Positions 1 to 64,000 of a stretch of 64,000 nt of DNA are shown here, piece by piece. The notes below the pieces were generated by a model, which ran no database searches, had not been told where the DNA came from, and was given only the letters and a program-made list of their open reading frames with translations. The stretch's first letter is position 1, and every line of letters starts with the position of its first letter. The stretch is from Nereocystis luetkeana (taxonomy: Eukaryota > Sar > Phaeophyceae > Laminariales > Laminariaceae). The translations under genes and the position numbers were made by a program. The stretch covers positions 7,191,622 to 7,255,621 of the forward strand of contig JARUPZ010000011.1 of assembly GCA_031213475.1 (NCBI GenBank), given 5' to 3'.

Positions 1-72
1 TATGCCGCCTTCCGTCACTTAAACGCTCAAAACCTGCTGCTTGATATGCGCCTTGCTCGATGTGGAGGACAG

Positions 73-242
73 GGGCAACTATGGCTGCGTGTTCTTCAAC
101 GAAAGGCGGGCGGTTCAGGGCACACTCATTCTAGGTGTCGGACCGACCATCTTCGCCATGTTCAAGCTCATGAAGATGCATGATGTGTTTGGCATTGGGC
201 CGGAGATCGTTTGTGTAATTGTGCCAATTGTGATCGGAGGAG
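73..242 (+). CDS. gene 1 exon 3 (helices 5-6)
   Basis: 170 nt, acceptor AG at 71-72 and donor GTACGT at 243. It encodes NYGCVFFNERRA, then two hydrophobic stretches and the family signature DVFGIGPEIV. It starts by completing an AG|G arginine codon, as in every copy. Confidence 0.78.
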
Positions 243-3200
243 GTACGTCGGGTTCAAACCCCTAAGAGCAAACCATCGTGGCTACCATGATGCGCCAGCG
301 ATGGCTCACAACTTCGTGTGTCGGATCGGCGCCATCGTTCTCGTTGGATGGTTATAGCCGATGACAATCCGAGATTCACAACATAAACCCATGTGTATGC
401 GCGTAGAGTTACAATGCTAGGTGCGTCTTGTCGTCCAACTTCGACAAGCAAACCAGCCGCAATATCAAGGTTCAAGCCCAGACATCGTTGGTTTGGCCTT
501 GCTTAGGAACGGCTGCACTGGAACACTTCCGCAATATGCATCCGTAACCACCGTCATCGGGGCCGTCACGCCTACGGCGTCGTATAGACGGCTACGTACG
601 GAACCCGCGTTTACTCAAGTAGCCTCGACTTGTTCGATGTCTCATTCACGTTTTACTCGTTTTTTTGAAGTGTGCCATTTGACAGTTCAGGAGCTGCTGC
701 ACGCTAAGGTTCTTGAGGATTCGCGCATGGTTAAACTATTGCTGGACATGAACATTTTCGTCTGTGGCTCTAACGTCCTATTTTGGAGGTGAGAGACGAA
801 AACAACATACGAGGGTGGACTCGCGACTCATTTAATATGCTGTTTACGAACCGTGTACACGGAAGGCTAGCATAATTCCAAACGGTGGCTGTGTGCAAAA
901 CCGAACGTACTGTAGGCAAAGGACGTTCGACACGATTGTGCGGCGTTGAAACATTTCTATTTTATTCTCTTCTGGGCTTGCTTCGCGTGAAGCGTGGAAA
1001 GAACTGGGAAAAACCAGGTTCTTACGTTTGGCGTTAGACAGTTGTCACACTTCACGACAAGCGTGATTTACCTCGGCGTTTCGTGAGGGGATATCGCTCC
1101 ACGCGCACTCGGCAAGCGCTGGCGCGCCGAGCTTTCATCGCTGTCAAACGGAGCTACCTAGCCACACCCTTGTTCCACCCATGAGTACCTGGGGAAGAAT
1201 AATCCTACAACCAGTATGTAAGAGGGTGTCTCGGACGTCCACCACGTCGTGCTCGACTCCTGCGATCGCTCGAGGTGCTGCCGGTCGGAATTTAACTATC
1301 TATCGTCTGCGCTTTTCTCGACATCGCTCGACATACTTACTCGTACACCAGGTATGTAGGTGTTCGTCCTGGTCCTGTAGTTCCTTGCATGGTACTCTTC
1401 GCAAAGTACGGCGCCACACCATGTGACGGGTTTGCTTGGGAGCATGCACCACGTACACCAAACTCAATAGCATCCCGTGCTCGCCGAATCCGAGTGTGGG
1501 CTCGGTTCTGATGAGTACTCCAACCGCGCAGATAAAACACGAGAGGATAACCCTATGCGACCGCACTGTTTCCGGCCCAAGGTCGCTTTCCGGCTCATAT
1601 AGTGACGATTCGCGGAAATGCCGCACCATCCGTGGCTGTAGCATACCATTGAAAACAATCAGGGATAATCAACGTTTAGATGCAGCCCGCATCGCCTAGG
1701 GCACACACCAACGCTTGACAAAATGCCTAGGCTGGCACGGGCGATACCCATCTGCCAGGTCTATCATTAGTGGCGAACACATGATGTTCGAATATTTGCT
1801 GTTCGCCAGACACTTATGGAGGGAAGGGCATGTATTGATGGCGGCGTGTGGAAGCGTTGGTGGGAAAACATCCCAAAAGGTCTATGGTGATAGATTTTAC
1901 CAAGGAAGGTTTATTTTAACGTTTCCAGGTGGCCATAAACTAGAAACAAATGGGCAATTTCCTATCTGACTCCTGCCCTAGGCCGTTTCTTGTATCTTGG
2001 CGGCCGCCGCCATGAAATGCACTACGAGATAGGAGGTGCGTAAAATCGCCGTACACTACTATTGAAGTGATTTTCGGTCGGCGCCAATACATCCCGAGGC
2101 TTGTGGTATATGACCCTACAGCATGTGCAAGCGCAATGCTCCCCGAGGTACGTAGCCCCCGGGGGCTTTTCGTAATATATCCCAACAAGCAAATCCTTCT
2201 CACCCAACAAGTCTCCCAGAAACTGGTCGCGTCTGTGTCGCGTCTGCGCTGTGCTGTGACCACCAAGGACGAAACCCCGTTCCCACTTGTGTGATCTCCC
2301 TTTTTCGACCCTCCCGCGTATCCCCCATGAGCCGTGCAGCGCGCTGGTCCCCGTATTCAGGTACTATGGTTGGCTCAGCGCCGAAACGGTGTACGTGGTG
2401 CCGTCGGACGGGCAGACGTCTCAATATATCGATAGCAAAGAAGGGGTCTACGATTATGCTCGGGAGGGCGGGGAGGTAGCGGGTATATTCGGGGAGTTCT
2501 GCAGGCAAAGCTTGTGCATGGAGAGCTGGGAATTCATTATGGACGCCGTGGGTTACAAGGTACCATCTCGCTTATGGACAACCCAATATTATGGTAAAAC
2601 ATCACGTACCACAAATACTCGCCAAAAACAGTCGGCACAGAACTCGACTCAACGATGTGTTAAGTACTGCAGGGCACTCGAAGGGCGACCTTGTGAGGGT
2701 ATGAATACAACCGAACAACTTAATATACTGAAAAACGTGCGACAACGCATGTGACTGGGACTCCCCCCTAGACCAATGTGAGCGAAATAAACATCGTCGC
2801 GGAGACATTAAACAATGCAGCAAACCCCACCAGATGTCGACAACTTGTCAATTCCATACGTCCAACGTTTTATTTACGGTATTTTGGTGTATATAATCCC
2901 TTGTGGAGATGTTGAATAAAGAAGCGACTCCACAAGGTATCGACAGACTCTCAATCCGGAACGCCTAACGGTGTTCTACATCGTTGAATATCTCCTCAAG
3001 GGGGTGGCGACGCAACATTGTGTAAGGGGGGGTCCCCGCTACCAGTGAGGGTATTTGGGATAAAAATTAGGTTCTGCGCTGTCAAGGGGAGTGCTTGAGA
3101 CCTTCCTGTACGCCAGCAACACTAGTGCAACCCAACGAACCCCGACCCGTTCGCGAATCTTCGCCTTGGTCCAGACATTGGACGAACTGCATGAGCAGTT

Positions 3201-4278
3201 CGCGTGCTTCATACGCATCGTCGATCAGTACCTGCGGCCCACATCTCCGCAGGAGGTCAACCTCGGTAGCAAGATGCAAGAGCGACTGCTGCCATTCCAG
3301 ACAAGGCGAGAATGGCGTTACTACTGAGACAAACTATTTCCATGCAGCGCCAAACCACGACCTGAAAGGGAGAATCATGGACCCCAACCACTATTCCGGG
3401 TCCTCTCACGACGCAGACCCCGCTCCCCCTCTACAGAACGCCGTCTTCCCGTTTCCTGAAACCGTTGTACTCATCGAAACGTCGCAGAAGCATCTTTTCA
3501 AGGCTGGATAAGGTCGCAAGAAACACCATTCTTGAGGCACCTGTAGGCGAAGTCGTCTTGTTGCTTGAACAGAACGTTCTTGGAAAATTCAAGCTCACTC
3601 CGGCGATGCAACAGCGCGAGCAGAGGAAACTTGTGGAAATAGGTGAATAAACAACCGAACGTTAACCATACTCTACGACGCACGGACGCATGCACAAGGG
3701 TGACGGGCAACGTTTAACACGACCATCTGTACAGCCTTCCGAGCAGTATGTACCTCAGTTAAAATTCACGGTCGTGTCTCGCATCGTCTGTAGCCCTCGT
3801 GGTGGACCTCTGAGTTGTAGCGAGAAATAGATGGGTCGTATTCCGCAGATGCAAGGAACTATCCTTGGCCAAAATGTCACCCACTTCGTGAAGGTGTGGT
3901 CGAATCGTCCAATCTTCCACTTGAAGCAGTTTTTTCCAACGGGGTATAAACGGCAAGATCTTTGGTAGATGGATGCACAAACCTGTCGTCGCCTATCGAC
4001 CTTGTTCCTCGCAAGCGAGCCCCTACCCCCCCCCCCTCCACACACACTCCATTCCGTCTGTCCACGCAAATGTTATTCTTCTCCACTTCGAACGGCTCCC
4101 CATTTACCTTTCTGCACGCATTTACGTTGTGATTTGGCGGCATTACGGGGCAGAAATCCAATCAGCGCGCGATATGGCAGATGGAGACGAGGGCATGCTG
4201 GAATTGATGACAAGTGTTGCGCTCGGGAGAATGCGATCTCCTTTAAGCCGTGCCGGCGCTGACGGGCATAGGAGATAG
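73..4278 (+). CDS. 7TM-RGS protein, gene 1 (5' end outside the window)
   Basis: Spliced gene read from alignment with three other copies in the window. Visible exons: E3 73-242, E4 671-788, E5 2340-2559, E6 3175-3305, E7 3488-3642, E8 4154-4278 (TAG stop). All are open and join in phases 1, 2, 0, 2, 1. E3-E4 encode membrane helices 5 to 7; E5-E7 encode an RGS domain (motifs FGEFCRQSLCMESWEF and SPQEVNLGSKMQER), the fold that accelerates GTP hydrolysis by G-alpha. E1-E2 must lie left of the window. The intron 6 donor is GC instead of GT. If the E7 donor is not used, translation stops at 3650. The family assignment rests on layout and RGS motifs, as in plant AtRGS1; ligand and partner are unknown. 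Confidence 0.76.
671..788 (+). CDS. gene 1 exon 4 (helix 7)
   Basis: 118 nt between acceptor GAAG| and donor GTGAGA. It encodes TVQELLHAKVLEDSRM followed by a hydrophobic helix ending in LFW. Length and phase match the three other copies. Confidence 0.76.
2340..2559 (+). CDS. gene 1 exon 5 (linker and start of RGS)
   Basis: 220 nt, acceptor GTGCAG|, donor GTACCA. It begins with ALVPVFRYYGW and ends with the first RGS helices, GIFGEFCRQSLCMESWEF. An open frame continues upstream of the acceptor, but the conserved AG in all four copies sets the start. Confidence 0.78.
3175..3305 (+). CDS. gene 1 exon 6 (middle of RGS)
   Basis: 131 nt, acceptor GGTCCAG|. It encodes FIRIVDQYLRPTSPQEVNLG; the Asn of the EVNL motif matches the G-alpha-contact Asn of animal RGS proteins. 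The donor is GCGAGA, a GC-AG intron. Confidence 0.77.
3488..3642 (+). CDS. gene 1 exon 7 (end of RGS)
   Basis: 155 nt, acceptor GTCGCAG|, donor GTGAAT. It encodes RNTILEAPVGEVVLLLEQN and FKLTPAMQQREQ, the last RGS helices. A TAA at 3648-3650 follows if the donor is skipped. Confidence 0.74.
4154..4278 (+). CDS. gene 1 exon 8 (C-terminal tail)
   Basis: Acceptor GGGGCAG|, phase 1. It encodes EIQSARDMADGDEGMLELM, then a basic end and TAG. Recognised by similarity to the tail exon of gene 2 (DMRSAYDVVSEDRSILRMM) at the same position after exon 7. The function of the tail is unknown. Confidence 0.55.
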
Positions 4279-7200
4279 ACATCTACACGGAACACGTAGG
4301 ATCCCGACACCTAAGTGATTATCATATCTCAAAGGGGGCGCTGTTTGTGTAGGCCAGTGAAGCGTCTTTGCTAATACGTATGAGAGATTCGGGTGAAGTA
4401 TTTACAAGAAGCTGAGCATGCGTTCAATACTATATACCTTTCACCTCGTCGCGAACTGGAAGACCTGATGCGCGCCCGGCTGGTTTAAGGCAACGACCGT
4501 CAAATAAGGCAACTGCCATCGTGTCTGATGCAGCCGGTATCGACCAGTATCATCAGATCCATAACTTTGAGGTGTGAGTACTCCGCCCAGGTAGTCATGG
4601 CACATACAACGGCCACGCTGTGCAATATTTTGAATATTGATAAATGCTACCTGCACACGCTCTTACATTTTCGGAGGTGTGTGCTCCTTCGCGTGAGGTA
4701 TGCACCTGGGGGATCATACTCGTCAAAACACCCGCCCCTCTGATTTTGCCGGAACTGTACCCATATCGGCGCAGTAAGACCAGTGCAAGTTATCTCTCGG
4801 TACGTCTCCGCACCATTGGGTGCACGCATCGACGAACCGCAAGTTCCACAACATGCAGGTTGTCTCCCTAGGGAATGCTGCGGCCCTCACCTCCGTTCTT
4901 GGGTGCATGTGGGATATATCCGAACGCACCGTGAGCAGGGGTTACGGGCGGAACTCATGGCGGGGTGGGGACGATCAGTGAGAGCTGTGGTTGGTAAACA
5001 TGAATATTGCGTGTGTCGCGTGCTCAGACCCGCCCCTGGCCTCTTCTCTCTCGAGCATAGGAGAAGCTTGCTCGAACCGCCAAAATTTGCTGGCCACACA
5101 AAGACGTTACCTCAATTTTGCTATTCATTGTAAGTGAAACAACATTGCTACACCGCAACACCGTTATCCACACCGCTGTGACCCAGCGGGACGAAAAACA
5201 ATGCCCCACCGCTACCACCGCGGTCACGCCCTTACAATACCGGGCAAAAGATGATAGCTACCGCTGCACGAGATTGCCGTACGCTAAAAGATCATTCTTG
5301 CCCACCACAACGAGTTTTTTTTGTCAACAGATCTGCCACCGCCGCTGTACGCCATCGGGCCGGGAAAACCGGGGAATATCTCGAGCAACCCATGCGGTAT
5401 ATCCTACGCCTCCTCAAGTTCTTGCCCCTCTCCCTCTGTCACTCCCCCCGCCAATGTGCATCAAGCCTGCTGCGCCCTCTTTCAGTCTCGAACCATAGTC
5501 GTCTAGTCCGACCTAGCCGCCCCCTTCATCCTAGCGTTACTGCCTAGAGTAGATAGTTCCCGCGAGTTCCGCCAAGTTCCTCTTCTGGTTAGACCTCGGC
5601 GTTGAACCACGCGGAGCACCTCGCCCCGGCGCGCGTGACACCCAGCGAATACAAGCATATGTGGTAGCTGTGTAGTCTGACGGCAAGCAGCTGCAGTCAT
5701 ATTTCTCATGGTCGTTCCCGACTCACCTGAGCCGCAGGCAGGAAAAAAACCTTCTTCGTCGCCGTAGGTACTGTCCCTGTCGCCCCCCCCGATGTTACTT
5801 CGCTTTCCTTGTCGGTCGCGGCGAACGTAAAAAGTGGAAACGCGGCTACGGGGACCGGGCGGGGGGACAAGGCACGGAATAAGAGATTGACTTTAGCTTT
5901 TCGAAACCTCGCGGAGAGCTTTGTCATGGTTGCAGCAGCTGTTATTGCCACAACATCCGCAGTTTCCATCCAGCCGATCACCGGTGTAGAACGTCAGCTG
6001 ATGCAACCACCGCCCCGAGTGACCACCCCTCACACATAACTCCACACAAAACGTACCCCCCCCCCCTCCTCTCCAGAAGCGTGCTACGTCAGGGGTGGCG
6101 ACTAGTGTTTGTGGGCCTCAACATGTTCGTGGAGCTCCACATCCCCCGCAACGGCCGATTTTGATATACATTGCGAGTAAAGCCGGTTAACTAGTTCCGT
6201 CAGCGGGATAGCCACGGAGTAAATACAGTAAGATACACCCGTTGTATCGGACAACCCTACTTAGTAGGGTAGCTCTTCGGATCAAGGAATTCCGTCAGGG
6301 CGAAAGGGTGTCGGCTCACAACGTGCAGCAGCTCTCCCGAAGCACGGCTCGTCAACTCCCCCCCCCCGCAGTCAGTTGTCGCCCCAGAAGACAGAGTGCG
6401 CTTCGATGCCGGCCCGTTGGCTCATTTGTGGTCCGCCTCCCATGGGCTGGTCCTTGCACAAACTGTACTTCGGGATGCGGGTCGACTTAGTGACGCCGTG
6501 TGTTTGCCCCCGCTTCTGTTTCTGTCACGACTTCGTCCTCGACGTCGTAAGACCTCAACCAGTTGTCGACGATCTGCAGTACGCCGACGTTTCCGGGCAG
6601 AGGGGAAATACGCAGGGGACGGGGGGCGGGGGCGGGACTCAATCGCTTTCATGCGTGCCCAGGCCGAGAGAAGAGGCGCCGGACGAGTCGGGGGTCTGAT
6701 CCCAATGAGGGCGTAAAGATACGTCGGGTGTTGATTGGTCAGGGTCCGGCAGTGCCTAACTCCATATGCACATTGGATGCCAACGCGCCAGACAGGAACG
6801 AGCAGGGTGTTCGTCACTGGTGGCCATTGAGGTGACGATACGAGGGAGGCGGACGCGCGCCGATTGGGAGCGAGGTCGATATATATATATATATATATGT
6901 GCGGTAGGCCCGACATTGGTACTTCCCTTCAAAAGCACGACGGCTGGTTGATCATGGGTAGTGATTGTTCCTGGCGACCACGCGCTCTCTCCTCGCGTCT
7001 GTACATTCAGTGGTTAGTCCTTCAATGGTCAGTAGATATATTCACTTCTATCAAGCGGACACTGCCACTTCTTTTGATATCAACAGCGCCGCAAGCGGCC
7101 CTGCGGGTACGCCATCCGTAGAGTGGCACCAGGGACGCACGTAGGACCGGTATGGGAACAGCGGGGAATCGTACGTCGGACAGGGAATTAGCTCTGACCC

Positions 7201-8663
7201 TACGCGATACGATCATTAGGGCGTTCCGACAACTCGCCGTTAAGCGGGTGTGTCGGACGGCCCCCGCGCATGATGTTCCATACAAAGCAGGCCCTCCGTT
7301 CGGCGGCATCGGCAAAGCGATACACAATGGCAGGGTTCACCTCGAGACTGAAACATTCATGTTTAGCTCCCCCCCCATCTGTCAGATGTCAGCCCTTCAG
7401 CCCTTCAGCCCTTCCTCCAAACGTGAATTTTCCACGTGAGCCAATACCGGTCTCTCCAATCGTGGCTAGTGCGCTGCCACCCGGACCGTAAATAAACTGC
7501 CATAGTACCGTTCTAGAGGTATGCTGTAGAAGTTTGTTCAAGAGTCGAAAATATGGCCTGAGTTGTTGGTGTCGGTACTGCGAGTATTATTGTCGCTTTG
7601 AGCGGTTTAGATTGGCGATAATGGCATTCGATTTCTCTTTTAATCGAGCTCTCTCGAGTATCACCAGAGTCGAGCAGAAAGCAAGCAGGCCGGAAGACGG
7701 ACGAAAACCCGAAGGAAAATACGTCGTTGCCGCTTACCGATATTGTCTCCACACGTTGCTGCCTAACGCTGCCCATGATAGTGAGCGACGAGGAAAGTAT
7801 CGTGCCCCCTGCCTTCGCGCTGTCTGCGTGGTGGCTGCCCTCCAGCTACACAAACGGGATGCTCCTGCGCAATATTTAATCGGCTGTATTAATGTTCACC
7901 AAGCACAATTCCCACTGAACACCGCCCCCCCTGGGCCCTGCCCATTTCCACTGCTCGCAGTGCATTAGGATACACCCCAAGATGGAACTATCGACGGAAA
8001 AGAGAAGCCCCACTTGCCCTCGAAGCGAGATGCGTAGAATGCATGCGGACTTCCTGTTCGTGGTTAAATGCAACCGCTGGTGTAGAGAGGGCTGAAGCCA
8101 GAGCAGGCACCTGCACTACCGCGCCTGAATTATGTAGTCTTCAAGTGCCATCAGCGGTAGGTGTGTTAACACCCTGCATTCCTCATTTCAGGCCAACTCA
8201 CGATAGCAATACAGGGCCTGCCGCGTGGAAGACAGTTTTTTGTCGTTCTCCATTAGAAACGTCAAAACATACTATTAATAATTCGATTCAGCAGCAGGCT
8301 AAAGTGATTTTGTTAGCTTGATGTCTGGCGCCCACGCTGGAATCGAGAGGGAAGGTGAGGGATCAAACGTTCCCATCTTCAGTCTGTACGTGCGAGTATA
8401 CTTCGAAGTAGGTAACTTAAATGTGTCGATTAAGCATTGGCTTTGAAACAATAACACCTGCGAAGCGTAACGCTGTACGCATGTATCGGTTTATCTAAAA
8501 CTGCAGCAAGTGCCATCGTGCCTGCGCATGTATCATGAGCACCCGGGCAGAAGTCTGCACTGAATCCCTCTGAGGATGCCCGTGGCGATACCGCTGCAAC
8601 AGGTTCGACGGAAAACCCATTGGTTGAAGGACCCCGCCTGGAGACATCGGAAAGCGAATTGAG
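4279..8663. other. space between the 3' ends of genes 1 and 2
   Basis: Genes 1 and 2 face each other tail to tail across this stretch. I recognise no gene in it. It holds many C runs, a TA microsatellite at 6879-6898, and a roughly 100-bp segment near 4895-4990 that resembles 38395-38470. The open frames here overlap on both strands and lack any recognisable motif. Confidence 0.5.
6879..6898. repeat. (TA)n microsatellite
   Basis: About ten uninterrupted TA dinucleotides. Confidence 0.9.
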
Positions 8664-8986
8664 CTACCAAACTACGGTTATCTGGCAAATATGGCGTATT
8701 GACCCAAATTCAAAGCGCGGACCGATATTTTCCCAAGAGGTTTCACAATGTGCGGGAAAAACAGCGACATTGTTTTGTGAACCAGGCTTGCGAATGTAAC
8801 TCCCTTCAAGACACCAGGTATACTGGCACGAAAACTCAAGTTTCCCGGACATCAATGAGTTGCTTGCAGGCCTTGACGTCCTGTGCTCTCCGATGTCAGC
8901 ATCGTTCATCGTTGGCCCCAGGGAAACGCTCATCATTCTCAAGATGCTTCTGTCCTCACTTACCACATCATACGCTGAACGCATAT
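8664..8986 (-). pseudogene. gene 2 exon 8 (C-terminal tail)
   Basis: Acceptor GGGGCAG|, phase 1. It starts DMRSAYDVVSEDRSILRMM, matching the tail of gene 1, and stays open for about 107 codons, longer than the tails of genes 1 and 3. Only the first 25 residues or so are supported by similarity. Confidence 0.5.
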
Positions 8987-9453
8987 CTGCCCCGTCATAC
9001 AAAATAGCCACAGCATGTGGCGAAAAGCAGGGGGGGTACAGGTAACCTGGTTGGGGGTGGTGAAGTGGGAGATAAGAGGATTAACGTCAGGGGGCGGAGA
9101 CGAGGGTAGGGGTAGGAGCCCAACAGGCGAGGGGAGACATGTACTGTGATACTCTGTGATGAAACTACTCACGTCAGACCCCTACTCGCATTCCAGAACG
9201 TTCTCCCTCGCCATCAAGAAAGGGTCGTTGACAATTTTCATTAGGGGATGAACCTGCCTTTGTAGTAATAAAACACGCCTGTTGTTCGCTACACCTCAGT
9301 TCGAAGGTCAAGCACGATGGCTGTTGACGATGAACGGGATAACTCTGCAGGTACCGAGCTCGTGGAGTATGGCATAGATGGTCGTTTGGTCATTACGAGC
9401 GCGTAGGCGGCGGTGCATCAAGGAGCATTGGTTGCGTTCGGTTTGTTACCCAC

Positions 9454-9608
9454 CAGTTCTCGCGCGTTTTCTGTGCTCCAGGCGTTGCATCGCCGGAGTG
9501 AGTTTGAATTTGGCCCCGATGTTGTGTTCGAGCAAGAGAACGATTTCACACACTACCGCTTCGAGAACGGTGCGTCTCGTATCCTCATCCTGAGCTGTAA
9601 AAATACGT
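9454..9608 (-). pseudogene. gene 2 exon 7 (end of RGS)
   Basis: 155 nt, acceptor TCCGCAG|, donor GTGGGT. It encodes DEDTRRTVLEAVVCEIVLLL and AKFKLTPAMQ. A stop follows at once if the donor is not used. Confidence 0.73.
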
Positions 9609-9780
9609 CTGCGGAAATTCGATGCGCGCGACGGCCGCAGCAAAAACGAAACAATCGAATGTGATATACTGGGGGAGTGACGTGACAACAACCACGATGC
9701 TAGTTTGAGGTCAGTGAACCTCCCCAGAGATACGACTTTGGCGTTTCCTTATAGTTGTTTCTCATGGGAACAATGTTTGC

Positions 9781-9911
9781 CTTGTCTGGAATGGAAGCAG
9801 TTGGTCTTGCATCTTGCTACCGAGGTTAATCTCTTGCGGGGACGTGGACCGAAGGTACTGGTCCACAATGCTCATGAATCTCGAGAACTGCTCTTGCGGG
9901 TTGGTCAACTT
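9781..9911 (-). pseudogene. gene 2 exon 6 (middle of RGS)
   Basis: 131 nt, acceptor GATCCAG|. It encodes FMSIVDQYLRSTSPQEINLG. The donor begins GCAAAC, a weak GC donor at the same place as the GC donor of gene 1. Confidence 0.75.
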
Positions 9912-10169
9912 CTGGATCGAGTAAAGATACAACAGCGGATGGTGGGGGTACTCATTTGTTGCTTGCCTTACCCATTTCACCATTAACCACGCATCTCTTT
10001 CGACCTTTCGAGACAGAGCACCGTTCCTACTCCCAACACAGACACCTCCAACAATTGGGCGTTCATAACGTTGTTTGCGTATATTACATAGAGAACAATC
10101 CTAATATTATCCCCTTCCTGTTACGCCACCTGTGGCCACCATCTAGGACTGTGATCGTTTGTCGCTCCT

Positions 10170-10650
10170 ATCTAGTGTAACAAACTCCTCCATTTCAAAT
10201 TCGTATAATTCCCTCATCTCCGCTTTTAACACATCACGTTCCCCCTTGTATATTTACACACTCCTATCAATAGAATGTGGCTTCTATTCTTTATCGCTTT
10301 ACCACACGGGCACATCTGTGCATTTACTTCCTCCGCCGTACTGGTGTACCTCTTCCTTCTTGCTGGCCGGCCCAGCTGACCTATGCGAAATTCGTAGTTT
10401 CAGCGTTTTCGGGCGAAGGCCATTGGGCCGCTCAAATACGTTTCCAATCCTACCCCTATGCTCAGTCCCCCGTGTATCTCTAAGTGTTCCTCCGAGCTCA
10501 CCTTACTTCCTAGCGCTAGTCTCTCTCTTCTTTTTATCCTTTATTCTAACCCTGCCTTGTACCTCCCACTTCTCTGCGGACATCATTTCTTCTTGGTTCC
10601 CTCCTATATCCTCTCGTCTCAACTACGCTATCCCACCTTAATTCAGATAG
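10170..10650. other. pyrimidine-rich stretch in gene 2 intron 5
   Basis: The plus strand is strongly enriched in C and T, with many CTC, CCT and TTC runs and few purine tracts. On the transcribed sense of gene 2 it would be purine-rich. I see no exon in it. Confidence 0.5.
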
Positions 10651-10723
10651 CCCTGTAGGTACTGTCTACCATGCAGCTCTATCAACTATGGCTGGCAACC
10701 TCGACGGGTGGGAGGCGGGGGGG

Positions 10724-11000
10724 TTGAAGGCGTACTCGACATCATGCATGGCCGTAGTCGTATGACCATAGACTCTCGCGTCCCTAAAATGTCAGGGCGA
10801 AACGCGTCTGGTTGTTACCGACCAGACCGGCATTGTTTGCACCAAACGCGAAGCGCTGTGACGTGTTGAGCGAGTCGCATTAAGGGTAAGCTGCATCCTA
10901 CTAAGAGCCTCTGGCGAGACGGACACACATATTGACGACAGATTCAGTGAACCAGTTTGTGTTCCGGTGCGACCACTTCCAGAGACAGCCATTGGGGTAC
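10724..11000 (-). repeat. repeat X, copy in gene 2 intron 5
   Basis: About 280 bp similar to 58640-58937 when read on the minus strand, with shared blocks CTTAGTAGGATGCAGCT, GCGCTTCGCG and GGTCATACGACTACGGC. Its 3' end abuts a C run (G run 10717-10723 on the plus strand). Both copies sit in intron 5 of a 7TM-RGS gene in the same orientation. Confidence 0.65.
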
Positions 11001-11274
11001 TATGGCGGGTGGGTGATACGTTTGTAGGGACGGTATTGTTAGAATGCAAGTTAACTTCACGTATCTCCCTCAACAAAGAGAAACCTCGTTTCCACTTCAA
11101 ATACACGTATATCGTGTAAGCTGTTCACAACCCCATGCATGCCCTGGGCAATGCAAACATTTGGGCCGTCTTTAGGGCGCCGTCATATGCTTGGATTGAC
11201 CGTGACTCGCAGGTCTGTGATTGGCGTTTGTGTCGCATAGTTGGTTTAACGATACGCCTTACGATATCGTGTAC

Positions 11275-11497
11275 CTTGTAAGCCACGGAGTCCAGAACGA
11301 AGTCCCAACTCTCCATGCACAGACTTTTCCTGCAATAATCTCCGAATATCGTCGCGACCTCCCCGCCCTCCTGAGCGTAAGAATATATTCTCCCTGGGCT
11401 ATCGAAGGATCGAAGTATCGGCTCCTCCTCCAACGGCATCACACTCATGTTTCCGCCGCCGAGCCAACCATGGTGCTTAAACACTGGGACAAGGACG
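11275..11497 (-). pseudogene. gene 2 exon 5 (start of RGS)
   Basis: 223 nt, one codon longer than the other copies and still in phase. It encodes SVLVPVFKHHGW, YAQEGGEVATIFGDYC and CMESWDFVLDSVAYK. Acceptor TTTCCAG|, donor GTACAC. Confidence 0.76.
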
Positions 11498-14400
11498 CTG
11501 GAAAATTGTGGAAGAGGCGCGCGAGGGCCACAACAAGGACAACGCATATGTGGGAAAGGGGTTATGTTGGCTGTACTCGTACCAGTAGCACGATACGGAC
11601 CAGATTTGTCTAATTTGGGAAATGCATACGTAGATCGAGGGAATTTTTACTGTAGTATCGAAATATATTGTAATACACCCCGGGGGGGTATTCTATTGGA
11701 GTGCTGGAATATTTTGTACATCGGCGGGAGGTACATGCTTTGGAGGTACTACAACTCATCACCCGGAGGGTCACATACCACATGCCTCCACCTATACTGG
11801 TATTGTTGTAATTCCCAGCCATATATCACGAAATCTGACCCCAAACCCAACCCCACCCGACGCATGAAGCATTAGAACGAAACTGATGTTTTGGAACGCC
11901 AGGGATGGTCCTCGCATGTACATTCGCCTACATAGTTGAAGAGTATTTCTATCCCATACTTGGAACACTGAGTACGCAGACGGTTGGGAATTATAAATTC
12001 ATGCACGGTTGGAGTGGAGGGCACGTTGGGCATCGTAGACATCGTGTGGATGGTGGGCGGAATGGACGGGTGGGCGTGGTGTGCGGCTCAGGAGAGGTCA
12101 ATTAATTCTAGTAGAGTCACTCACGGAGAACGCTATGTCGGTTGCAGCCACGGATGACGTCGGGTCGGATGTGGCACCAGTCCGCCGCGAGTCGGGTTGC
12201 CCTACAAGGAGCACTCCACCATCCAAGACCATGTATACGCCGGCCCGTAAATGACCAGGCGTCCCCCTCGAGCGATGCCGCTGAGAAATATGCTGTAGAC
12301 ACTCTAGTGGGTTTGATGAGCGCTCGTCTCACAGTAGCATCATGTGTTCCTTCGGTTATTCATGGTGATCGTGGGGCACCTAAATCCGCATATGGAATGC
12401 AGTCTAGGAAGAGATCCACGGAAGGGCAGTTTACATGCTTCGGTTCCCAAAGCCAAGACGCACCACAGCTGAGGAGCTGCAATTCCGTCTCAGACGAAAT
12501 CGCACGCGGAACTCACCGCTGTGGCAGTGCCCATCACCCCCAGCGTTAAGCTCACCTCAGGTTTCGCTTGATTTTCCGACTTGCAGCAGTGCACCCCTAA
12601 ATTGGAGTTTGGACGGTGGTGCAACACGTTATCGGCTATGTTGATGTATTCCAGGTTCCCTCGTTGCAACCATCTGGGAATATTTTAAGGTGGAAGCTCG
12701 CCGCGGTGTTTAAGCGACCCGCGCTCTCATCGGCCTAACGCTGGTTCAGCAGCCTCATGGTTGCTTCTGGGTTGGCATCGTAAATTGAAAACAAAGTGAT
12801 ATCTGTGGGCATGCCTAGTGGATGTAAATATGTTCCCCTGCAACCATGGACAGCGATCGCCAGGTACGTTTTGTCAAACATCGTGAGGGAGGGATTTGGA
12901 AGAACGTCATTTATGCCCAGTCTCGTGCAGCCCAAAGACAGCTAGTGGGTGTTGTATGGTGTAAAGTTTCACCATGAAGTTCTTGAGCCCCCGCTCCGTC
13001 AGCATCGTCTTACGTCCCACGATACACTCTTAGGTCAGCGCGTGTCATGATCTGCTTCTACTTCTTCGCCGCCACTTTTAAGACTCCCTGCCGTTTCCTT
13101 AACGCGCACGACACGCCCTGTCCAGGCCATGCTCTTGGACACTGGTTGATGTTGATCTTCCCGCTTGCTCGGGCTTTTCTGTCCATGAAGTGACAGCAGC
13201 TGCGAGCAATAGACTCTCCCCGGTGAATGCTCTACTATATCGGCTGTCGCCACGGAAAGCACGGCATCCCCGCGGGTCGTCACCACAAATTATAGTTTGT
13301 CCATATATCAAGTTATGGCCTCCGCAAATTCCCGTAACGGACACACCGTGGTGTTTTGGTGGAGAGAATGATGCATATCTCCGTCGGGGATCTGCGTCAG
13401 AGTAGAAAGATAGCAAGGCCAGCCAGTCTTCCTGATAATGACGTGTAGGCCAGCCGACTCACGCTGAACGTGGGGTAGTCGAGTTGTCTCCATGAACAAG
13501 GTGAATCGGTGAACGTTATCGGTCCGTAAAAGGTGGGCCAAGGCTTAGGCGCGAGTGCCTAACTACTTTGTACTGGTGCTGAATGTTCTCTTCGGCTCCT
13601 CACTCACGCTTCGGTTGGTTAGTCGGTCATTGGTTGGTATTTGCTGATACTCAGACCGTTGGATGATGCCTGTCCTCACGTGGTCTGACATGGATTGGTC
13701 TCAGACGATTGGCCGATGATGCGCGGTCTTTGGAGGCTAAGCTAGGAGCAGTTGTAAAACGCTGTTGGTGATGATAACGCGTGAAACCCAGTTGTCGTAT
13801 GCGTAAAATGACGCTTTCTGGGAAAGACATGCGCCACTATTATTTGCCGAGATCTCAGGTGCAGGGGGTGAAGGGAGCGTGCGGTGAAAAGGAGAATGCG
13901 CAAGCACTCCCGTTCCTCCCGATTGTGAGCATTTATCCCTGCAACGTCTCGCTGTAATTCAGCAGTCAACTATCCACTGTCGATCTAGATTCCCTGGCGG
14001 GACAACAGCTGTTCATCGAACCCCAACTTCGTTACCATTGGGTTTCTCGAAGAGTAACTTACAGGATTACCGTAGTCGGCTAAGAAGATATGCGTACCAC
14101 ACACACGACTTGCCGTATATGCTGCTACAGAGCATCGATGTAGTAATGTACGCCTGCGTAGAGGCACCTATCTACATCAATATTGGTTTTAGGTATAATA
14201 AGTGTCAAATGCTTGTAAGCACTACCCCTACACGTGGCGTGGAGGAAGCGTCCGTGAATAGGGTGTAGTATGGAGATATGGAACCGGGACGAGCATCGAA
14301 GCAAACATTGGTCGGTGGTTGCATGCGCGAATGGCGTAGACGACAAGCATCGCCTCCGAAAGGAGTAAGCTATACGTGGCACATGCTCGTACAAACACCC

Positions 14401-15042
14401 GGCGCGCTAGGTGCAGTCACATTTCAGAAGGTGTAGGGAGGGTACAAAACAACCTGAGCCAAAGCGCGGAATCGCCCTAGTAACGGAAAGGGAGCTTGTT
14501 GGAAAATATCGACGACAGCAGATAGTGTCGCCGAATCAGGCCGGCCAGGACCTCGAGTGGGCATAGGCACTGCGCACGTGGTAGACTCCTGCACCGCCTC
14601 CTCAGGTAATAATTGTCGCTTTGTTGGCGTCAGCCCTCCACCTCGGGTGTTGGTGGCGTGGGCACAGAAGGGCATGGCTACGTAACTCGATACACAAATA
14701 ACTTAAAGCGCGCGGGGATTCGCGATCACCGAAGGCGTGTATGGAGACGAGAAGTTCAAGATACCCGTTACGTGCAGCATATATATATCTGCCGCCAAAC
14801 ATATTGAACTTGTATTTCAAACCCTCGCCGTGTTTTACGCAGGAACTACCATCCTGAGGAAAATATTGTGTTGTGTGGGGTGTTTCGATGCCTCGCAAAT
14901 TTGTCCGTAGTTATCTGCCCATCGTACATTCGGGTTTGCACACGGTCATCATTCGGTCATTATTCGCCTGCCATGTGCACTGGTTCATATGTTACGAACG
15001 GAATCGCAGCTTCAACCATCGTATCGCGATGTTTCCACTTAC
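11498..15042. other. intron 4 of gene 2, no gene recognised
   Basis: 3.5 kb between exons 4 and 5 of gene 2. Several overlapping open frames exist on both strands, for example near 12142-12549 and 13035-13540, but none shows a motif I can name. GGGTA-rich and CATAC-rich patches are the only visible texture. Confidence 0.4.
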
Positions 15043-15160
15043 CTCCAAAAAAGCATGCTGGACGCGCAAACGGGTACAATGAGCTCCATGAAGAAATGAA
15101 ACATGAGCGTGTCCCCAAGAACATCGTAGTGCAGCAGCTCCTGGAATGTCATTTGGCTAA
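15043..15160 (-). pseudogene. gene 2 exon 4 (helix 7)
   Basis: 118 nt between acceptor CTTACAG| and donor GTAAGT. It encodes QMTFQELLHYDVLGDTLMF and a helix ending SSMLFW. Open. Confidence 0.74.
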
Positions 15161-15736
15161 CTGTAAGCATGAAAATCAAGTCAAACGGTGGGCGAGCGGA
15201 TAAAACAACTGGTGTATGCGGTCTTGCTATTAATAGATGTATTCACCACTGGCATGGTGGCCACCGATGATATTCGGTTGATGTCTTCGCTTGCCATCGT
15301 TTTAAAAGCAGCATGTACCCCCAGATCTCGGGGCTCGAACCTGAATATGTTGTAATTGGCTGTCAACGACTTTCAACAGACGAACATTGAGACAATTCAT
15401 GCGGTCACGCTGCCGGCCCCCGATGGGCACATTCACACACATCCAATGAATCGCGGGGCCTTTACTAAATTCAGAATACTGTAACATTCGTATGCTTCCT
15501 CCGGTGCGCATGAGGTATGCACGTACCACAGAACCTGTCGAAACATCCGTTTCAAACTTTCACACCGGGCGACAACCGCTAATAGGTCATTTCGTCCATG
15601 ATATTTCATGATATCCCCATCGACGGTCGTTACCATCCGACGTCAACAGATGGGCCGGTCTGACCTACGCTGGTTTGCACCTACAACAGTGCTTCCTGGT
15701 CAACGTTTTTTAAATCGAGCAACTGACACGGCATAC

Positions 15737-15905
15737 CTACGCCGGGAAGGATGGGTATGATCACACCGGGTATCTCCGGCCCAATACCAAACACATCGCG
15801 CACTTTCCTCAGCTGGAACATGGCGAAGATTGTCGGCACGACACCGAGGATTAGCGTGAGCTCAATACCCGTCTCTCATTGAAGAAGAAGCAGCCATACT
15901 GGTCC
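15737..15905 (-). pseudogene. gene 2 exon 3 (helices 5-6), frameshifted
   Basis: 169 nt versus 170 in the family. It reads DQYGCFFFNERR; the following AVEL region lacks one base; then it resumes with VFGIGPEI. Acceptor AACAG| and donor GTATGC are present. Confidence 0.72.
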
Positions 15906-16224
15906 CTGTTATCCGCAACCCGGCAACACGCAGGTGCATCGGCTATCCGAAGTAAAAACTTTTATATCACGGACCGCGATAGGCTTGAATGGGTACGTGA
16001 TGGTGAGACGTGCACTGTTGCGGAAACGCGACTAGATGTGCACATATTCCTCTAGCATTATCTTTCGCCTTCACCAATCAATCCGAGGTATGCACTCGAC
16101 AAGCTGAGGCCTTTTGACCCAGTCAGGGGTCCTGCCCATGGTGTTTGTTGTCTTGGACGTTTTGCTGAGCACTGAGTCAGAAATGTCCACCCTGTCAGTT
16201 TTTCTCGCCTAACTACGGTAGATT

Positions 16225-16655
16225 ATAACCCCTTTAGTATATTACCCGTGTACTCGGCGGGTATACCCGATCCGGTCGGATTCCACATTCAACAAATAGG
16301 GCCCGACTTGAATACCCCCGGGTATTCGGAGCCTACGGGTATATCATCACGAGTAGCCGGGTACCCGCAGGTACTCGCAGGTACCTGGGTACCCGCCCGT
16401 TTCGCGGAACCCCGGTTCACAAGTATTGTGTAATGTCGCTAGAAAACTGAGTCCAATGAGCACCCGCACACACTAACGGGTACGGACATATCATCGGTAC
16501 GCGGTAAAACAACGCACCGCCTGAATACGATGTGCCAGGAGATATTGACCCCTTTCATCTATCACCCGGGTACCCGGCGAGTATACCCGATCGGACTCCA
16601 CCCGTTGAGCCTATCCGTTCTACGTGTAGGATCCGACCTCAAAACCCGCACACGT
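16225..16655. repeat. duplicated TACCCG-rich segment
   Basis: Two direct, diverged copies of a roughly 100-bp block near 16228-16320 and 16550-16650. They share ACCCCTTT, then CACCCGGGTAC-like and GTATACCCGATC blocks. Between them lies a run of GGTACCCG and GGTACCTG words. All of it lies 5' of gene 2 exon 3, in intron 2. Confidence 0.5.
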
Positions 16656-17254
16656 CCACACCTTGGTTTGATTTCGAGTACAGTCGATGTGCTCAGGTGC
16701 AGGTGTGCAGCGTGCAGTTCACAGCTGTTCATGTTGTGCAAGTGCACTTTCACTTTTCGTGGTCTTGTCCCGCACTATTATTTTAGTTACATACAGTACG
16801 AGTAGTACCAGGTGCTTTGTACCAGATGTTCAACAACACGCGTACGATCATGATAGTACTGCTTCCACCTTACACTGGTACGTGCTTCATTCCGTCTTCG
16901 GGTTGAGGACCAGGGAACAGGTTTGGAACAACACGAGCGCAAGAATTATCTTTGTACATTTTTGGCGCGTCCAGGCCCCTAGTGATATGAGCATCCAACC
17001 GAACAACGAATTACTTTGCGCCTTCTCGTTTCGGTATCGAACAGTAGGATGTTTTTTTCTCCACTCTATCACTATTGGTCGTGCCACTGGAACAATAAAA
17101 CAATTCCCAAAATATTTTCGGGTACTCGGGTACCTGGAAAAAATGTGGGTACCTGAGTATCCGGGCGTCAGCATTGCTATACTTGGCGGGTAGGGTAAGG
17201 TCCGGCCTCTAACATTTGGCGGCTATCCGTTTGCGGCGGGCACCTCAACCCATG

Positions 17255-17331
17255 TAGAACCGCAGTCTCGTTTTGGGGACAAACCACTCATACTTCAAGT
17301 AGTTTTTCCCCAAAATGGAACTGCGGTTCTA
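17255..17331. mobile_element. 77-bp TIR element (MITE-2), solo copy
   Basis: Near-perfect foldback: TAGAACCGCAGTCTCGTTTT at the left and its complement at the right, with GGGGACAAA inside. Same length and arms as the copy at 26992-27068. Non-autonomous DNA transposon by structure. It lies in intron 2 of gene 2. Confidence 0.7.
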
Positions 17332-17464
17332 AAGGGGTTAAGGGGCTTATCTCATTACCCAACTTCATTGCACCTCAAACATACCGTGGTATGCCCACGC
17401 CGGAAACGACGAATATTCCTAGATATTTTCACCATCCATACCCACACGTCATAAACAATCGTAC

Positions 17465-17656
17465 CTTCCGTAGCGTTCCGGCATAAAGATGAAGATGATC
17501 AAGGTAGTAATGGCAATCCCAGTCCCCATCACCAAAGCTATCTTCAAAATATTCTTGCCTTGACGTACCGAGCGTATTTCAGGCGGTATTGGGTATTGTC
17601 GGCAACCACGAGTTTTAAATCTCGAAGGCAATACGGCAACATGCAGGCCGCCATAT
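17465..17656 (-). pseudogene. gene 2 exon 2 (helices 3-4), frameshifted
   Basis: 192 nt, one fewer than in the other copies. It reads MAACMLPYCLRDLKLVVADN and then, after a one-base loss, ILKIALVMGTGIAITTL in the next frame. Acceptor CCAAG| and donor GTACGA are kept. Confidence 0.72.
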
Positions 17657-17849
17657 CTTGGAATGGAGGAAGGTGGAACGAGGCACGCGAAAACAAAAAA
17701 CATGATTGGCTTGAGCAGATCATCGTTCTCTGTTTGACGATACTTGTGCGCCACGAAACAATTAAGCCTGATTTAGAAGGGCAGCAATCAGTTTCCCTGA
17801 ATGCAACTGCATATTCGTCTTCAAACGTGGACTAAGTAGTACCGAGTTG

Positions 17850-17925
17850 CACGTCCTTCACGAGCAGCGTTAGTGACTGACCCTCTCGGGGCTCCCAAGG
17901 GGAAAGGTGACGGCCAAGAAATATC
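17850..17925 (-). repeat. possible worn SINE head
   Basis: On the minus strand GAGCCCCGAGAGGGTCAGTC resembles the B-box to body junction of the SINE at 25069-25413. The A-box half and the tail are not clear. Confidence 0.25.
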
Positions 17926-19517
17926 GATCTGAGCATCGGCAATTGTTCGGTTGGGATGCGGAAACTCTGGTGTCCGAACTGCTGTACATTCCGGGAGGTC
18001 GCACGACACGAAACAAGACGTATTACGTGCACGGACAGGAACCGCGACCCGAAAAGAGAATTCGGTAAGATCATGACGGTTAGGTAGTGGCGGAAGAAAA
18101 CGACACTAGGTCAAGGATGCCGGTTTTCGACCCGACACATTCACATTACTCGGAAACGGCCTCAATCCGGCTACTTTTCGTGCCAACTGATACTTCCGAG
18201 CCAGCAAGGTGGTGAATAGACATTAACCCAATGTAGAAATAAGACCCAGACGTCCCGATAGTGCTGCCAACGCCATGTGTTGGTGAAATCACTTAACGTC
18301 CCGTCCATGTAGGTGGAAGAGGCTGAAATGTGCTTTGCATATGGTCAAGGGGGGCCGACGAAAAGCAACGAACCCGTTTCCCACAGCAAATGTCTTGCTT
18401 TGAGCCCAAAGAGCCGAGACATTGTTTTATCAGGTGGAGCAGAGGAAATGGGCAGAGGTTCGAAAGGCAGTTCCTGTGAACCAGTGGTATATTGTATATT
18501 TCCAGGTAGATCCCTCACCAGTATTAGCATGTGGAGAGAGCACGCATGGAAGTCTCACCATACTCACCGCGCAATACCAAGATCCTTCGAGTATCACGTA
18601 GTCCTGATCAAGCCACCTCATGAAGCCATGCAGTCCACACCAAATCCTCGTGTAGAGTAGAAACAACATTGGAGCATGATAATGTCGACATCCTAACACC
18701 CCGCCATCAAACATCTTGTTACCGTAGCGAATTCACTGCTCACATCGCTTCTTCTGTATCTTGCTACAGGCACCAACCAACACGTATAGCACCGGCCGAT
18801 CCAGGCAGAAATGTCCTAATAGAAGGTGTCGGCGCCCAGGCCGCGACGAGATGAGCAGCGAGCCCGGCACGGCCGCGTCGCCACAACGAGAAGGTAATTC
18901 TATTATTTCAGAATATGTAAGGGGATTTGAGCATCGTCCTCTGACTGAACACGCGGGGGAAATGTCCGTCTCGCTCTATGTCAACAAATATCTACCAACA
19001 CCTCGTGTTGTGATCTTTCGCAGATCGTTTTCGCGGGGTTTCCCAATGGGCGTCGGCGTGAGATATCATCGAGAATGTGTGCTGTTCGCAAGCGTGTTTC
19101 GACGGAAAGCATGATCGCATCGTTGAGGCAACAGTCTCGCACAACGGCAAGCTATGTTCGTGCGGGACCCCGAGTTGCTCAAAATATCCGGCCGGTTTCT
19201 GCTATCCTAGTAACGCCTTGCACAACCGGCTAGCGAGAGTATGCATAAATCGTTTGATAAATCGTTTGCCGGTACAACGTATGAACCCATCTAACGGCGT
19301 CTTCTGGGCGTGGTGGCAAACTGCACGCAGAGACTAGCCGGTACGATGCAATGTGGGGTACCGGTTGTCAAGATGACGATCCGTACTTCCCGAAACGACC
19401 CTTCCTCACTTACCCCGCCCTTCCCGAAACGGCCCTTCCTTACTTGTAAATACGCGCCATAGCCAAAACCACCGCTAATTTTCTCCCCTTCTGAGTGCGA
19501 TGGCGGCATAGCCCTAC

Positions 19518-19627
19518 AGTTACCGGGGACCATAGTAAATAGGACCTACGGTACACACAAAAACCTCCATATTCCCCTATGTTAAGGAACAATAGTTGGT
19601 ATTATATACTTTGGTCCCCCGTACTAC
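19518..19627. mobile_element. TIR element MITE-1, worn copy
   Basis: About 110 bp. The left arm reads ACCGGGGACCATAGTAAATA and the right arm ends CTTTGGTCCCCCGTACT, matching the TIRs of the intact copies at 41272 and 60188 with several changes. It lies in intron 1 of gene 2. Confidence 0.6.
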
Positions 19628-21432
19628 TGTAGTGTACTTCTCGAGGATCACCAATCGAATTGGAAGCGTATGATGATGGTGGAAAAGCTACCCACCAGCC
19701 CCCTGCTCGGGTTCTCTCTGCAGGGAGGTTACGCTCCGGCACCGGGCGTGGATAATGCTAGCACAATGTCGTCCTTGCTTTGGGAGCATGGGACTTGAGT
19801 CATCGGCGGCGTGCGCGGTTCTTTCATCACTAACTGAAAGGTTCTGTGTTTCTACCGGTTTCTGACGTGGCGCATGCGCGTTTACCCTTGTCTTCGGCAA
19901 CAGATCCACTTGAAAGGTTGCCGTTGGGGGTTGGGGGATACAATCATGCCCTTGGCATTCAGGGCGATAGTTCTGCGTCTCCAGAGTTGGCATCTACGCC
20001 TTCCCCCGGGAACGGTGCAGACCCCTGTGTCGTGGCTTCGGCAACTTGGTTTTCGCATAGCACAGAGCGTGTTTGGCATGCAGCGAGATGTACGACGGGG
20101 CTTACACGTGAAGTAAGCGTTTGCCGCTACGTGCCGTCCGAGCGGCGTTGGGGTCCCTTTGTGGGCAGCTTGGTGGAGAGCTGTGCTACCTGCGGCGCGT
20201 GCATCCTACAAACCGGAAAGAGTCCTTGCTCTGCTCGCCGCACGAATGCCGCCTTCTTTTTGCACCGGAACATGTCGACGATTGCTCGCAGAGAGCAGTT
20301 CGTACTCGATTTTCAACATGAGGCACAGTATCGCACTCTAACACCCACCCACAACATAAGAAGTTGATGTGTTGCTAAGAGAGCTGCCCCCCTTGTACAA
20401 TACACGTGGTGCATCGATGGCGTGCGAAGGTCGAAGCTTCTATCAGACGATATGAGTGCGTTTACGAGCACGTAGTCTACTAAACATTATTACCGGCGGT
20501 TGTGTGCGGAAAAAATCGTTGTACGAGTGTAAGTACCAGGTAACTGTTTTTTTCAGGCGGCCATGCCAAAAATTGTTTCGCGTACGTTACGATACTACGA
20601 TACTTTCGACTATCACTACAGTACATACTTCATCTTGCTCGTATACGGGATGTGTATCCTGCATGAGACCATGTAAAACCCGAAGTACTCGCGATCGAAG
20701 TATCACACAGGATGCAAAGACGAGTTTCGACGAAATGCTCGATTTCACGGCTGTTGTTTCTCCATTTTGATAGTATACCTGGTTCTACGAGTAGCGTCGG
20801 ATACCGTATCGAAAGCTTCGCTAGATCATAGCATCGACCTTCGACATGGCACCGAATTCGTTTCGCTCTTCATCTCCTCGCATTTGTGTGTCGTGGTTTT
20901 AGTGATGTAAAACAGGACGAGATTTTTCGAAACTAAATATGACGTGGTATCGAATATCGAAATCGTTACGGTTAGATCATTCGATTATCGGTACCGTACG
21001 TATCAGACTCAATTTTCCTTCGATACCCACAACTAGTTATTAATAGTGCATTGGTCGCCTCCTGTGCCGACGCGGGGCTCTCGTATACTACTATACTGTA
21101 GATGCAAGTAACACAGGTCATTACGATGCTACAGCAGTACTGCTGTGCTCTTATCAGATACATTTACCTCGTACACGCATGCTCTTGCCAGAAGAAGTCA
21201 AGTACTCCGTAGAGCTCGCATCATACGAACCCACCGTCGCAATAAATAGTACAGCGTCCTAGAAACAGAAGGTATGGTAGGGTACTCCATGCTGTAGTAT
21301 GTTCTGCAATGTTGCTCGGTAGCAGACATCATGCCAGGTTTGCAGCTCCAATCGATGTGTTCGAGAGCTATTTATCATGTATGTGTCAAGAAAACGCGCC
21401 TCGACCTCGAAATATACCAAAACCGCACTCAC

Positions 21433-21676
21433 AGAAGTAGGACGCCACAAGCATTACGTAGCAGGGTACTCCCTTGCCGCCCACCAGAAGGAACCAGTGC
21501 ACGAGCACGGTCAATGACACGAGGAGAGCCGGCGCTCCACACATCCCGACGAGGACGGGCGCCCTCGCCGCTATCTCGTACGCGTGTCTCAGGACCCATA
21601 ATTTCCAGAGCAGTACCGACCACAAGCACGCGGTGAGGAGGGTGGCCACGACAAGAACCGTCGACGCGGCATGCAT
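21433..21676 (-). pseudogene. gene 2 exon 1 (helices 1-2)
   Basis: 244 nt from ATG at 21676 to donor GTGAGT. It encodes MHAASTVLVVATLL, then LRHAYEIAARAPVLVGMCG and GGKGVPCYVM. The ATG is chosen because the other copies start at the same place (MNAVS, MSAAS), although an upstream in-frame Met exists at 21733. This exon is open. Confidence 0.76.
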
Positions 21677-21857
21677 CGCCGTGCTCGAGCCGGGGTGCAA
21701 GCAAAGTGGTGTCTGCAAAGTGACCGGCAACACCTTGTTTGCTCGTGGTTTGGGGCATGGCTCGTAACGGTCGTCAACGTATACATACGCTTGTACCGGT
21801 ACAAAAAAAGGCGTTACGTTTTTTAATACTGTACCTAGTATATTTTTTACGACAAAT

Positions 21858-21912
21858 ACGTCAGCTGTGTGTGATCTGTGCGATTTATTGAGAGTGGTTG
21901 ATGCAAGTTACT
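21858..21912 (+). repeat. ACGTCAGCTGT block upstream of a relic exon 1
   Basis: Shares ACGTCAGCTGTGTGTG and TGATGCAAG with the blocks upstream of gene 3 (25780) and gene 4 (49557). It lies about 230 bp before the relic plus-strand exon 1. It may be a promoter remnant or one arm of the foldback element at 49557-49942. Confidence 0.4.
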
Positions 21913-22084
21913 TTTGAAAAAATTACATATATTACCTTACACCTTTCCTTCGTGCAACAGTATTAATTGTGCCTCTTTGCACTGCTCTACATACATACGT
22001 ACCCTGGTATGATATTAGTAGTATATTTTGTTTCTGAGATTTTACGAGTCAAGTATCGACACTTCGCTTGCAGCACATTGAATG

Positions 22085-22367
22085 CACCCCGCCTCGAGCA
22101 CGAACTCCAAGATACATGCCTCCTCGCCAGCTCTTATGGTGGCGGCTCTCCTCAACCCTTGCGTGTGGTCAAGATTGCTCTGGCAATTACGGGTGTTATG
22201 ACACGCGTTCGAGGTACTGGAGAAGGTGAGGGCACCCATCCTCGTCGTGACCTCGCGATCGGTTGCCTCATCGTGTGATTATTAGCTCTATTCGTGCACT
22301 GAACCGTTCTGTTGGAAGCCTAGGGGTTACCGTGCTACGTCATGCTGCTGGTTTTGCTACCCTGTTT
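22085..22367 (+). pseudogene. relic of 7TM-RGS exon 1
   Basis: Nucleotide similarity to exon 1 of genes 3 and 4 runs throughout: TGGTCAAGATTGCTCTGGCA, ATGACACGCGTTC, AGGGGTTACC, and a kept donor TTTGTGAGTG. The frame is broken by several small indels. It stands head to head with exon 1 of gene 2, about 400 bp away. Confidence 0.6.
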
Positions 22368-22646
22368 GTGAGTGTATCTCGTGACACCTTTCGGTTGCAA
22401 GACATTTGTTGCCATGCATGGCTCCCGGAGTTTTCGGAGCATCTTGTACACCGCAGCAGCATGTGTTTCGTCAAATAAATAGTATAGATACAGGGGCGGT
22501 CGAATTGTTATACACACCGGAACGTGTGATGATGCCTAAACGATGACTATACTGAGGAACCGATGCAATATCAAAACTAAGACCCAGAAATTCGTGTTAG
22601 GTACTGTGTTGTACGTGTCTCTAACTGTACCCTCCTTCTCACATTT

Positions 22647-22770
22647 TGTCTGGAATGGCGGCAGCCAGTTTCGGGTATTTGCTCCTGCGGGAATGGGGGC
22701 CGAAGGAACTGATCCACGACGGAACCGAAGCGCGTATACTGCTCGCGTGGGTGGTTGGAACGAGTTTTCC
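22647..22770 (-). pseudogene. relic of 7TM-RGS exon 6
   Basis: On the minus strand GTCGTGGATCAGTTCCTTCG and CCATTCCAGACAAA match exon 6 of the cluster (VDQYLRP and PFQTR), with scattered damage between. No partner exon is visible beside it on the same strand. Confidence 0.5.
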
Positions 22771-23649
22771 AGGATAGATAGGGCGTTCCTGCGTTCTACA
22801 GCAAACCACGGGAAAAGGCAGTCTGCATGTGGTCGGTCTCCCTTGACAATGCGCCCGGAACAGAGTCCACCTCCACAGAAGGCACTGCTATTGGGTATCG
22901 AGCGAGGATTGCGTTTGATACGATAGCGACCAAAAAGCAAACGAATCGTTGCGATCTCGACATTGGATACACTGAAGCCTTCGCTCAAAATCTATAATAT
23001 ATCACCATTCAAAACACGGGAATAAGCCACACGGGATGGGAGGCAAACACACGTTCGACACGATAGATATATCGAAAGTACGATATTTCGATGTATCGGA
23101 GCTTTCGATACAATATCCAACACTAAGAACGAACAGTCAGTGCGTCCAACAATATACCGTGCTGCCAACACTGTCAGAACCTCTGGCTCCTGCTCCTACA
23201 TGGGACCCTAGTCAAATTGCCACCTCCGTGACACGAAGAGGCTTTCTTTGGTGAACGATTTTTCATGAGGTTGTGACTGGATCGCCCCCCCCCGTGCCCC
23301 ATTTTCGAGTGATCAGCCACCATCGTCATGGCCGTTTACCTGTATTTACCTGATGGAGCCCCCTGTACGTATAAAATCATAATCATATTTGTTGGTCAGA
23401 TGTACATTGGAAATTTTAACGTGTGAACATGGACAATGTACAACCTTACCCCAGGATGTAATGTGCACATTTTTCAGGCGCAGTCCCTTTGCCGCCCGTC
23501 ATTAAGCATGTGGTGCGCGTTTAGTCGTGCGACATCCTCGTCAGACATAAGCAAGTATTATTGCATTCAAGCAATCGTATCATATTGCTTCATCTCGGCG
23601 CCCGTCGCCCCCCCTTCCCTCGCCGCCAGGTATTATCGTGGTCTTCGCC

Positions 23650-23831
23650 GATCCTTATTACCTTCGCGAGATGCAACTCACGCTGCCTTAAACACGCAAC
23701 ATCGGCTGAAGTACGCCCGACTCGTCAAGGGAAGTACTAAGCTGAAAATATCTGTGGCGAAGGTCACTGGGATCTTCGCTGCAATATTCCTCGTCCACCT
23801 ATACACAGGCGAGAACGCTATTATATCCCAG
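23650..23831 (+). pseudogene. relic of 7TM-RGS exon 2
   Basis: Encodes RLKYARLVKGSTKLKISVAK, closely matching exon 2 (RLKYARYVKKRNIVKMSVAI). The 5' part has lost phase, and the 3' end has extra bases before a kept CAG|GTACGA donor. It probably belongs to the same dead plus-strand copy as the exon 1 relic. Confidence 0.6.
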
Positions 23832-24129
23832 GTACGATTGTTTGGATGCTATGTATGTGGTGATGGCGAAACTCCCTGGCCTTTCCGTCGTTGCCGGTGT
23901 GTTCATGCCGGGGGCAAATAAAACGTTCCGCAAATTCCCAAACCTGAGCGTCACGCACGTACGCACTCAAAGCCACAACATGCTACCGTACGGTCCTGTC
24001 CAATAGCCGCCTGTCTGCTCCCGTTGCGCACAATGTGAGACTAGCGCTTTACAATAACAAACAGGTGTAACACAGCTCCACAAGAATATTTCTGGGGTGC
24101 GTCGGAATTTCCGAGAAATAAATTCACAG

Positions 24130-24200
24130 CTCTGGGTAGTGTCACGAGAGCCACCATTCTGGAGGAGCCAGTGGCTGAAATTGGCGCGGATCGTTCCGTC
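24130..24200 (+). pseudogene. relic of 7TM-RGS exon 7
   Basis: Reads VTRATILEEPVAEI, matching TRRTILEAPVNEI of gene 4 exon 7, after a CACAG acceptor; similarity ends near 24195. It completes a row of dead exons (1, 2, 7) running from 22.1 to 24.2 kb. Confidence 0.5.
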
Positions 24201-24839
24201 CGTGGACCGTTTCTCGCGGTCTCGCCAGCGGAGCACGCGAAGGGGCTACGTGTACCCTACGACGCAAGGTCCGGCTCCGGCCGCGTTCCATGGTGCGTGC
24301 TCTGAGTGTTGATTTTTTTGTTGAAAGTCACACACTGGTAAATCATCGCGGGAGGGGCCAATTTCCACCTAGGCAGAGAGCCAAGCAGGACCGTGGAAAC
24401 CCTACCGAGTTTTTTTCTCTGCTGCTCACACCGTTCCTCAACCTCTGCACTTCGTGGCTGCAACGGTACAACAAACAGCAGTCCTGCATCAATGTTTTCT
24501 TTCGTTACGGTCACATACCAATACGGTACATCCGTCTGTGTGCGTGTGTGTGTCATTTTCCCGTCGACCTAGGAAATAGAAGCGAACACATCATCTCAAG
24601 AGAGTTGGCTGCTACGCAGGGAACAGCACGACGGTATAGACCCACAATTCTTCGAGATTTCAAAAGTAACCGTGCAGCCACGGTACAGACTACGACGGTA
24701 GCAGCAGCGATACAACAGCGGTACAACCGCACCAGCGATTCGCGCTCTGGCCTTCGTGGCAGCTTCGGTGATTTGGTTTTAGTATGTGCTTACGGTGTTC
24801 ACCAACTCTTACCAACATTCGAGGGTACCACTGGCCCAC

Positions 24840-25058
24840 CGAGGCGACCGTCTATCCCACCATGGGATGCCCCCTCGCAACACCTTCCTCCTCGCGATTT
24901 CATGGCATGCCCCACGGAACGTCGTTTATTGTATATGCAACGTTCCATGGGACGTTCCGCGATCCCGTAGGATATTCCATGTGATATCTCATGAAGTACA
25001 CCATGGGACACCCCGTGGATACCATGGCATGCCTATGGTATGCCCCACGTCTCTGTGG
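24840..25058. repeat. CCATGGGATGCCCC palindromic array, left part
   Basis: Dense degenerate copies of short palindromic words such as CCATGGGA, GGCATGCC and CCCCGTGG, many in inverted pairs. The array resumes at 25424 after a SINE. Confidence 0.6.
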
Positions 25059-25068
25059 GGCATCCTAT

Positions 25069-25413
25069 TTTTTATTTTATTTATTTTTTTCTCATCCCAT
25101 TCATTATCTTCGCACATCGTCTCTCTCTCCTTCCAACTCGTAACTCAGATCCGGGGTCACATAGCAGGCTCTTCTCCCCCCTTTCCGCTACGGATCGTAC
25201 GTGCCTTCATTTTTATCGCGAGAAGATTTCAGTCTTTTCTTCCCTCGTCGACTCGCATCGAATTGTGCCTACCCACGCTGCAAGGCGCTCTCAACAATTG
25301 AATCCCTTTTTTTATTTTTGCAAATAAAGTCAAAGACCGACCCTCCTGGGGCTCGAACCCAGGACTCAAACAAGTAGAATTCGAGGTTAACCACTTGAAC
25401 CACTGGGGCGACC
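25069..25413 (-). mobile_element. tRNA-derived SINE with target duplication
   Basis: Read on the minus strand it begins with a tRNA-like head: A-box-like AGTGGTTCAAGTGGTTAACC, B-box GGGTTCGAGCC and a good T-arm (CTGGG TTCGAGC CCCAG). A 200-bp body follows, then an A-rich tail. The sequence GGCATCCTAT occurs on both sides (25059-25068 and 25414-25423), a 10-bp target-site duplication. It is inserted inside the palindromic array. A diverged relative lies near 58088-58360. Confidence 0.72.
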
Positions 25414-25423
25414 GGCATCCTAT

Positions 25424-25770
25424 AGGACATACCAAGCATTTTATATATATGGTATCACAGATATCCCACTGCACGTCCCATAGGATACCCCGTACCATAA
25501 ATGGTCCCGTGTTTTGAGGACACGCCATGAAATATCTTACATCCCGTGGGATTATCCACGAGACATCGCATGGGATGTCCCGTAGTATTTCATATCTGGT
25601 ACCAGGTACTTGGTATCTCCCACAGGATAGTCGACGGGAAAACCCGTCGTAACTGATTGGACGCCCCGTGGTGCTCTGGGCACGTCATGGGACCAACGTG
25701 TATCACGGGGCATCCCATGGAATCCGACGTGATACCGGTACCAATATTATTACCCACTATTCCCTTTGAA
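25424..25770. repeat. CCATGGGATGCCCC palindromic array, right part
   Basis: Continuation of the array at 24840: TCCCGTGGG, CATGGGATGTCCCG, GGGGCATCCCATGG and similar words in both orientations. Confidence 0.6.
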
Positions 25771-25779
25771 TTATGAAAC

Positions 25780-25860
25780 ACATCAGCTGTTAGTTGTTGT
25801 GAGTTCGACTGATTAAATAGTGGATACTCAGCTATGCAAGCTGCGTAACGTCCCGTCTAC
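25780..25860 (+). promoter_or_regulatory. conserved block upstream of gene 3
   Basis: Shares CATCAGCTGT, GACTGATTAAATAG, GATACTCA and TGCAAGCTGCGTAA with the block at 49557 upstream of gene 4. It lies 280 bp before the gene 3 ATG. A further shared word, AAAAAGTAACGTCAT, follows near 25897 here and near 49997 there. It could be promoter carried with the duplication, or a transposon arm. Confidence 0.35.
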
Positions 25861-26139
25861 ACCCCATTTTTTGCGATAAATATCTTGGCGTTACAGAAAA
25901 AAGTAACGTCATATTTTCTGTTGATATGTGTGTATGTACTGCACAGATGTACCAGGTACAGCAGTACCATATCCGAATGTAATATGTTTGCGCATGCTTT
26001 TATTCGCGACTCGTCGCCAATCTTATCCCTCCTATGACATACTGCCGTACCAGACTCCAGACAGACGTTATCACGAGAGTGAGCGAGGCGTCGGATCAGT
26101 CTGTAGGCGGCACATGGCGAGCACAGGCTGAAACACACC

Positions 26140-26383
26140 ATGAGTGCGGCCTCAGTAGCTCTCATCACCACGACTCTCCTGCTCACGAGCATGTGGGCAG
26201 GATTGCTCTGCCGGTTATGGATCCTGAGGCACTCGTTCAAGATTGCTGCGAGGGCGCCCGGTGTCGTCGGGATCTGTGGAATGTCGACCCTCATCGTGCT
26301 GGCAGCCATATTCCTGCATTGGGTCCTGCTGTTGGACGGCAAGGGGTTACCCTGTTTCGTAATGTTTTCGGTGTCCTATCTCT
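26140..26383 (+). CDS. gene 3 exon 1 (helices 1-2)
   Basis: 244 nt from ATG to donor GTGAGT. It encodes MSAASVALITTTLLLTSMW, LRHSFKIAARAPGVVG and GKGLPCFVM. Same length and start as in genes 2 and 4. Confidence 0.8.
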
Positions 26384-29300
26384 GTGAGTGCACCTAGAGC
26401 AGTACCTCTGTATTGGTTCGGGAATGGGGTGTTCTCGTGTTGTGATATAGAATATGGGATGTCTGCGTACTGCTGTACACACTCTACGATAACAGTTTTT
26501 TTGTGCATGTACGAGTACGTGCATCGTTCGACACCTGGATGCTGATACAACAACTACAGTACGTACATCAACAGAGTTTCTGTGGCTCGGGAGGGACCGC
26601 TCTCCAGCAGAACACTCCCGGCACGCCTGCCGTACAGGATTCCGACTGACTCCATGTCGCCAATAATATGGAACCCGCGGGTCATAAGGGACGCAGTCTC
26701 GATGGCTGTGAGCATCGGATACCATTCCGCTGTCGCAACCCTTTCCGGCGGCTTCAGAGAGAAAAAGTGGCGAAAACTACTCTACTGCAATGTCGAGATT
26801 TCAGCATCGGTCACACGACGCAGCCCCCGGCTGCTACCTATACAACAGGGTTGGGGGATGTACGACGTTCTGCATGTATTGACAAGATAGCACTATTACG
26901 GGGGACCGTAGTAAATAGGACCAAATATTGTTAGTAAAAAAAGCGAAGTATACAGGTTTTTATATAAACCGCAGGTCCTATCTAACCATTTTAGAACCGC
27001 AGTCCCGTTGTGGGGACAAACCACTCAATTCTCAGATAATTTGTCCCCAAAACGGGACTGCGGTCCTAAAAGGGATAATATGGTCCCCCGTAATAACCGG
27101 GTTTTAGATCGCTACTTCAAAGGATACGTTTACATTCCTGGGTACTACTGCCCTGTACTGATGATACCGTTGCATATGATATGCGATGCTGCGTTTCGCG
27201 TACGGTATGATGGCTATTCTTCCCCGCGTGATGAGTGTTTACATGGGCCTTTCACAACACATGACGATCAAGCCCAATCTGGTGTGTTTGGCTATACTGC
27301 TGAGTCTCTTTCTCACAGCAGGCCAATACCTGTGAACCCACCCCCACCGTCGAGTCATTCGTCGCCATCTTCGCAATCGTTCCAAACGACCCGTGTTACA
27401 AGGTCTAAGCCTCTGTTTGTGTGTGCCCAAGTGCGCTCAGATGAGCACGGAAGAAGTACACACGAGCAAAACCCTGTCAAATGAACTGCATCTTGATGAT
27501 TCAACCGGGGGTGCGGCGCAGCCACACGTTTAGACCATGGGGCGTGTACGGTATGTCCTTGCCAAATGCCTCTCGAACAGAGACCATTCGTGAGATCGGA
27601 CGGGCCTGATCTTCATTCCCGCCGTTCCTCGTCCCTTCTTCCTTCGACTGAAGGGATCGCAGCCGGCATGCTACCGTACTGTCTTCGCGCCTGCCGACTC
27701 GTGGTGTTGTATAACACGCAATACCGCCTAAAGTACGCCCGATACGTCAAGAAGCGAAACATCGTCAAGATGTCGGTGGCGATAGGGACGGGGATTATCA
27801 TCGGAGCCTTTCTCGTCTTGCGAAACATGCGGGAACGATACGCGAGGTACAACACTGAGCAGATCGGTATGTGATGACGATAAAACTTGCTGCCTGGTAT
27901 TCATAGACGCGGGTTTTGCCTTACAGGGATAGCACCTTAATTTTCTTAGTCAGGCGTTTCACTCGGAGAGCTCTGAACATTATCCACAAACTAATGGGCA
28001 GTCCCAAAGCATGTATGTATATCACGAACAAGAATGTGAGGCACTACTGCTGGCATTCCAACCATATTGTTTAATGAGCCCCGTCAGTCAGGAATGTTTT
28101 GGCCAGAAAGCGCTACCGCTATCGTCGTACAACGCATCTCAAGTGAGAGCTGTCCGGCGTTTCAAGCGCGTCATGTTGACGTAGGCACTTTACTACAGCA
28201 GCAGTACCCTTGTAGCATACCGAGTCGCTGATCGGTAACAAGTCATACAAACAAGGTAGGTGCATTAAGTGCCATGGGACCCCGAAAGAGCGCCCAAGCC
28301 AACGATTGCTCGGGTGGTGTCAGCATTCTACGAGCAGCGTGGACGCCTAACAGTAGGGGTAGGATCTTGTTGCGCCCGTGCCGTGCGACTCCTTGCTCGG
28401 ACGCCAATTTGTATCATCTTCCCAGCACGAAGTGGCCACTGCTAAAATCATTACTACATCTTGCCTCCCACTTCCCCTTCTAAAGTAGCTAGAGGGTGAA
28501 GCAGCCTAGCTGCTGCAGTTGACAACTTACAGCACGAGAAGAAGCATGGAGTACTACTGTCAAAAAATGAACACTCACTAAACTGATGTCGATGTTGACG
28601 GTGCACCTCACTACCGACGATGGGCGGGCGGGATGGTCTGTTTTCCCTATCCTCTTCCGACTTCATCGTGCTGTTGTCGAGCTGCGGTGTCGTCCACGGA
28701 GTGGGCTATAACTACTGCCTCCCAGTACAACAATGAGGCTTTCCCGAAGAGGGGTCCGCCCTGCTGACGTCCCTCTCTTCCTCCTCTGAGACTACTGTGC
28801 GTATTCGAAGTTGATATTACACGTAGTATAGCCACCAATACGCGGCGTACCTGCAGCAGATATGTTGAGTTCTGTAGTCGATCGTATCGAAGAAACTCTT
28901 GGTGTTCGATCGGATCCTATCGTCGGTCGCCGCAGCATTTTCAATAGCACGCACAAAACTGATCCACTTCCTCGGGCAAGCTAAAGAATCACTGCTGTAG
29001 GTCGGGCAGTACATAACATATCTACGTAGCGGTAAAGCGCTTATCAAGCCGCGAGTGGTCGAGGGCAGTTAAGGCTCCCACCATGCTTACAGCTACAATT
29101 CATCTGAGACGCCCCAGTTATCTATCTCAATAGATTTCCGTCTTCTTCGTCTTGGCCCAGAGGGAGCCACATTTCAACGGCATATATTTCTTCCGAACGG
29201 AGCTCAAGAGCCCGCCTAGCAGCAACTCGCGTCAGGCCTCTTGACTGGCCCGTGCACCACAATGTCACGTACGGACGCTTCGCTAGCACGCGCACGCCGG

Positions 29301-32300
29301 AAAACGTGCGTATGACCGCACCTCAAAACAAATCCACATCCGATCGATGCCTGTCACACAAATAGTGGTATTGCGCTAACCGACGTGCTTGCGGTTTGCC
29401 GGGTTGTGCGGAACAGGGACCACTATGGTTGCTTCTTCTTCAATGAGAGACGGGCGACTGAGCTCACGCTCCTTATAGGTGTCGTACCGACGACCTTTAT
29501 CATGTTCAAGCTCATGAAGGGGCAGGACATTTTTGGTATTGGGCCGGAGATCGTGCATGTGATCGTGCCCATCATGGTCGGGGGAGGTAGGTAGTGTTCG
29601 CCATAGCGAAATAAAAAGGTGCTATTGACTGCATTGACGGTGTTGTCCGCTGATGATAGCGTGCAGCAGAATTCGTCAAATCGGACCAACTGTCCATGTT
29701 GGGAGCTTCTGGCCAATGCTGAACCGATGTCCACCAGAAGGGCACACAGTGCTGCCCGTAGCGTTTAAAGAAGTGCCTTGAAACGTCTTATATACCGGGT
29801 ACAAGTCAGCCGTTTCTCAATCGATACAAGCCCGCCGCAATGTTGTGGGGTTAACACATTGACAGTGTTTATAACTTTCTTTGGCAAAAGAGTGGTATGA
29901 AGAATGCCTACAGCACCAAACCAACGTGTTCTAACTTCGCCTGTCTACCGTTTGGCTGCATTTGAATCGGTCTCGAAAGTGATCAGATCGACAGTGCAGG
30001 AGTTGCTGAATGCGAGACTTATTGAGGACTCGCGCGCCCTTCATTTGTTTATGGAAATGATGATATTCGTCTGCTTCTCTAACCTGCTCTACTGGAGGTG
30101 AGTGGTGATATTTTTCGTGATCGGGGTACAGTCACCGTTCCGTTCTTACCTGCTCTGCGGCGAGGCTGGCGGTGGACGTAGCAGCTCGGGGTTCAGGTGG
30201 TTTTCACTCGGTTCACCTCGAGGCTCGAAGCTCTGGGGTACTTACATTATTCGAGGATCAAAACATATTGACGGAAACTCCGCATGAGAGAGGCATGCTT
30301 CGGCAAGGGTGCCCCTTAACATCCTGAGGCTGTATACTTGAAGTGCCCTGTACCGAACGGTGCATGTGGCATGCGAGAGATGCCCGAACGGTTGCTGCGT
30401 ACGACACCGAACAGGGGCCGTTGTTGGCGTCGAGGTTCATACACACTATCTGGCATACCTTTGTTTTGCTTGTAACATGCCACGGGCTGCTTTGCTACTT
30501 TTTGCGACAAGTACATTTCGCACTTGGCGTCAATCGTGGCGTGTATGAACCGTTCAGGACTTCCGATTAGCATACTCATATTTCGCGCCCTTGCACGCCT
30601 CGCACACGCTGTCACTGCAAGCCTCCCCCGCTACCGTGTTGACGTTCGGACCCAACTCGTACTTCGCCTGCGCGCGAGCTCCCGGGGAGGAGCGTCGACA
30701 TACTGAAGAACGAGAAAACGCTGACGATATGAGGTGCTTCAAAACTCTTCTGCGATGTGTCTGACAAGTTACCGCTCTAGGTGCTGGCATTCCTACTTGA
30801 AAAACACTCTCTCTGTATGCAGCAAATTCTCTACGGCCGTCGAACCATATTGACCATATTTTTAACCAGATATGGCTGCTTGCGGGAACTTTCCGCTTCC
30901 CCCGTAGTACCACTGCACCTGAGCTGGAAGCTTCTGTTCCAAGCATAAGCCACATATTTCTAACTATATCATCACCCACCTGACTAGCCGGTGGGGAGGC
31001 CTGTGTCCTCTTTCTTGGTTATTCTAGTTCAACTCGACACGGTCATTGAGGCATGTTTCCTCAAAAATTGTAATGCGGTGACCTTTTTGCTGTACTACTC
31101 TGTTCCTACGGTAGCCCGTAAGCAAGCTCATTGACAGCGGCATTCATATCTCGAAGCAATGGAATGATCACCCAGTCACCCCTACACTAGACTCGGCTCT
31201 ACCTCCTCCATGCGAAAGGAGGTGTGTACGCTTGCTTCGATGTACTCATCTCGCCAATCCCTGGGGAATAGACATTCCAAGCATCGTCGCCGAAGATAGG
31301 GATCATGCAGATCCGAGACTGCAGTTATTTCGTGTTCGAGGCATGACGAGTTAAGCGGGAAAAGGGTGTGTGTTTCCACACCATAGAGGCGGTTCCTCGA
31401 GATCGCTTCACCCGCGGCGTGCGAACGGTCGTATCACCCCTCCTTTGTGCGCACGCGGTGTGCATGTACTCCGCGAGAGCGCTGTAAACCACACAGTTTA
31501 CGGCCGCTTCAATGGGACCTCACCACCAAGAGATGCGTGGTACGAGACTAAAAGCGCCCGATGTTTTTGAAGCTCCTCGCTTGAAGAGCTCTGGAACCTC
31601 ACCCAAAACCCCGATTTTGAATAAACTATTGCAAGCCAAGCCCGGTACACTAAATTCTATGGGCCACTATTCCCGGCGAAACGATGGCGTAGAGACTACC
31701 GTACATCTGATCCCCAAGATATTGGGGAGTTTAGGAGTTGAAGAGCTCCGTCGGAGAGAAAATGTCTGGGCTCAAACATTCAACCTCTACCAGAGCCCTT
31801 CTCGACAGCCATCTTCGTCGTGGATGGACCTGGACGTTCCTCATGCCCTCCCCGTGGAGAAAAAACACACCCGCATTTATTCCCTCGTTGCGCCACTTCA
31901 TGCGCAAACCTCCGACCGTTGTGGCAGTGTTATGGTCCCCGTTAATGATTACCACGGGTGGTTCCGCGCCGACAGGAGACACGTGGTACCGATAGAGGAT
32001 CCCAAGTCTCCATCCGTTCGTGACAAAAAAGGGGTCTTGGACTACGCTAAGGAGGGGGGAGAAGTCTCGGATATGTTTGGTGATTTCTGCAGGCAAAATT
32101 TGTGCATGGAGAGCTGGGACTTTATCATGGACTCCGTGGCATACAAGGTATACCGCTCGGCTTCTTTGTGAATTAATTACACGACACGAAAGCTGGCGGC
32201 AGACGTCCGGGCCAAAAGCGCTTCTAGAGCATACGAAGCAAGGACGACACCCAAGTAACGGCTCTCCACAAGCTGGCGCCCAGTAGCAATATTTGGGGTC

Positions 32301-33804
32301 GACAACGGCATGGTAGCACACTGAGCGTACCCTTATGGCGAAAACGAGACTCTGTGCTATCGAGCGATGTGTTACAAGACCGACGCGTGCAATACGCCAA
32401 ACAATCACTCCCACAAACACAACCCCCTGACCCGCTGTCGTTTGCTGACTCGGTCCAGGAATTAACCAACCCGCACGAGCAGTTCGTGAGTTTCATCGAC
32501 ATCGTCGATCAATACCTTCAGCCCTGGTCTCCGCAACAGATTAATCTCGGTAGCAAGACGCAAGATCAAATCTTGCAGTTCCAGACACGGTGAGGGAGGT
32601 GCAAACCGCGAGAGAACCTTCCATCACCACATCGAGTGCGCGCTTTTGGGGCAATCTTGTGCCCTGTAACTACTACTGTGGAACTGTACTCCGTATACCT
32701 GGTGGTATGTTGGCTGCTCTCCCAGTGACAACCGTCTTGCATCCCGTCTTCAGATTGCAATGCTTCGATGTCCTTCAACCTCCGCGTTGTTTCAAACATT
32801 CACAGAGGTTCGTTCACAAGCCTTCGAGAGGATACAAGACGTGCCATCCTAGACGCCCCCGTGAGGGAAATCGTGCTGATGCTTGAACAAAATCTCTTGG
32901 TCAAGTTCAAGCTCACCGGCTCAATGAGGCGATTCAAGAGCAGGACACGTCGGAGTACCGGTGGGTCACGGAAGGGATGCTGCCAGCGTTCTATAGCGTG
33001 CGGCCGCCTGCGCAAGGGTGACAGGGAATGATCGGCATGGCCGTTCCCACAGCCTCCTACACATCATATCTTGTCGGTGCTGATGTAATTTTTAACGAAC
33101 AACACAAAAATTGTTAATCGAGCCAGCATGCAACGTGACTGTTTCGCGGAGTGGTGTTTACGACTATTCGGGGCCGAGCCTACTGTAAAGGGCTAGGATA
33201 ATCCGAGAAGGGTGGATTAAGCTCACGATTCATGGCTGAAACCGTGGCAAGCGCAAAAGGTTCGATGTTCGTGAAAAACTGCCTGCACCAGGTATACAAA
33301 GGTCGCGTTTCGTGACATTTCCGTGCTTTTTGTCAGTAAGTATGCGTAATAGTTGCGCTCGTTCCGAAGACATTTCCGACCATTTTCTACCCTTGCAGTG
33401 AGATCAAAACATTCATCGATATGACTGTGCGTGAGCGTAAATAACGTCGCGGGTATCTCAGGCATGCCCTGTGACATTTGTGTGTATTGTACAGCATTAC
33501 CACGTTCCCATAACCTGAAATGATAAGAGCAACAGCAAGCGAGTGCATATACGCCCCCTCCGTCTTTCCCGTCTACTTGTCGTCCTCCCACCATCGCGAG
33601 GGTGATCTTCCTCATTTTATATTCCCCCCCAAATGCCCAATGTTGCCCTCCTCTTTATTTTCTACATATATATTACTTGTGGCACGCCGGGACGGAATTC
33701 AACTAGAGACCGATGTTACGAGCGATGGCAAATTCAAGTTGCAAACGATCGGGAGCCATGCCACAGGCATCATGGCGTCGGGGATCTCGTTAGTGTCACC
33801 ATAA
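26140..33804 (+). CDS. 7TM-RGS protein, gene 3 (complete)
   Basis: Eight exons: E1 26140-26383, E2 27654-27846, E3 29417-29586, E4 29980-30097, E5 31928-32147, E6 32459-32589, E7 32806-32960, E8 33707-33804. All are open and join in phases 1, 2, 1, 2, 0, 2, 1 to give about 442 residues. Helices 1-2 lie near residues 4-26 and 40-62, 3-4 near 70-95 and 118-137, 5-7 near 161-181, 187-204 and 220-239. The RGS domain spans about 285-395: FGDFCRQNLCMESWDF, then SPQQINLGSK, then DTRRAILDAPVREIVLML. RGS domains speed GTP hydrolysis on G-alpha; a 7TM-RGS fusion acts at a membrane as in AtRGS1. If intron 7 is retained, the protein ends at 33031 (433 residues). This is the best-preserved copy. Confidence 0.8.
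26893..27095. mobile_element. TIR element MITE-1 interrupted by MITE-2
   Basis: Left arm CTATTACGGGGGACCGTAGT and right arm TATGGTCCCCCGTAATA bound a MITE-1 copy split by the 77-bp MITE-2 at 26992-27068. It lies in intron 1 of gene 3. The nesting shows that MITE-2 moved after this MITE-1 copy landed. Confidence 0.72.
26992..27068. mobile_element. 77-bp MITE-2 nested in MITE-1
   Basis: Foldback with arms TAGAACCGCAGTCCCGTTGT and ACGGGACTGCGGTCCTA. Same length and layout as 17255-17331. Confidence 0.72.
27654..27846 (+). CDS. gene 3 exon 2 (helices 3-4)
   Basis: 193 nt, acceptor CTGAAG|, donor GTACAA. It encodes MLPYCLRACRLVVLYNTQYR, a basic loop YVKKRN, then helix 4 (VAIGTGIIIGAFLVL). Confidence 0.8.
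29417..29586 (+). CDS. gene 3 exon 3 (helices 5-6)
   Basis: 170 nt, acceptor GAACAG|, donor GTAGGT. It encodes DHYGCFFFNERRATELTLLI and DIFGIGPEIVHVIVPIM. Confidence 0.8.
29980..30097 (+). CDS. gene 3 exon 4 (helix 7)
   Basis: 118 nt, acceptor TCGAAAG|, donor GTGAGT. It encodes STVQELLNARLIEDSRALHL and a helix ending NLLYW. Confidence 0.79.
31928..32147 (+). CDS. gene 3 exon 5 (linker and start of RGS)
   Basis: 220 nt, acceptor GTGGCAG|, donor GTATAC. It encodes SVMVPVNDYHGWFRADRRHV and FGDFCRQNLCMESWDF. The same frame is open upstream back to 31512, so a longer exon in some transcripts cannot be excluded. Confidence 0.8.
32459..32589 (+). CDS. gene 3 exon 6 (middle of RGS)
   Basis: 131 nt, acceptor GGTCCAG|, donor GTGAGG (canonical, unlike genes 1 and 2). 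It encodes FIDIVDQYLQPWSPQQINLG. Confidence 0.8.
32806..32960 (+). CDS. gene 3 exon 7 (end of RGS)
   Basis: 155 nt, acceptor TTCACAG|, donor GTGGGT. It encodes LREDTRRAILDAPVREIVLM and LVKFKLTGSM. Read-through would end at a TGA at 33029-33031. Confidence 0.76.
33707..33804 (+). CDS. gene 3 exon 8 (C-terminal tail, tentative)
   Basis: Acceptor AACTAG|, phase 1, TAA at the end. It encodes ETDVTSDGKFKLQTIG and ends GISLVSP. Placement follows its position after exon 7 and weak similarity to the gene 1 tail; this is the least certain exon of the gene. Confidence 0.4.
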
Positions 33805-33853
33805 GGCCCCCCACCCCGGATAGCGGGTCGCAACGCGGGCATCATGTGCTGCA

Positions 33854-33914
33854 ATGATGAGGACGATGATGATGATATATGATGATGATGATGATGATTA
33901 TGATGATGATGATC
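33854..33914. repeat. (GAT)n microsatellite
   Basis: About twenty GAT triplets with two interruptions. Confidence 0.9.
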
Positions 33915-34139
33915 TCACACTACTAGCTCGTTTCCTTGAAATCCTGCCCGAGGTCACAAAACCAAGCTGTCGAAAAACATATCGATGGGGGAAAACAAAC
34001 GAGTACGAAACAGTGTGAACGGCAGTATCATACCAGCCTGTAAGGGTGGCGGTACTAACGAGCTGTGGTGTACCATCCCGCATTACTTGCAACCAAACAA
34101 TACCAGGAACATATCCATGGTATTATATGTACACTCGAA

Positions 34140-34260
34140 AAAACCAGATACCCAAAAAAGAATAAGAAAGAAAAGCACGCAGAGAGAGAAGAAGCAAGAA
34201 GGAAAGGGAAAAGTAAGAAGGAAGAAAAACGAAGAAAAAACATAGCAACCATGTACTCAG
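34140..34260. repeat. purine-rich low-complexity tract
   Basis: The plus strand is almost all A and G (GAAAGAAAAG, AGAGAGAGAAG, AAGGAAAGGG). The long Arg/Lys or Phe/Leu open frames here are composition artefacts. Confidence 0.6.
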
Positions 34261-34879
34261 GGCGCAGGCCGAGTCCGGAAGACAAGTTTGTTGTTTCATG
34301 ATACGATCAGTCCTATGATATGCCCAGCTGATGGACCAACGTAAGGATGTCACAGGAAGACTGGACGGAAGGCAAGAAGACAAGCAGAGAGTAGAGGCAA
34401 GGAGCTAACAACAACAAAAACGAGCAGTCCTATATCCAGGTTGTGGGTCAAGCACGACACAACCGACACAAAGAGGACATTAGACAGACGGACCGAGGGA
34501 AAGCTTCAGCACAATCGGAAAAAAAGAGAACAAAGAAAATATTCACACAAATATGACAATGACGTGACGTAGCCGACGCAAAATGACAGGTTACGGGGGA
34601 GGGGTGCCATCGACTTGGCAGGGATGTGGGCATCACGGCAACCAGGAACAAACAAAACAGGGATTCTAACACTGCTTTAGGCAGTAGACACTGGGCGTCT
34701 CAACTAGGAAGACGGACAGTGCTAAGTTTCGGCGGGGCCTTCACTTTCTTAACCGGCGTAGCTGTTGTTGCTACGCTTGCTTCAATGCGGTTCCTCCCCC
34801 CCCCCCCCCCCTCAGTGTCTGAAGTAAGTGTGTTGTGCATTTTGTACCTCAAGCGCTAGTCGTTGTGTTACATTCCCCT

Positions 34880-36810
34880 TCTCCTTAACGAAACAGCGCT
34901 TCATATACTACTGCTCTGCAGCTTCTTCAGCACGTCCGAACCACATGCATGAAAACTCGCTGCCAGCGTCCATTGGTCCTCTTCGATGGGAAAGTTAAAC
35001 ATCGATAGATCGCGTGCGAGACAACCCATCCAGTCCTACTCTTGCCCTCCTAAGTAACCCTTTCCCCCCTCCAGTTCCACAAACATCATTCGTTACTCTC
35101 TCGTTACCCATACGAGTCACGAACCCCGCAAATAAAGGTTTCCTCCTCTTTCGCACCGTCGTGTCGACGTTCTCAATACTTGTCTTGGTCCGTGCGTCTG
35201 CGTATGAAAGCATATGGTAGCCGTCGGGAGGTTTTCTCTTCCAACCGATGCAGCCGAAGAGAAATCGTTGGTGAATTGTGCACAGTATAGACAGATGGGC
35301 CACGGTGGGGCTCCACGTGACATCCGTAGAGCGTGGTCGCCATTACCTCAGCTTTGAGCATCCGCACTCGGAGCCAGAGCGGTGCGGTGGGCCGGTCCTA
35401 CAGTGGCAAACTATATCGTCCGAAACGTAGGTTGGCCAGCAGCACGCACCGGCTGATTTATGCCGAACGGTCGTCGTTCTCGCGCACTGTTGCCCCCAAG
35501 GTACACAAAGTTGGTTTATTGGTTTGTTTGTACACCTGGCCGGCTGCTTGGCTGACGAAAGTGACGTTGTCGGTACGTTTGTCATGAGGCACATGGTCTC
35601 CGCCTTGGCTTCAGACACTGTCAATCCGAATCAACCACACACCGCAAAGATATCTGCCATCATCTCGCAAGGTTGTTCCTTGATCTGGGAACGATGCCCG
35701 CGTCGTCTGCATACAGCATTCCTCAGATCGGTTGCGGCTCCTCCACATTCTCCTGGGGTGTATCTCGCCCTTTCTCCGGCCTCCCTCGCTTCTCTCCCCC
35801 CCGTTCTCCTCCTTGTCCTTGGTGTCCACCATATCCTTCACCACATCTGCATTGGCACTAGGCCGCTCCACCGCCACGAGCAGTAAGGCAGTGAAGAACA
35901 TGTTGACAGCAATGGTGCCAACACGGATCCTTTCCGCAGGTCCTGCTCCACGCCGAACCAGTATGGGTATTCACCATCGTCCGGATGCGCGCACGCATTC
36001 CATCGTGAAAGTGGCGAATAATCGCGAGCGTCTTTGCCGGTAGGTTGAACGGAGTGAGCACGATCCACAAGAGAGAGAGTCTGGTCGACTGAATCGGTTG
36101 CCTTGGCAAGGCTCGACCCAACATATGTAAAAATAGGTGCTCTTATCTCGTGCCAATTGGTGAAGTCGTCGAACCACCAAGATAATATCAATCGTCGACT
36201 GTTGCGGTCTGAAGACGCATTGCCCCTCTAGTAAGGCATCCTCCCGTCCGCAGTAATGAGGCGATTGGTATTTATCTTGGGGGGTACCTTGTGATACTGT
36301 GCCACGAGCGAGATCCCTCGATTGTTACCTCACTCAGTCCGGCCCTTCGTCTTGTGCAGCACTGTGACCGTGGCATATATCCACTCCTGCAATACGCTCC
36401 CGCCCTGCCATATGACGATCACAACGGCGTGGAACTGTTCTAGTATACGGCGGTTACCATCGCGCGATCTCCATCTGAGGCGAGTTTGGGCAGTTCAGCG
36501 GGAAACTCATAGGGTCCGACAGTCTTTCGGTTTGACACGCTCTTGATGGTTTCCTCCACCTCAAAGATCGAAGTTAAATTGTCGAGAAGTGTGCACGGGA
36601 CCGTACCTTGAGCTAGTCAACGATACTCGAGTGGAGCGTTGGAAACCTAGTGTTGAGCGAAGAGCTGAACCACTGCACACACCGATCGCGAATGAGCCCC
36701 ATATCACGAAGCACACTGCCCCCTGTGTTCTTGGTGTATTGAGAGCTGCGCGATTTCCTCCCCTCTAAATCCATCCCCTTGAGGTGCTTGTAGAAACCAG
36801 ATTGCTACAT
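34880..36810 (-). mobile_element. decayed LINE, reverse transcriptase part
   Basis: On the minus strand, successive pieces of a non-LTR reverse transcriptase lie in order but in changing frames. From the 5' side they are RDRCVQWFSSLLNT (near 36650), GNNRGISLVAQ (36297-36329), a KATDSVD block near 36095, VEQDLRKGSVLAPLL near 35910, LYADDAGIVPRS with the catalytic YADD at 35702-35713, TVSEAKAETMCLM near 35610, then C-terminal ETLLYGC-like and FAGFVTRMGNERV blocks near 35340 and 35130. Many frameshifts and stops make it inactive. The endonuclease part was not recognised. It lies about 1 kb downstream of gene 3. Confidence 0.75.
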
Positions 36811-38440
36811 TAGCAGCGGGATCAGGTCGGGTCGACATACTCTCTCACCCGAGATTGCAGCAGTTTTGTTGACACTGCAGCACCGCAATCGTTGTGTACA
36901 GGAGCAGCGACAGAAATAGGTTGGCACTCAACAATGGATTTCAGTGTGATACTAAGTGTAGTGAGCATAAGCTTATGTTGACGCACCCACCAGAGGATTG
37001 ACAAAAACTGGAACAAAGATGTAGGAAGACCTCCCTCCGTACAGATCAGCGAACCAAAACAATTACATGCACCCTGCGCCGCTAACTGTGGGATGTTTGG
37101 ACACACCTGGCAGATGGTGGTCTAGATCATCTAGGTCACAACCCATCGAATGAAGATGCTGTGCAGGACGTTTTTACTGCAGTAGTCCATATCCAACTCG
37201 GGAAATCTGGAATGGATCGTGCAAACTGTACGGTCCCACCCGGCAGCATGAGCTAGACCTTACACACTAAGAAATGTCTTCCTTGAGAGATGCAGATAAT
37301 GAAGTAGGGGTCGGTGATCTGTTAGACGTATTCAGGTTTGGCCCGGTGATTTTTCCCACGCCTGATAAAATAGAGCGCATGCCATGCGTTATAGTCGGCA
37401 AAACCAACACAGTCCGACAAGCCCGGCGACTTATTCGGCGTATTCGGGAGACGCCTTTAATAGGCAGTGGGTCAAACCAGTTCTCGTTGGATCTGATGTG
37501 CCGGTATATACCACCGCGGGCATAATCAGAAGCCCGTTTTCGAACAACCGCCGAGCCCTTCGGCATATTCGACTAAGCCCTTCGAGACTTCGTCGACTTG
37601 ATTGTTATGGTTTAGAGAGGGGGAAATCCTCCAAACGAAATGACGAATGCAGCCTCGGGCACACGAAAACTCGGCCCGGGCTGCTGCTGGGGCTCTGGGG
37701 TAGGAGGTGTGTCCGAGTTGCAACGGACAAGGAGACTTACAAAACACCCGCGCAGAGCATGCATGTTGTGTTATTCACTCAACCGTACCTTCTGAGACTG
37801 TTAATAACCTGAACGTTCTCGGCTTTTGAGGACTCTATGCTAGGGGTCCCAAAATGGTGAACGGCTGCTTTGAGATAATGATATATGCGTATATCTCCGT
37901 ACTGTTCTGAGAGCGTGCGCTATTATCACGGCTGATTGTACGAAACCTCCACCCAACGTATACGGTGACGACTTGCTGGTGTATAGACTGAAGACCGGGC
38001 CACTACGAGCACCACAAGTCTTCCCTTCTGCTCGGGACGCGGGAACGTCGGAACGCCAGTCCAAACCCACCTGTGTTTGCCGCGGCTGTTTCAGCATAAA
38101 ACCAATATGCGTTCCGGCTTCGAACCGGCAACTTAGTGTCCTGCACACGAGGGGTGTATACGACATGGTATATCTCCTACTGTATCGTCCTTCGCGAGTG
38201 ACCTGAAACAAGGGTGTTGGATTATGTCTGCGCGTTGCGTACACACCGATGCAGCGGCAGAGATGTATCTTGCCGCACCATGTGTATATATCTGTCCCAC
38301 AACGATAGAGCTCATCCGCGAACAGCACAGGGCACAACTGCACACGAAAAAAGTTTTCCTAGCTCAAGCGCGATCCCTCTCTTCTAGCATTGGTTGCAAT
38401 TGGGGTATATCCGAACGTACCGCGAGCAGAGGGGACGGAC
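36811..38440. other. no gene recognised
   Basis: Possible 5' flank of the LINE, then unassigned sequence. Both strands have open frames at 37267-37566 and 37840-38343, but they are antisense to one another and carry no known motif. Near 38110 a GGTTCGAAGCC word on the minus strand looks like a tRNA B-box but has no tRNA around it. Confidence 0.4.
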
Positions 38441-38449
38441 ACAAGGTCG

Positions 38450-38854
38450 ATGATGGTGGGGACCATGAGTGGTCAAATCGGAACCCCAAAAGAGGGATCT
38501 ACAGCAAATTCGGTGCAAAATTGGTTCCAGGATTATGATGAGAATACCGGGCGAATTATATATTATACAAGACGAGATCATTCATATTATCCTTACCAGA
38601 AGCCGCTAAAAGAAGATTGCCAGGAAATCATCCGAGTGTGGCACCACATGCTTCGCCTGTCGATGAGGGCTTCTCCTAGAAGCGCCAAAGCGCTGGGCCC
38701 GACGCCCGCGCCCATCGCGCCGCCGTCGCCTCCGCCGGACTGGGATATGCCAATTGGCTATGACTATAAGTCCGGGACTACTACATCCGTGGTGGTTACT
38801 ACTATGCAAATAGAAGCGGCGGCAGGGGCTCCCGAAGAGGAATACATATATTGA
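38450..38854 (+). CDS. hypothetical protein with a WW-like stretch
   Basis: Single open frame from ATG at 38450 (frame open from 38390) to TGA at 38852-38854, 134 residues. Residues about 27-53 read NWFQDYDENTGRIIYY and then a YYPYQKPL end. That resembles a WW domain (first Trp, TGR-x-YY core, final Pro), but the second Trp is Tyr. A Pro-rich segment (PTPAPIAPPSPPP) and DWDMPIGYDYKSG follow. The frame looks coding in texture. It may be the last exon of a longer gene, since a TCTTCTAG acceptor lies at 38380-38387. No function is claimed. Confidence 0.4.
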   Translation: MMVGTMSGQIGTPKEGSTANSVQNWFQDYDENTGRIIYYTRRDHSYYPYQKPLKEDCQEIIRVWHHMLRLSMRASPRSAKALGPTPAPIAPPSPPPDWDMPIGYDYKSGTTTSVVVTTMQIEAAAGAPEEEYIY

Positions 38855-40100
38855 ATGATTGGCGGCAGCGTAACAGAACACGGCAGGAGTGGAAATCATG
38901 CGTGATGAACAGAATTACGGCGGGCGTTCCAGGGAAAATGCACACTACCAGAGGAAATGAACACCAGGGCTGTGATGAGGCCGGACTTCACCGTCAGATA
39001 ATGCTGTACAGGAGTTATAGGGGAGGGCATAATGATCAGAACCCACTATGGGCCCGAGCACACAGGTGTCTCCCTTATGTTCGCACACCCTGATTTGGTT
39101 CTGATTATATTCCCCCTCAATAACTGCCTCGAAATACGTCGTATTTGTCCATAAAACCCACCCTGCTCACAAATGCGCCATCCGTCAGCTGCAAAGACGG
39201 AGAGCTCCGAAAACGCTCCGCGAGCAACTATGTGTGGTACCTACCGTAGTATAGCCAAAACATTAATTTTTCGATGATTCGTTGATAGCGAACTTACAGA
39301 CCTAGGTTGCTCAACACGAAAAGCACAGCGAGAGCGGCAAACCGAACGGGAGCGGTGCCGTTTTGTTTCCTGGATGTCCACTATTAATAGATTAGAAAGC
39401 GCAGACAGCAAGGAGTGTAGCGGGCGAAACGTCGGGCGGTTAGTGCCTCCCTTATTTGAGGCCTATTGCTGCTTCTTCCTGATTCCTCGACAAGATCGTC
39501 GTGAGCTTGGACCAAGCCTTAGATCTGCCCAACACTAAAAGACGGCGCGGGCGGAGGAGGGGGGGACATAGTCATCCCTACGTGGGAGGGGGGGCGTACT
39601 CATTTGCTGCTTGCTTCAATCGTTTGAACATTGACCGCGCATCCCTTTCTAGACGGAGACGGCATTCATTGGGGAGTGCTACGACGTTCATCGTGCATCC
39701 CCAGGCGTTGAAATGGATGAGACAGCGTGAGAATCGGTGGATTTGGTCACGCAATAAACGAGCGTTATCCCGGTGGGCCGTCTAGCTTTCTGAGGAAACT
39801 TGTGCCTCAGACTATATCCGTGATCCCCACGTTATTGCCCGAGGAGCTTGGTTTATATTCCCACCCGGAGGCAGTATCAGGTACTAACGAATGAAGACAA
39901 GGGCCTGAAGTGTTTCCAAGAACAGCGAGCTACGTACCTTGCCTCTTTCCTAGCACAGCGGCCTACGGTATTCCCAAAACACAGCCACCAAACCAAGCCG
40001 GCTTCTCGATTGGGTTAGGGTTAGGATGGGAATTATAGAAGTGGTCGGGGGGATGGCCGCCGTGAGCCGAAGCCGTACAACAAACACACAGGCGGTGGAG
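38855..40100. other. unassigned stretch with a fragment of cluster intron
   Basis: Near 39575-39660 the sequence GTACTCATTTGCTGCTTGC and its flank resemble gene 2 intron 5 next to exon 6 (about 9945-10010). No exon accompanies it. The rest shows nothing recognisable. Confidence 0.35.
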
Positions 40101-40104
40101 CTTG

Positions 40105-40865
40105 TTTAATGTCATGGAAGCTCGTGGAAGCTCGTGGAAGCTCGTGGAAACTCGTTCAAGCTATCACTGAAGACTGCACTTCCGGCGTCCATGGAAGCTT
40201 TATTTCTTCGATGGAAGCTGCTATCACAATGAATGGAACTTCCACTACTTGCTGCCATGGAACATTTCATTTCTCATATGGAATAGCCCCCGGCCACCGA
40301 ATGCAAGACTTCACTACACTCACGAAATATTTCACTACGTCAACGAAAAGTACAGAACCTGCGCAGGTCCCGGTCCCCAGTGCACAGCCGGGCCACCTTA
40401 ATCACAGCAATAGGCGCAGCAGACAGACTGTTCAGTAGATGTACTACAGTACATAGTCAGGTCCAGCAACGATGACCTTGGGCACACTAAACACTCCAGA
40501 CAGCAATTTTGTTGCCAGTAGCAGTGCAGGCGCGGCCTCCCACATTTTTACTTTCAAGTTTACTTCCGTGCAAGCTCCCACCAACTCCAATAGCAGTATT
40601 TTTTACTTCCACGGGAGTAAATCCAACTTCCACATACGTAGGCACTTGTACTAAATACCAGGGTATTGCTTCCATGAAAGTAGATGATAACTTCTATGAT
40701 TTTGTATGGAAGTTTCCAAGGAAGCTTTGACATACTTCCATGGGAGCTTCCACGAACTTCTAACAAAGAAACATGAGTTCCATGGACTTTTTAGTTACTT
40801 CCATGGAAGGCGTGTAAGCTTTCATAGAATCTCCTCCCATGGGAGCTTCCGCCAACCTCCATAGA
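40105..40865. repeat. CTTCCATGGAAG palindromic array
   Basis: Begins with tandem TGGAAGCTCG units (40118-40150) and continues with dense CTTCCATGGAAG, GGAAGCTTCC and GGGAGCTTCC words in both orientations. Confidence 0.65.
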
Positions 40866-41130
40866 AGTCCACTGACCCTATGTTTACTTCCATGGAAGAT
40901 GCCGATGGAAGCTCCCATGAAAGTAGATCTACCTACATCTACTTCCATCCCCCCTGGGCCTGATCCCACCCGGATCTGATCTCGTTTAGTACCCTGATCC
41001 CACCCACAAGGTACATAAATGAAATTAACCCCCGGCAGGAGTCGCCGTAGGCCCATCGGCCACCCTGATCCCGTCCGGACGCGTGTAGTGTAAGCTTCCT
41101 CGTTGACAGCCAACAGTGGAAAATTCCAAG
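40866..41130. repeat. R repeat, copy 1
   Basis: About 265 bp beginning GTCCACTGACCCTATGTTTA, containing GGGCCTGATCCCACCCGGAT and ending GCCAACAGTGGAAAATTCC. Two more copies lie at 42620-42899 and 42936-43298 in the same orientation. Confidence 0.65.
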
Positions 41131-41271
41131 GCCATTTTCTGTAGGGCTTGTGGATTGAGGGCACGGGTAAGTCTAAAAAAACTTGCAGAAGTTTCGGGTA
41201 CGGGTAATACCCGGTTAAAGTTTGGCTCAAGTGGGTAAAAAACAGCAGATTAACTGGTGAAACAAATACAG

Positions 41272-41382
41272 CTATTACGGGGGGCCATAGTTAATAGGAC
41301 CTATGGCATACATTAAAACCTATATATTTGACCATTTTTACTAACTGTATTTGGTCCTATTAACTATGGTCCCCCGTAATAG
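41272..41382. mobile_element. TIR element MITE-1, intact copy
   Basis: 111 bp with about 30-bp terminal inverted repeats (CTATTACGGGG ... CCCCGTAATAG). The interior is the reverse complement of the copy at 60188-60298, so the two are inserted in opposite orientation. Confidence 0.75.
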
Positions 41383-42289
41383 TATATTGAAAAAGTCCAC
41401 TACAGTAAGTTTCCCAGATAGATGGGAAATCCGAAAATCCAACAAAAAAAGTGGTGTCTCGGGTGAGCTATTGGCGATGACAATACGGCACCATGTTGTC
41501 GCCGAGTTTTCGGCCCCACAAATGTATACGATGTAGTGTGTGTACCTGGTGCATTATTCTCTCTCCCACTGCGTTCAGATTGCTGGCGTATGTTCGTTGT
41601 GCTTGTCGTGCCCAGAATGATGGCACAGCATCGTTGAGTTGTGTAATCGGTCTGCGAGTACTGTATTGCGATGTACTATCTCTGTGTCGTAGTTTATGGC
41701 CACAGAGTTTGCGTCTCTCTGTATAGGGTGAAAAAACAGCACGGACACTGGGTGTGCTGGATGTCGACGAGTAGCAGAACGGTATAACGCCCAGATGGGT
41801 AGAGTGACTCGTGTACTGAGTCAAGCTGGGGAGACTATTGAGAGGTTTTGGTGGGTTCAACTCCTACACTACCCGAGTCGGGAGAGGTATCTATTAAAAG
41901 ACTCAGGTGCCTACATCCTCGAAGTAAACCCCACTTTAATGACGGTCAGAGGCAGGCCCGACAAAGGTGGAAGAACCGAACCGGGTTCGAACCGGTACAC
42001 GAGAACTTGATAAATAAGTGTGGACAGGGGTTTCCTCTCGCTCGCCGGGGTACGCAAAAAAAAACGGCATATACTGATAAGAGCACACAACTGTATTACG
42101 AGTACTACGATACGTAATACAGCAATATGTACGAGCGACGTCTACCTGGTGCCCTACACGACTAATAATACTTTACGCTAAATATTACTGCTGTTACCAT
42201 CCTCGTACTTAGGCGCGGCGATATTCAGTGTAAGGAACAAGAAATAAGAAAGGGCCATAAAGTGGTACCATCAGGTGTTTGGTCCAAAC

Positions 42290-42490
42290 CCGAAGACGTG
42301 CTGGGCTCACGGGTATTGTGACAAACGTATACCCGTACCCCGGGTATTGTGCAACAGTCTGACATAACTTTCAGAACTTCCGGGCGTACGAGTATGGACG
42401 TCGTACAGAACTCACAGGAATTATTTGTAGGGTAACACCCGGGAAAATCCCCCGGGAATGGTTCTATAATAACCCCACAGAACAATACCC
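42290..42490. repeat. short outlier of the GAACTTCTG minisatellite
   Basis: Contains ACCCGTACCCCGGGTATTGTG, CAGAACTTCCGGGCGTACG and ACAGAACTCACAG, the words of the large array at 55845-57480, mostly in inverse orientation. Confidence 0.45.
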
Positions 42491-42619
42491 TGGAAAACTT
42501 CATCTACTTCCACTGAAGAAATCGCCAACTTCCACGGGGGTCGGAATCACGTTCGTGCAAGTTATTGTGCAAGCTTCCATAAAATCACCTTCCATGGAAG
42601 CTTCTACCATCTCCCATGG

Positions 42620-42899
42620 AAGTCCACTGACCCTGTGTTCACTTCCATGACAATTTCACGGAAGTGGATGGAAGCTACCATGCAAGTCTGTCTACTTACA
42701 TCTACTTACATGCATCCCCCCCGGGCCTGATCACACCCGGATTTGATATCATTTAGTCCCCTGGTCCCACCTACCCGCAAGATGCAGAAATGAAATGAGC
42801 TCTCCGCGGGAGCCGCCGGAGGCCCACCGACCACCCTGATATCATCCAGACGCACGTAAATGAAGCTTCTTCGTTCACCCCCAACAAGGGAAAGTCTCC
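42620..42899. repeat. R repeat, copy 2
   Basis: Same block order as copy 1: GTCCACTGACCCTGTGTTCA, CCGGGCCTGATCACACCCGG, CGACCACCCTGAT, then CCCCAACAAGGGAAAG. Confidence 0.65.
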
Positions 42900-42935
42900 A
42901 TCTACTTCCGTGGGAGCTTCCACCTATATCCATGG

Positions 42936-43298
42936 AGGTCCACTGACCTCGAGTCTACTCCTGTGAAGGCTACTTCCTTCCATGGAAGCAGATGTACATA
43001 ACGACAGTAGTACATGATTCGTACCAGGTATACATCTTTCATTGGAAATCGATCGATTTCTATCTAAGTCCGTCCACTTCCATTTGCTTCCACCCGTCCC
43101 GGGCGTGACCCCAACCGGACCTGATCCCACCAGGGTATGATCCCATCTGGTACCCTGATCCAGCCCACCCACAAAGTAAGTGCAGAAACGACATCAGACC
43201 TCCCCAGGAGCCTTCCGAGGCCACCGGCCACCCTGATCCCATCCAGACGAGGGTATTGGAAGTTTCTTTGCTCGCCGCCAACAGTGAAAAGTTCTTGG
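42936..43298. repeat. R repeat, copy 3
   Basis: Follows copy 2 directly. GTCCACTGACCTCGAGTCTA, GACCTGATCCCACC and CCGGCCACCCTGATCCCATC are shared. It is longer through an internal insert. Confidence 0.6.
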
Positions 43299-43429
43299 AA
43301 GCAAACTTACTTTCAAAATTTCTTGGAGGTAAGGTTAATTATCTGTTTCTTTCAGAAGCTTCCACCAACTCCATTAAAGCAGATACCAAAAGTGAACGTG
43401 GAAGCCGGTGTCGATTGAATATGGGCGAG

Positions 43430-43575
43430 ATTCATGGAAGCTGGTGGAATTCGATGGAAGTCGGAGGAGGTCACAGAGAGCTTAGTATTGTGGAAGCTAA
43501 TGGAATTCCATGGGAGCTGGTGTGTGGGAGTATGTATCGAAAGCCGGTTGACTCTTATGGAGCTAAGTGAAAGTT
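43430..43575. repeat. GGAAGCT-rich tail of the array
   Basis: Words such as CATGGAAGCTGG, GATGGAAGTCGG and CCATGGGAGCTGG continue the array theme of 40105-40865. Confidence 0.5.
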
Positions 43576-43619
43576 TATCAAAGTCGCGGAGGGAAATAGG
43601 TGGAGGTACAGGCGGGTAG

Positions 43620-45395
43620 CGAGAGAATATGATACAGCTAGGGGGTCGACTGCCACAATGGGGGTGATACCAGCAACAAGGGGTGGGCTAGCATGTGAGA
43701 GGCTTTGGTCTTAAAACCAGTTTGTTTTTCCATCCCTACGTAATACTGCCGGTGACGTTAAGGCCCACGTCCGAAACACGATGATGACAGCCAAGATCAC
43801 AGCCTTGCCGCAATGTCGCAAAGCGTTTACCGGTGGTAGGGCATGAAGCAGCTGTTGCGGTGGCGCAACTTCCGGGTTGTAGTTCGATTGCTAGTTAGCT
43901 CAACAGCCGTCGGAAGGCGTGTTGTGCCCGACAGAGCACGAGGCTTCGCGCCGCGCAACCTTTCTCGCGCGACAAACTTGTTGGCATGTCCTTCCCGCCG
44001 GGGGCGGGAAAGATAATTGAGGCACCTTTTTCGTTTTCGCTGTGGTCGAAAACAATAGTTGACGTGTCTAAACTATAGAGATGGATACCGGAGGGCATTT
44101 TCGAAAAACCGGAAACCAGATCAAGAGGCATTATTCTAAAACAGAAAACGGTTCAGGGTTTTTTTTTTCTGCCGGTTCTAACAGGTTAATCGAAAACCAG
44201 TTAAACCGGTTTGAAAGTAGTAAAGCATGCATATCACTACAAGCCAGGTTGTTTTTTTCTTGAGTGGCACTTTGTGGTCTACTCACAAGTGCGTGTTTGG
44301 CTTCGTTCGCAAAATAATGGGTATATATATGAGATGGACTGCCACGAGTATTGGTGTTGATGAGCTGGAAAAATGTCATTTATACAAGCGGGGCTTTGCC
44401 GCGGCGGGCTGACGCCTGTCTGAGGCTTCGCGCGTGCCTGTAAGATGGCGAAGAGAAGTATAATAATAGATAAGCCTAGGCCGCACAAAGGACTGCACGG
44501 TCAAGGAGTGTGTTGCAACAGTATAGCACTTTCGTTCGTATTATCTGTACTAAAAACATGCTGACGGCAAGTGCTGCTAAACGAAGAACACCTCGGGGGA
44601 CAAGTGGCAGATCAGATGTACAATGACGAGCAGCAGCAACAGCGACAACGACAGAATACCCAACACACAACAACAGGGTATTCGCGTACATGAAATACAT
44701 ACCAGCACCAGGTGCCATCAGGTACCATCATGTACCTGGTATTTACGTACGTACGTATATTTACAGTACCGAAGAGTCACCCAACGGTAGGGGTTGCACT
44801 TTTTGGTCTTCTAAGGTTTCTGACCGATTGAGTTCCCTAAGTAAGTAAGTTCTGAACTTAGTGAGGAACAAGCAGTTTGGATGAAACTTCTGTTCGTACT
44901 TTCGTTTCGGGACTAGCGCATAGAAGTGCCGATTGGGTGGCGCGAACAACGTTCTTCCAGGTATTGTATCGGGTGAGATATTGAGCTCCTAATGTGAGGG
45001 GTTCAAAAGCTTCTGGTGCACCCCTACCACGGGCTGGCTCCGAATAAGCATACTCGTGTGAAACATTACTGCAACCGGTAATATACTGGTACAAACATCA
45101 GTATTATTTTTTGAGGTTTTCCCCCCCCAACCGACCAGGCAGGGCGCTCCTCCACCGCCACCTCCACTACCACCTCCAGACCTCACCCCGCCAGAAGCTG
45201 GGGCAACCGACTTGGGTCGTTTTTTTAGCAGGGATGAACGGTGAATCGCGGGCATGCCACTCATCGCTCCGAACTTGCACGTCCTGTGTTGTTGTGCGGA
45301 GAGGGAGCCTCATCAACTTCAACGAACGAGAGTTTGTATCACCGCTGAAAAATCACGCCTGAAAACAAAGAAACTGGAATTAGTTATCATGAAAG
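43620..45395. other. no gene recognised
   Basis: A minus-strand open frame at 44476-44718 is hydrophobic but matches nothing known to me. Near 45120-45180 a C-rich strand gives a poly-Gly frame on the other strand. The GTACCTGGTA and GGTACCATCATGTACC words cluster at 44700-44745. Confidence 0.35.
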
Positions 45396-45399
45396 TAGG

Positions 45400-45640
45400 G
45401 TAGGATCGGCTATCTCGCTCAGTTTTGGTGGGATTAGGATTCCGAGTCGAGATTGAGCATCCATTTTTATTTTTTTTTCGGATATTTTTTTTGTAATATC
45501 TTGAAATTGGAGTAGGATCTTGCTCAGTTTTGACGGGATTTCGATTTCAAACCCTGTTTTGAGCATCGATGTTTCGAGTTTTTTCGGACGATTTTTTCGG
45601 ATTTTTCTACGCTATTCGGTGTCATATTTTTATCTTGAAA
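45400..45640. repeat. two tandem copies of a ~110-bp T-rich unit
   Basis: GTAGGATCGGCTATCTCGCTC at 45400 and GTAGGATCTTGCTCAG at 45511 start two diverged units. Each continues with TTTTG.(T/C)GGGATT and ends GAGCATC.AT. Confidence 0.5.
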
Positions 45641-45700
45641 TTAGTGTGAAATTCATGTTGTGTTGGATCTAGTGTGGTACATTTTATTTTAAGGTTAATG

Positions 45701-46216
45701 TGTGAAGGGGCGAAGAAAGCAAAGAGCGCAACAAACCAATTAGCTTTTTCCGAGAAACAGTGTGTGGCACGATATAAGCAGGCTCGCGAAGAAACCAAAG
45801 AACGCATGGAAACCATAAGCGACAATTATCTGTCGTAGACTCGCAAGGAGGTTCTTATGATCAAGTAAAAGAAAGACAAAGGGCAAATATAACTAAGTTT
45901 TAATGTAACCGGAACAGCTTTTGCAAAAACTAAAAACAAAAAGCAAGCTCTCGATCACCATCATATTGTTGATGAAAGGTGCAGCATCCGACGCCCGCAT
46001 GTTCACGGCACGAGCACACGTGAGGCCCTACCCACGGCGCAAAGCAGGCCAGCCGGCACGTTCGTGCGTGAGTTGACCGAAAACGTTCGCCGTTTCGCGA
46101 GGGAAAGCCCCGACATGCTCATAAAATTTGTGGATGCAAGGTCCAAAGAGGTAATTATCCCGCAGGGGGCTGTCAATAAAAATAACCACGGCATGCCCGT
46201 GACACAGAAGGCATGA
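45701..46216 (+). pseudogene. coding-like stretch of unknown family, interrupted
   Basis: One frame carries protein-like composition over 170 codons: KQCVARYKQAREETKERMET, then after a short broken part FVRELTENVRRFARESPDML and KEVIIPQGAVNKN. A few in-frame stops separate the halves. There is no obvious start. It could be a decayed mobile-element gene or two exons of a lost gene. I do not recognise the family. Confidence 0.3.
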
Positions 46217-46399
46217 AATCCTCAAGAAAACACCCGCCAGTGGGACACGGCTAGACCACGGCCGAGGCCGCCCTTGGCAGAGTGGGCAGAGCAGGGGTCG
46301 GCGAGCAGGATGAGAAACTTGCGCGCCGCCAGGTGCCCCATCATCACGAGGCATCGTGGAAATTGCTCAAATTATGGTCTAGAAAAATGCTCAGGTCCT

Positions 46400-46791
46400 G
46401 ACAAATCGGAAAAATGGGAACGAAGCCTAAAATGAGAACTAAGCCGTATCTCCAGAACCATGTGGTGTATCAGATAACCAAAATGATCCTGCGAAACCCC
46501 TTGGCCAGCCCTGTGAGAGGAGCTCGTCAGAACGGTCATGCTCCATCTCGTGCCTTCGGGTGGGCACAAAAAGCGATATACGCTGGCTCTATTGTGATTT
46601 CTCTAGATGCTGGCTACCGCGGCGATGCCGAGGACTTCCAGCCTGAGCGACAGCTCATTCGAAGGCTGCTGTACAGCCCCACAGGACTGTCAACTTTTTT
46701 TCTTGGAGTTGTACACAATTGGTTTGCTTTCTAAAAAAAAACGTCCGTTCTCATTAATTTTTTTGTTTCGTTCCCATTTTTCCGATTTGTC
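46400..46791 (+). mobile_element. 392-bp TIR element, copy a
   Basis: Ends are inverted repeats of about 25 bp: GACAAATCGGAAAAATGGGA at the left and its complement at the right. The interior differs from copy b (59226-59612) at only a handful of sites outside the T-rich end. An open frame of 106 codons (46414-46734, starting MGTKPKMRTKPYLQNH) is kept in both. Its size is typical of a non-autonomous DNA transposon. Confidence 0.75.
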
Positions 46792-47009
46792 TGTTAGGAG
46801 TGCTCGCAACGAAGCACCAGCAATTTCATACTTGTGTTTATTTCAGAACGACGTCAGACTGCAGTAGTACTGCCACGAGAACCAGAAACTCGAACACTCC
46901 ACGCTCCCGAAGTTCCACAAATCAGGGACACGGCTAGATACGGAGTCCGTGCCTTATGCGTGCGAATGTTGGGTGGGGGGTGAAGGAGTGTGATCCGACG
47001 TCGACTATC

Positions 47010-47265
47010 CGGCACAATCGATGCTGGGTCCGCCTAATTTAAGTTGGTGGACATGCATTAGGACACTACATACATAAATACGCACAATCGACGTTGGATC
47101 GGCCAACTGTATTGCTTCAATGTTTTGTAACGATCATTAGCACATTATTCGCTGCCGCAGGCATGTTGTAGTGTCATTAAGGTGTAAAACAAAAGTCATC
47201 CCCGTATATTGGCACGATATTCGCTGCCGCAGGCATGTTTTAGTGTCAAACGTGTAAAATTGGCC
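47010..47265. repeat. tandem repeat, ~71-bp period
   Basis: CACAATCGATGCTGG (47012) and CACAATCGACGTTGG (47083) are 71 bp apart. CGCTGCCGCAGGCATGTTGT (near 47150) and its partner near 47221 are also 71 bp apart. At least three worn units precede the recombinase fossil. Confidence 0.6.
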
Positions 47266-47329
47266 ATGACAACAGAGGAAAAGATATGGCACAAATCATG
47301 GAGCAAGGGTTGCAATTAAAAAAAATGTC

Positions 47330-48091
47330 TTGAAGTTGTGTTGGGGAGTGATGGCTCACATTCACTCGCCATTTTCGTTCCCGAAACCTCGTGAGCAGAG
47401 GTGGTCGCTGGCGGAGCGTATCTCTCCGACGAGAGACATTGCCCTGTATGCGCAGGGCTTTTTCTCGATGCGTGGCGGATACGACCTCTCCTTTACCCTG
47501 GGGTCGCAAATTCGGAAGCTCCCAGAGTCTAGGGCCTTGCTCTTTAATTTTCGGTTTGGCAAGAATGCCCGGGCTTCTAGCGAGGCGGCTGTGGTGTTGG
47601 CATACAGGAACTGCCCGGAGACGTGCGCGTGCCGGGGGGTTACGGCGTACATATCCGCCGGGCAGGATTGGGTGGGATTTTACTGCCGGGCATACTTTCC
47701 CCGTGGCTACGACGGAGGGTGGCCGGGGTTCTCGTCCCCCCTCCGAATCCCGAATGACCGCTTCCTTGCAAGTCCATTTGTGGAAGGCAGGCCTGCCGAA
47801 CCGTGTCACGATGCACTCCTTTCGAGTGGGAAGCTCCCTCACCAGATCCCTGTGGCCGGGACGGTGGTGGACGAGATCTTGGAGATGGGTAGTTGGAAGA
47901 CGGAGGCAGTAGTAGCAAAGTACTACATCGGCGCTACTTCTGGTGGCCGGGTCCGGGGTGGCAAGAGAACATGCGGCCAGAGCTACGCGGACGCTAACCA
48001 ACCGGCTTCCTCTGTCGCCCGAGTTCGAGAAAGATTTTCGCAGCCTGTGCGAGACAGGGTTGAGACAAGAAGAGTAAGGAAGTTTGGGTAA
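47330..48091 (+). pseudogene. tyrosine-recombinase fossil of a mobile element
   Basis: C-terminal part of a tyrosine recombinase: an HxxR-type HSFRVG motif and the closing Trp...Tyr part (GSWKTEAVVAKYYIG) are visible. The element is broken; about one break is evident in this part. It could derive from a Crypton or a DIRS-type element; no reverse transcriptase or terminal repeat was found to decide. It looks fairly young because the rest of the frame is long and open. Confidence 0.6.
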
Positions 48092-49550
48092 GGCAAGTAC
48101 GTATCCGACCAGTAGTCCACCAAGAGCACAAAACAAAATACTATCCAACGACGCAACGAAGTATGGACGAGGCAACGGGTCGGCGCAGGAGGCCTCATCC
48201 AAAAACCCAATACTTATCAAATGATCCCGGACATCGAGACAGAATGGTACAGGAATTGCAGGCCGATAAAATCTCGCCACACACGATTTATCGATGCTAA
48301 ATAAATGATAAATACATACTGGTACCAGGGTACAATAAGTCCAAACACACCGTGGTGCCGACGCCGCTGAAACTTGATGATGTGAACACGTCTTGAAGTA
48401 AGTGTGGTGAATCGATCGATGCATCTCAGCCATCGCCTGTTTCGCTTTCTTCTGTCGAGAGGTATCCCGCGCACAAGATCTCCGCGCACAGTTAACTTCA
48501 TACGATGAGTGACTCCAATTTTATTGTTTTGGCACCCAATTGTGCGAGTCTAGACCTGAAAATTGGCTCGTTTTGAAGCGTGTTTGCCCAGGCATTCAAG
48601 CCGGTTCCTTTTGAATTCGTTCATTTTTCGTGTATATTTCGTCCAAAATACGCGTAAAGGCTAAATGTTCATCGCAACCGTATTACAACCCCCTCACCAA
48701 CTATCTCGGTTGTTGAAGGTGCCCGCGTGACGAGCATTTGTGTTGTACGATTAGTTGCCCCCACACAAAATGTCAAGCCGAAATTGGCGGATTTGAACCC
48801 CGAAAACGCCTAGAGTGCAAAAATATTCATAACAATAGTCGACGTGGGTGTTCCGCCCTAGGCTGGACCAGCTCGTAAGAAGTGTGGTATTCAGCGTTCC
48901 CCCGGTGATAAAATGACGATCACCGGGTGTGCTCATGTCGGGGGGGGTGTTATCTAAGGAGGAGTGCCCCCTTTCCTTTCCGTGTTACAAGGTGAGGGTG
49001 GTGGTGAGGGTAGTGGTGGTGGTGGTGGTGGTATATACCCACGCTACGCACTCTCCGCACACCCTTTTATCTGTTTTATTTCATAACATACTGCTACCAA
49101 ATCGAATCAAACCTAAAAACTACCCTGCCTTGTATATTATACTACCAGGTACAGTATATATATTCACAGTAATATAGTACGTACGTATATACAGCGCTAC
49201 AGGCATGTATAGTAAGTAACTGATGTATGTCCCAGGCATATAATATGCTATTATCCTGGAGTTGCACATACATACTCGTACTACAGCTCTGTCCGTGAAA
49301 TTGCTAAACATGTATGGTCGGGGATGATACCTTGTACGAAGAATCAAGGATCAAGGTCCGCTTGATTATTTATATCGTGCACAACTTTTACCAGGGTGTT
49401 TAACACCTGCCACGTACCGTCCGGAAGAAACATAAGGACTGCTTGGTTTTCGCACGGTGCCTGAAGTCCTGGGAAAAGATACCCGCGGGTACAGTATCAA
49501 AAATTGAAAACGCGCGAACGGTTCGCCACGCAGTTTTTATAAATTAATTA
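48092..49550. other. no gene recognised
   Basis: Contains a GGT-repeat at 48991-49033 and an AT-rich part with TACGTACGTA words around 49150-49300. Open frames on the minus strand at 48217-48501 and 49120-49347 have no motif. Confidence 0.35.
48991..49033. repeat. (GGT)n microsatellite
   Basis: Run of GGT triplets with two GAG interruptions. Confidence 0.85.
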
Positions 49551-49556
49551 TGAAAT

Positions 49557-49942
49557 ACGTCAGCTGTGAGTGCGACTGATTAAATAGCAGTAGTATAGTT
49601 GATACTCAACTTTGCAAGCTAGCTGCGTAATACGTCTGGTCTACGATATCCCATTGTTTACTGAATTTACATATTGTATGATAAGCCGTTCGCGCGTAAG
49701 CATTTCCTTGTCAAGGATATATGCCAGTGACTCCCTGGATGTTATACCCGGGTCAACAGGACAATTTACATAATAATATAATCATTCTGCGCACTGATAC
49801 TATGTACCTGAACCCGGATAAGGGAGGGTAATATGACTTCGCGACATGTTGAAATATTTTCATTTTACAAATAATATTGATTACACCGCAGTTTGCAGAG
49901 TTGGTTGCGTATCGATCGATCGGTTGAACTCACAGCTGACGT
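49557..49942. mobile_element. foldback element upstream of gene 4
   Basis: The left arm starts ACGTCAGCTGTGAGTGCGAC and the right arm ends with the inverse (GAACTCACAGCTGACGT). Weaker inverted similarity continues for about 80 bp (GATACTCAAC, TGCAAGC). Left-arm sequence also stands alone upstream of gene 3 and of the relic exon 1, so part of it may instead be shared promoter. Confidence 0.42.
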
Positions 49943-50227
49943 GCTTTTTTTGTGTTTTTTCAGTTTTATATTAAATCAGAAGGCATTTATTTGTCGCAAA
50001 AAGTAACGTCATTTTTATGACACCGGGTACCCGCTGGTACATACACCTGGTACCTCCTGGTACTTGGTATATACCGGTCTGTTTTTGTTGTGCGTGACTG
50101 CTGCGCATGTTTGTTTCACTGCCGTCACGAGTCACGAGTCGTATCCCTAATCACGAGCGAGTGTCGTGTCGAGGCTCAGCGTTCAGAGGTCTCGCATGGC
50201 ACCCGCCCGGGCTATACCAATATCCCG

Positions 50228-50471
50228 ATGAATGCGGTCTCGGTAACTCTGGTTGCAACGGCTCTCCTTTCCACGGGCATGTGGGCAAGACTGCTGTGGC
50301 AAATATGGATCCTGAGACACGCGTTCAAGATAGCTGCGAGGGCACCGGTCCTTGTCGGGGTCTGTGGGTGGTCGACGCTCGTCATGCTGTCAGCCCTGTT
50401 CCTGCATTGGATCCTGATGGTGGACGGCAAGGGGCTACCCTGCTTCGTCATGCTTTTTGCGTCGTACCTAT
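50228..50471 (+). CDS. gene 4 exon 1 (helices 1-2)
   Basis: 244 nt from ATG to donor GTGAGT. It encodes MNAVSVTLVATALLSTGMW, LRHAFKIAARAPVLVGVCG and GKGLPCFVM. The open frame extends upstream without a better-placed Met conserved in the copies. Confidence 0.8.
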
Positions 50472-53400
50472 GTGAGTGCACCTGCCGTACTTCGCTCGCT
50501 CCTGTTTGTTGTGTTCCGGATGCGAGGCGTGCGTGCGCGTGTTTCTTTGGGCACATGAGAGCTCTCGGTTCACACTTCTATGTTGATCGTGCGAGTTTGA
50601 GAAGTTGAGTCTTTGTGTTTTTTTCCCCTTGTACGACATTGTTGCCATTTATTTGTTCTAATGCCTATTATTGTTGAAACTACAGTAGTACGTGCAACTA
50701 CAGTAACTGGTGGAATACCTGGGGTATGCTGCTGTAACTACAGCAGCAGCACGTACAGCAGTAGTAGTACGGCCAATGTTTCTGCCGTTTCGGAGGGAAA
50801 ACTCGCCGTCAGAACACGCCCACCATACGCACTGTATCTCGACTGCCTTCCGTATCCCAAAATTCAAATATCACGCGAGTCCTACATACTGCTGTCCGTA
50901 AGGAACACAACAGTTTCGACGACTGAGCATCGGAAACCGCCGTTCACCGCCGACACGTAAATACCAGCAGTTACAGATGATACAGATGCAATAATACGTT
51001 TTTTTCCCGTGCTGAGCTTCTCGTCCCCACGTGATTCGTGCATGAATGGGGTTTTCAGCAGCACGACGATCGAGCACTACTAAGAAGCGAGTATCCGGCG
51101 TATTGGCTGTTGGGACTGTCACGTAGCGAACAGCGGCTTGTTGATCCACGTCTCCACGATGCGTTAGTATTAATTGTGTTCGCCTTCGATTGTACCTGGT
51201 ATATATACAGCATGTCACTCGCAACCATTATCAGAAAGAAAAAGAACACCTCCTACTTTACTACTGCTGTTGTAGCGAAACCAAGAAGGGAACCTATGCG
51301 CAAAGTCTCTTACGTGCCGACGAGCACAGCAGTCCTTGCGATCTACCCCACTGGATGTTCTTCCTCCGTTCTACTATTAACAGTTACCATCCCGACAAAA
51401 ACTCCAGTCGTGGTTACGTGCTTCTACGCAATACAGGCACGTGTGGTGCTACAAGTACGTACTTATCGACACTTCGAACAGGAATTACGGCAGTAGATAC
51501 GCGGTATATTGACTTTGACATAAACAGGCTACCAAGCTAACAAGCAATAATACTCTATGAGAGTAGTACCCCGTACGTATAAAGTATACCCAAAAAATTA
51601 TACTCCGGAGTACAGATATTAATAGACCATCTATAATAATTGTATGGTATGCTGATCCTTTAAAAAAAAAACAATGCTTCTGAGCATGGACTACTACCGT
51701 ACGCACGCTGTAGTACTACTGCAGTCGCTATCGCACGTTGGCAGCTATTGTGGCGATTTTCACAACACTTCCCCTCAATGCAAGCCGGGCCCGTCGAAGT
51801 TGTTCAATGTCGCAAATAAATGCCGTCGCTGCTTGCAAGTCCACCGTGTGGCTCCCTCCTGTTAATATTAACAATTATACCCCTGATAGTGTGTGCGGTG
51901 AAATGACACCACACTTCCAAACCGTCTGGTGTGTGCAGTTCCGCCAAACAGAAATATTGCGTGTTCTCGGGTGGTCCTGATCTCCCTTCTCGCCGTTTAT
52001 CATCCCTTGCATGTAGGGATTGCGGCCTGCGTGATGCCATACTGCTTCCGCGCTATTCGACTCGTGGTTGCCTACAATACGCAATATCGGCTGAAATATG
52101 CGCAGCTCGTCAAGGGGAGAAACATCGCGAAGATATCGCTGGTGATTGGGACCGGAGTTACCATTATGGCGTTGCTCGTCCTGCACAACATGCCGGAACG
52201 CTACTCCAGGTGGCAACGCGTAGATCGTGTGTGAATAGAATTATGCTCAAAAGCCTTTCCCGTTGTTACCCGAGCGTGAATACGGGGGCAATCGTATTTG
52301 ACCATGCCTCCCTAATAATCCGCGCCTGTGACCCATACTTGCGGAATCCAAGCTATATGTCGCGGCCCGTCGAACAAATATCTGTTGTGCGCCGACTGAC
52401 CCATCTGCGCTCTGCTGGGTTTGCGGAGGGCAGGGACAAGTACGGATGCTTCTTCTTCAACGAGAGGCGGGCGGTTGAGCTCACAGTCCTTTTAGGTGTC
52501 GGACCTACCGTCATCTCCATGTTCAAGCTGATCAAAGTGCGTGACGTTTTTGGCATTGGCCCGGAGATCGTTCACGTGATCATACCCATGCTGATCGGGG
52601 GAGGTACGTCGTGTTCGAGCGCTCAAAGGCAAAGGTGGCAATGTGTATGCACCGTTAACGATGTAAAACGGCGTGCATCAAACGGACTCCATTATTCACG
52701 TCGGATGGTTAGGGTTGACGTTGAACCGATACCCACAAGAAGAGCATACAAATATACGCGTAAAGTTCCAAACTGCCTCAAACGGGCTACCTGGGTACAC
52801 GTTTAGTCATCAAAAACTTTACGCACGCCAACCCCATTGTGGTAGACTTCACGCTCCCAAGTTGGTTTTTTCTAGCTTGTTGTGAAGAGTGGCATGTGGA
52901 CACGTCAAGTTTATATAACTACCGACAGCCATTGTTGGTGGTCACCATGTTGAACCCACCTACCGAGCGGACATAGCGATGAATTCCTTTGCTTTCCCAC
53001 CGCTCTGTTCGCACTTGGCTCGTTCGCTCAAAGTGTTCACAGCGATAGTCCAGGAGTTGCTGAACGCAAACGTTCTTGAGGCCTCGCGCGCAGTCCATTT
53101 ATCTCTGGAATTGGTGATATTCGTCTGCCTCTCCAACCTGCTATTTTGGAGGTGAACGATGAAACGTTTAGTTGTTGAGGTGAAGCTGTCGTTCGTCCAG
53201 TTCCAGTTCGTACCGTACGAACCGTGTATGTGATAGGATAAAAATGCCCGATTCGTTGCCGCATGCTATATCGAACAAGGACTCATGTGGATAAAATGCC
53301 TCCAGAAAATTATCGATGCGTCGAAGCATTGCTCAGTTCACCTGTTCGCTGAAGAATGCGCGCAACGCACTAAAGACCGGTAGAAAAATGTTTGTGCTAC

Positions 53401-56400
53401 TTTTGGTGGCAGACATTAGTAGCATGTTTTTGCGTAAAACATGACATGTGTGGAACATTCACACCTTTCGATCAGCGCATGCACCCGAGAAAATCCTCGA
53501 GCGTAACTCGCACTTACCGTTCGCTCTAATCCTCCCCCCGCTGGCGTGCCTACTGCAGTTACGTACCCAAAGTCTTACGTTGCCCTAGCCACGAGCCACG
53601 CGAGGAGGAGGGTTCACAGAGTACATGTGAAAGTATTTCGGGGGCCTGCCACAACTTTCCTTACAACTGATCGCTCGAGGTGTTGGCGCGTGTAATCTAA
53701 ACCAACTGTCTCTCGTCGGCACCGTTTCCATGCAAAACTTGCTCCTACCCAGTTCGGCACCATGCTATGCCGGCTACCCTCGCAGCTGAATTTTCTATTG
53801 TTACGACAGTCCATGAGACAATGCCAGTGGTATCTAGACGATGTGACCGCAGTGTTTTCATAACCCCGCACAACCATTAACGCTGTCAGTCAAGGACCTA
53901 AACCTCCATTGTTCAGAGATGTCTCGAGATATCAGTGTGCGTCACACTTTCGTCCTGCACAAGGCTCCAGCTCCACGTTGTCCATGGTTGATCTTGTACT
54001 TGACGATACCTCCACGTACCCGTCCCGGGGTTCCTCGGCGCAAGCAATCCTCGCCGACCATGGAAACATGCAGATCCGACAATTAAGTATGTTTCATTTT
54101 TCGACCACAGTTTATACGAATTTGGCGCGAGAAATATGGTTGTTTCAACAGAGAATGGCTCCCTCGAGGTAGTTTCACGCTGGGGGCCACTTGTCCCTTC
54201 CTCGCTCCCTTTCGTGCGAGCGATGCGAGCATATGAAACCGTCTCCCCCCCCAAACCCCGGAACACTTGAGAATGGTCCACGGTCGTCCCGACGGGGCCC
54301 CCCTACCGACGGCCATCTTCGCCGTGAACGTCTCCGGTATTTCTTCGCGTCCGGGGACTGGGAAATCGAAAACGCAGACATATATCATCCTCCCTCGGGC
54401 CGTTTTCCCTCGCGCGTATTGCCGACGAGCGATGCAGTGTCCTGGTCCCAGTCGCTGATTTCTACGGTTGGTGCCGCTCCGGGAAGAGGCATGTGGTGCC
54501 CCTGGAGGGGCTGATATCTCCACCTGGTGGTGAAATCGAGGGAGCCGTCGACTACGCTCAGGAGGGCGGCGAGGTCGCGGAAATATTCGGAGATTTCTGC
54601 AGGAAAAGCTTGTGCATGGAGAGCTGGGATTTCATCGTGGACGCCGTGGCATATAAGGTATACGATTTATATTTCCAGCAAACCAACTACGCGACACAGA
54701 TGCTCACCACTTAACGACAAGAAAAATGAAGTTTCAAGTACAGAAAGGCGGCACCCAAACGACGACTCTCCCTCCATAAGCCGTGGCCCAATGGGGGGTC
54801 TTTAGTGTTGGCAACAGCATGGCATGACAGCGTCGATCATGGCCGTTGGTCATAGTCGCACCCATGTCTGATAGGTCTGCTTGTTGTGTGGATCAGTGTG
54901 GTTTGTGTAGCTACCCATCATCTACGGAGACTGCGTCGGGAATTATGCTCCTGCGGACATGATAGGTATTTATATCTGGACACCTTTAGAGGGTCCCACG
55001 GGAAGGGGATGAAAGGCCCCCTTCCTCGCACCATATTTGAAGGACGATGTCGTTGGTAGCGGGCGAAAACCTTCCCGTCCATGTCGACTTCCCCAGACGT
55101 GCCCAAATAAAATGATGTTGTTCTAATGAGGTCGTAGGAGTCTTGTCAGGACACGGTAAGGGATTTGTTTCCGACGGTGATTTTCTTTGCGGCTTCGGCT
55201 ATCGACGGCCACTACCCCGACCCGGAACTCTAACTCTAACCCTAGCCGTAAAAACAGAGGTCTGCTTGGTTGGAGTGCCAGCGGGCCGTTGTGCTTGGAA
55301 TGGCTATATTTGCTGTGCGTGCACATCCAAGGAAGTGCGCCTCGAAGGGCAGATCTACGAAAGCGCTATAATTGACATTGGACTAATTTTATCCCTCGCC
55401 CGATGACGAGCTCGGGCTTCATATCATCCAACCGTGCCCGGTGCACGAATTGACCCATTGCTCCCAATGGGTCACTCGTGGATCGGGTGATGTTGGATGA
55501 TCCACATGAATTTTTGTATGCCATCGGAGGAACATATTTATCGCCGCAAACTCCGTAGATTCATTGCGGCTACACAAATCACATCGATCTGCACAACAAT
55601 CAGACTATATCCCACATGGGTACGACTATGACCAACGGCAATGTCCGACAACCTCCCTAGTTGAGCCACGCTGTCATGATAACAGTGTCTACCAGGTATG
55701 CCGTACCATACTGCTGTAGATCCACACTCATCAAACTCTTGAATCCTCGTGTTGTGCCAGTACAAGTAGTAGTACTACTCCAAACACAGAATATTGCAAG
55801 GCTAGGTTCTGTAGGGTACCTACAGAACCATACCCAGGGTATTACCCGGGAAATACCCTACATGAAACTTCTGTAAGTTCTGTAAGACATTTTTACCCGT
55901 ACCCAGAACTTCTGTTTGTTCTGTACGACCTTCATACCCGTACCCGGAACTTCTGTAAGCTCTGTACGCCCCGTTTCAAAATACCCGGGGTGCCGGTACA
56001 ACGTTTTTGTACCTGCCCGGAACTTCTGTGGGTTTTGTGAGGGTTTTGTACCCGTACCCGGAACTTCTGTAAGTTCTGCAAGATATCCATACCCGTACCC
56101 GGAATTTCTGAAAGTTCTGTAAGACCATCGGCACAATACCCGGGGTAAGGGTATACCCTCGGCACAATACCCGCGGTGCCGGTACAGATTAGGATGACGT
56201 TGAGGAGCGACGATGTCGGGAGAAAAGACTTTCAACCCTTGACAGACAGCAACGTTGTCTCGACATGCTGTGACTGACACCAAACTACTAGGTTTTAGTG
56301 TGGAACACTTCGGCCCTACACCCTTGACAGCGCATGTTTCGTCTCGCTTGACATGTCTCCCGACATCTTTATTGAGGAGTGATGTCATGCATTCTGACGG

Positions 56401-59400
56401 TATGTCTCATCAGTGACACACACCAAAAAACAAATGCCGAAATTACATTGTACCACCCACCTCGCTCACAACCACTCAAAAACCGAGCGCATCAACACAC
56501 ACATCCGGGCAACTGCACCTAGCTGTGATTTGTGTACCCGGGGAGAGGGAATGTGAACGCTGCAGATTCTCGAGGATGTCCGTCAGACAGGGGTGGCGGT
56601 AGTTCACCTATGACCGCGGAAGTCGTTCCCATGAAGTTGGAACGGTCCTTGCCGTGAAAATCGTGAAAGACAGCTATAACAGAAATGAGCTACAATGGTA
56701 TATGCATGGTATATACGCGCTATTACCGGTATAGTGTGTCGTGTTTGCAGTACACCAATCGCAGTATTTCGAAACTCATTTTATGTATTTGTTTGACCAG
56801 TAATTTCGTTGTTTTTCGCCCCCTTGAGGTGTGTATTTACCAGGCTATTACCCGGAACTTCTGTAAGTTCTGTATGCCCGAGCCACAATCGAAACTTCTG
56901 TGAGTTCAGTACGCCCGGGCCACAATTGGAGCATCTGTAAGTTCTGTACGCCCGGGCCACAATCGGAACTTTTGTGAGTTCTGTACGCCCGTTCCACAAT
57001 GAATGCCGGGAACTTCTGTGAATTATGTACGCCCGTGTCACAGAACCCGGAACTTCTGTGAGTTATGTGCGACCTTCGTACCCGTACCCGGAACTTCTGT
57101 AAGTTCTTTGCGATCGAGCCACAATACCCGGGGTACCGGTACACCATTTTTATACCTGCCTGGAACTTCTGTGAGTTCTGTACGCCCGTGCCACAATACC
57201 CGGAAGTTATGTGAGTTCTGTAAGAGTTTTATACCCGTACCCGGAACTTCTGTGAGTTATGTGCGACCTCCATACCCGTACCCAGAACTTCCGTTAGTTC
57301 TGTACGCCCGCTTTCACAATACCCGGGGCACCGGTACGACGTTTTTATACCTGACCGGAACTTCTGTGAGTTATGTACGCCCGGGCCACAATACCCAGAA
57401 CTTCTGTGAGTTCTGTGTCGGTTTCATACCCTAACCCGGAACTTCTGTAAGTTCTGTGAGACACCCATACCCTAACCCTAACTCCACAAACCCTACAGAA
57501 CCTAACCTTGAAGTAGTGCTTCGGGAGAGGAAGGGGGGGGGGGGGGGGGGGGGGGGTCGACATCATGCATGACCGTCGTCGTATGACCATAGGGGGGGTG
57601 GGGCTTACGTTTCTGCCGAAGCATCTTGAACAATTTTTTTGTTAGGAGCATTTATTTCTCCCTGCCGTGGCCGTTTAAAATCAACTAAAATGTTCGATAG
57701 CATAATCCCATTTGGTTCATATGCGCGCGAGGGTGAATGTTATTATACTGCCTTGAATGAGGCGGAAAGCCCGGTAAATACCTGGGTTCAAGTTTTGGGG
57801 TCGTATTTGTAGTACTTGGGAGGCGTATCTTAGATGGAAAACTAGGGGTTTCTCAGCGAGGCACGAGCTTGGCTTTCAGTCTCCGCGCTGGGGGAGCGAA
57901 ATTTCTCTGCAAACAAGCTGTTTTTGCTGAACGCGAATTATGTGTACGAGTACTCGCTACCTTGAAGTGAAGCAACCTGCAGATCAGAATACGTACCAGA
58001 ACCTGGTACCTAGTATACCATTTATGGGTCTGTGTTTGCTGCATATCCGGGGTATGATATGCGAAGTACGAGTGACACTCATACATATCTCCTTTTTTTT
58101 AATCATCACTTTTATTTTCCAGCTTTACTCGTAGGAGGTTTTACCCTCTGCAATTTTCTGGACAAGCCGTGGTCACAGGTGTCGTCCCTTTCCCCCCCTC
58201 GGTAGGTGCCTTCATTTTCATCGCGCATAGAGTTCAGCATTCCCACTGCTCGTCGGTTTTCGTCGCAACCCACGCTCTCGCGCTTTCCGCTAAACAATTT
58301 GCATGCGAGAAAATGTCCCTACGAGTATGCGCTCACTTACAGAGACTCGAGCCCACGAAATTGGTCTGAATAGGCACGCGGACCACCTACCAAGCCACCG
58401 GGGACGTACGAAGGGAAAAACAGTTTGCTCCCCCCCCCCCCCGCCTATTTTATATAGGTTGGGTTGGCGTCGGTTGGCAACGACATTGTAAAACACGCCG
58501 CTCACTACGTGAGCTAGACAACCAGGGTATCACTTGTTGAGATTAGATCACTTGTGCGAGGTAAACAACCCTTACTCCGTACAAGTGGGAATGATCGTAT
58601 CACGTACCAGGTAAGGCACCTAAGAGGCAGTTACATAGTACTCCCATTGCTGTCTCTGGAAATCCTTACACCGGAAATTAAATCCACTCATTGAAGCTGT
58701 CTTCCATATGCAAGTCCGCCTCACAAGCGGTTCTTAGTAGGATGCAGCTCACCCTTCATGCGACTCGCCAGACACCTCACGGCGCTTCGCGCTTGGTGCA
58801 AGCAATGTCTTCCTGGTCGGTGAAAACCCGACATGCTCCGTCCCGGCATTGTATTGATTCGAGGGCCTATGGTCATACGACTACGGCAATGCATGAAATC
58901 GAGTACATCTCTCCTATCGAGTACACCCCCCCCCCCCTCCCCCCCGCCCTCGCTCTCTAGCAATGGAATCATACAGTTGTTTTTTACAAAATTTGCTTGA
59001 ATTTGATGAGTTGGAAAATTGTGGATGTTTTTGACGTAGCTGGATTGTGTCTGGATCGTTTCTCTCAACCCCCCCCCCCCACTACTACTATGCAAGTAGT
59101 TTTGAAAAATACTTTTGATAGCATTGGCCTATATAGCACTGCACAGAGTACGCTTGCGTAGGAAGATATCGTTAGTGAGATATCATTAGATATTGGTACT
59201 ACTGCTGTAGGTGCTCCGTGAAACAGACAAATCTGAAAAATGGGAACGAAGCCTAAAATGAGAACCAAGCCGTATCTCCAGAACCATGTGGTGTATCAGA
59301 GAACCAAAATGATCCTGCGAAACCCCTTGGCCAGCCCTGTGAGAGGAGCTCGTCAGAACGGTCATGCTCCATCTCGTGCCTTCGGGTGGGCGCAAAAAGC

Positions 59401-62400
59401 GATATACGCTGGCTCTATTGTGATTTATCTAGATGCTGGCTACCGCGGCGATGCCGAGGACTTCCAGCCTGAGCGACAGCTCATTCGAAGGCTGCTGTAC
59501 AGCCCCACAGGACTGTCAACTTTTTTTCTTGGAGTTGTACACAATTGGTTTGCTTTCTAAAAAAAACCGTCCGTTCCCATTTTTTGTTTCGTTCCCATTT
59601 TTCCGTTTTGTCTGTTGTGAGCATGCCTTGAGCTTTAGTAGTCTACCAGGTATGCTGTATATCTTGGATCCTATAAAACACAATTTCTTCTCCGCGTAGC
59701 ATACTTCCACTATTTCGTTAATATTCGGGGGGCGGGGGGGGGCGCATCCATTTATTTTCCTACGTATCCGCAGCGAGGCTATTATTGTGAAAACAATACG
59801 TAACAGAGTAGTACGTATTCACTCCCTGGTATATACCTGGCATACAGTATTTTTTGCGTCTGTGCTTGCTGTATACCTGGTGTAGGATGTATGTGCGAAA
59901 TACGTGTGATTAATTAAACATATCATGTATACGAAGCAAAAACAGTTTGCTTGCAGAGATAGTTACCCCCCCCCCCCCCCCCTCTTCCGTCCGCAAGGGC
60001 ATAAGATTAGCAAAAATCTTCTATGTAGTACGTACATACATGGAAACAGCGTCGAATGAGGCCCAAAAAATGTTGGAGGTGTCTAATAGGGTTGGGAACG
60101 GTGCTCCGCCTCGAAAGGGATGCGTGGTCAATGGTGAAATGACTGCTCGTAAGGAAGCCAACACCTAAGTACGCCCCGTGCGCTATACTATTACGGGGGA
60201 CCATAGTTAATAGGACCAAATATTGTCAGTAAAAATGGTTAAACATATAGGTTTTTATGTATACCATAGGTCCTATTAACTATGGTCCCCCGTAATAGTG
60301 GTATTCAACAGCTGGTGTTTGATATGTTTGTTTGCTTGGGTTTGATATGTTGTAAACTTGTGTTTTGTTCTACATATATATCTGGAGAGGGCTTTGATTG
60401 TGTTTTACAACAACCCCTCTCCCCCCCCTACTATGCCTTTTTGTGTTGATACATTTTTAACAATATCAGCACTTACTTATGCCACTGAATACACGGTACG
60501 CTCGCGTAGGGAATCGATAGTTCATGGCACTGCTGTACGTGCTCCGTGCGTATGCGCATGGATTTTGTTTTACTGTCATGAGTTTAGTAAACTATAGTTT
60601 ATTTTTGGTGTTAGATATACTGGAAAGACGGCGTAAGATGGTCAACTGATATCGATACCGTCTGTGGTTTGGTGGTTGAACTGAAGGAAAACATCGTTGT
60701 CGGCAAGCTGTACTCTGAACGGCTCGCTAACGACGAGTTGAGGTGGTTCAGAAGAAGACGATATCGGAATGATGAGATTTCGAGTGAGGGTTTTCTGGTT
60801 GAAAAATCCAGTATTTATAGGTGGATTGTCTTTGCTTTTGGGGGGGCTTGAAATTGAGATTAAGATCATTTTATTATAGCACTGCTGTGCGGCTATAACG
60901 GTATTTCCTATTTTATTCAGCTGATGACGGTTTTACCGGGAAAGCTGGGTGGGGATTGCCGGAAAGACGGTCGCAGTAAAGCCAGTGCGTATATTGTAGA
61001 ATTTCATTTGATTTGAGTTGGATTTTAGTGTTTCCACTGCAAGGAGCCACTTGATTAGTGCTATAGTGGGTTTTGTGATTTCTGTGTGCTGAGTGGTAGC
61101 ACTACTACTTGCAGAGTCACGACAAAAGCATTTTATGTGTTGGATGACTTTGGATCTAGCACATGCATAGACACTATTATCGTGGCAGTGTGCCGCGACT
61201 AGGGAGGCTGTCGGTCATGGCTATTGGTCCTAGTCGCACCCATGTCTGACGTGTCCGGTTGGTATAGGTGAAAGTAGTCTGGGGAGATTGCGGCGGGATT
61301 TGTGTTCCCCCGGGTGGGATACATATTTATACCTGGACGCCTTTAGAGGGTCTCACGGGAACGGGATAGAGGTATATAAAACCCAAGAGAGGGGGATATT
61401 TGGACTATTTACGCCAAATTCAATATCGCGATATTCGTGCACGCAAATCCCTCGATGTAAACTCAATATCAGGTTTCTTGCCAGAAGAAGGTGAGATACC
61501 AGGTATAAAACTTGGGTGGAATAAAAATAATCAGCAAGTCCACAAACACGTAGAACACCGCGTGGGCTGGAGGACGTGGCTGCTGCTGCTGCTACTACTA
61601 CCCTCGGTGGCTCGGCAGGCGACAGCGCCTGCGTACACCATGGGCTTGGCCCTTGGCATAGACGAGACCGCAGCGCGGACGCGTCTCGCGCTCGTGCTGA
61701 GACTCGTCCGCCAAAAACGAAAGGTCCGGTTGACTCTATCTACCCGATTGTTCCCGGATAAGGTGGGGTGCGTGCCGCGTTGGGGACATGGGTTTGGGGT
61801 AACTCCGGCAGAAAGACGCCCAGCCGGAGCACTGGATGCTGTGTTGGTGCCGCTGAACCCGGGCATCCCGGGCATCCGTCCCTCCTCGACCACGAGAGCA
61901 CACGTCTGCCGCACTCATTTTTCCAAGTAAGTCGTGGTGGCCACTGCTGCTGTTGTCGTCCTTTCTTTGCTGGTGCACGGTGATGATAGGATGACCGAGT
62001 AGAGGGGACAGGCCGTTTCCAATTTTGTCTGCCAAGTTCAGCTCTACCAGCAAAAGGAGAACACTAGTATCGTCTTGGCGATAGTTGTGCGTTGCGGACC
62101 GCGTATCGCGAAAATATCGCCTGTACCTGATGCTCGTATAAAACTCGAGAGGCACGCTATTTTGCTCTAAACGTCAAAATATCGCGATTTTTTTTCGAGT
62201 TTTACACAAATCTGATGAGCTGTCCCCTTCCTCGCACTACAATTTAAGGAAAATATCATTGATGTTGGGCCTTCCTTCTCCCCCGCCTGTAATGGCGAGC
62301 TCGGGTCTCACATCATCCAGCGTGCATTGGTGTATAAACTAGAGTATGTATCATCGAACGAGGCCCTTGTAGGTCGGCTTGCGCAGCATGCCAGTGATAT

Positions 62401-63847
62401 CGTCCCCGTAAAAACACTCCCACCCCCGTCATCGTATCCTCGCTTGGTCCAGAAAGTGATCAACCCGAACGAACAGTTCGCGTGTTTCATTCGCATCGTG
62501 GATAAGTACCTTCGGCCGAGATCTCCGCAGGCGGTGAACCTCGGCAGCAAGATGCAAGATCGACTATTGCAATTCCAGACAAGGTGAGGGAGGTGCTACC
62601 GCGAGATAAAGATACAAACACCCACATCGAAAGCGCCCTGTGAATATTAATTGTTGTCTTTAAGGGGGCGTAGGATCTCTCAGGAGTTTTTTTGTCTAGT
62701 AGGTGCACACGTTACGCCAAAATACATGCAAACGAGTTGGAAAGAGAAGAAGCTATTTGCACAAAGGATAGGTATTTTCGGAAATCCAGCAAACGTGTCG
62801 CAAAAAAACAAGAATCTAGAGTTTTTTAAGCCATTTTTGTACCTTTTTGGGCCCAAAAACTTGATACCCCTGCGTAAAGGAAGCGTGATTGCCCTGTCAG
62901 CGCTTTTTCGGGCACGTCTGATTAATAGTTCAAAAGAGCCGCCAGGAGACCAGCCGACGTTTGGTGAAAGCCCTCTTCCCATCGGAATTGCATCCATTAC
63001 ACTAGATGCCCGTGCGTAAAAACAAAACTTTTAGCGATTTTGCGAGTTTTAGTGCTGCTGGCTTGCAACTTCGACGTCACGAGAATACCTCGTGAGTCGT
63101 TGCAGGTCGCCTTCGACTGCTGCCTGGCGCAACCGACACCCTCACACACCCCGTGAAGAGCGTACCTCGATTTCGCGGGCTGTGGTTGCTTATGGGGAGC
63201 TGTAGCTGTCGGCAAGTTAACTGCGAACGTTCAGGTGCGGCTTAGTTTTGGGCTCAATGTGCGTACCCAAATCTTGACATTTTATGACCCCTCAATAACC
63301 TCAACGTCGAGGTGCAGGTCTCTGTTGAGAACGAGCAGACGGTCAATCTGAAGAGGAAAGGCTGCTGTAGATGAGACACTAAGTTGAATCGATCGCTCTC
63401 TGCTAAGGCACGAACCAGCCGAAGACCCAAACACGGCGTGTTAAAATAGCGGCTGACTTATGTGGTCCAACAAAAATTCTAGGGTTTAGAGTCACCCAGA
63501 AACCCAGGGATGGAGGGTGGATCGAGATCCTCCGTGGCCATACCCAATAGAATGGCTGTTGTTGCGATGAGAACCCCCTCCCCCCCCCATACGACTACGG
63601 CCATGCGTGATATCGAGTAACCCCCCCCCCTGTACAAAACACGACGACTCAATGTATCTGTTGCAACTGCCGCGCGCATTGGAAATTCGCAGGACTGTTT
63701 TTACGAGCTTGCGAGAGGACACTAGACGCACCATACTAGAGGCGCCAGTGAATGAAATCGTCTTGATGCTCGAACAAAATATCTTGCAGAAGTTTAGGTG
63801 CACGCCGGAAATGCAAGAGCGCGAGCAAACTAAACTTCGGAGTTTGG
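50228..63847 (+). CDS. 7TM-RGS protein, gene 4 (3' end outside the window)
   Basis: Exons E1 50228-50471, E2 52017-52209, E3 52434-52603, E4 53034-53151, E5 54438-54657, E6 62453-62583, E7 63693-63847. All are open, with the same lengths and phases as gene 3, giving 410 residues to the end of exon 7. E7 ends at a strong G|GTGAGT donor, so the tail exon should lie to the right; if the donor is skipped the frame stays open to the window edge. E1-E4 hold seven helices (MNAVSVTLVATALL start, VFGIGPEIVHVII, QELLNANVLEASRAVHL). E5-E7 hold the RGS domain (FGDFCRKSLCMESWDF, SPQAVNLGSKMQDR, DTRRTILEAPVNEIVLML). Intron 5 is 7.8 kb and full of repeats; all four equivalents elsewhere are 0.3-1.4 kb. Confidence 0.8.
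52017..52209 (+). CDS. gene 4 exon 2 (helices 3-4)
   Basis: 193 nt, acceptor ATGTAG|, donor GTGGCA. It encodes MPYCFRAIRLVVAYNTQYR, QLVKGRNIAKISLVIGTG, and NMPERYS at the end. Confidence 0.8.
52434..52603 (+). CDS. gene 4 exon 3 (helices 5-6)
   Basis: 170 nt, acceptor GGGCAG|, donor GTACGT. It encodes DKYGCFFFNERRAVELTVLL and DVFGIGPEIVHVIIPML. Intron 2 before it is only 224 nt. Confidence 0.8.
53034..53151 (+). CDS. gene 4 exon 4 (helix 7)
   Basis: 118 nt, acceptor CTCAAAG|, donor GTGAAC. It encodes TAIVQELLNANVLEASRAVH and a helix ending NLLFW. In the genome it has no Met start of its own and is found only by alignment. Confidence 0.78.
54438..54657 (+). CDS. gene 4 exon 5 (linker and start of RGS)
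   Basis: 220 nt, acceptor GATGCAG|, donor GTATAC. It encodes VLVPVADFYGWCRSGKRHVV, YAQEGGEVAEIFGDFC and CMESWDFIVDAVAYK. Confidence 0.8.
54825..55440 (+). repeat. repeat Y, copy near gene 4 exon 5
   Basis: Shares ATAGTCGCACCCATGTCTGA, ACCTTTAGAGGGTC, CCTTCCTCGCAC and ACGAGCTCGGG with 61200-62329, in the same order and orientation. A 320-bp segment (about 55063-55397) is absent from the other copy. Confidence 0.55.
55845..56190. repeat. GAACTTCTGT minisatellite, block 1
   Basis: At least six spaced units of the form ACCCGGAACTTCTGTAAGTT, alternating with ATACCCGGGGTGCCGGTAC-like words. The unit itself is half-palindromic (AACTTCTGTAAGTT). Confidence 0.7.
56838..57485. repeat. GAACTTCTGT minisatellite, block 2
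   Basis: About fourteen units of ACCCGGAACTTCTGTGAGTT followed by CTGTACGCCCG and CCACAATACCCGG, spaced about 36-75 bp. It ends in CCCTAACCCTAACTCC, which resembles telomere repeat but is part of the array wording. Confidence 0.72.
57533..57556. repeat. 24-bp G run
   Basis: Uninterrupted G homopolymer abutting a 36-bp fragment of repeat X (57557-57592), which is itself followed by another G run. Confidence 0.9.
58088..58360 (-). mobile_element. worn SINE, relative of 25069-25413
   Basis: Shares GTGCCTTCATTTT.ATCGCG, a CCTTTCCCCCC-like block and ACCCACGCT with the intact SINE in the same orientation, with a T run (A tail) at 58089. The B-box is reduced to CTCGAGCCCA near 58345. Confidence 0.42.
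58640..58937 (+). repeat. repeat X, copy in gene 4 intron 5
   Basis: Partner of 10724-11000: CTTAGTAGGATGCAGCTCAC, GGCGCTTCGCG and GGTCATACGACTACGGCAAT, ending in a C run at 58926-58937. Confidence 0.65.
59226..59612 (+). mobile_element. TIR element, copy b
   Basis: 387 bp, nearly identical to 46400-46791, with the 106-codon frame at 59240-59560 kept (two residue differences). The ends read ACAGACAAA...TTTGTCTGT. It lies in intron 5 of gene 4. Confidence 0.75.
59966..59982. repeat. 17-bp C run
   Basis: Homopolymer; similar runs occur at 34796-34811, 58430-58442 and 58926-58937. Confidence 0.9.
60188..60298. mobile_element. TIR element MITE-1, intact copy
   Basis: 111 bp with near-perfect arms CTATTACGGGGGACCATAGT and ACTATGGTCCCCCGTAATAG. 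It lies in intron 5 of gene 4. Confidence 0.78.
61200..62329 (+). repeat. repeat Y, copy near gene 4 exon 6 (interrupted)
   Basis: Y blocks at 61200-61378 and 62212-62329 flank about 830 bp of unrelated sequence. That insert has open frames on both strands (61400-61930 +, 61531-61914 -) but no motif I recognise; a CTG-rich run at 61580-61605 gives a Leu stretch. Confidence 0.45.
62453..62583 (+). CDS. gene 4 exon 6 (middle of RGS)
   Basis: 131 nt, acceptor GGTCCAG|, donor GTGAGG. It encodes FIRIVDKYLRPRSPQAVNLG. It lies 7.8 kb after exon 5 with no second exon 5 between, so it is assigned to gene 4. Confidence 0.77.
63589..63620 (+). repeat. 32-bp end fragment of repeat X between C runs
   Basis: ATACGACTACGGCCATGCGT followed by GATATCGAGTA, with C runs on both sides (63581-63588 and 63621-63630). 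It matches the 3' end of repeat X only. Confidence 0.55.
63693..63847 (+). CDS. gene 4 exon 7 (end of RGS)
   Basis: 155 nt, acceptor TTCGCAG|, donor GTGAGT. It encodes LREDTRRTILEAPVNEIVLM and QKFRCTPEMQEREQ. Confidence 0.77.
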
Positions 63848-64000
63848 GTGAGTCGCGCCGGGGATGTTACCAGCGCTTTATGGCGTGCGGCCGTCTCCGC
63901 GCGTGTAACAGGAATCGATCAGCCGGACCACTTCTTCTACAAAACTCACCACATACTATGAATACGATGATTTTCAACAAGCCCCAAAAACGCTGCAAAA

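Follow-up and report, generated by a model that had tools for sequence, protein, structure and literature searches.

The analysed window, a 64-kb stretch of DNA without N and with an overall G+C content of about 0.50, carries split genes and is thus eukaryotic. When the window was compared with itself using stop-to-stop open reading frames (ORFs) of at least 30 codons, one set of exon-sized segments recurred at four sites, one of them on the minus strand and the others on the plus strand. These four copies are homologous, as exemplified by exon 1 of copies C and D (self-blastp of stop-to-stop ORFs, E=6.9e-39), bearing out the presence of at least four related genes claimed in a preliminary description of this DNA. 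Copy A (73-3650, plus strand) is cut by the window start and is visible from exon 3 only. Copy B (21676-9446, minus strand) lies opposite to the others, and copies C (26140-33031) and D (50228 to the window end), both on the plus strand, show exons 1-7. Five exons of A and seven each of B, C and D give 26 exons in view. The first two exons of A would precede the window, so that only B, C and D are comparable at exons 1 and 2.

Exon ends were set by aligning each segment plus its flanks across the copies. The resulting lengths of 244, 193, 170, 118, 220, 131 and 155 nt for exons 1-7 are matched by 23 of the 26 exons. The near-identical exon lengths described earlier therefore hold outside B, to which all three deviations are confined. 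In A, exons 3 (73..242), 4 (671..788), 5 (2340..2559, where the RGS domain starts), 6 (3175..3305, RGS, with a GC donor) and the core of exon 7 (3488..3642, the RGS end) are visible, and an in-frame TAA follows at 3648-3650 if the core is left unspliced. Copy C begins with an ATG in exon 1 (26140..26383), which encodes TM1, TM2 and the start of TM3; the end of TM3 and TM4 follow in exon 2 (27654..27846), TM5 and TM6 in exon 3 (29417..29586), TM7 in exon 4 (29980..30097), the linker and RGS start in exon 5 (31928..32147) and further RGS sequence in exon 6 (32459..32589). Exon 7 of C (32806..33031) has a 155-nt core reaching to 32960 and followed by GT, with a frame that stays open until a stop ending at 33031. 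Copy D likewise starts with an ATG in exon 1 (50228..50471) and continues through exons 2 (52017..52209), 3 (52434..52603), 4 (53034..53151) and 5 (54438..54657) to exon 6 (62453..62583), which is preceded by a 7,795-nt intron, and the core of exon 7 (63693..63847), where the frame is still open at the window end. Read on the minus strand, B comprises exons 1 (21433..21676, ATG at 21676), 2 (17465..17656, 192 nt), 3 (15737..15905, 169 nt), 4 (15043..15160), 5 (11275..11497, 223 nt), 6 (9781..9911, GC donor) and the core of exon 7 (9454..9608), with an in-frame TAA at 9448-9446 if unspliced.

The acceptors of exons 2-7 are AG in all 23 cases, and the donors of exons 1-6 are GT in 20 of 22, the other two (exon 6 in A and in B) being GC; since AG and GT guided the choice of boundaries, this agreement is a consistency check and not independent evidence. 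By the exon lengths, exons 2-7 begin in phases 1, 2, 1, 2, 0 and 2, respectively. Conservation of all intron phases, as asserted previously, applies to A, C and D and fails in B, where exons 2 and 3 break the frame. The 22 introns range from 172 to 7,795 nt, in line with the 0.17-7.8 kb reported before. Introns of such length, together with the overall G+C content, would suit a brown alga. When homologous introns 1-6 were compared (E<=1e-3), common sequence was found in two cases only: intron 1 of B and C contains a common 94-nt dispersed repeat, and intron 5 of B and D holds a 273-nt stretch that is 77.7% alike without gaps, plus a second match of 119 nt.

Exons 2 and 3 of B have each lost one base, which shifts the frame in both, whereas the three extra bases of exon 5 keep it; to judge from its sequence, B is probably a young pseudogene. 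The region between B and C contains further dead pieces (collectively X) at 22.1-24.2 kb, consistent with the extra dead exons mentioned in the preliminary description. An exon-1-like piece (22113..22351, plus strand, E 9e-36) faces exon 1 of B head to head, and B is the copy it resembles most (0.69, versus 0.62 and 0.65 for the others). It is followed by an exon-6-like piece in reversed orientation (22754-22646, minus strand, E 9.7e-11) and by plus-strand pieces resembling exon 2 (23650..23821, E 3.5e-24) and exon 7 (24120..24182, E 1.9e-7).

The products had been described as seven helices fused to an RGS domain, and both parts were recovered. In C as well as in D, a hydropathy scan (Kyte-Doolittle, segment cut 1.0) detected seven hydrophobic segments ahead of the RGS domain, each with a mean of at least 1.35. 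In C they occupy residues 6-24, 41-59, 70-88, 118-136, 161-179, 186-204 and 229-247. An eighth, weaker segment of C (1.09) falls within the RGS domain and is read as a buried helix of that domain. No Pfam family matched the membrane part at E<=1. In C the inner loops 1-3 carry a net charge of +12 and the outer loops 1-3 one of +2; in D the respective values are +10 and 0. This fits an N-terminus outside and an RGS domain inside. One cysteine is located at the top of TM3 (C72 in C and D) and another in the second outer loop (C151); a pair of this kind is the usual disulfide of receptors. In the full copies both are kept wherever the exon is seen, that is, in exon 1 of B, C and D and in exon 3 of all four.

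The preliminary description had staked its reading on whether the joined product of exons 5-7 matches the RGS profile. The spliced products of A, C and D all match the Pfam RGS domain (PF00615), with modest scores of 26.7-28.5 bits against a curated cut-off of 23.9. The match spans residues 290-393 in C and 289-394 in D, and in A it is confined to positions 14-79 of the 117 in the profile. RGS is the sole Pfam family at E<=1 in these three products; no kinase family, as found in G-protein-coupled receptor kinases (GRKs), matched any of them at this threshold. The isolated RGS pieces of all four copies likewise matched PF00615 at E<=1 (best 1.4e-7), one of the four also matching DUF7499 (E 0.035). 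The joined frame is open to the end of exon 7 over 410 codons in both C and D, and across the five visible exons in A. Sequence searches of the PDB returned nothing at E<=0.1 for the C product alone. A profile of the three products ranked GRK5 first (E 0.021) and also found RGS16, both being weak matches. When the profile was built from the RGS pieces of all four copies, RGS16 ranked first (3c7k_B, E 0.0011, 81 positions aligned). Weaker matches of the latter profile were RGS2, RGS3, GRK5 (row four, 0.017), RGS18 and RGS5, and two unrelated chains came up as well, at 0.016 (ranked third) and 0.36. In the alignment of the RGS profile with the PDB sequence, an E-N pair of animal RGS proteins, the second residue of which contacts G-alpha, reads E-S here; the E is retained, as is an N further along.

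Exon 7 could be taken as the last exon, given the TAA past the core in A and B and the stop at 33031 in C, but a shared segment further downstream makes this less certain. Copies A, B and C each have this conserved segment of about 110-150 nt past exon 7, and at E<1 the window shows it at no other place; it was missing from the preliminary description, and that of D would fall beyond the window end. A model built from any two copies recovers the segment of the remaining one (E 3.2e-17, 3.5e-12 and 6.3e-13). In A (4872..4977, plus strand) and C (38363..38468, plus strand) it has the features of a candidate exon 8, with AG before, GT after, a length of 106 nt in each and a phase that continues from exon 7. 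What speaks against an exon is that only 66 of 106 bases are alike between A and C without gaps, and that changes show just a slight excess at third positions (12, 9 and 17 changes at the three positions of 35 codons). In addition, the B counterpart (7916..8018, minus strand) has an unequal length of 103 nt and is out of step with A and C, and in C this stretch also lies within a different frame that runs open for 163 codons. Directly past the exon-7 core, the first 76 nt are 74% alike between C and D (E 2.0e-12). As a control we scored 80-nt stretches flanking the exons over all pairs: z-values after exons 1-6 ran from -1.0 to 5.9 and stretches before exons reached 7.8, and those after exon 7 were 10.7 for C-D and 2.6-5.7 for the other pairs, so that the C-D value alone stands out. 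Judged by these sequence likenesses, the duplicated unit extends past the seven exons, and the C-terminus may be a short end after exon 7, the result of splicing to the candidate exon 8, or both. Separately, A and B have a further segment in common (4095-4219 and 9044-8922), which is weak in C (E 0.017).

All six copy pairs gave dN/dS values of 0.32-0.45, with bootstrap limits from 0.24 to 0.61; dS was 0.69-0.92, with B represented by its unbroken exons 1 and 4-7 only. The C-D pair showed a dN/dS of 0.32 (bootstrap 0.24-0.41) at a dS of 0.69. Within A, C and D the ratio differed by part, at 0.18-0.20 for the RGS domain, 0.32-0.37 for the 7TM part, 0.43-0.84 for the linker and 0.49-0.82 for the tail. 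A dS of around 0.7-0.9 together with low dN/dS indicates that the duplications are old and that the copies have been kept by selection. Relative to C, A is 58% and D 65% identical. C and D are closest to each other in exons 1, 4 and 5 and tie with A-D in exon 3, and other pairs are closest in exons 2, 6 and 7. Between C and D the outer parts (N-terminus plus three loops) are alike at 39 of 52 positions, the TM helices at 98 of 157 and the linker with the post-RGS tail at 21 of 52. The repeated local duplication envisaged in the preliminary description is supported by these data; the possible functional diversification it suggested is not shown, since selection is purifying and the outer parts are more alike than the helices.

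Of the 34 ORFs of at least 150 codons, the 20 that were picked away from exons 1-7 had no Pfam match above the cut-off. Neither tRNA genes nor Rfam families were found in the window, and no G-alpha gene was noticed there. Pattern searches for relatives produced 166 and 17 matches in viral contigs and 75 in prokaryote genomes, none of which was confirmed, as expected of a eukaryotic gene.

In make-up, the products resemble Arabidopsis AtRGS1 (459 amino acids): a short N-terminus, seven hydrophobic segments and then one RGS domain, with 410 amino acids up to the end of exon 7. This likeness is one of architecture. Proteins of the AtRGS1 type further bear phosphorylation sites at the C-terminus, through which endocytosis is driven. 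The fungal hybrids GprK of Aspergillus and MoRgs7 of Magnaporthe, likened here by make-up, also join an RGS domain to a membrane part of receptor type. Animal RGS16 aligns with the RGS region over the 81 positions noted above; to our knowledge, however, proteins of this type carry no 7TM fusion, unlike the products described here. GRKs differ in that a kinase domain is inserted in their RGS domain. They have been placed in Ectocarpus and in oomycetes, and also have an RGS-like domain (PMC3307776). In the well-studied plant case, AtRGS1 is described as a membrane GAP of a self-activating G-alpha, and the plant 7TM-RGS speeds GTP hydrolysis and so holds this G-alpha off until a signal frees the brake (PMC3386157, PMC3718340). 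Plants are where this receptor type is best known; their species have one 7TM-RGS gene or none among the rows of the table listed from PMC3386157, in contrast to the at least four copies plus dead pieces within 64 kb here. Like these two reports, a further study of 7TM-RGS proteins treats plants, and it also names a member in the green alga Chara braunii (PMC5575782). Oomycete GPCR-bigrams (GPCR-PIPK, -INPP, -AC, -PDE and -TKL), for which plant RGS proteins have been named as a parallel (PMC6033456), similarly fuse a 7TM part to a C-terminal signalling domain (PMC6033456, PMC5784254). The types listed there have catalytic domains, whereas the present products have an RGS domain and no catalytic family through exon 7. 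Naegleria gruberi has 229 RGS genes as cited in PMC5784254, which indicates that large RGS families exist outside plants. The term 7TM-RGS is not used in the accessible text of a survey of choanoflagellate receptors (PMC12716839). Within the set of open papers searched, we found none on 7TM-RGS in brown algae or on Phaeophyceae together with GPCR and RGS. We conclude that the receptor type is known and that the local family in the window is new, although it may have been described before; the array is its interesting part.

The window thus probably holds an old local 7TM-RGS family, in which C and D appear intact through exon 7, A appears intact where seen, B would be a young pseudogene and X a graveyard, the products being putative membrane receptor-GAPs acting on G-alpha. 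By analogy with AtRGS1 in Arabidopsis, switching off G-alpha is their most likely role. Each protein would be seated in the membrane with a few N-terminal residues outside and the RGS domain inside, and C72 and C151 would form the receptor disulfide. The RGS domain would speed GTP hydrolysis by G-alpha and keep it off, and a signal on the membrane part would alter or lift this brake. The array itself would have arisen by repeated local duplication, with one copy inverted and some copies lost. In substance the preliminary finding holds and its naming is right, although A, B and the gene end needed correction; its observation is partly confirmed and its interpretation supported.

How many of the genes work can be read in other ways. 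If the frameshifts of B were assembly errors, B would be a working fourth gene. This would agree with the size of each defect, a single base, and with the dN/dS of 0.40-0.45 that its unbroken exons still display. The frame of its downstream segment that fits exon 7 is also open across the 103 nt, so that this segment is no proof that B is dead. We nevertheless consider a working B rather doubtful, as the frame is broken in two separate places, in two exons 1.6 kb apart, the downstream segment measures 103 nt where those of A and C measure 106, and a stop interrupts the frame that agrees with these two copies where the segment is best preserved. It is very improbable that the entire cluster is dying or dead, with most or all copies being pseudogenes with intact-looking exons. 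The two frameshifts of B, the ruined state of X and the GC donors of exon 6 in A and B would suit such a decay, but C and D are open over 410 codons at their observed dS and dN/dS, unlike long-dead genes. D could in addition be chimeric, with exons 6 and 7 derived from another copy, as its 7.8-kb intron and an exon 6 that resembles A (0.82) more than C (0.76) might suggest. Its exon 7 is similarly like A (0.63) and C (0.64). A chimera is unlikely, given an open joined frame and an RGS match that spans exons 5-7.

The proposed function has rivals of its own. RGS-like domains of GRKs mostly act as docking pieces, and the RGS domain of these products could, in a 7TM-RGS protein by descent, have ceased to be a GAP and serve in the same manner. 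The first rank of GRK5 with the three-product profile, its fourth row with the RGS-only profile and the replacement of E-N by E-S point in this direction. However, the RGS domain alone ranks RGS16 first and is the most constrained part of the protein, with a dN/dS of 0.18-0.20 compared with 0.32-0.37 for the 7TM part, and we regard a docking role as unlikely. We are equally sceptical that individual copies have come to recognise different ligands. The extent of divergence of A and D from C would allow it, and the most variable parts are the TM helices and the linker with the post-RGS tail; on the other hand, the outer parts are more alike than the helices, and dN/dS does not exceed 0.45 in any pair. 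More speculative still is a sensory repertoire of receptor-GAPs, in which diverged paralogues would each recognise their own cue in the membrane core and all would brake one self-activating G-alpha.

Were such a repertoire to exist, diversity would sit in the off-switch and not in the activating receptors. For the membrane receptor-GAP family that we favour, the occurrence of diverged, selected copies beyond plants would raise the question of whether G-protein control through GTP hydrolysis predates plants or extends more widely than them, and the array would let one ask whether paralogues differ in their ligand or in their G-alpha partner.

Directly 3' of the exon-7 core, the 155-nt part of exon 7 that forms the RGS end, copies C and D of the four 7TM-RGS genes (A–D) are 74% alike (32961-33036 versus 63848-63923), a likeness exceeding that at every other intron start tested. 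In A and B, the stretch just 3' of the core contains an early in-frame TAA. A further segment, between exon 7 and the shared downstream segment termed candidate exon 8, is common to A (4095-4219, + strand) and B (9044-8922, − strand), where its frame is open in the phase that exon 7 leaves; C carries a faint counterpart at 33647-33749 (E 0.017). Candidate exon 8 of C is overlapped in a different frame by a 163-codon ORF (38363-38854, + strand), rich in aromatic and proline residues, for which a Pfam search returned no match above cut-off.

Intron 5, shorter in A and C than in B and D, holds in the latter two a common 273-nt stretch (11004-10732, − strand, and 58634-58906, + strand, respectively), 77.7% alike and identically oriented relative to the gene. 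Further occurrences of its final 32-37 nt, located at 57593-57557 and 63588-63619, suggest an old mobile element, although the gap-free alignment and common location are odd.

The 7.8-kb intron 5 of D also contains tandem arrays with units of 37-41 nt and 195 nt (55866-56146 and 56850-57478; GGAACTTCTGT...) and houses one of two copies of a 0.39-kb element (46400-46795 and 59226-59616). These copies are 96.7% alike and have inverted ends of ∼30 nt (GACAAATCGGAAAAATGGGAACGAA...); the element resembles a recently active MITE. Dispersed repeats of two kinds, both short (∼95-122 nt), were also found, one in both orientations (19520-19632, 26892-26989, 41265-41386 and 60184-60305) and the other at 17247-17341 and 26984-27078.

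Copy B and an exon-1-like remnant, the dead exon-1 piece, lie head to head with ∼0.44 kb between them (21676-22113), an arrangement resembling the outcome of an inverted duplication.
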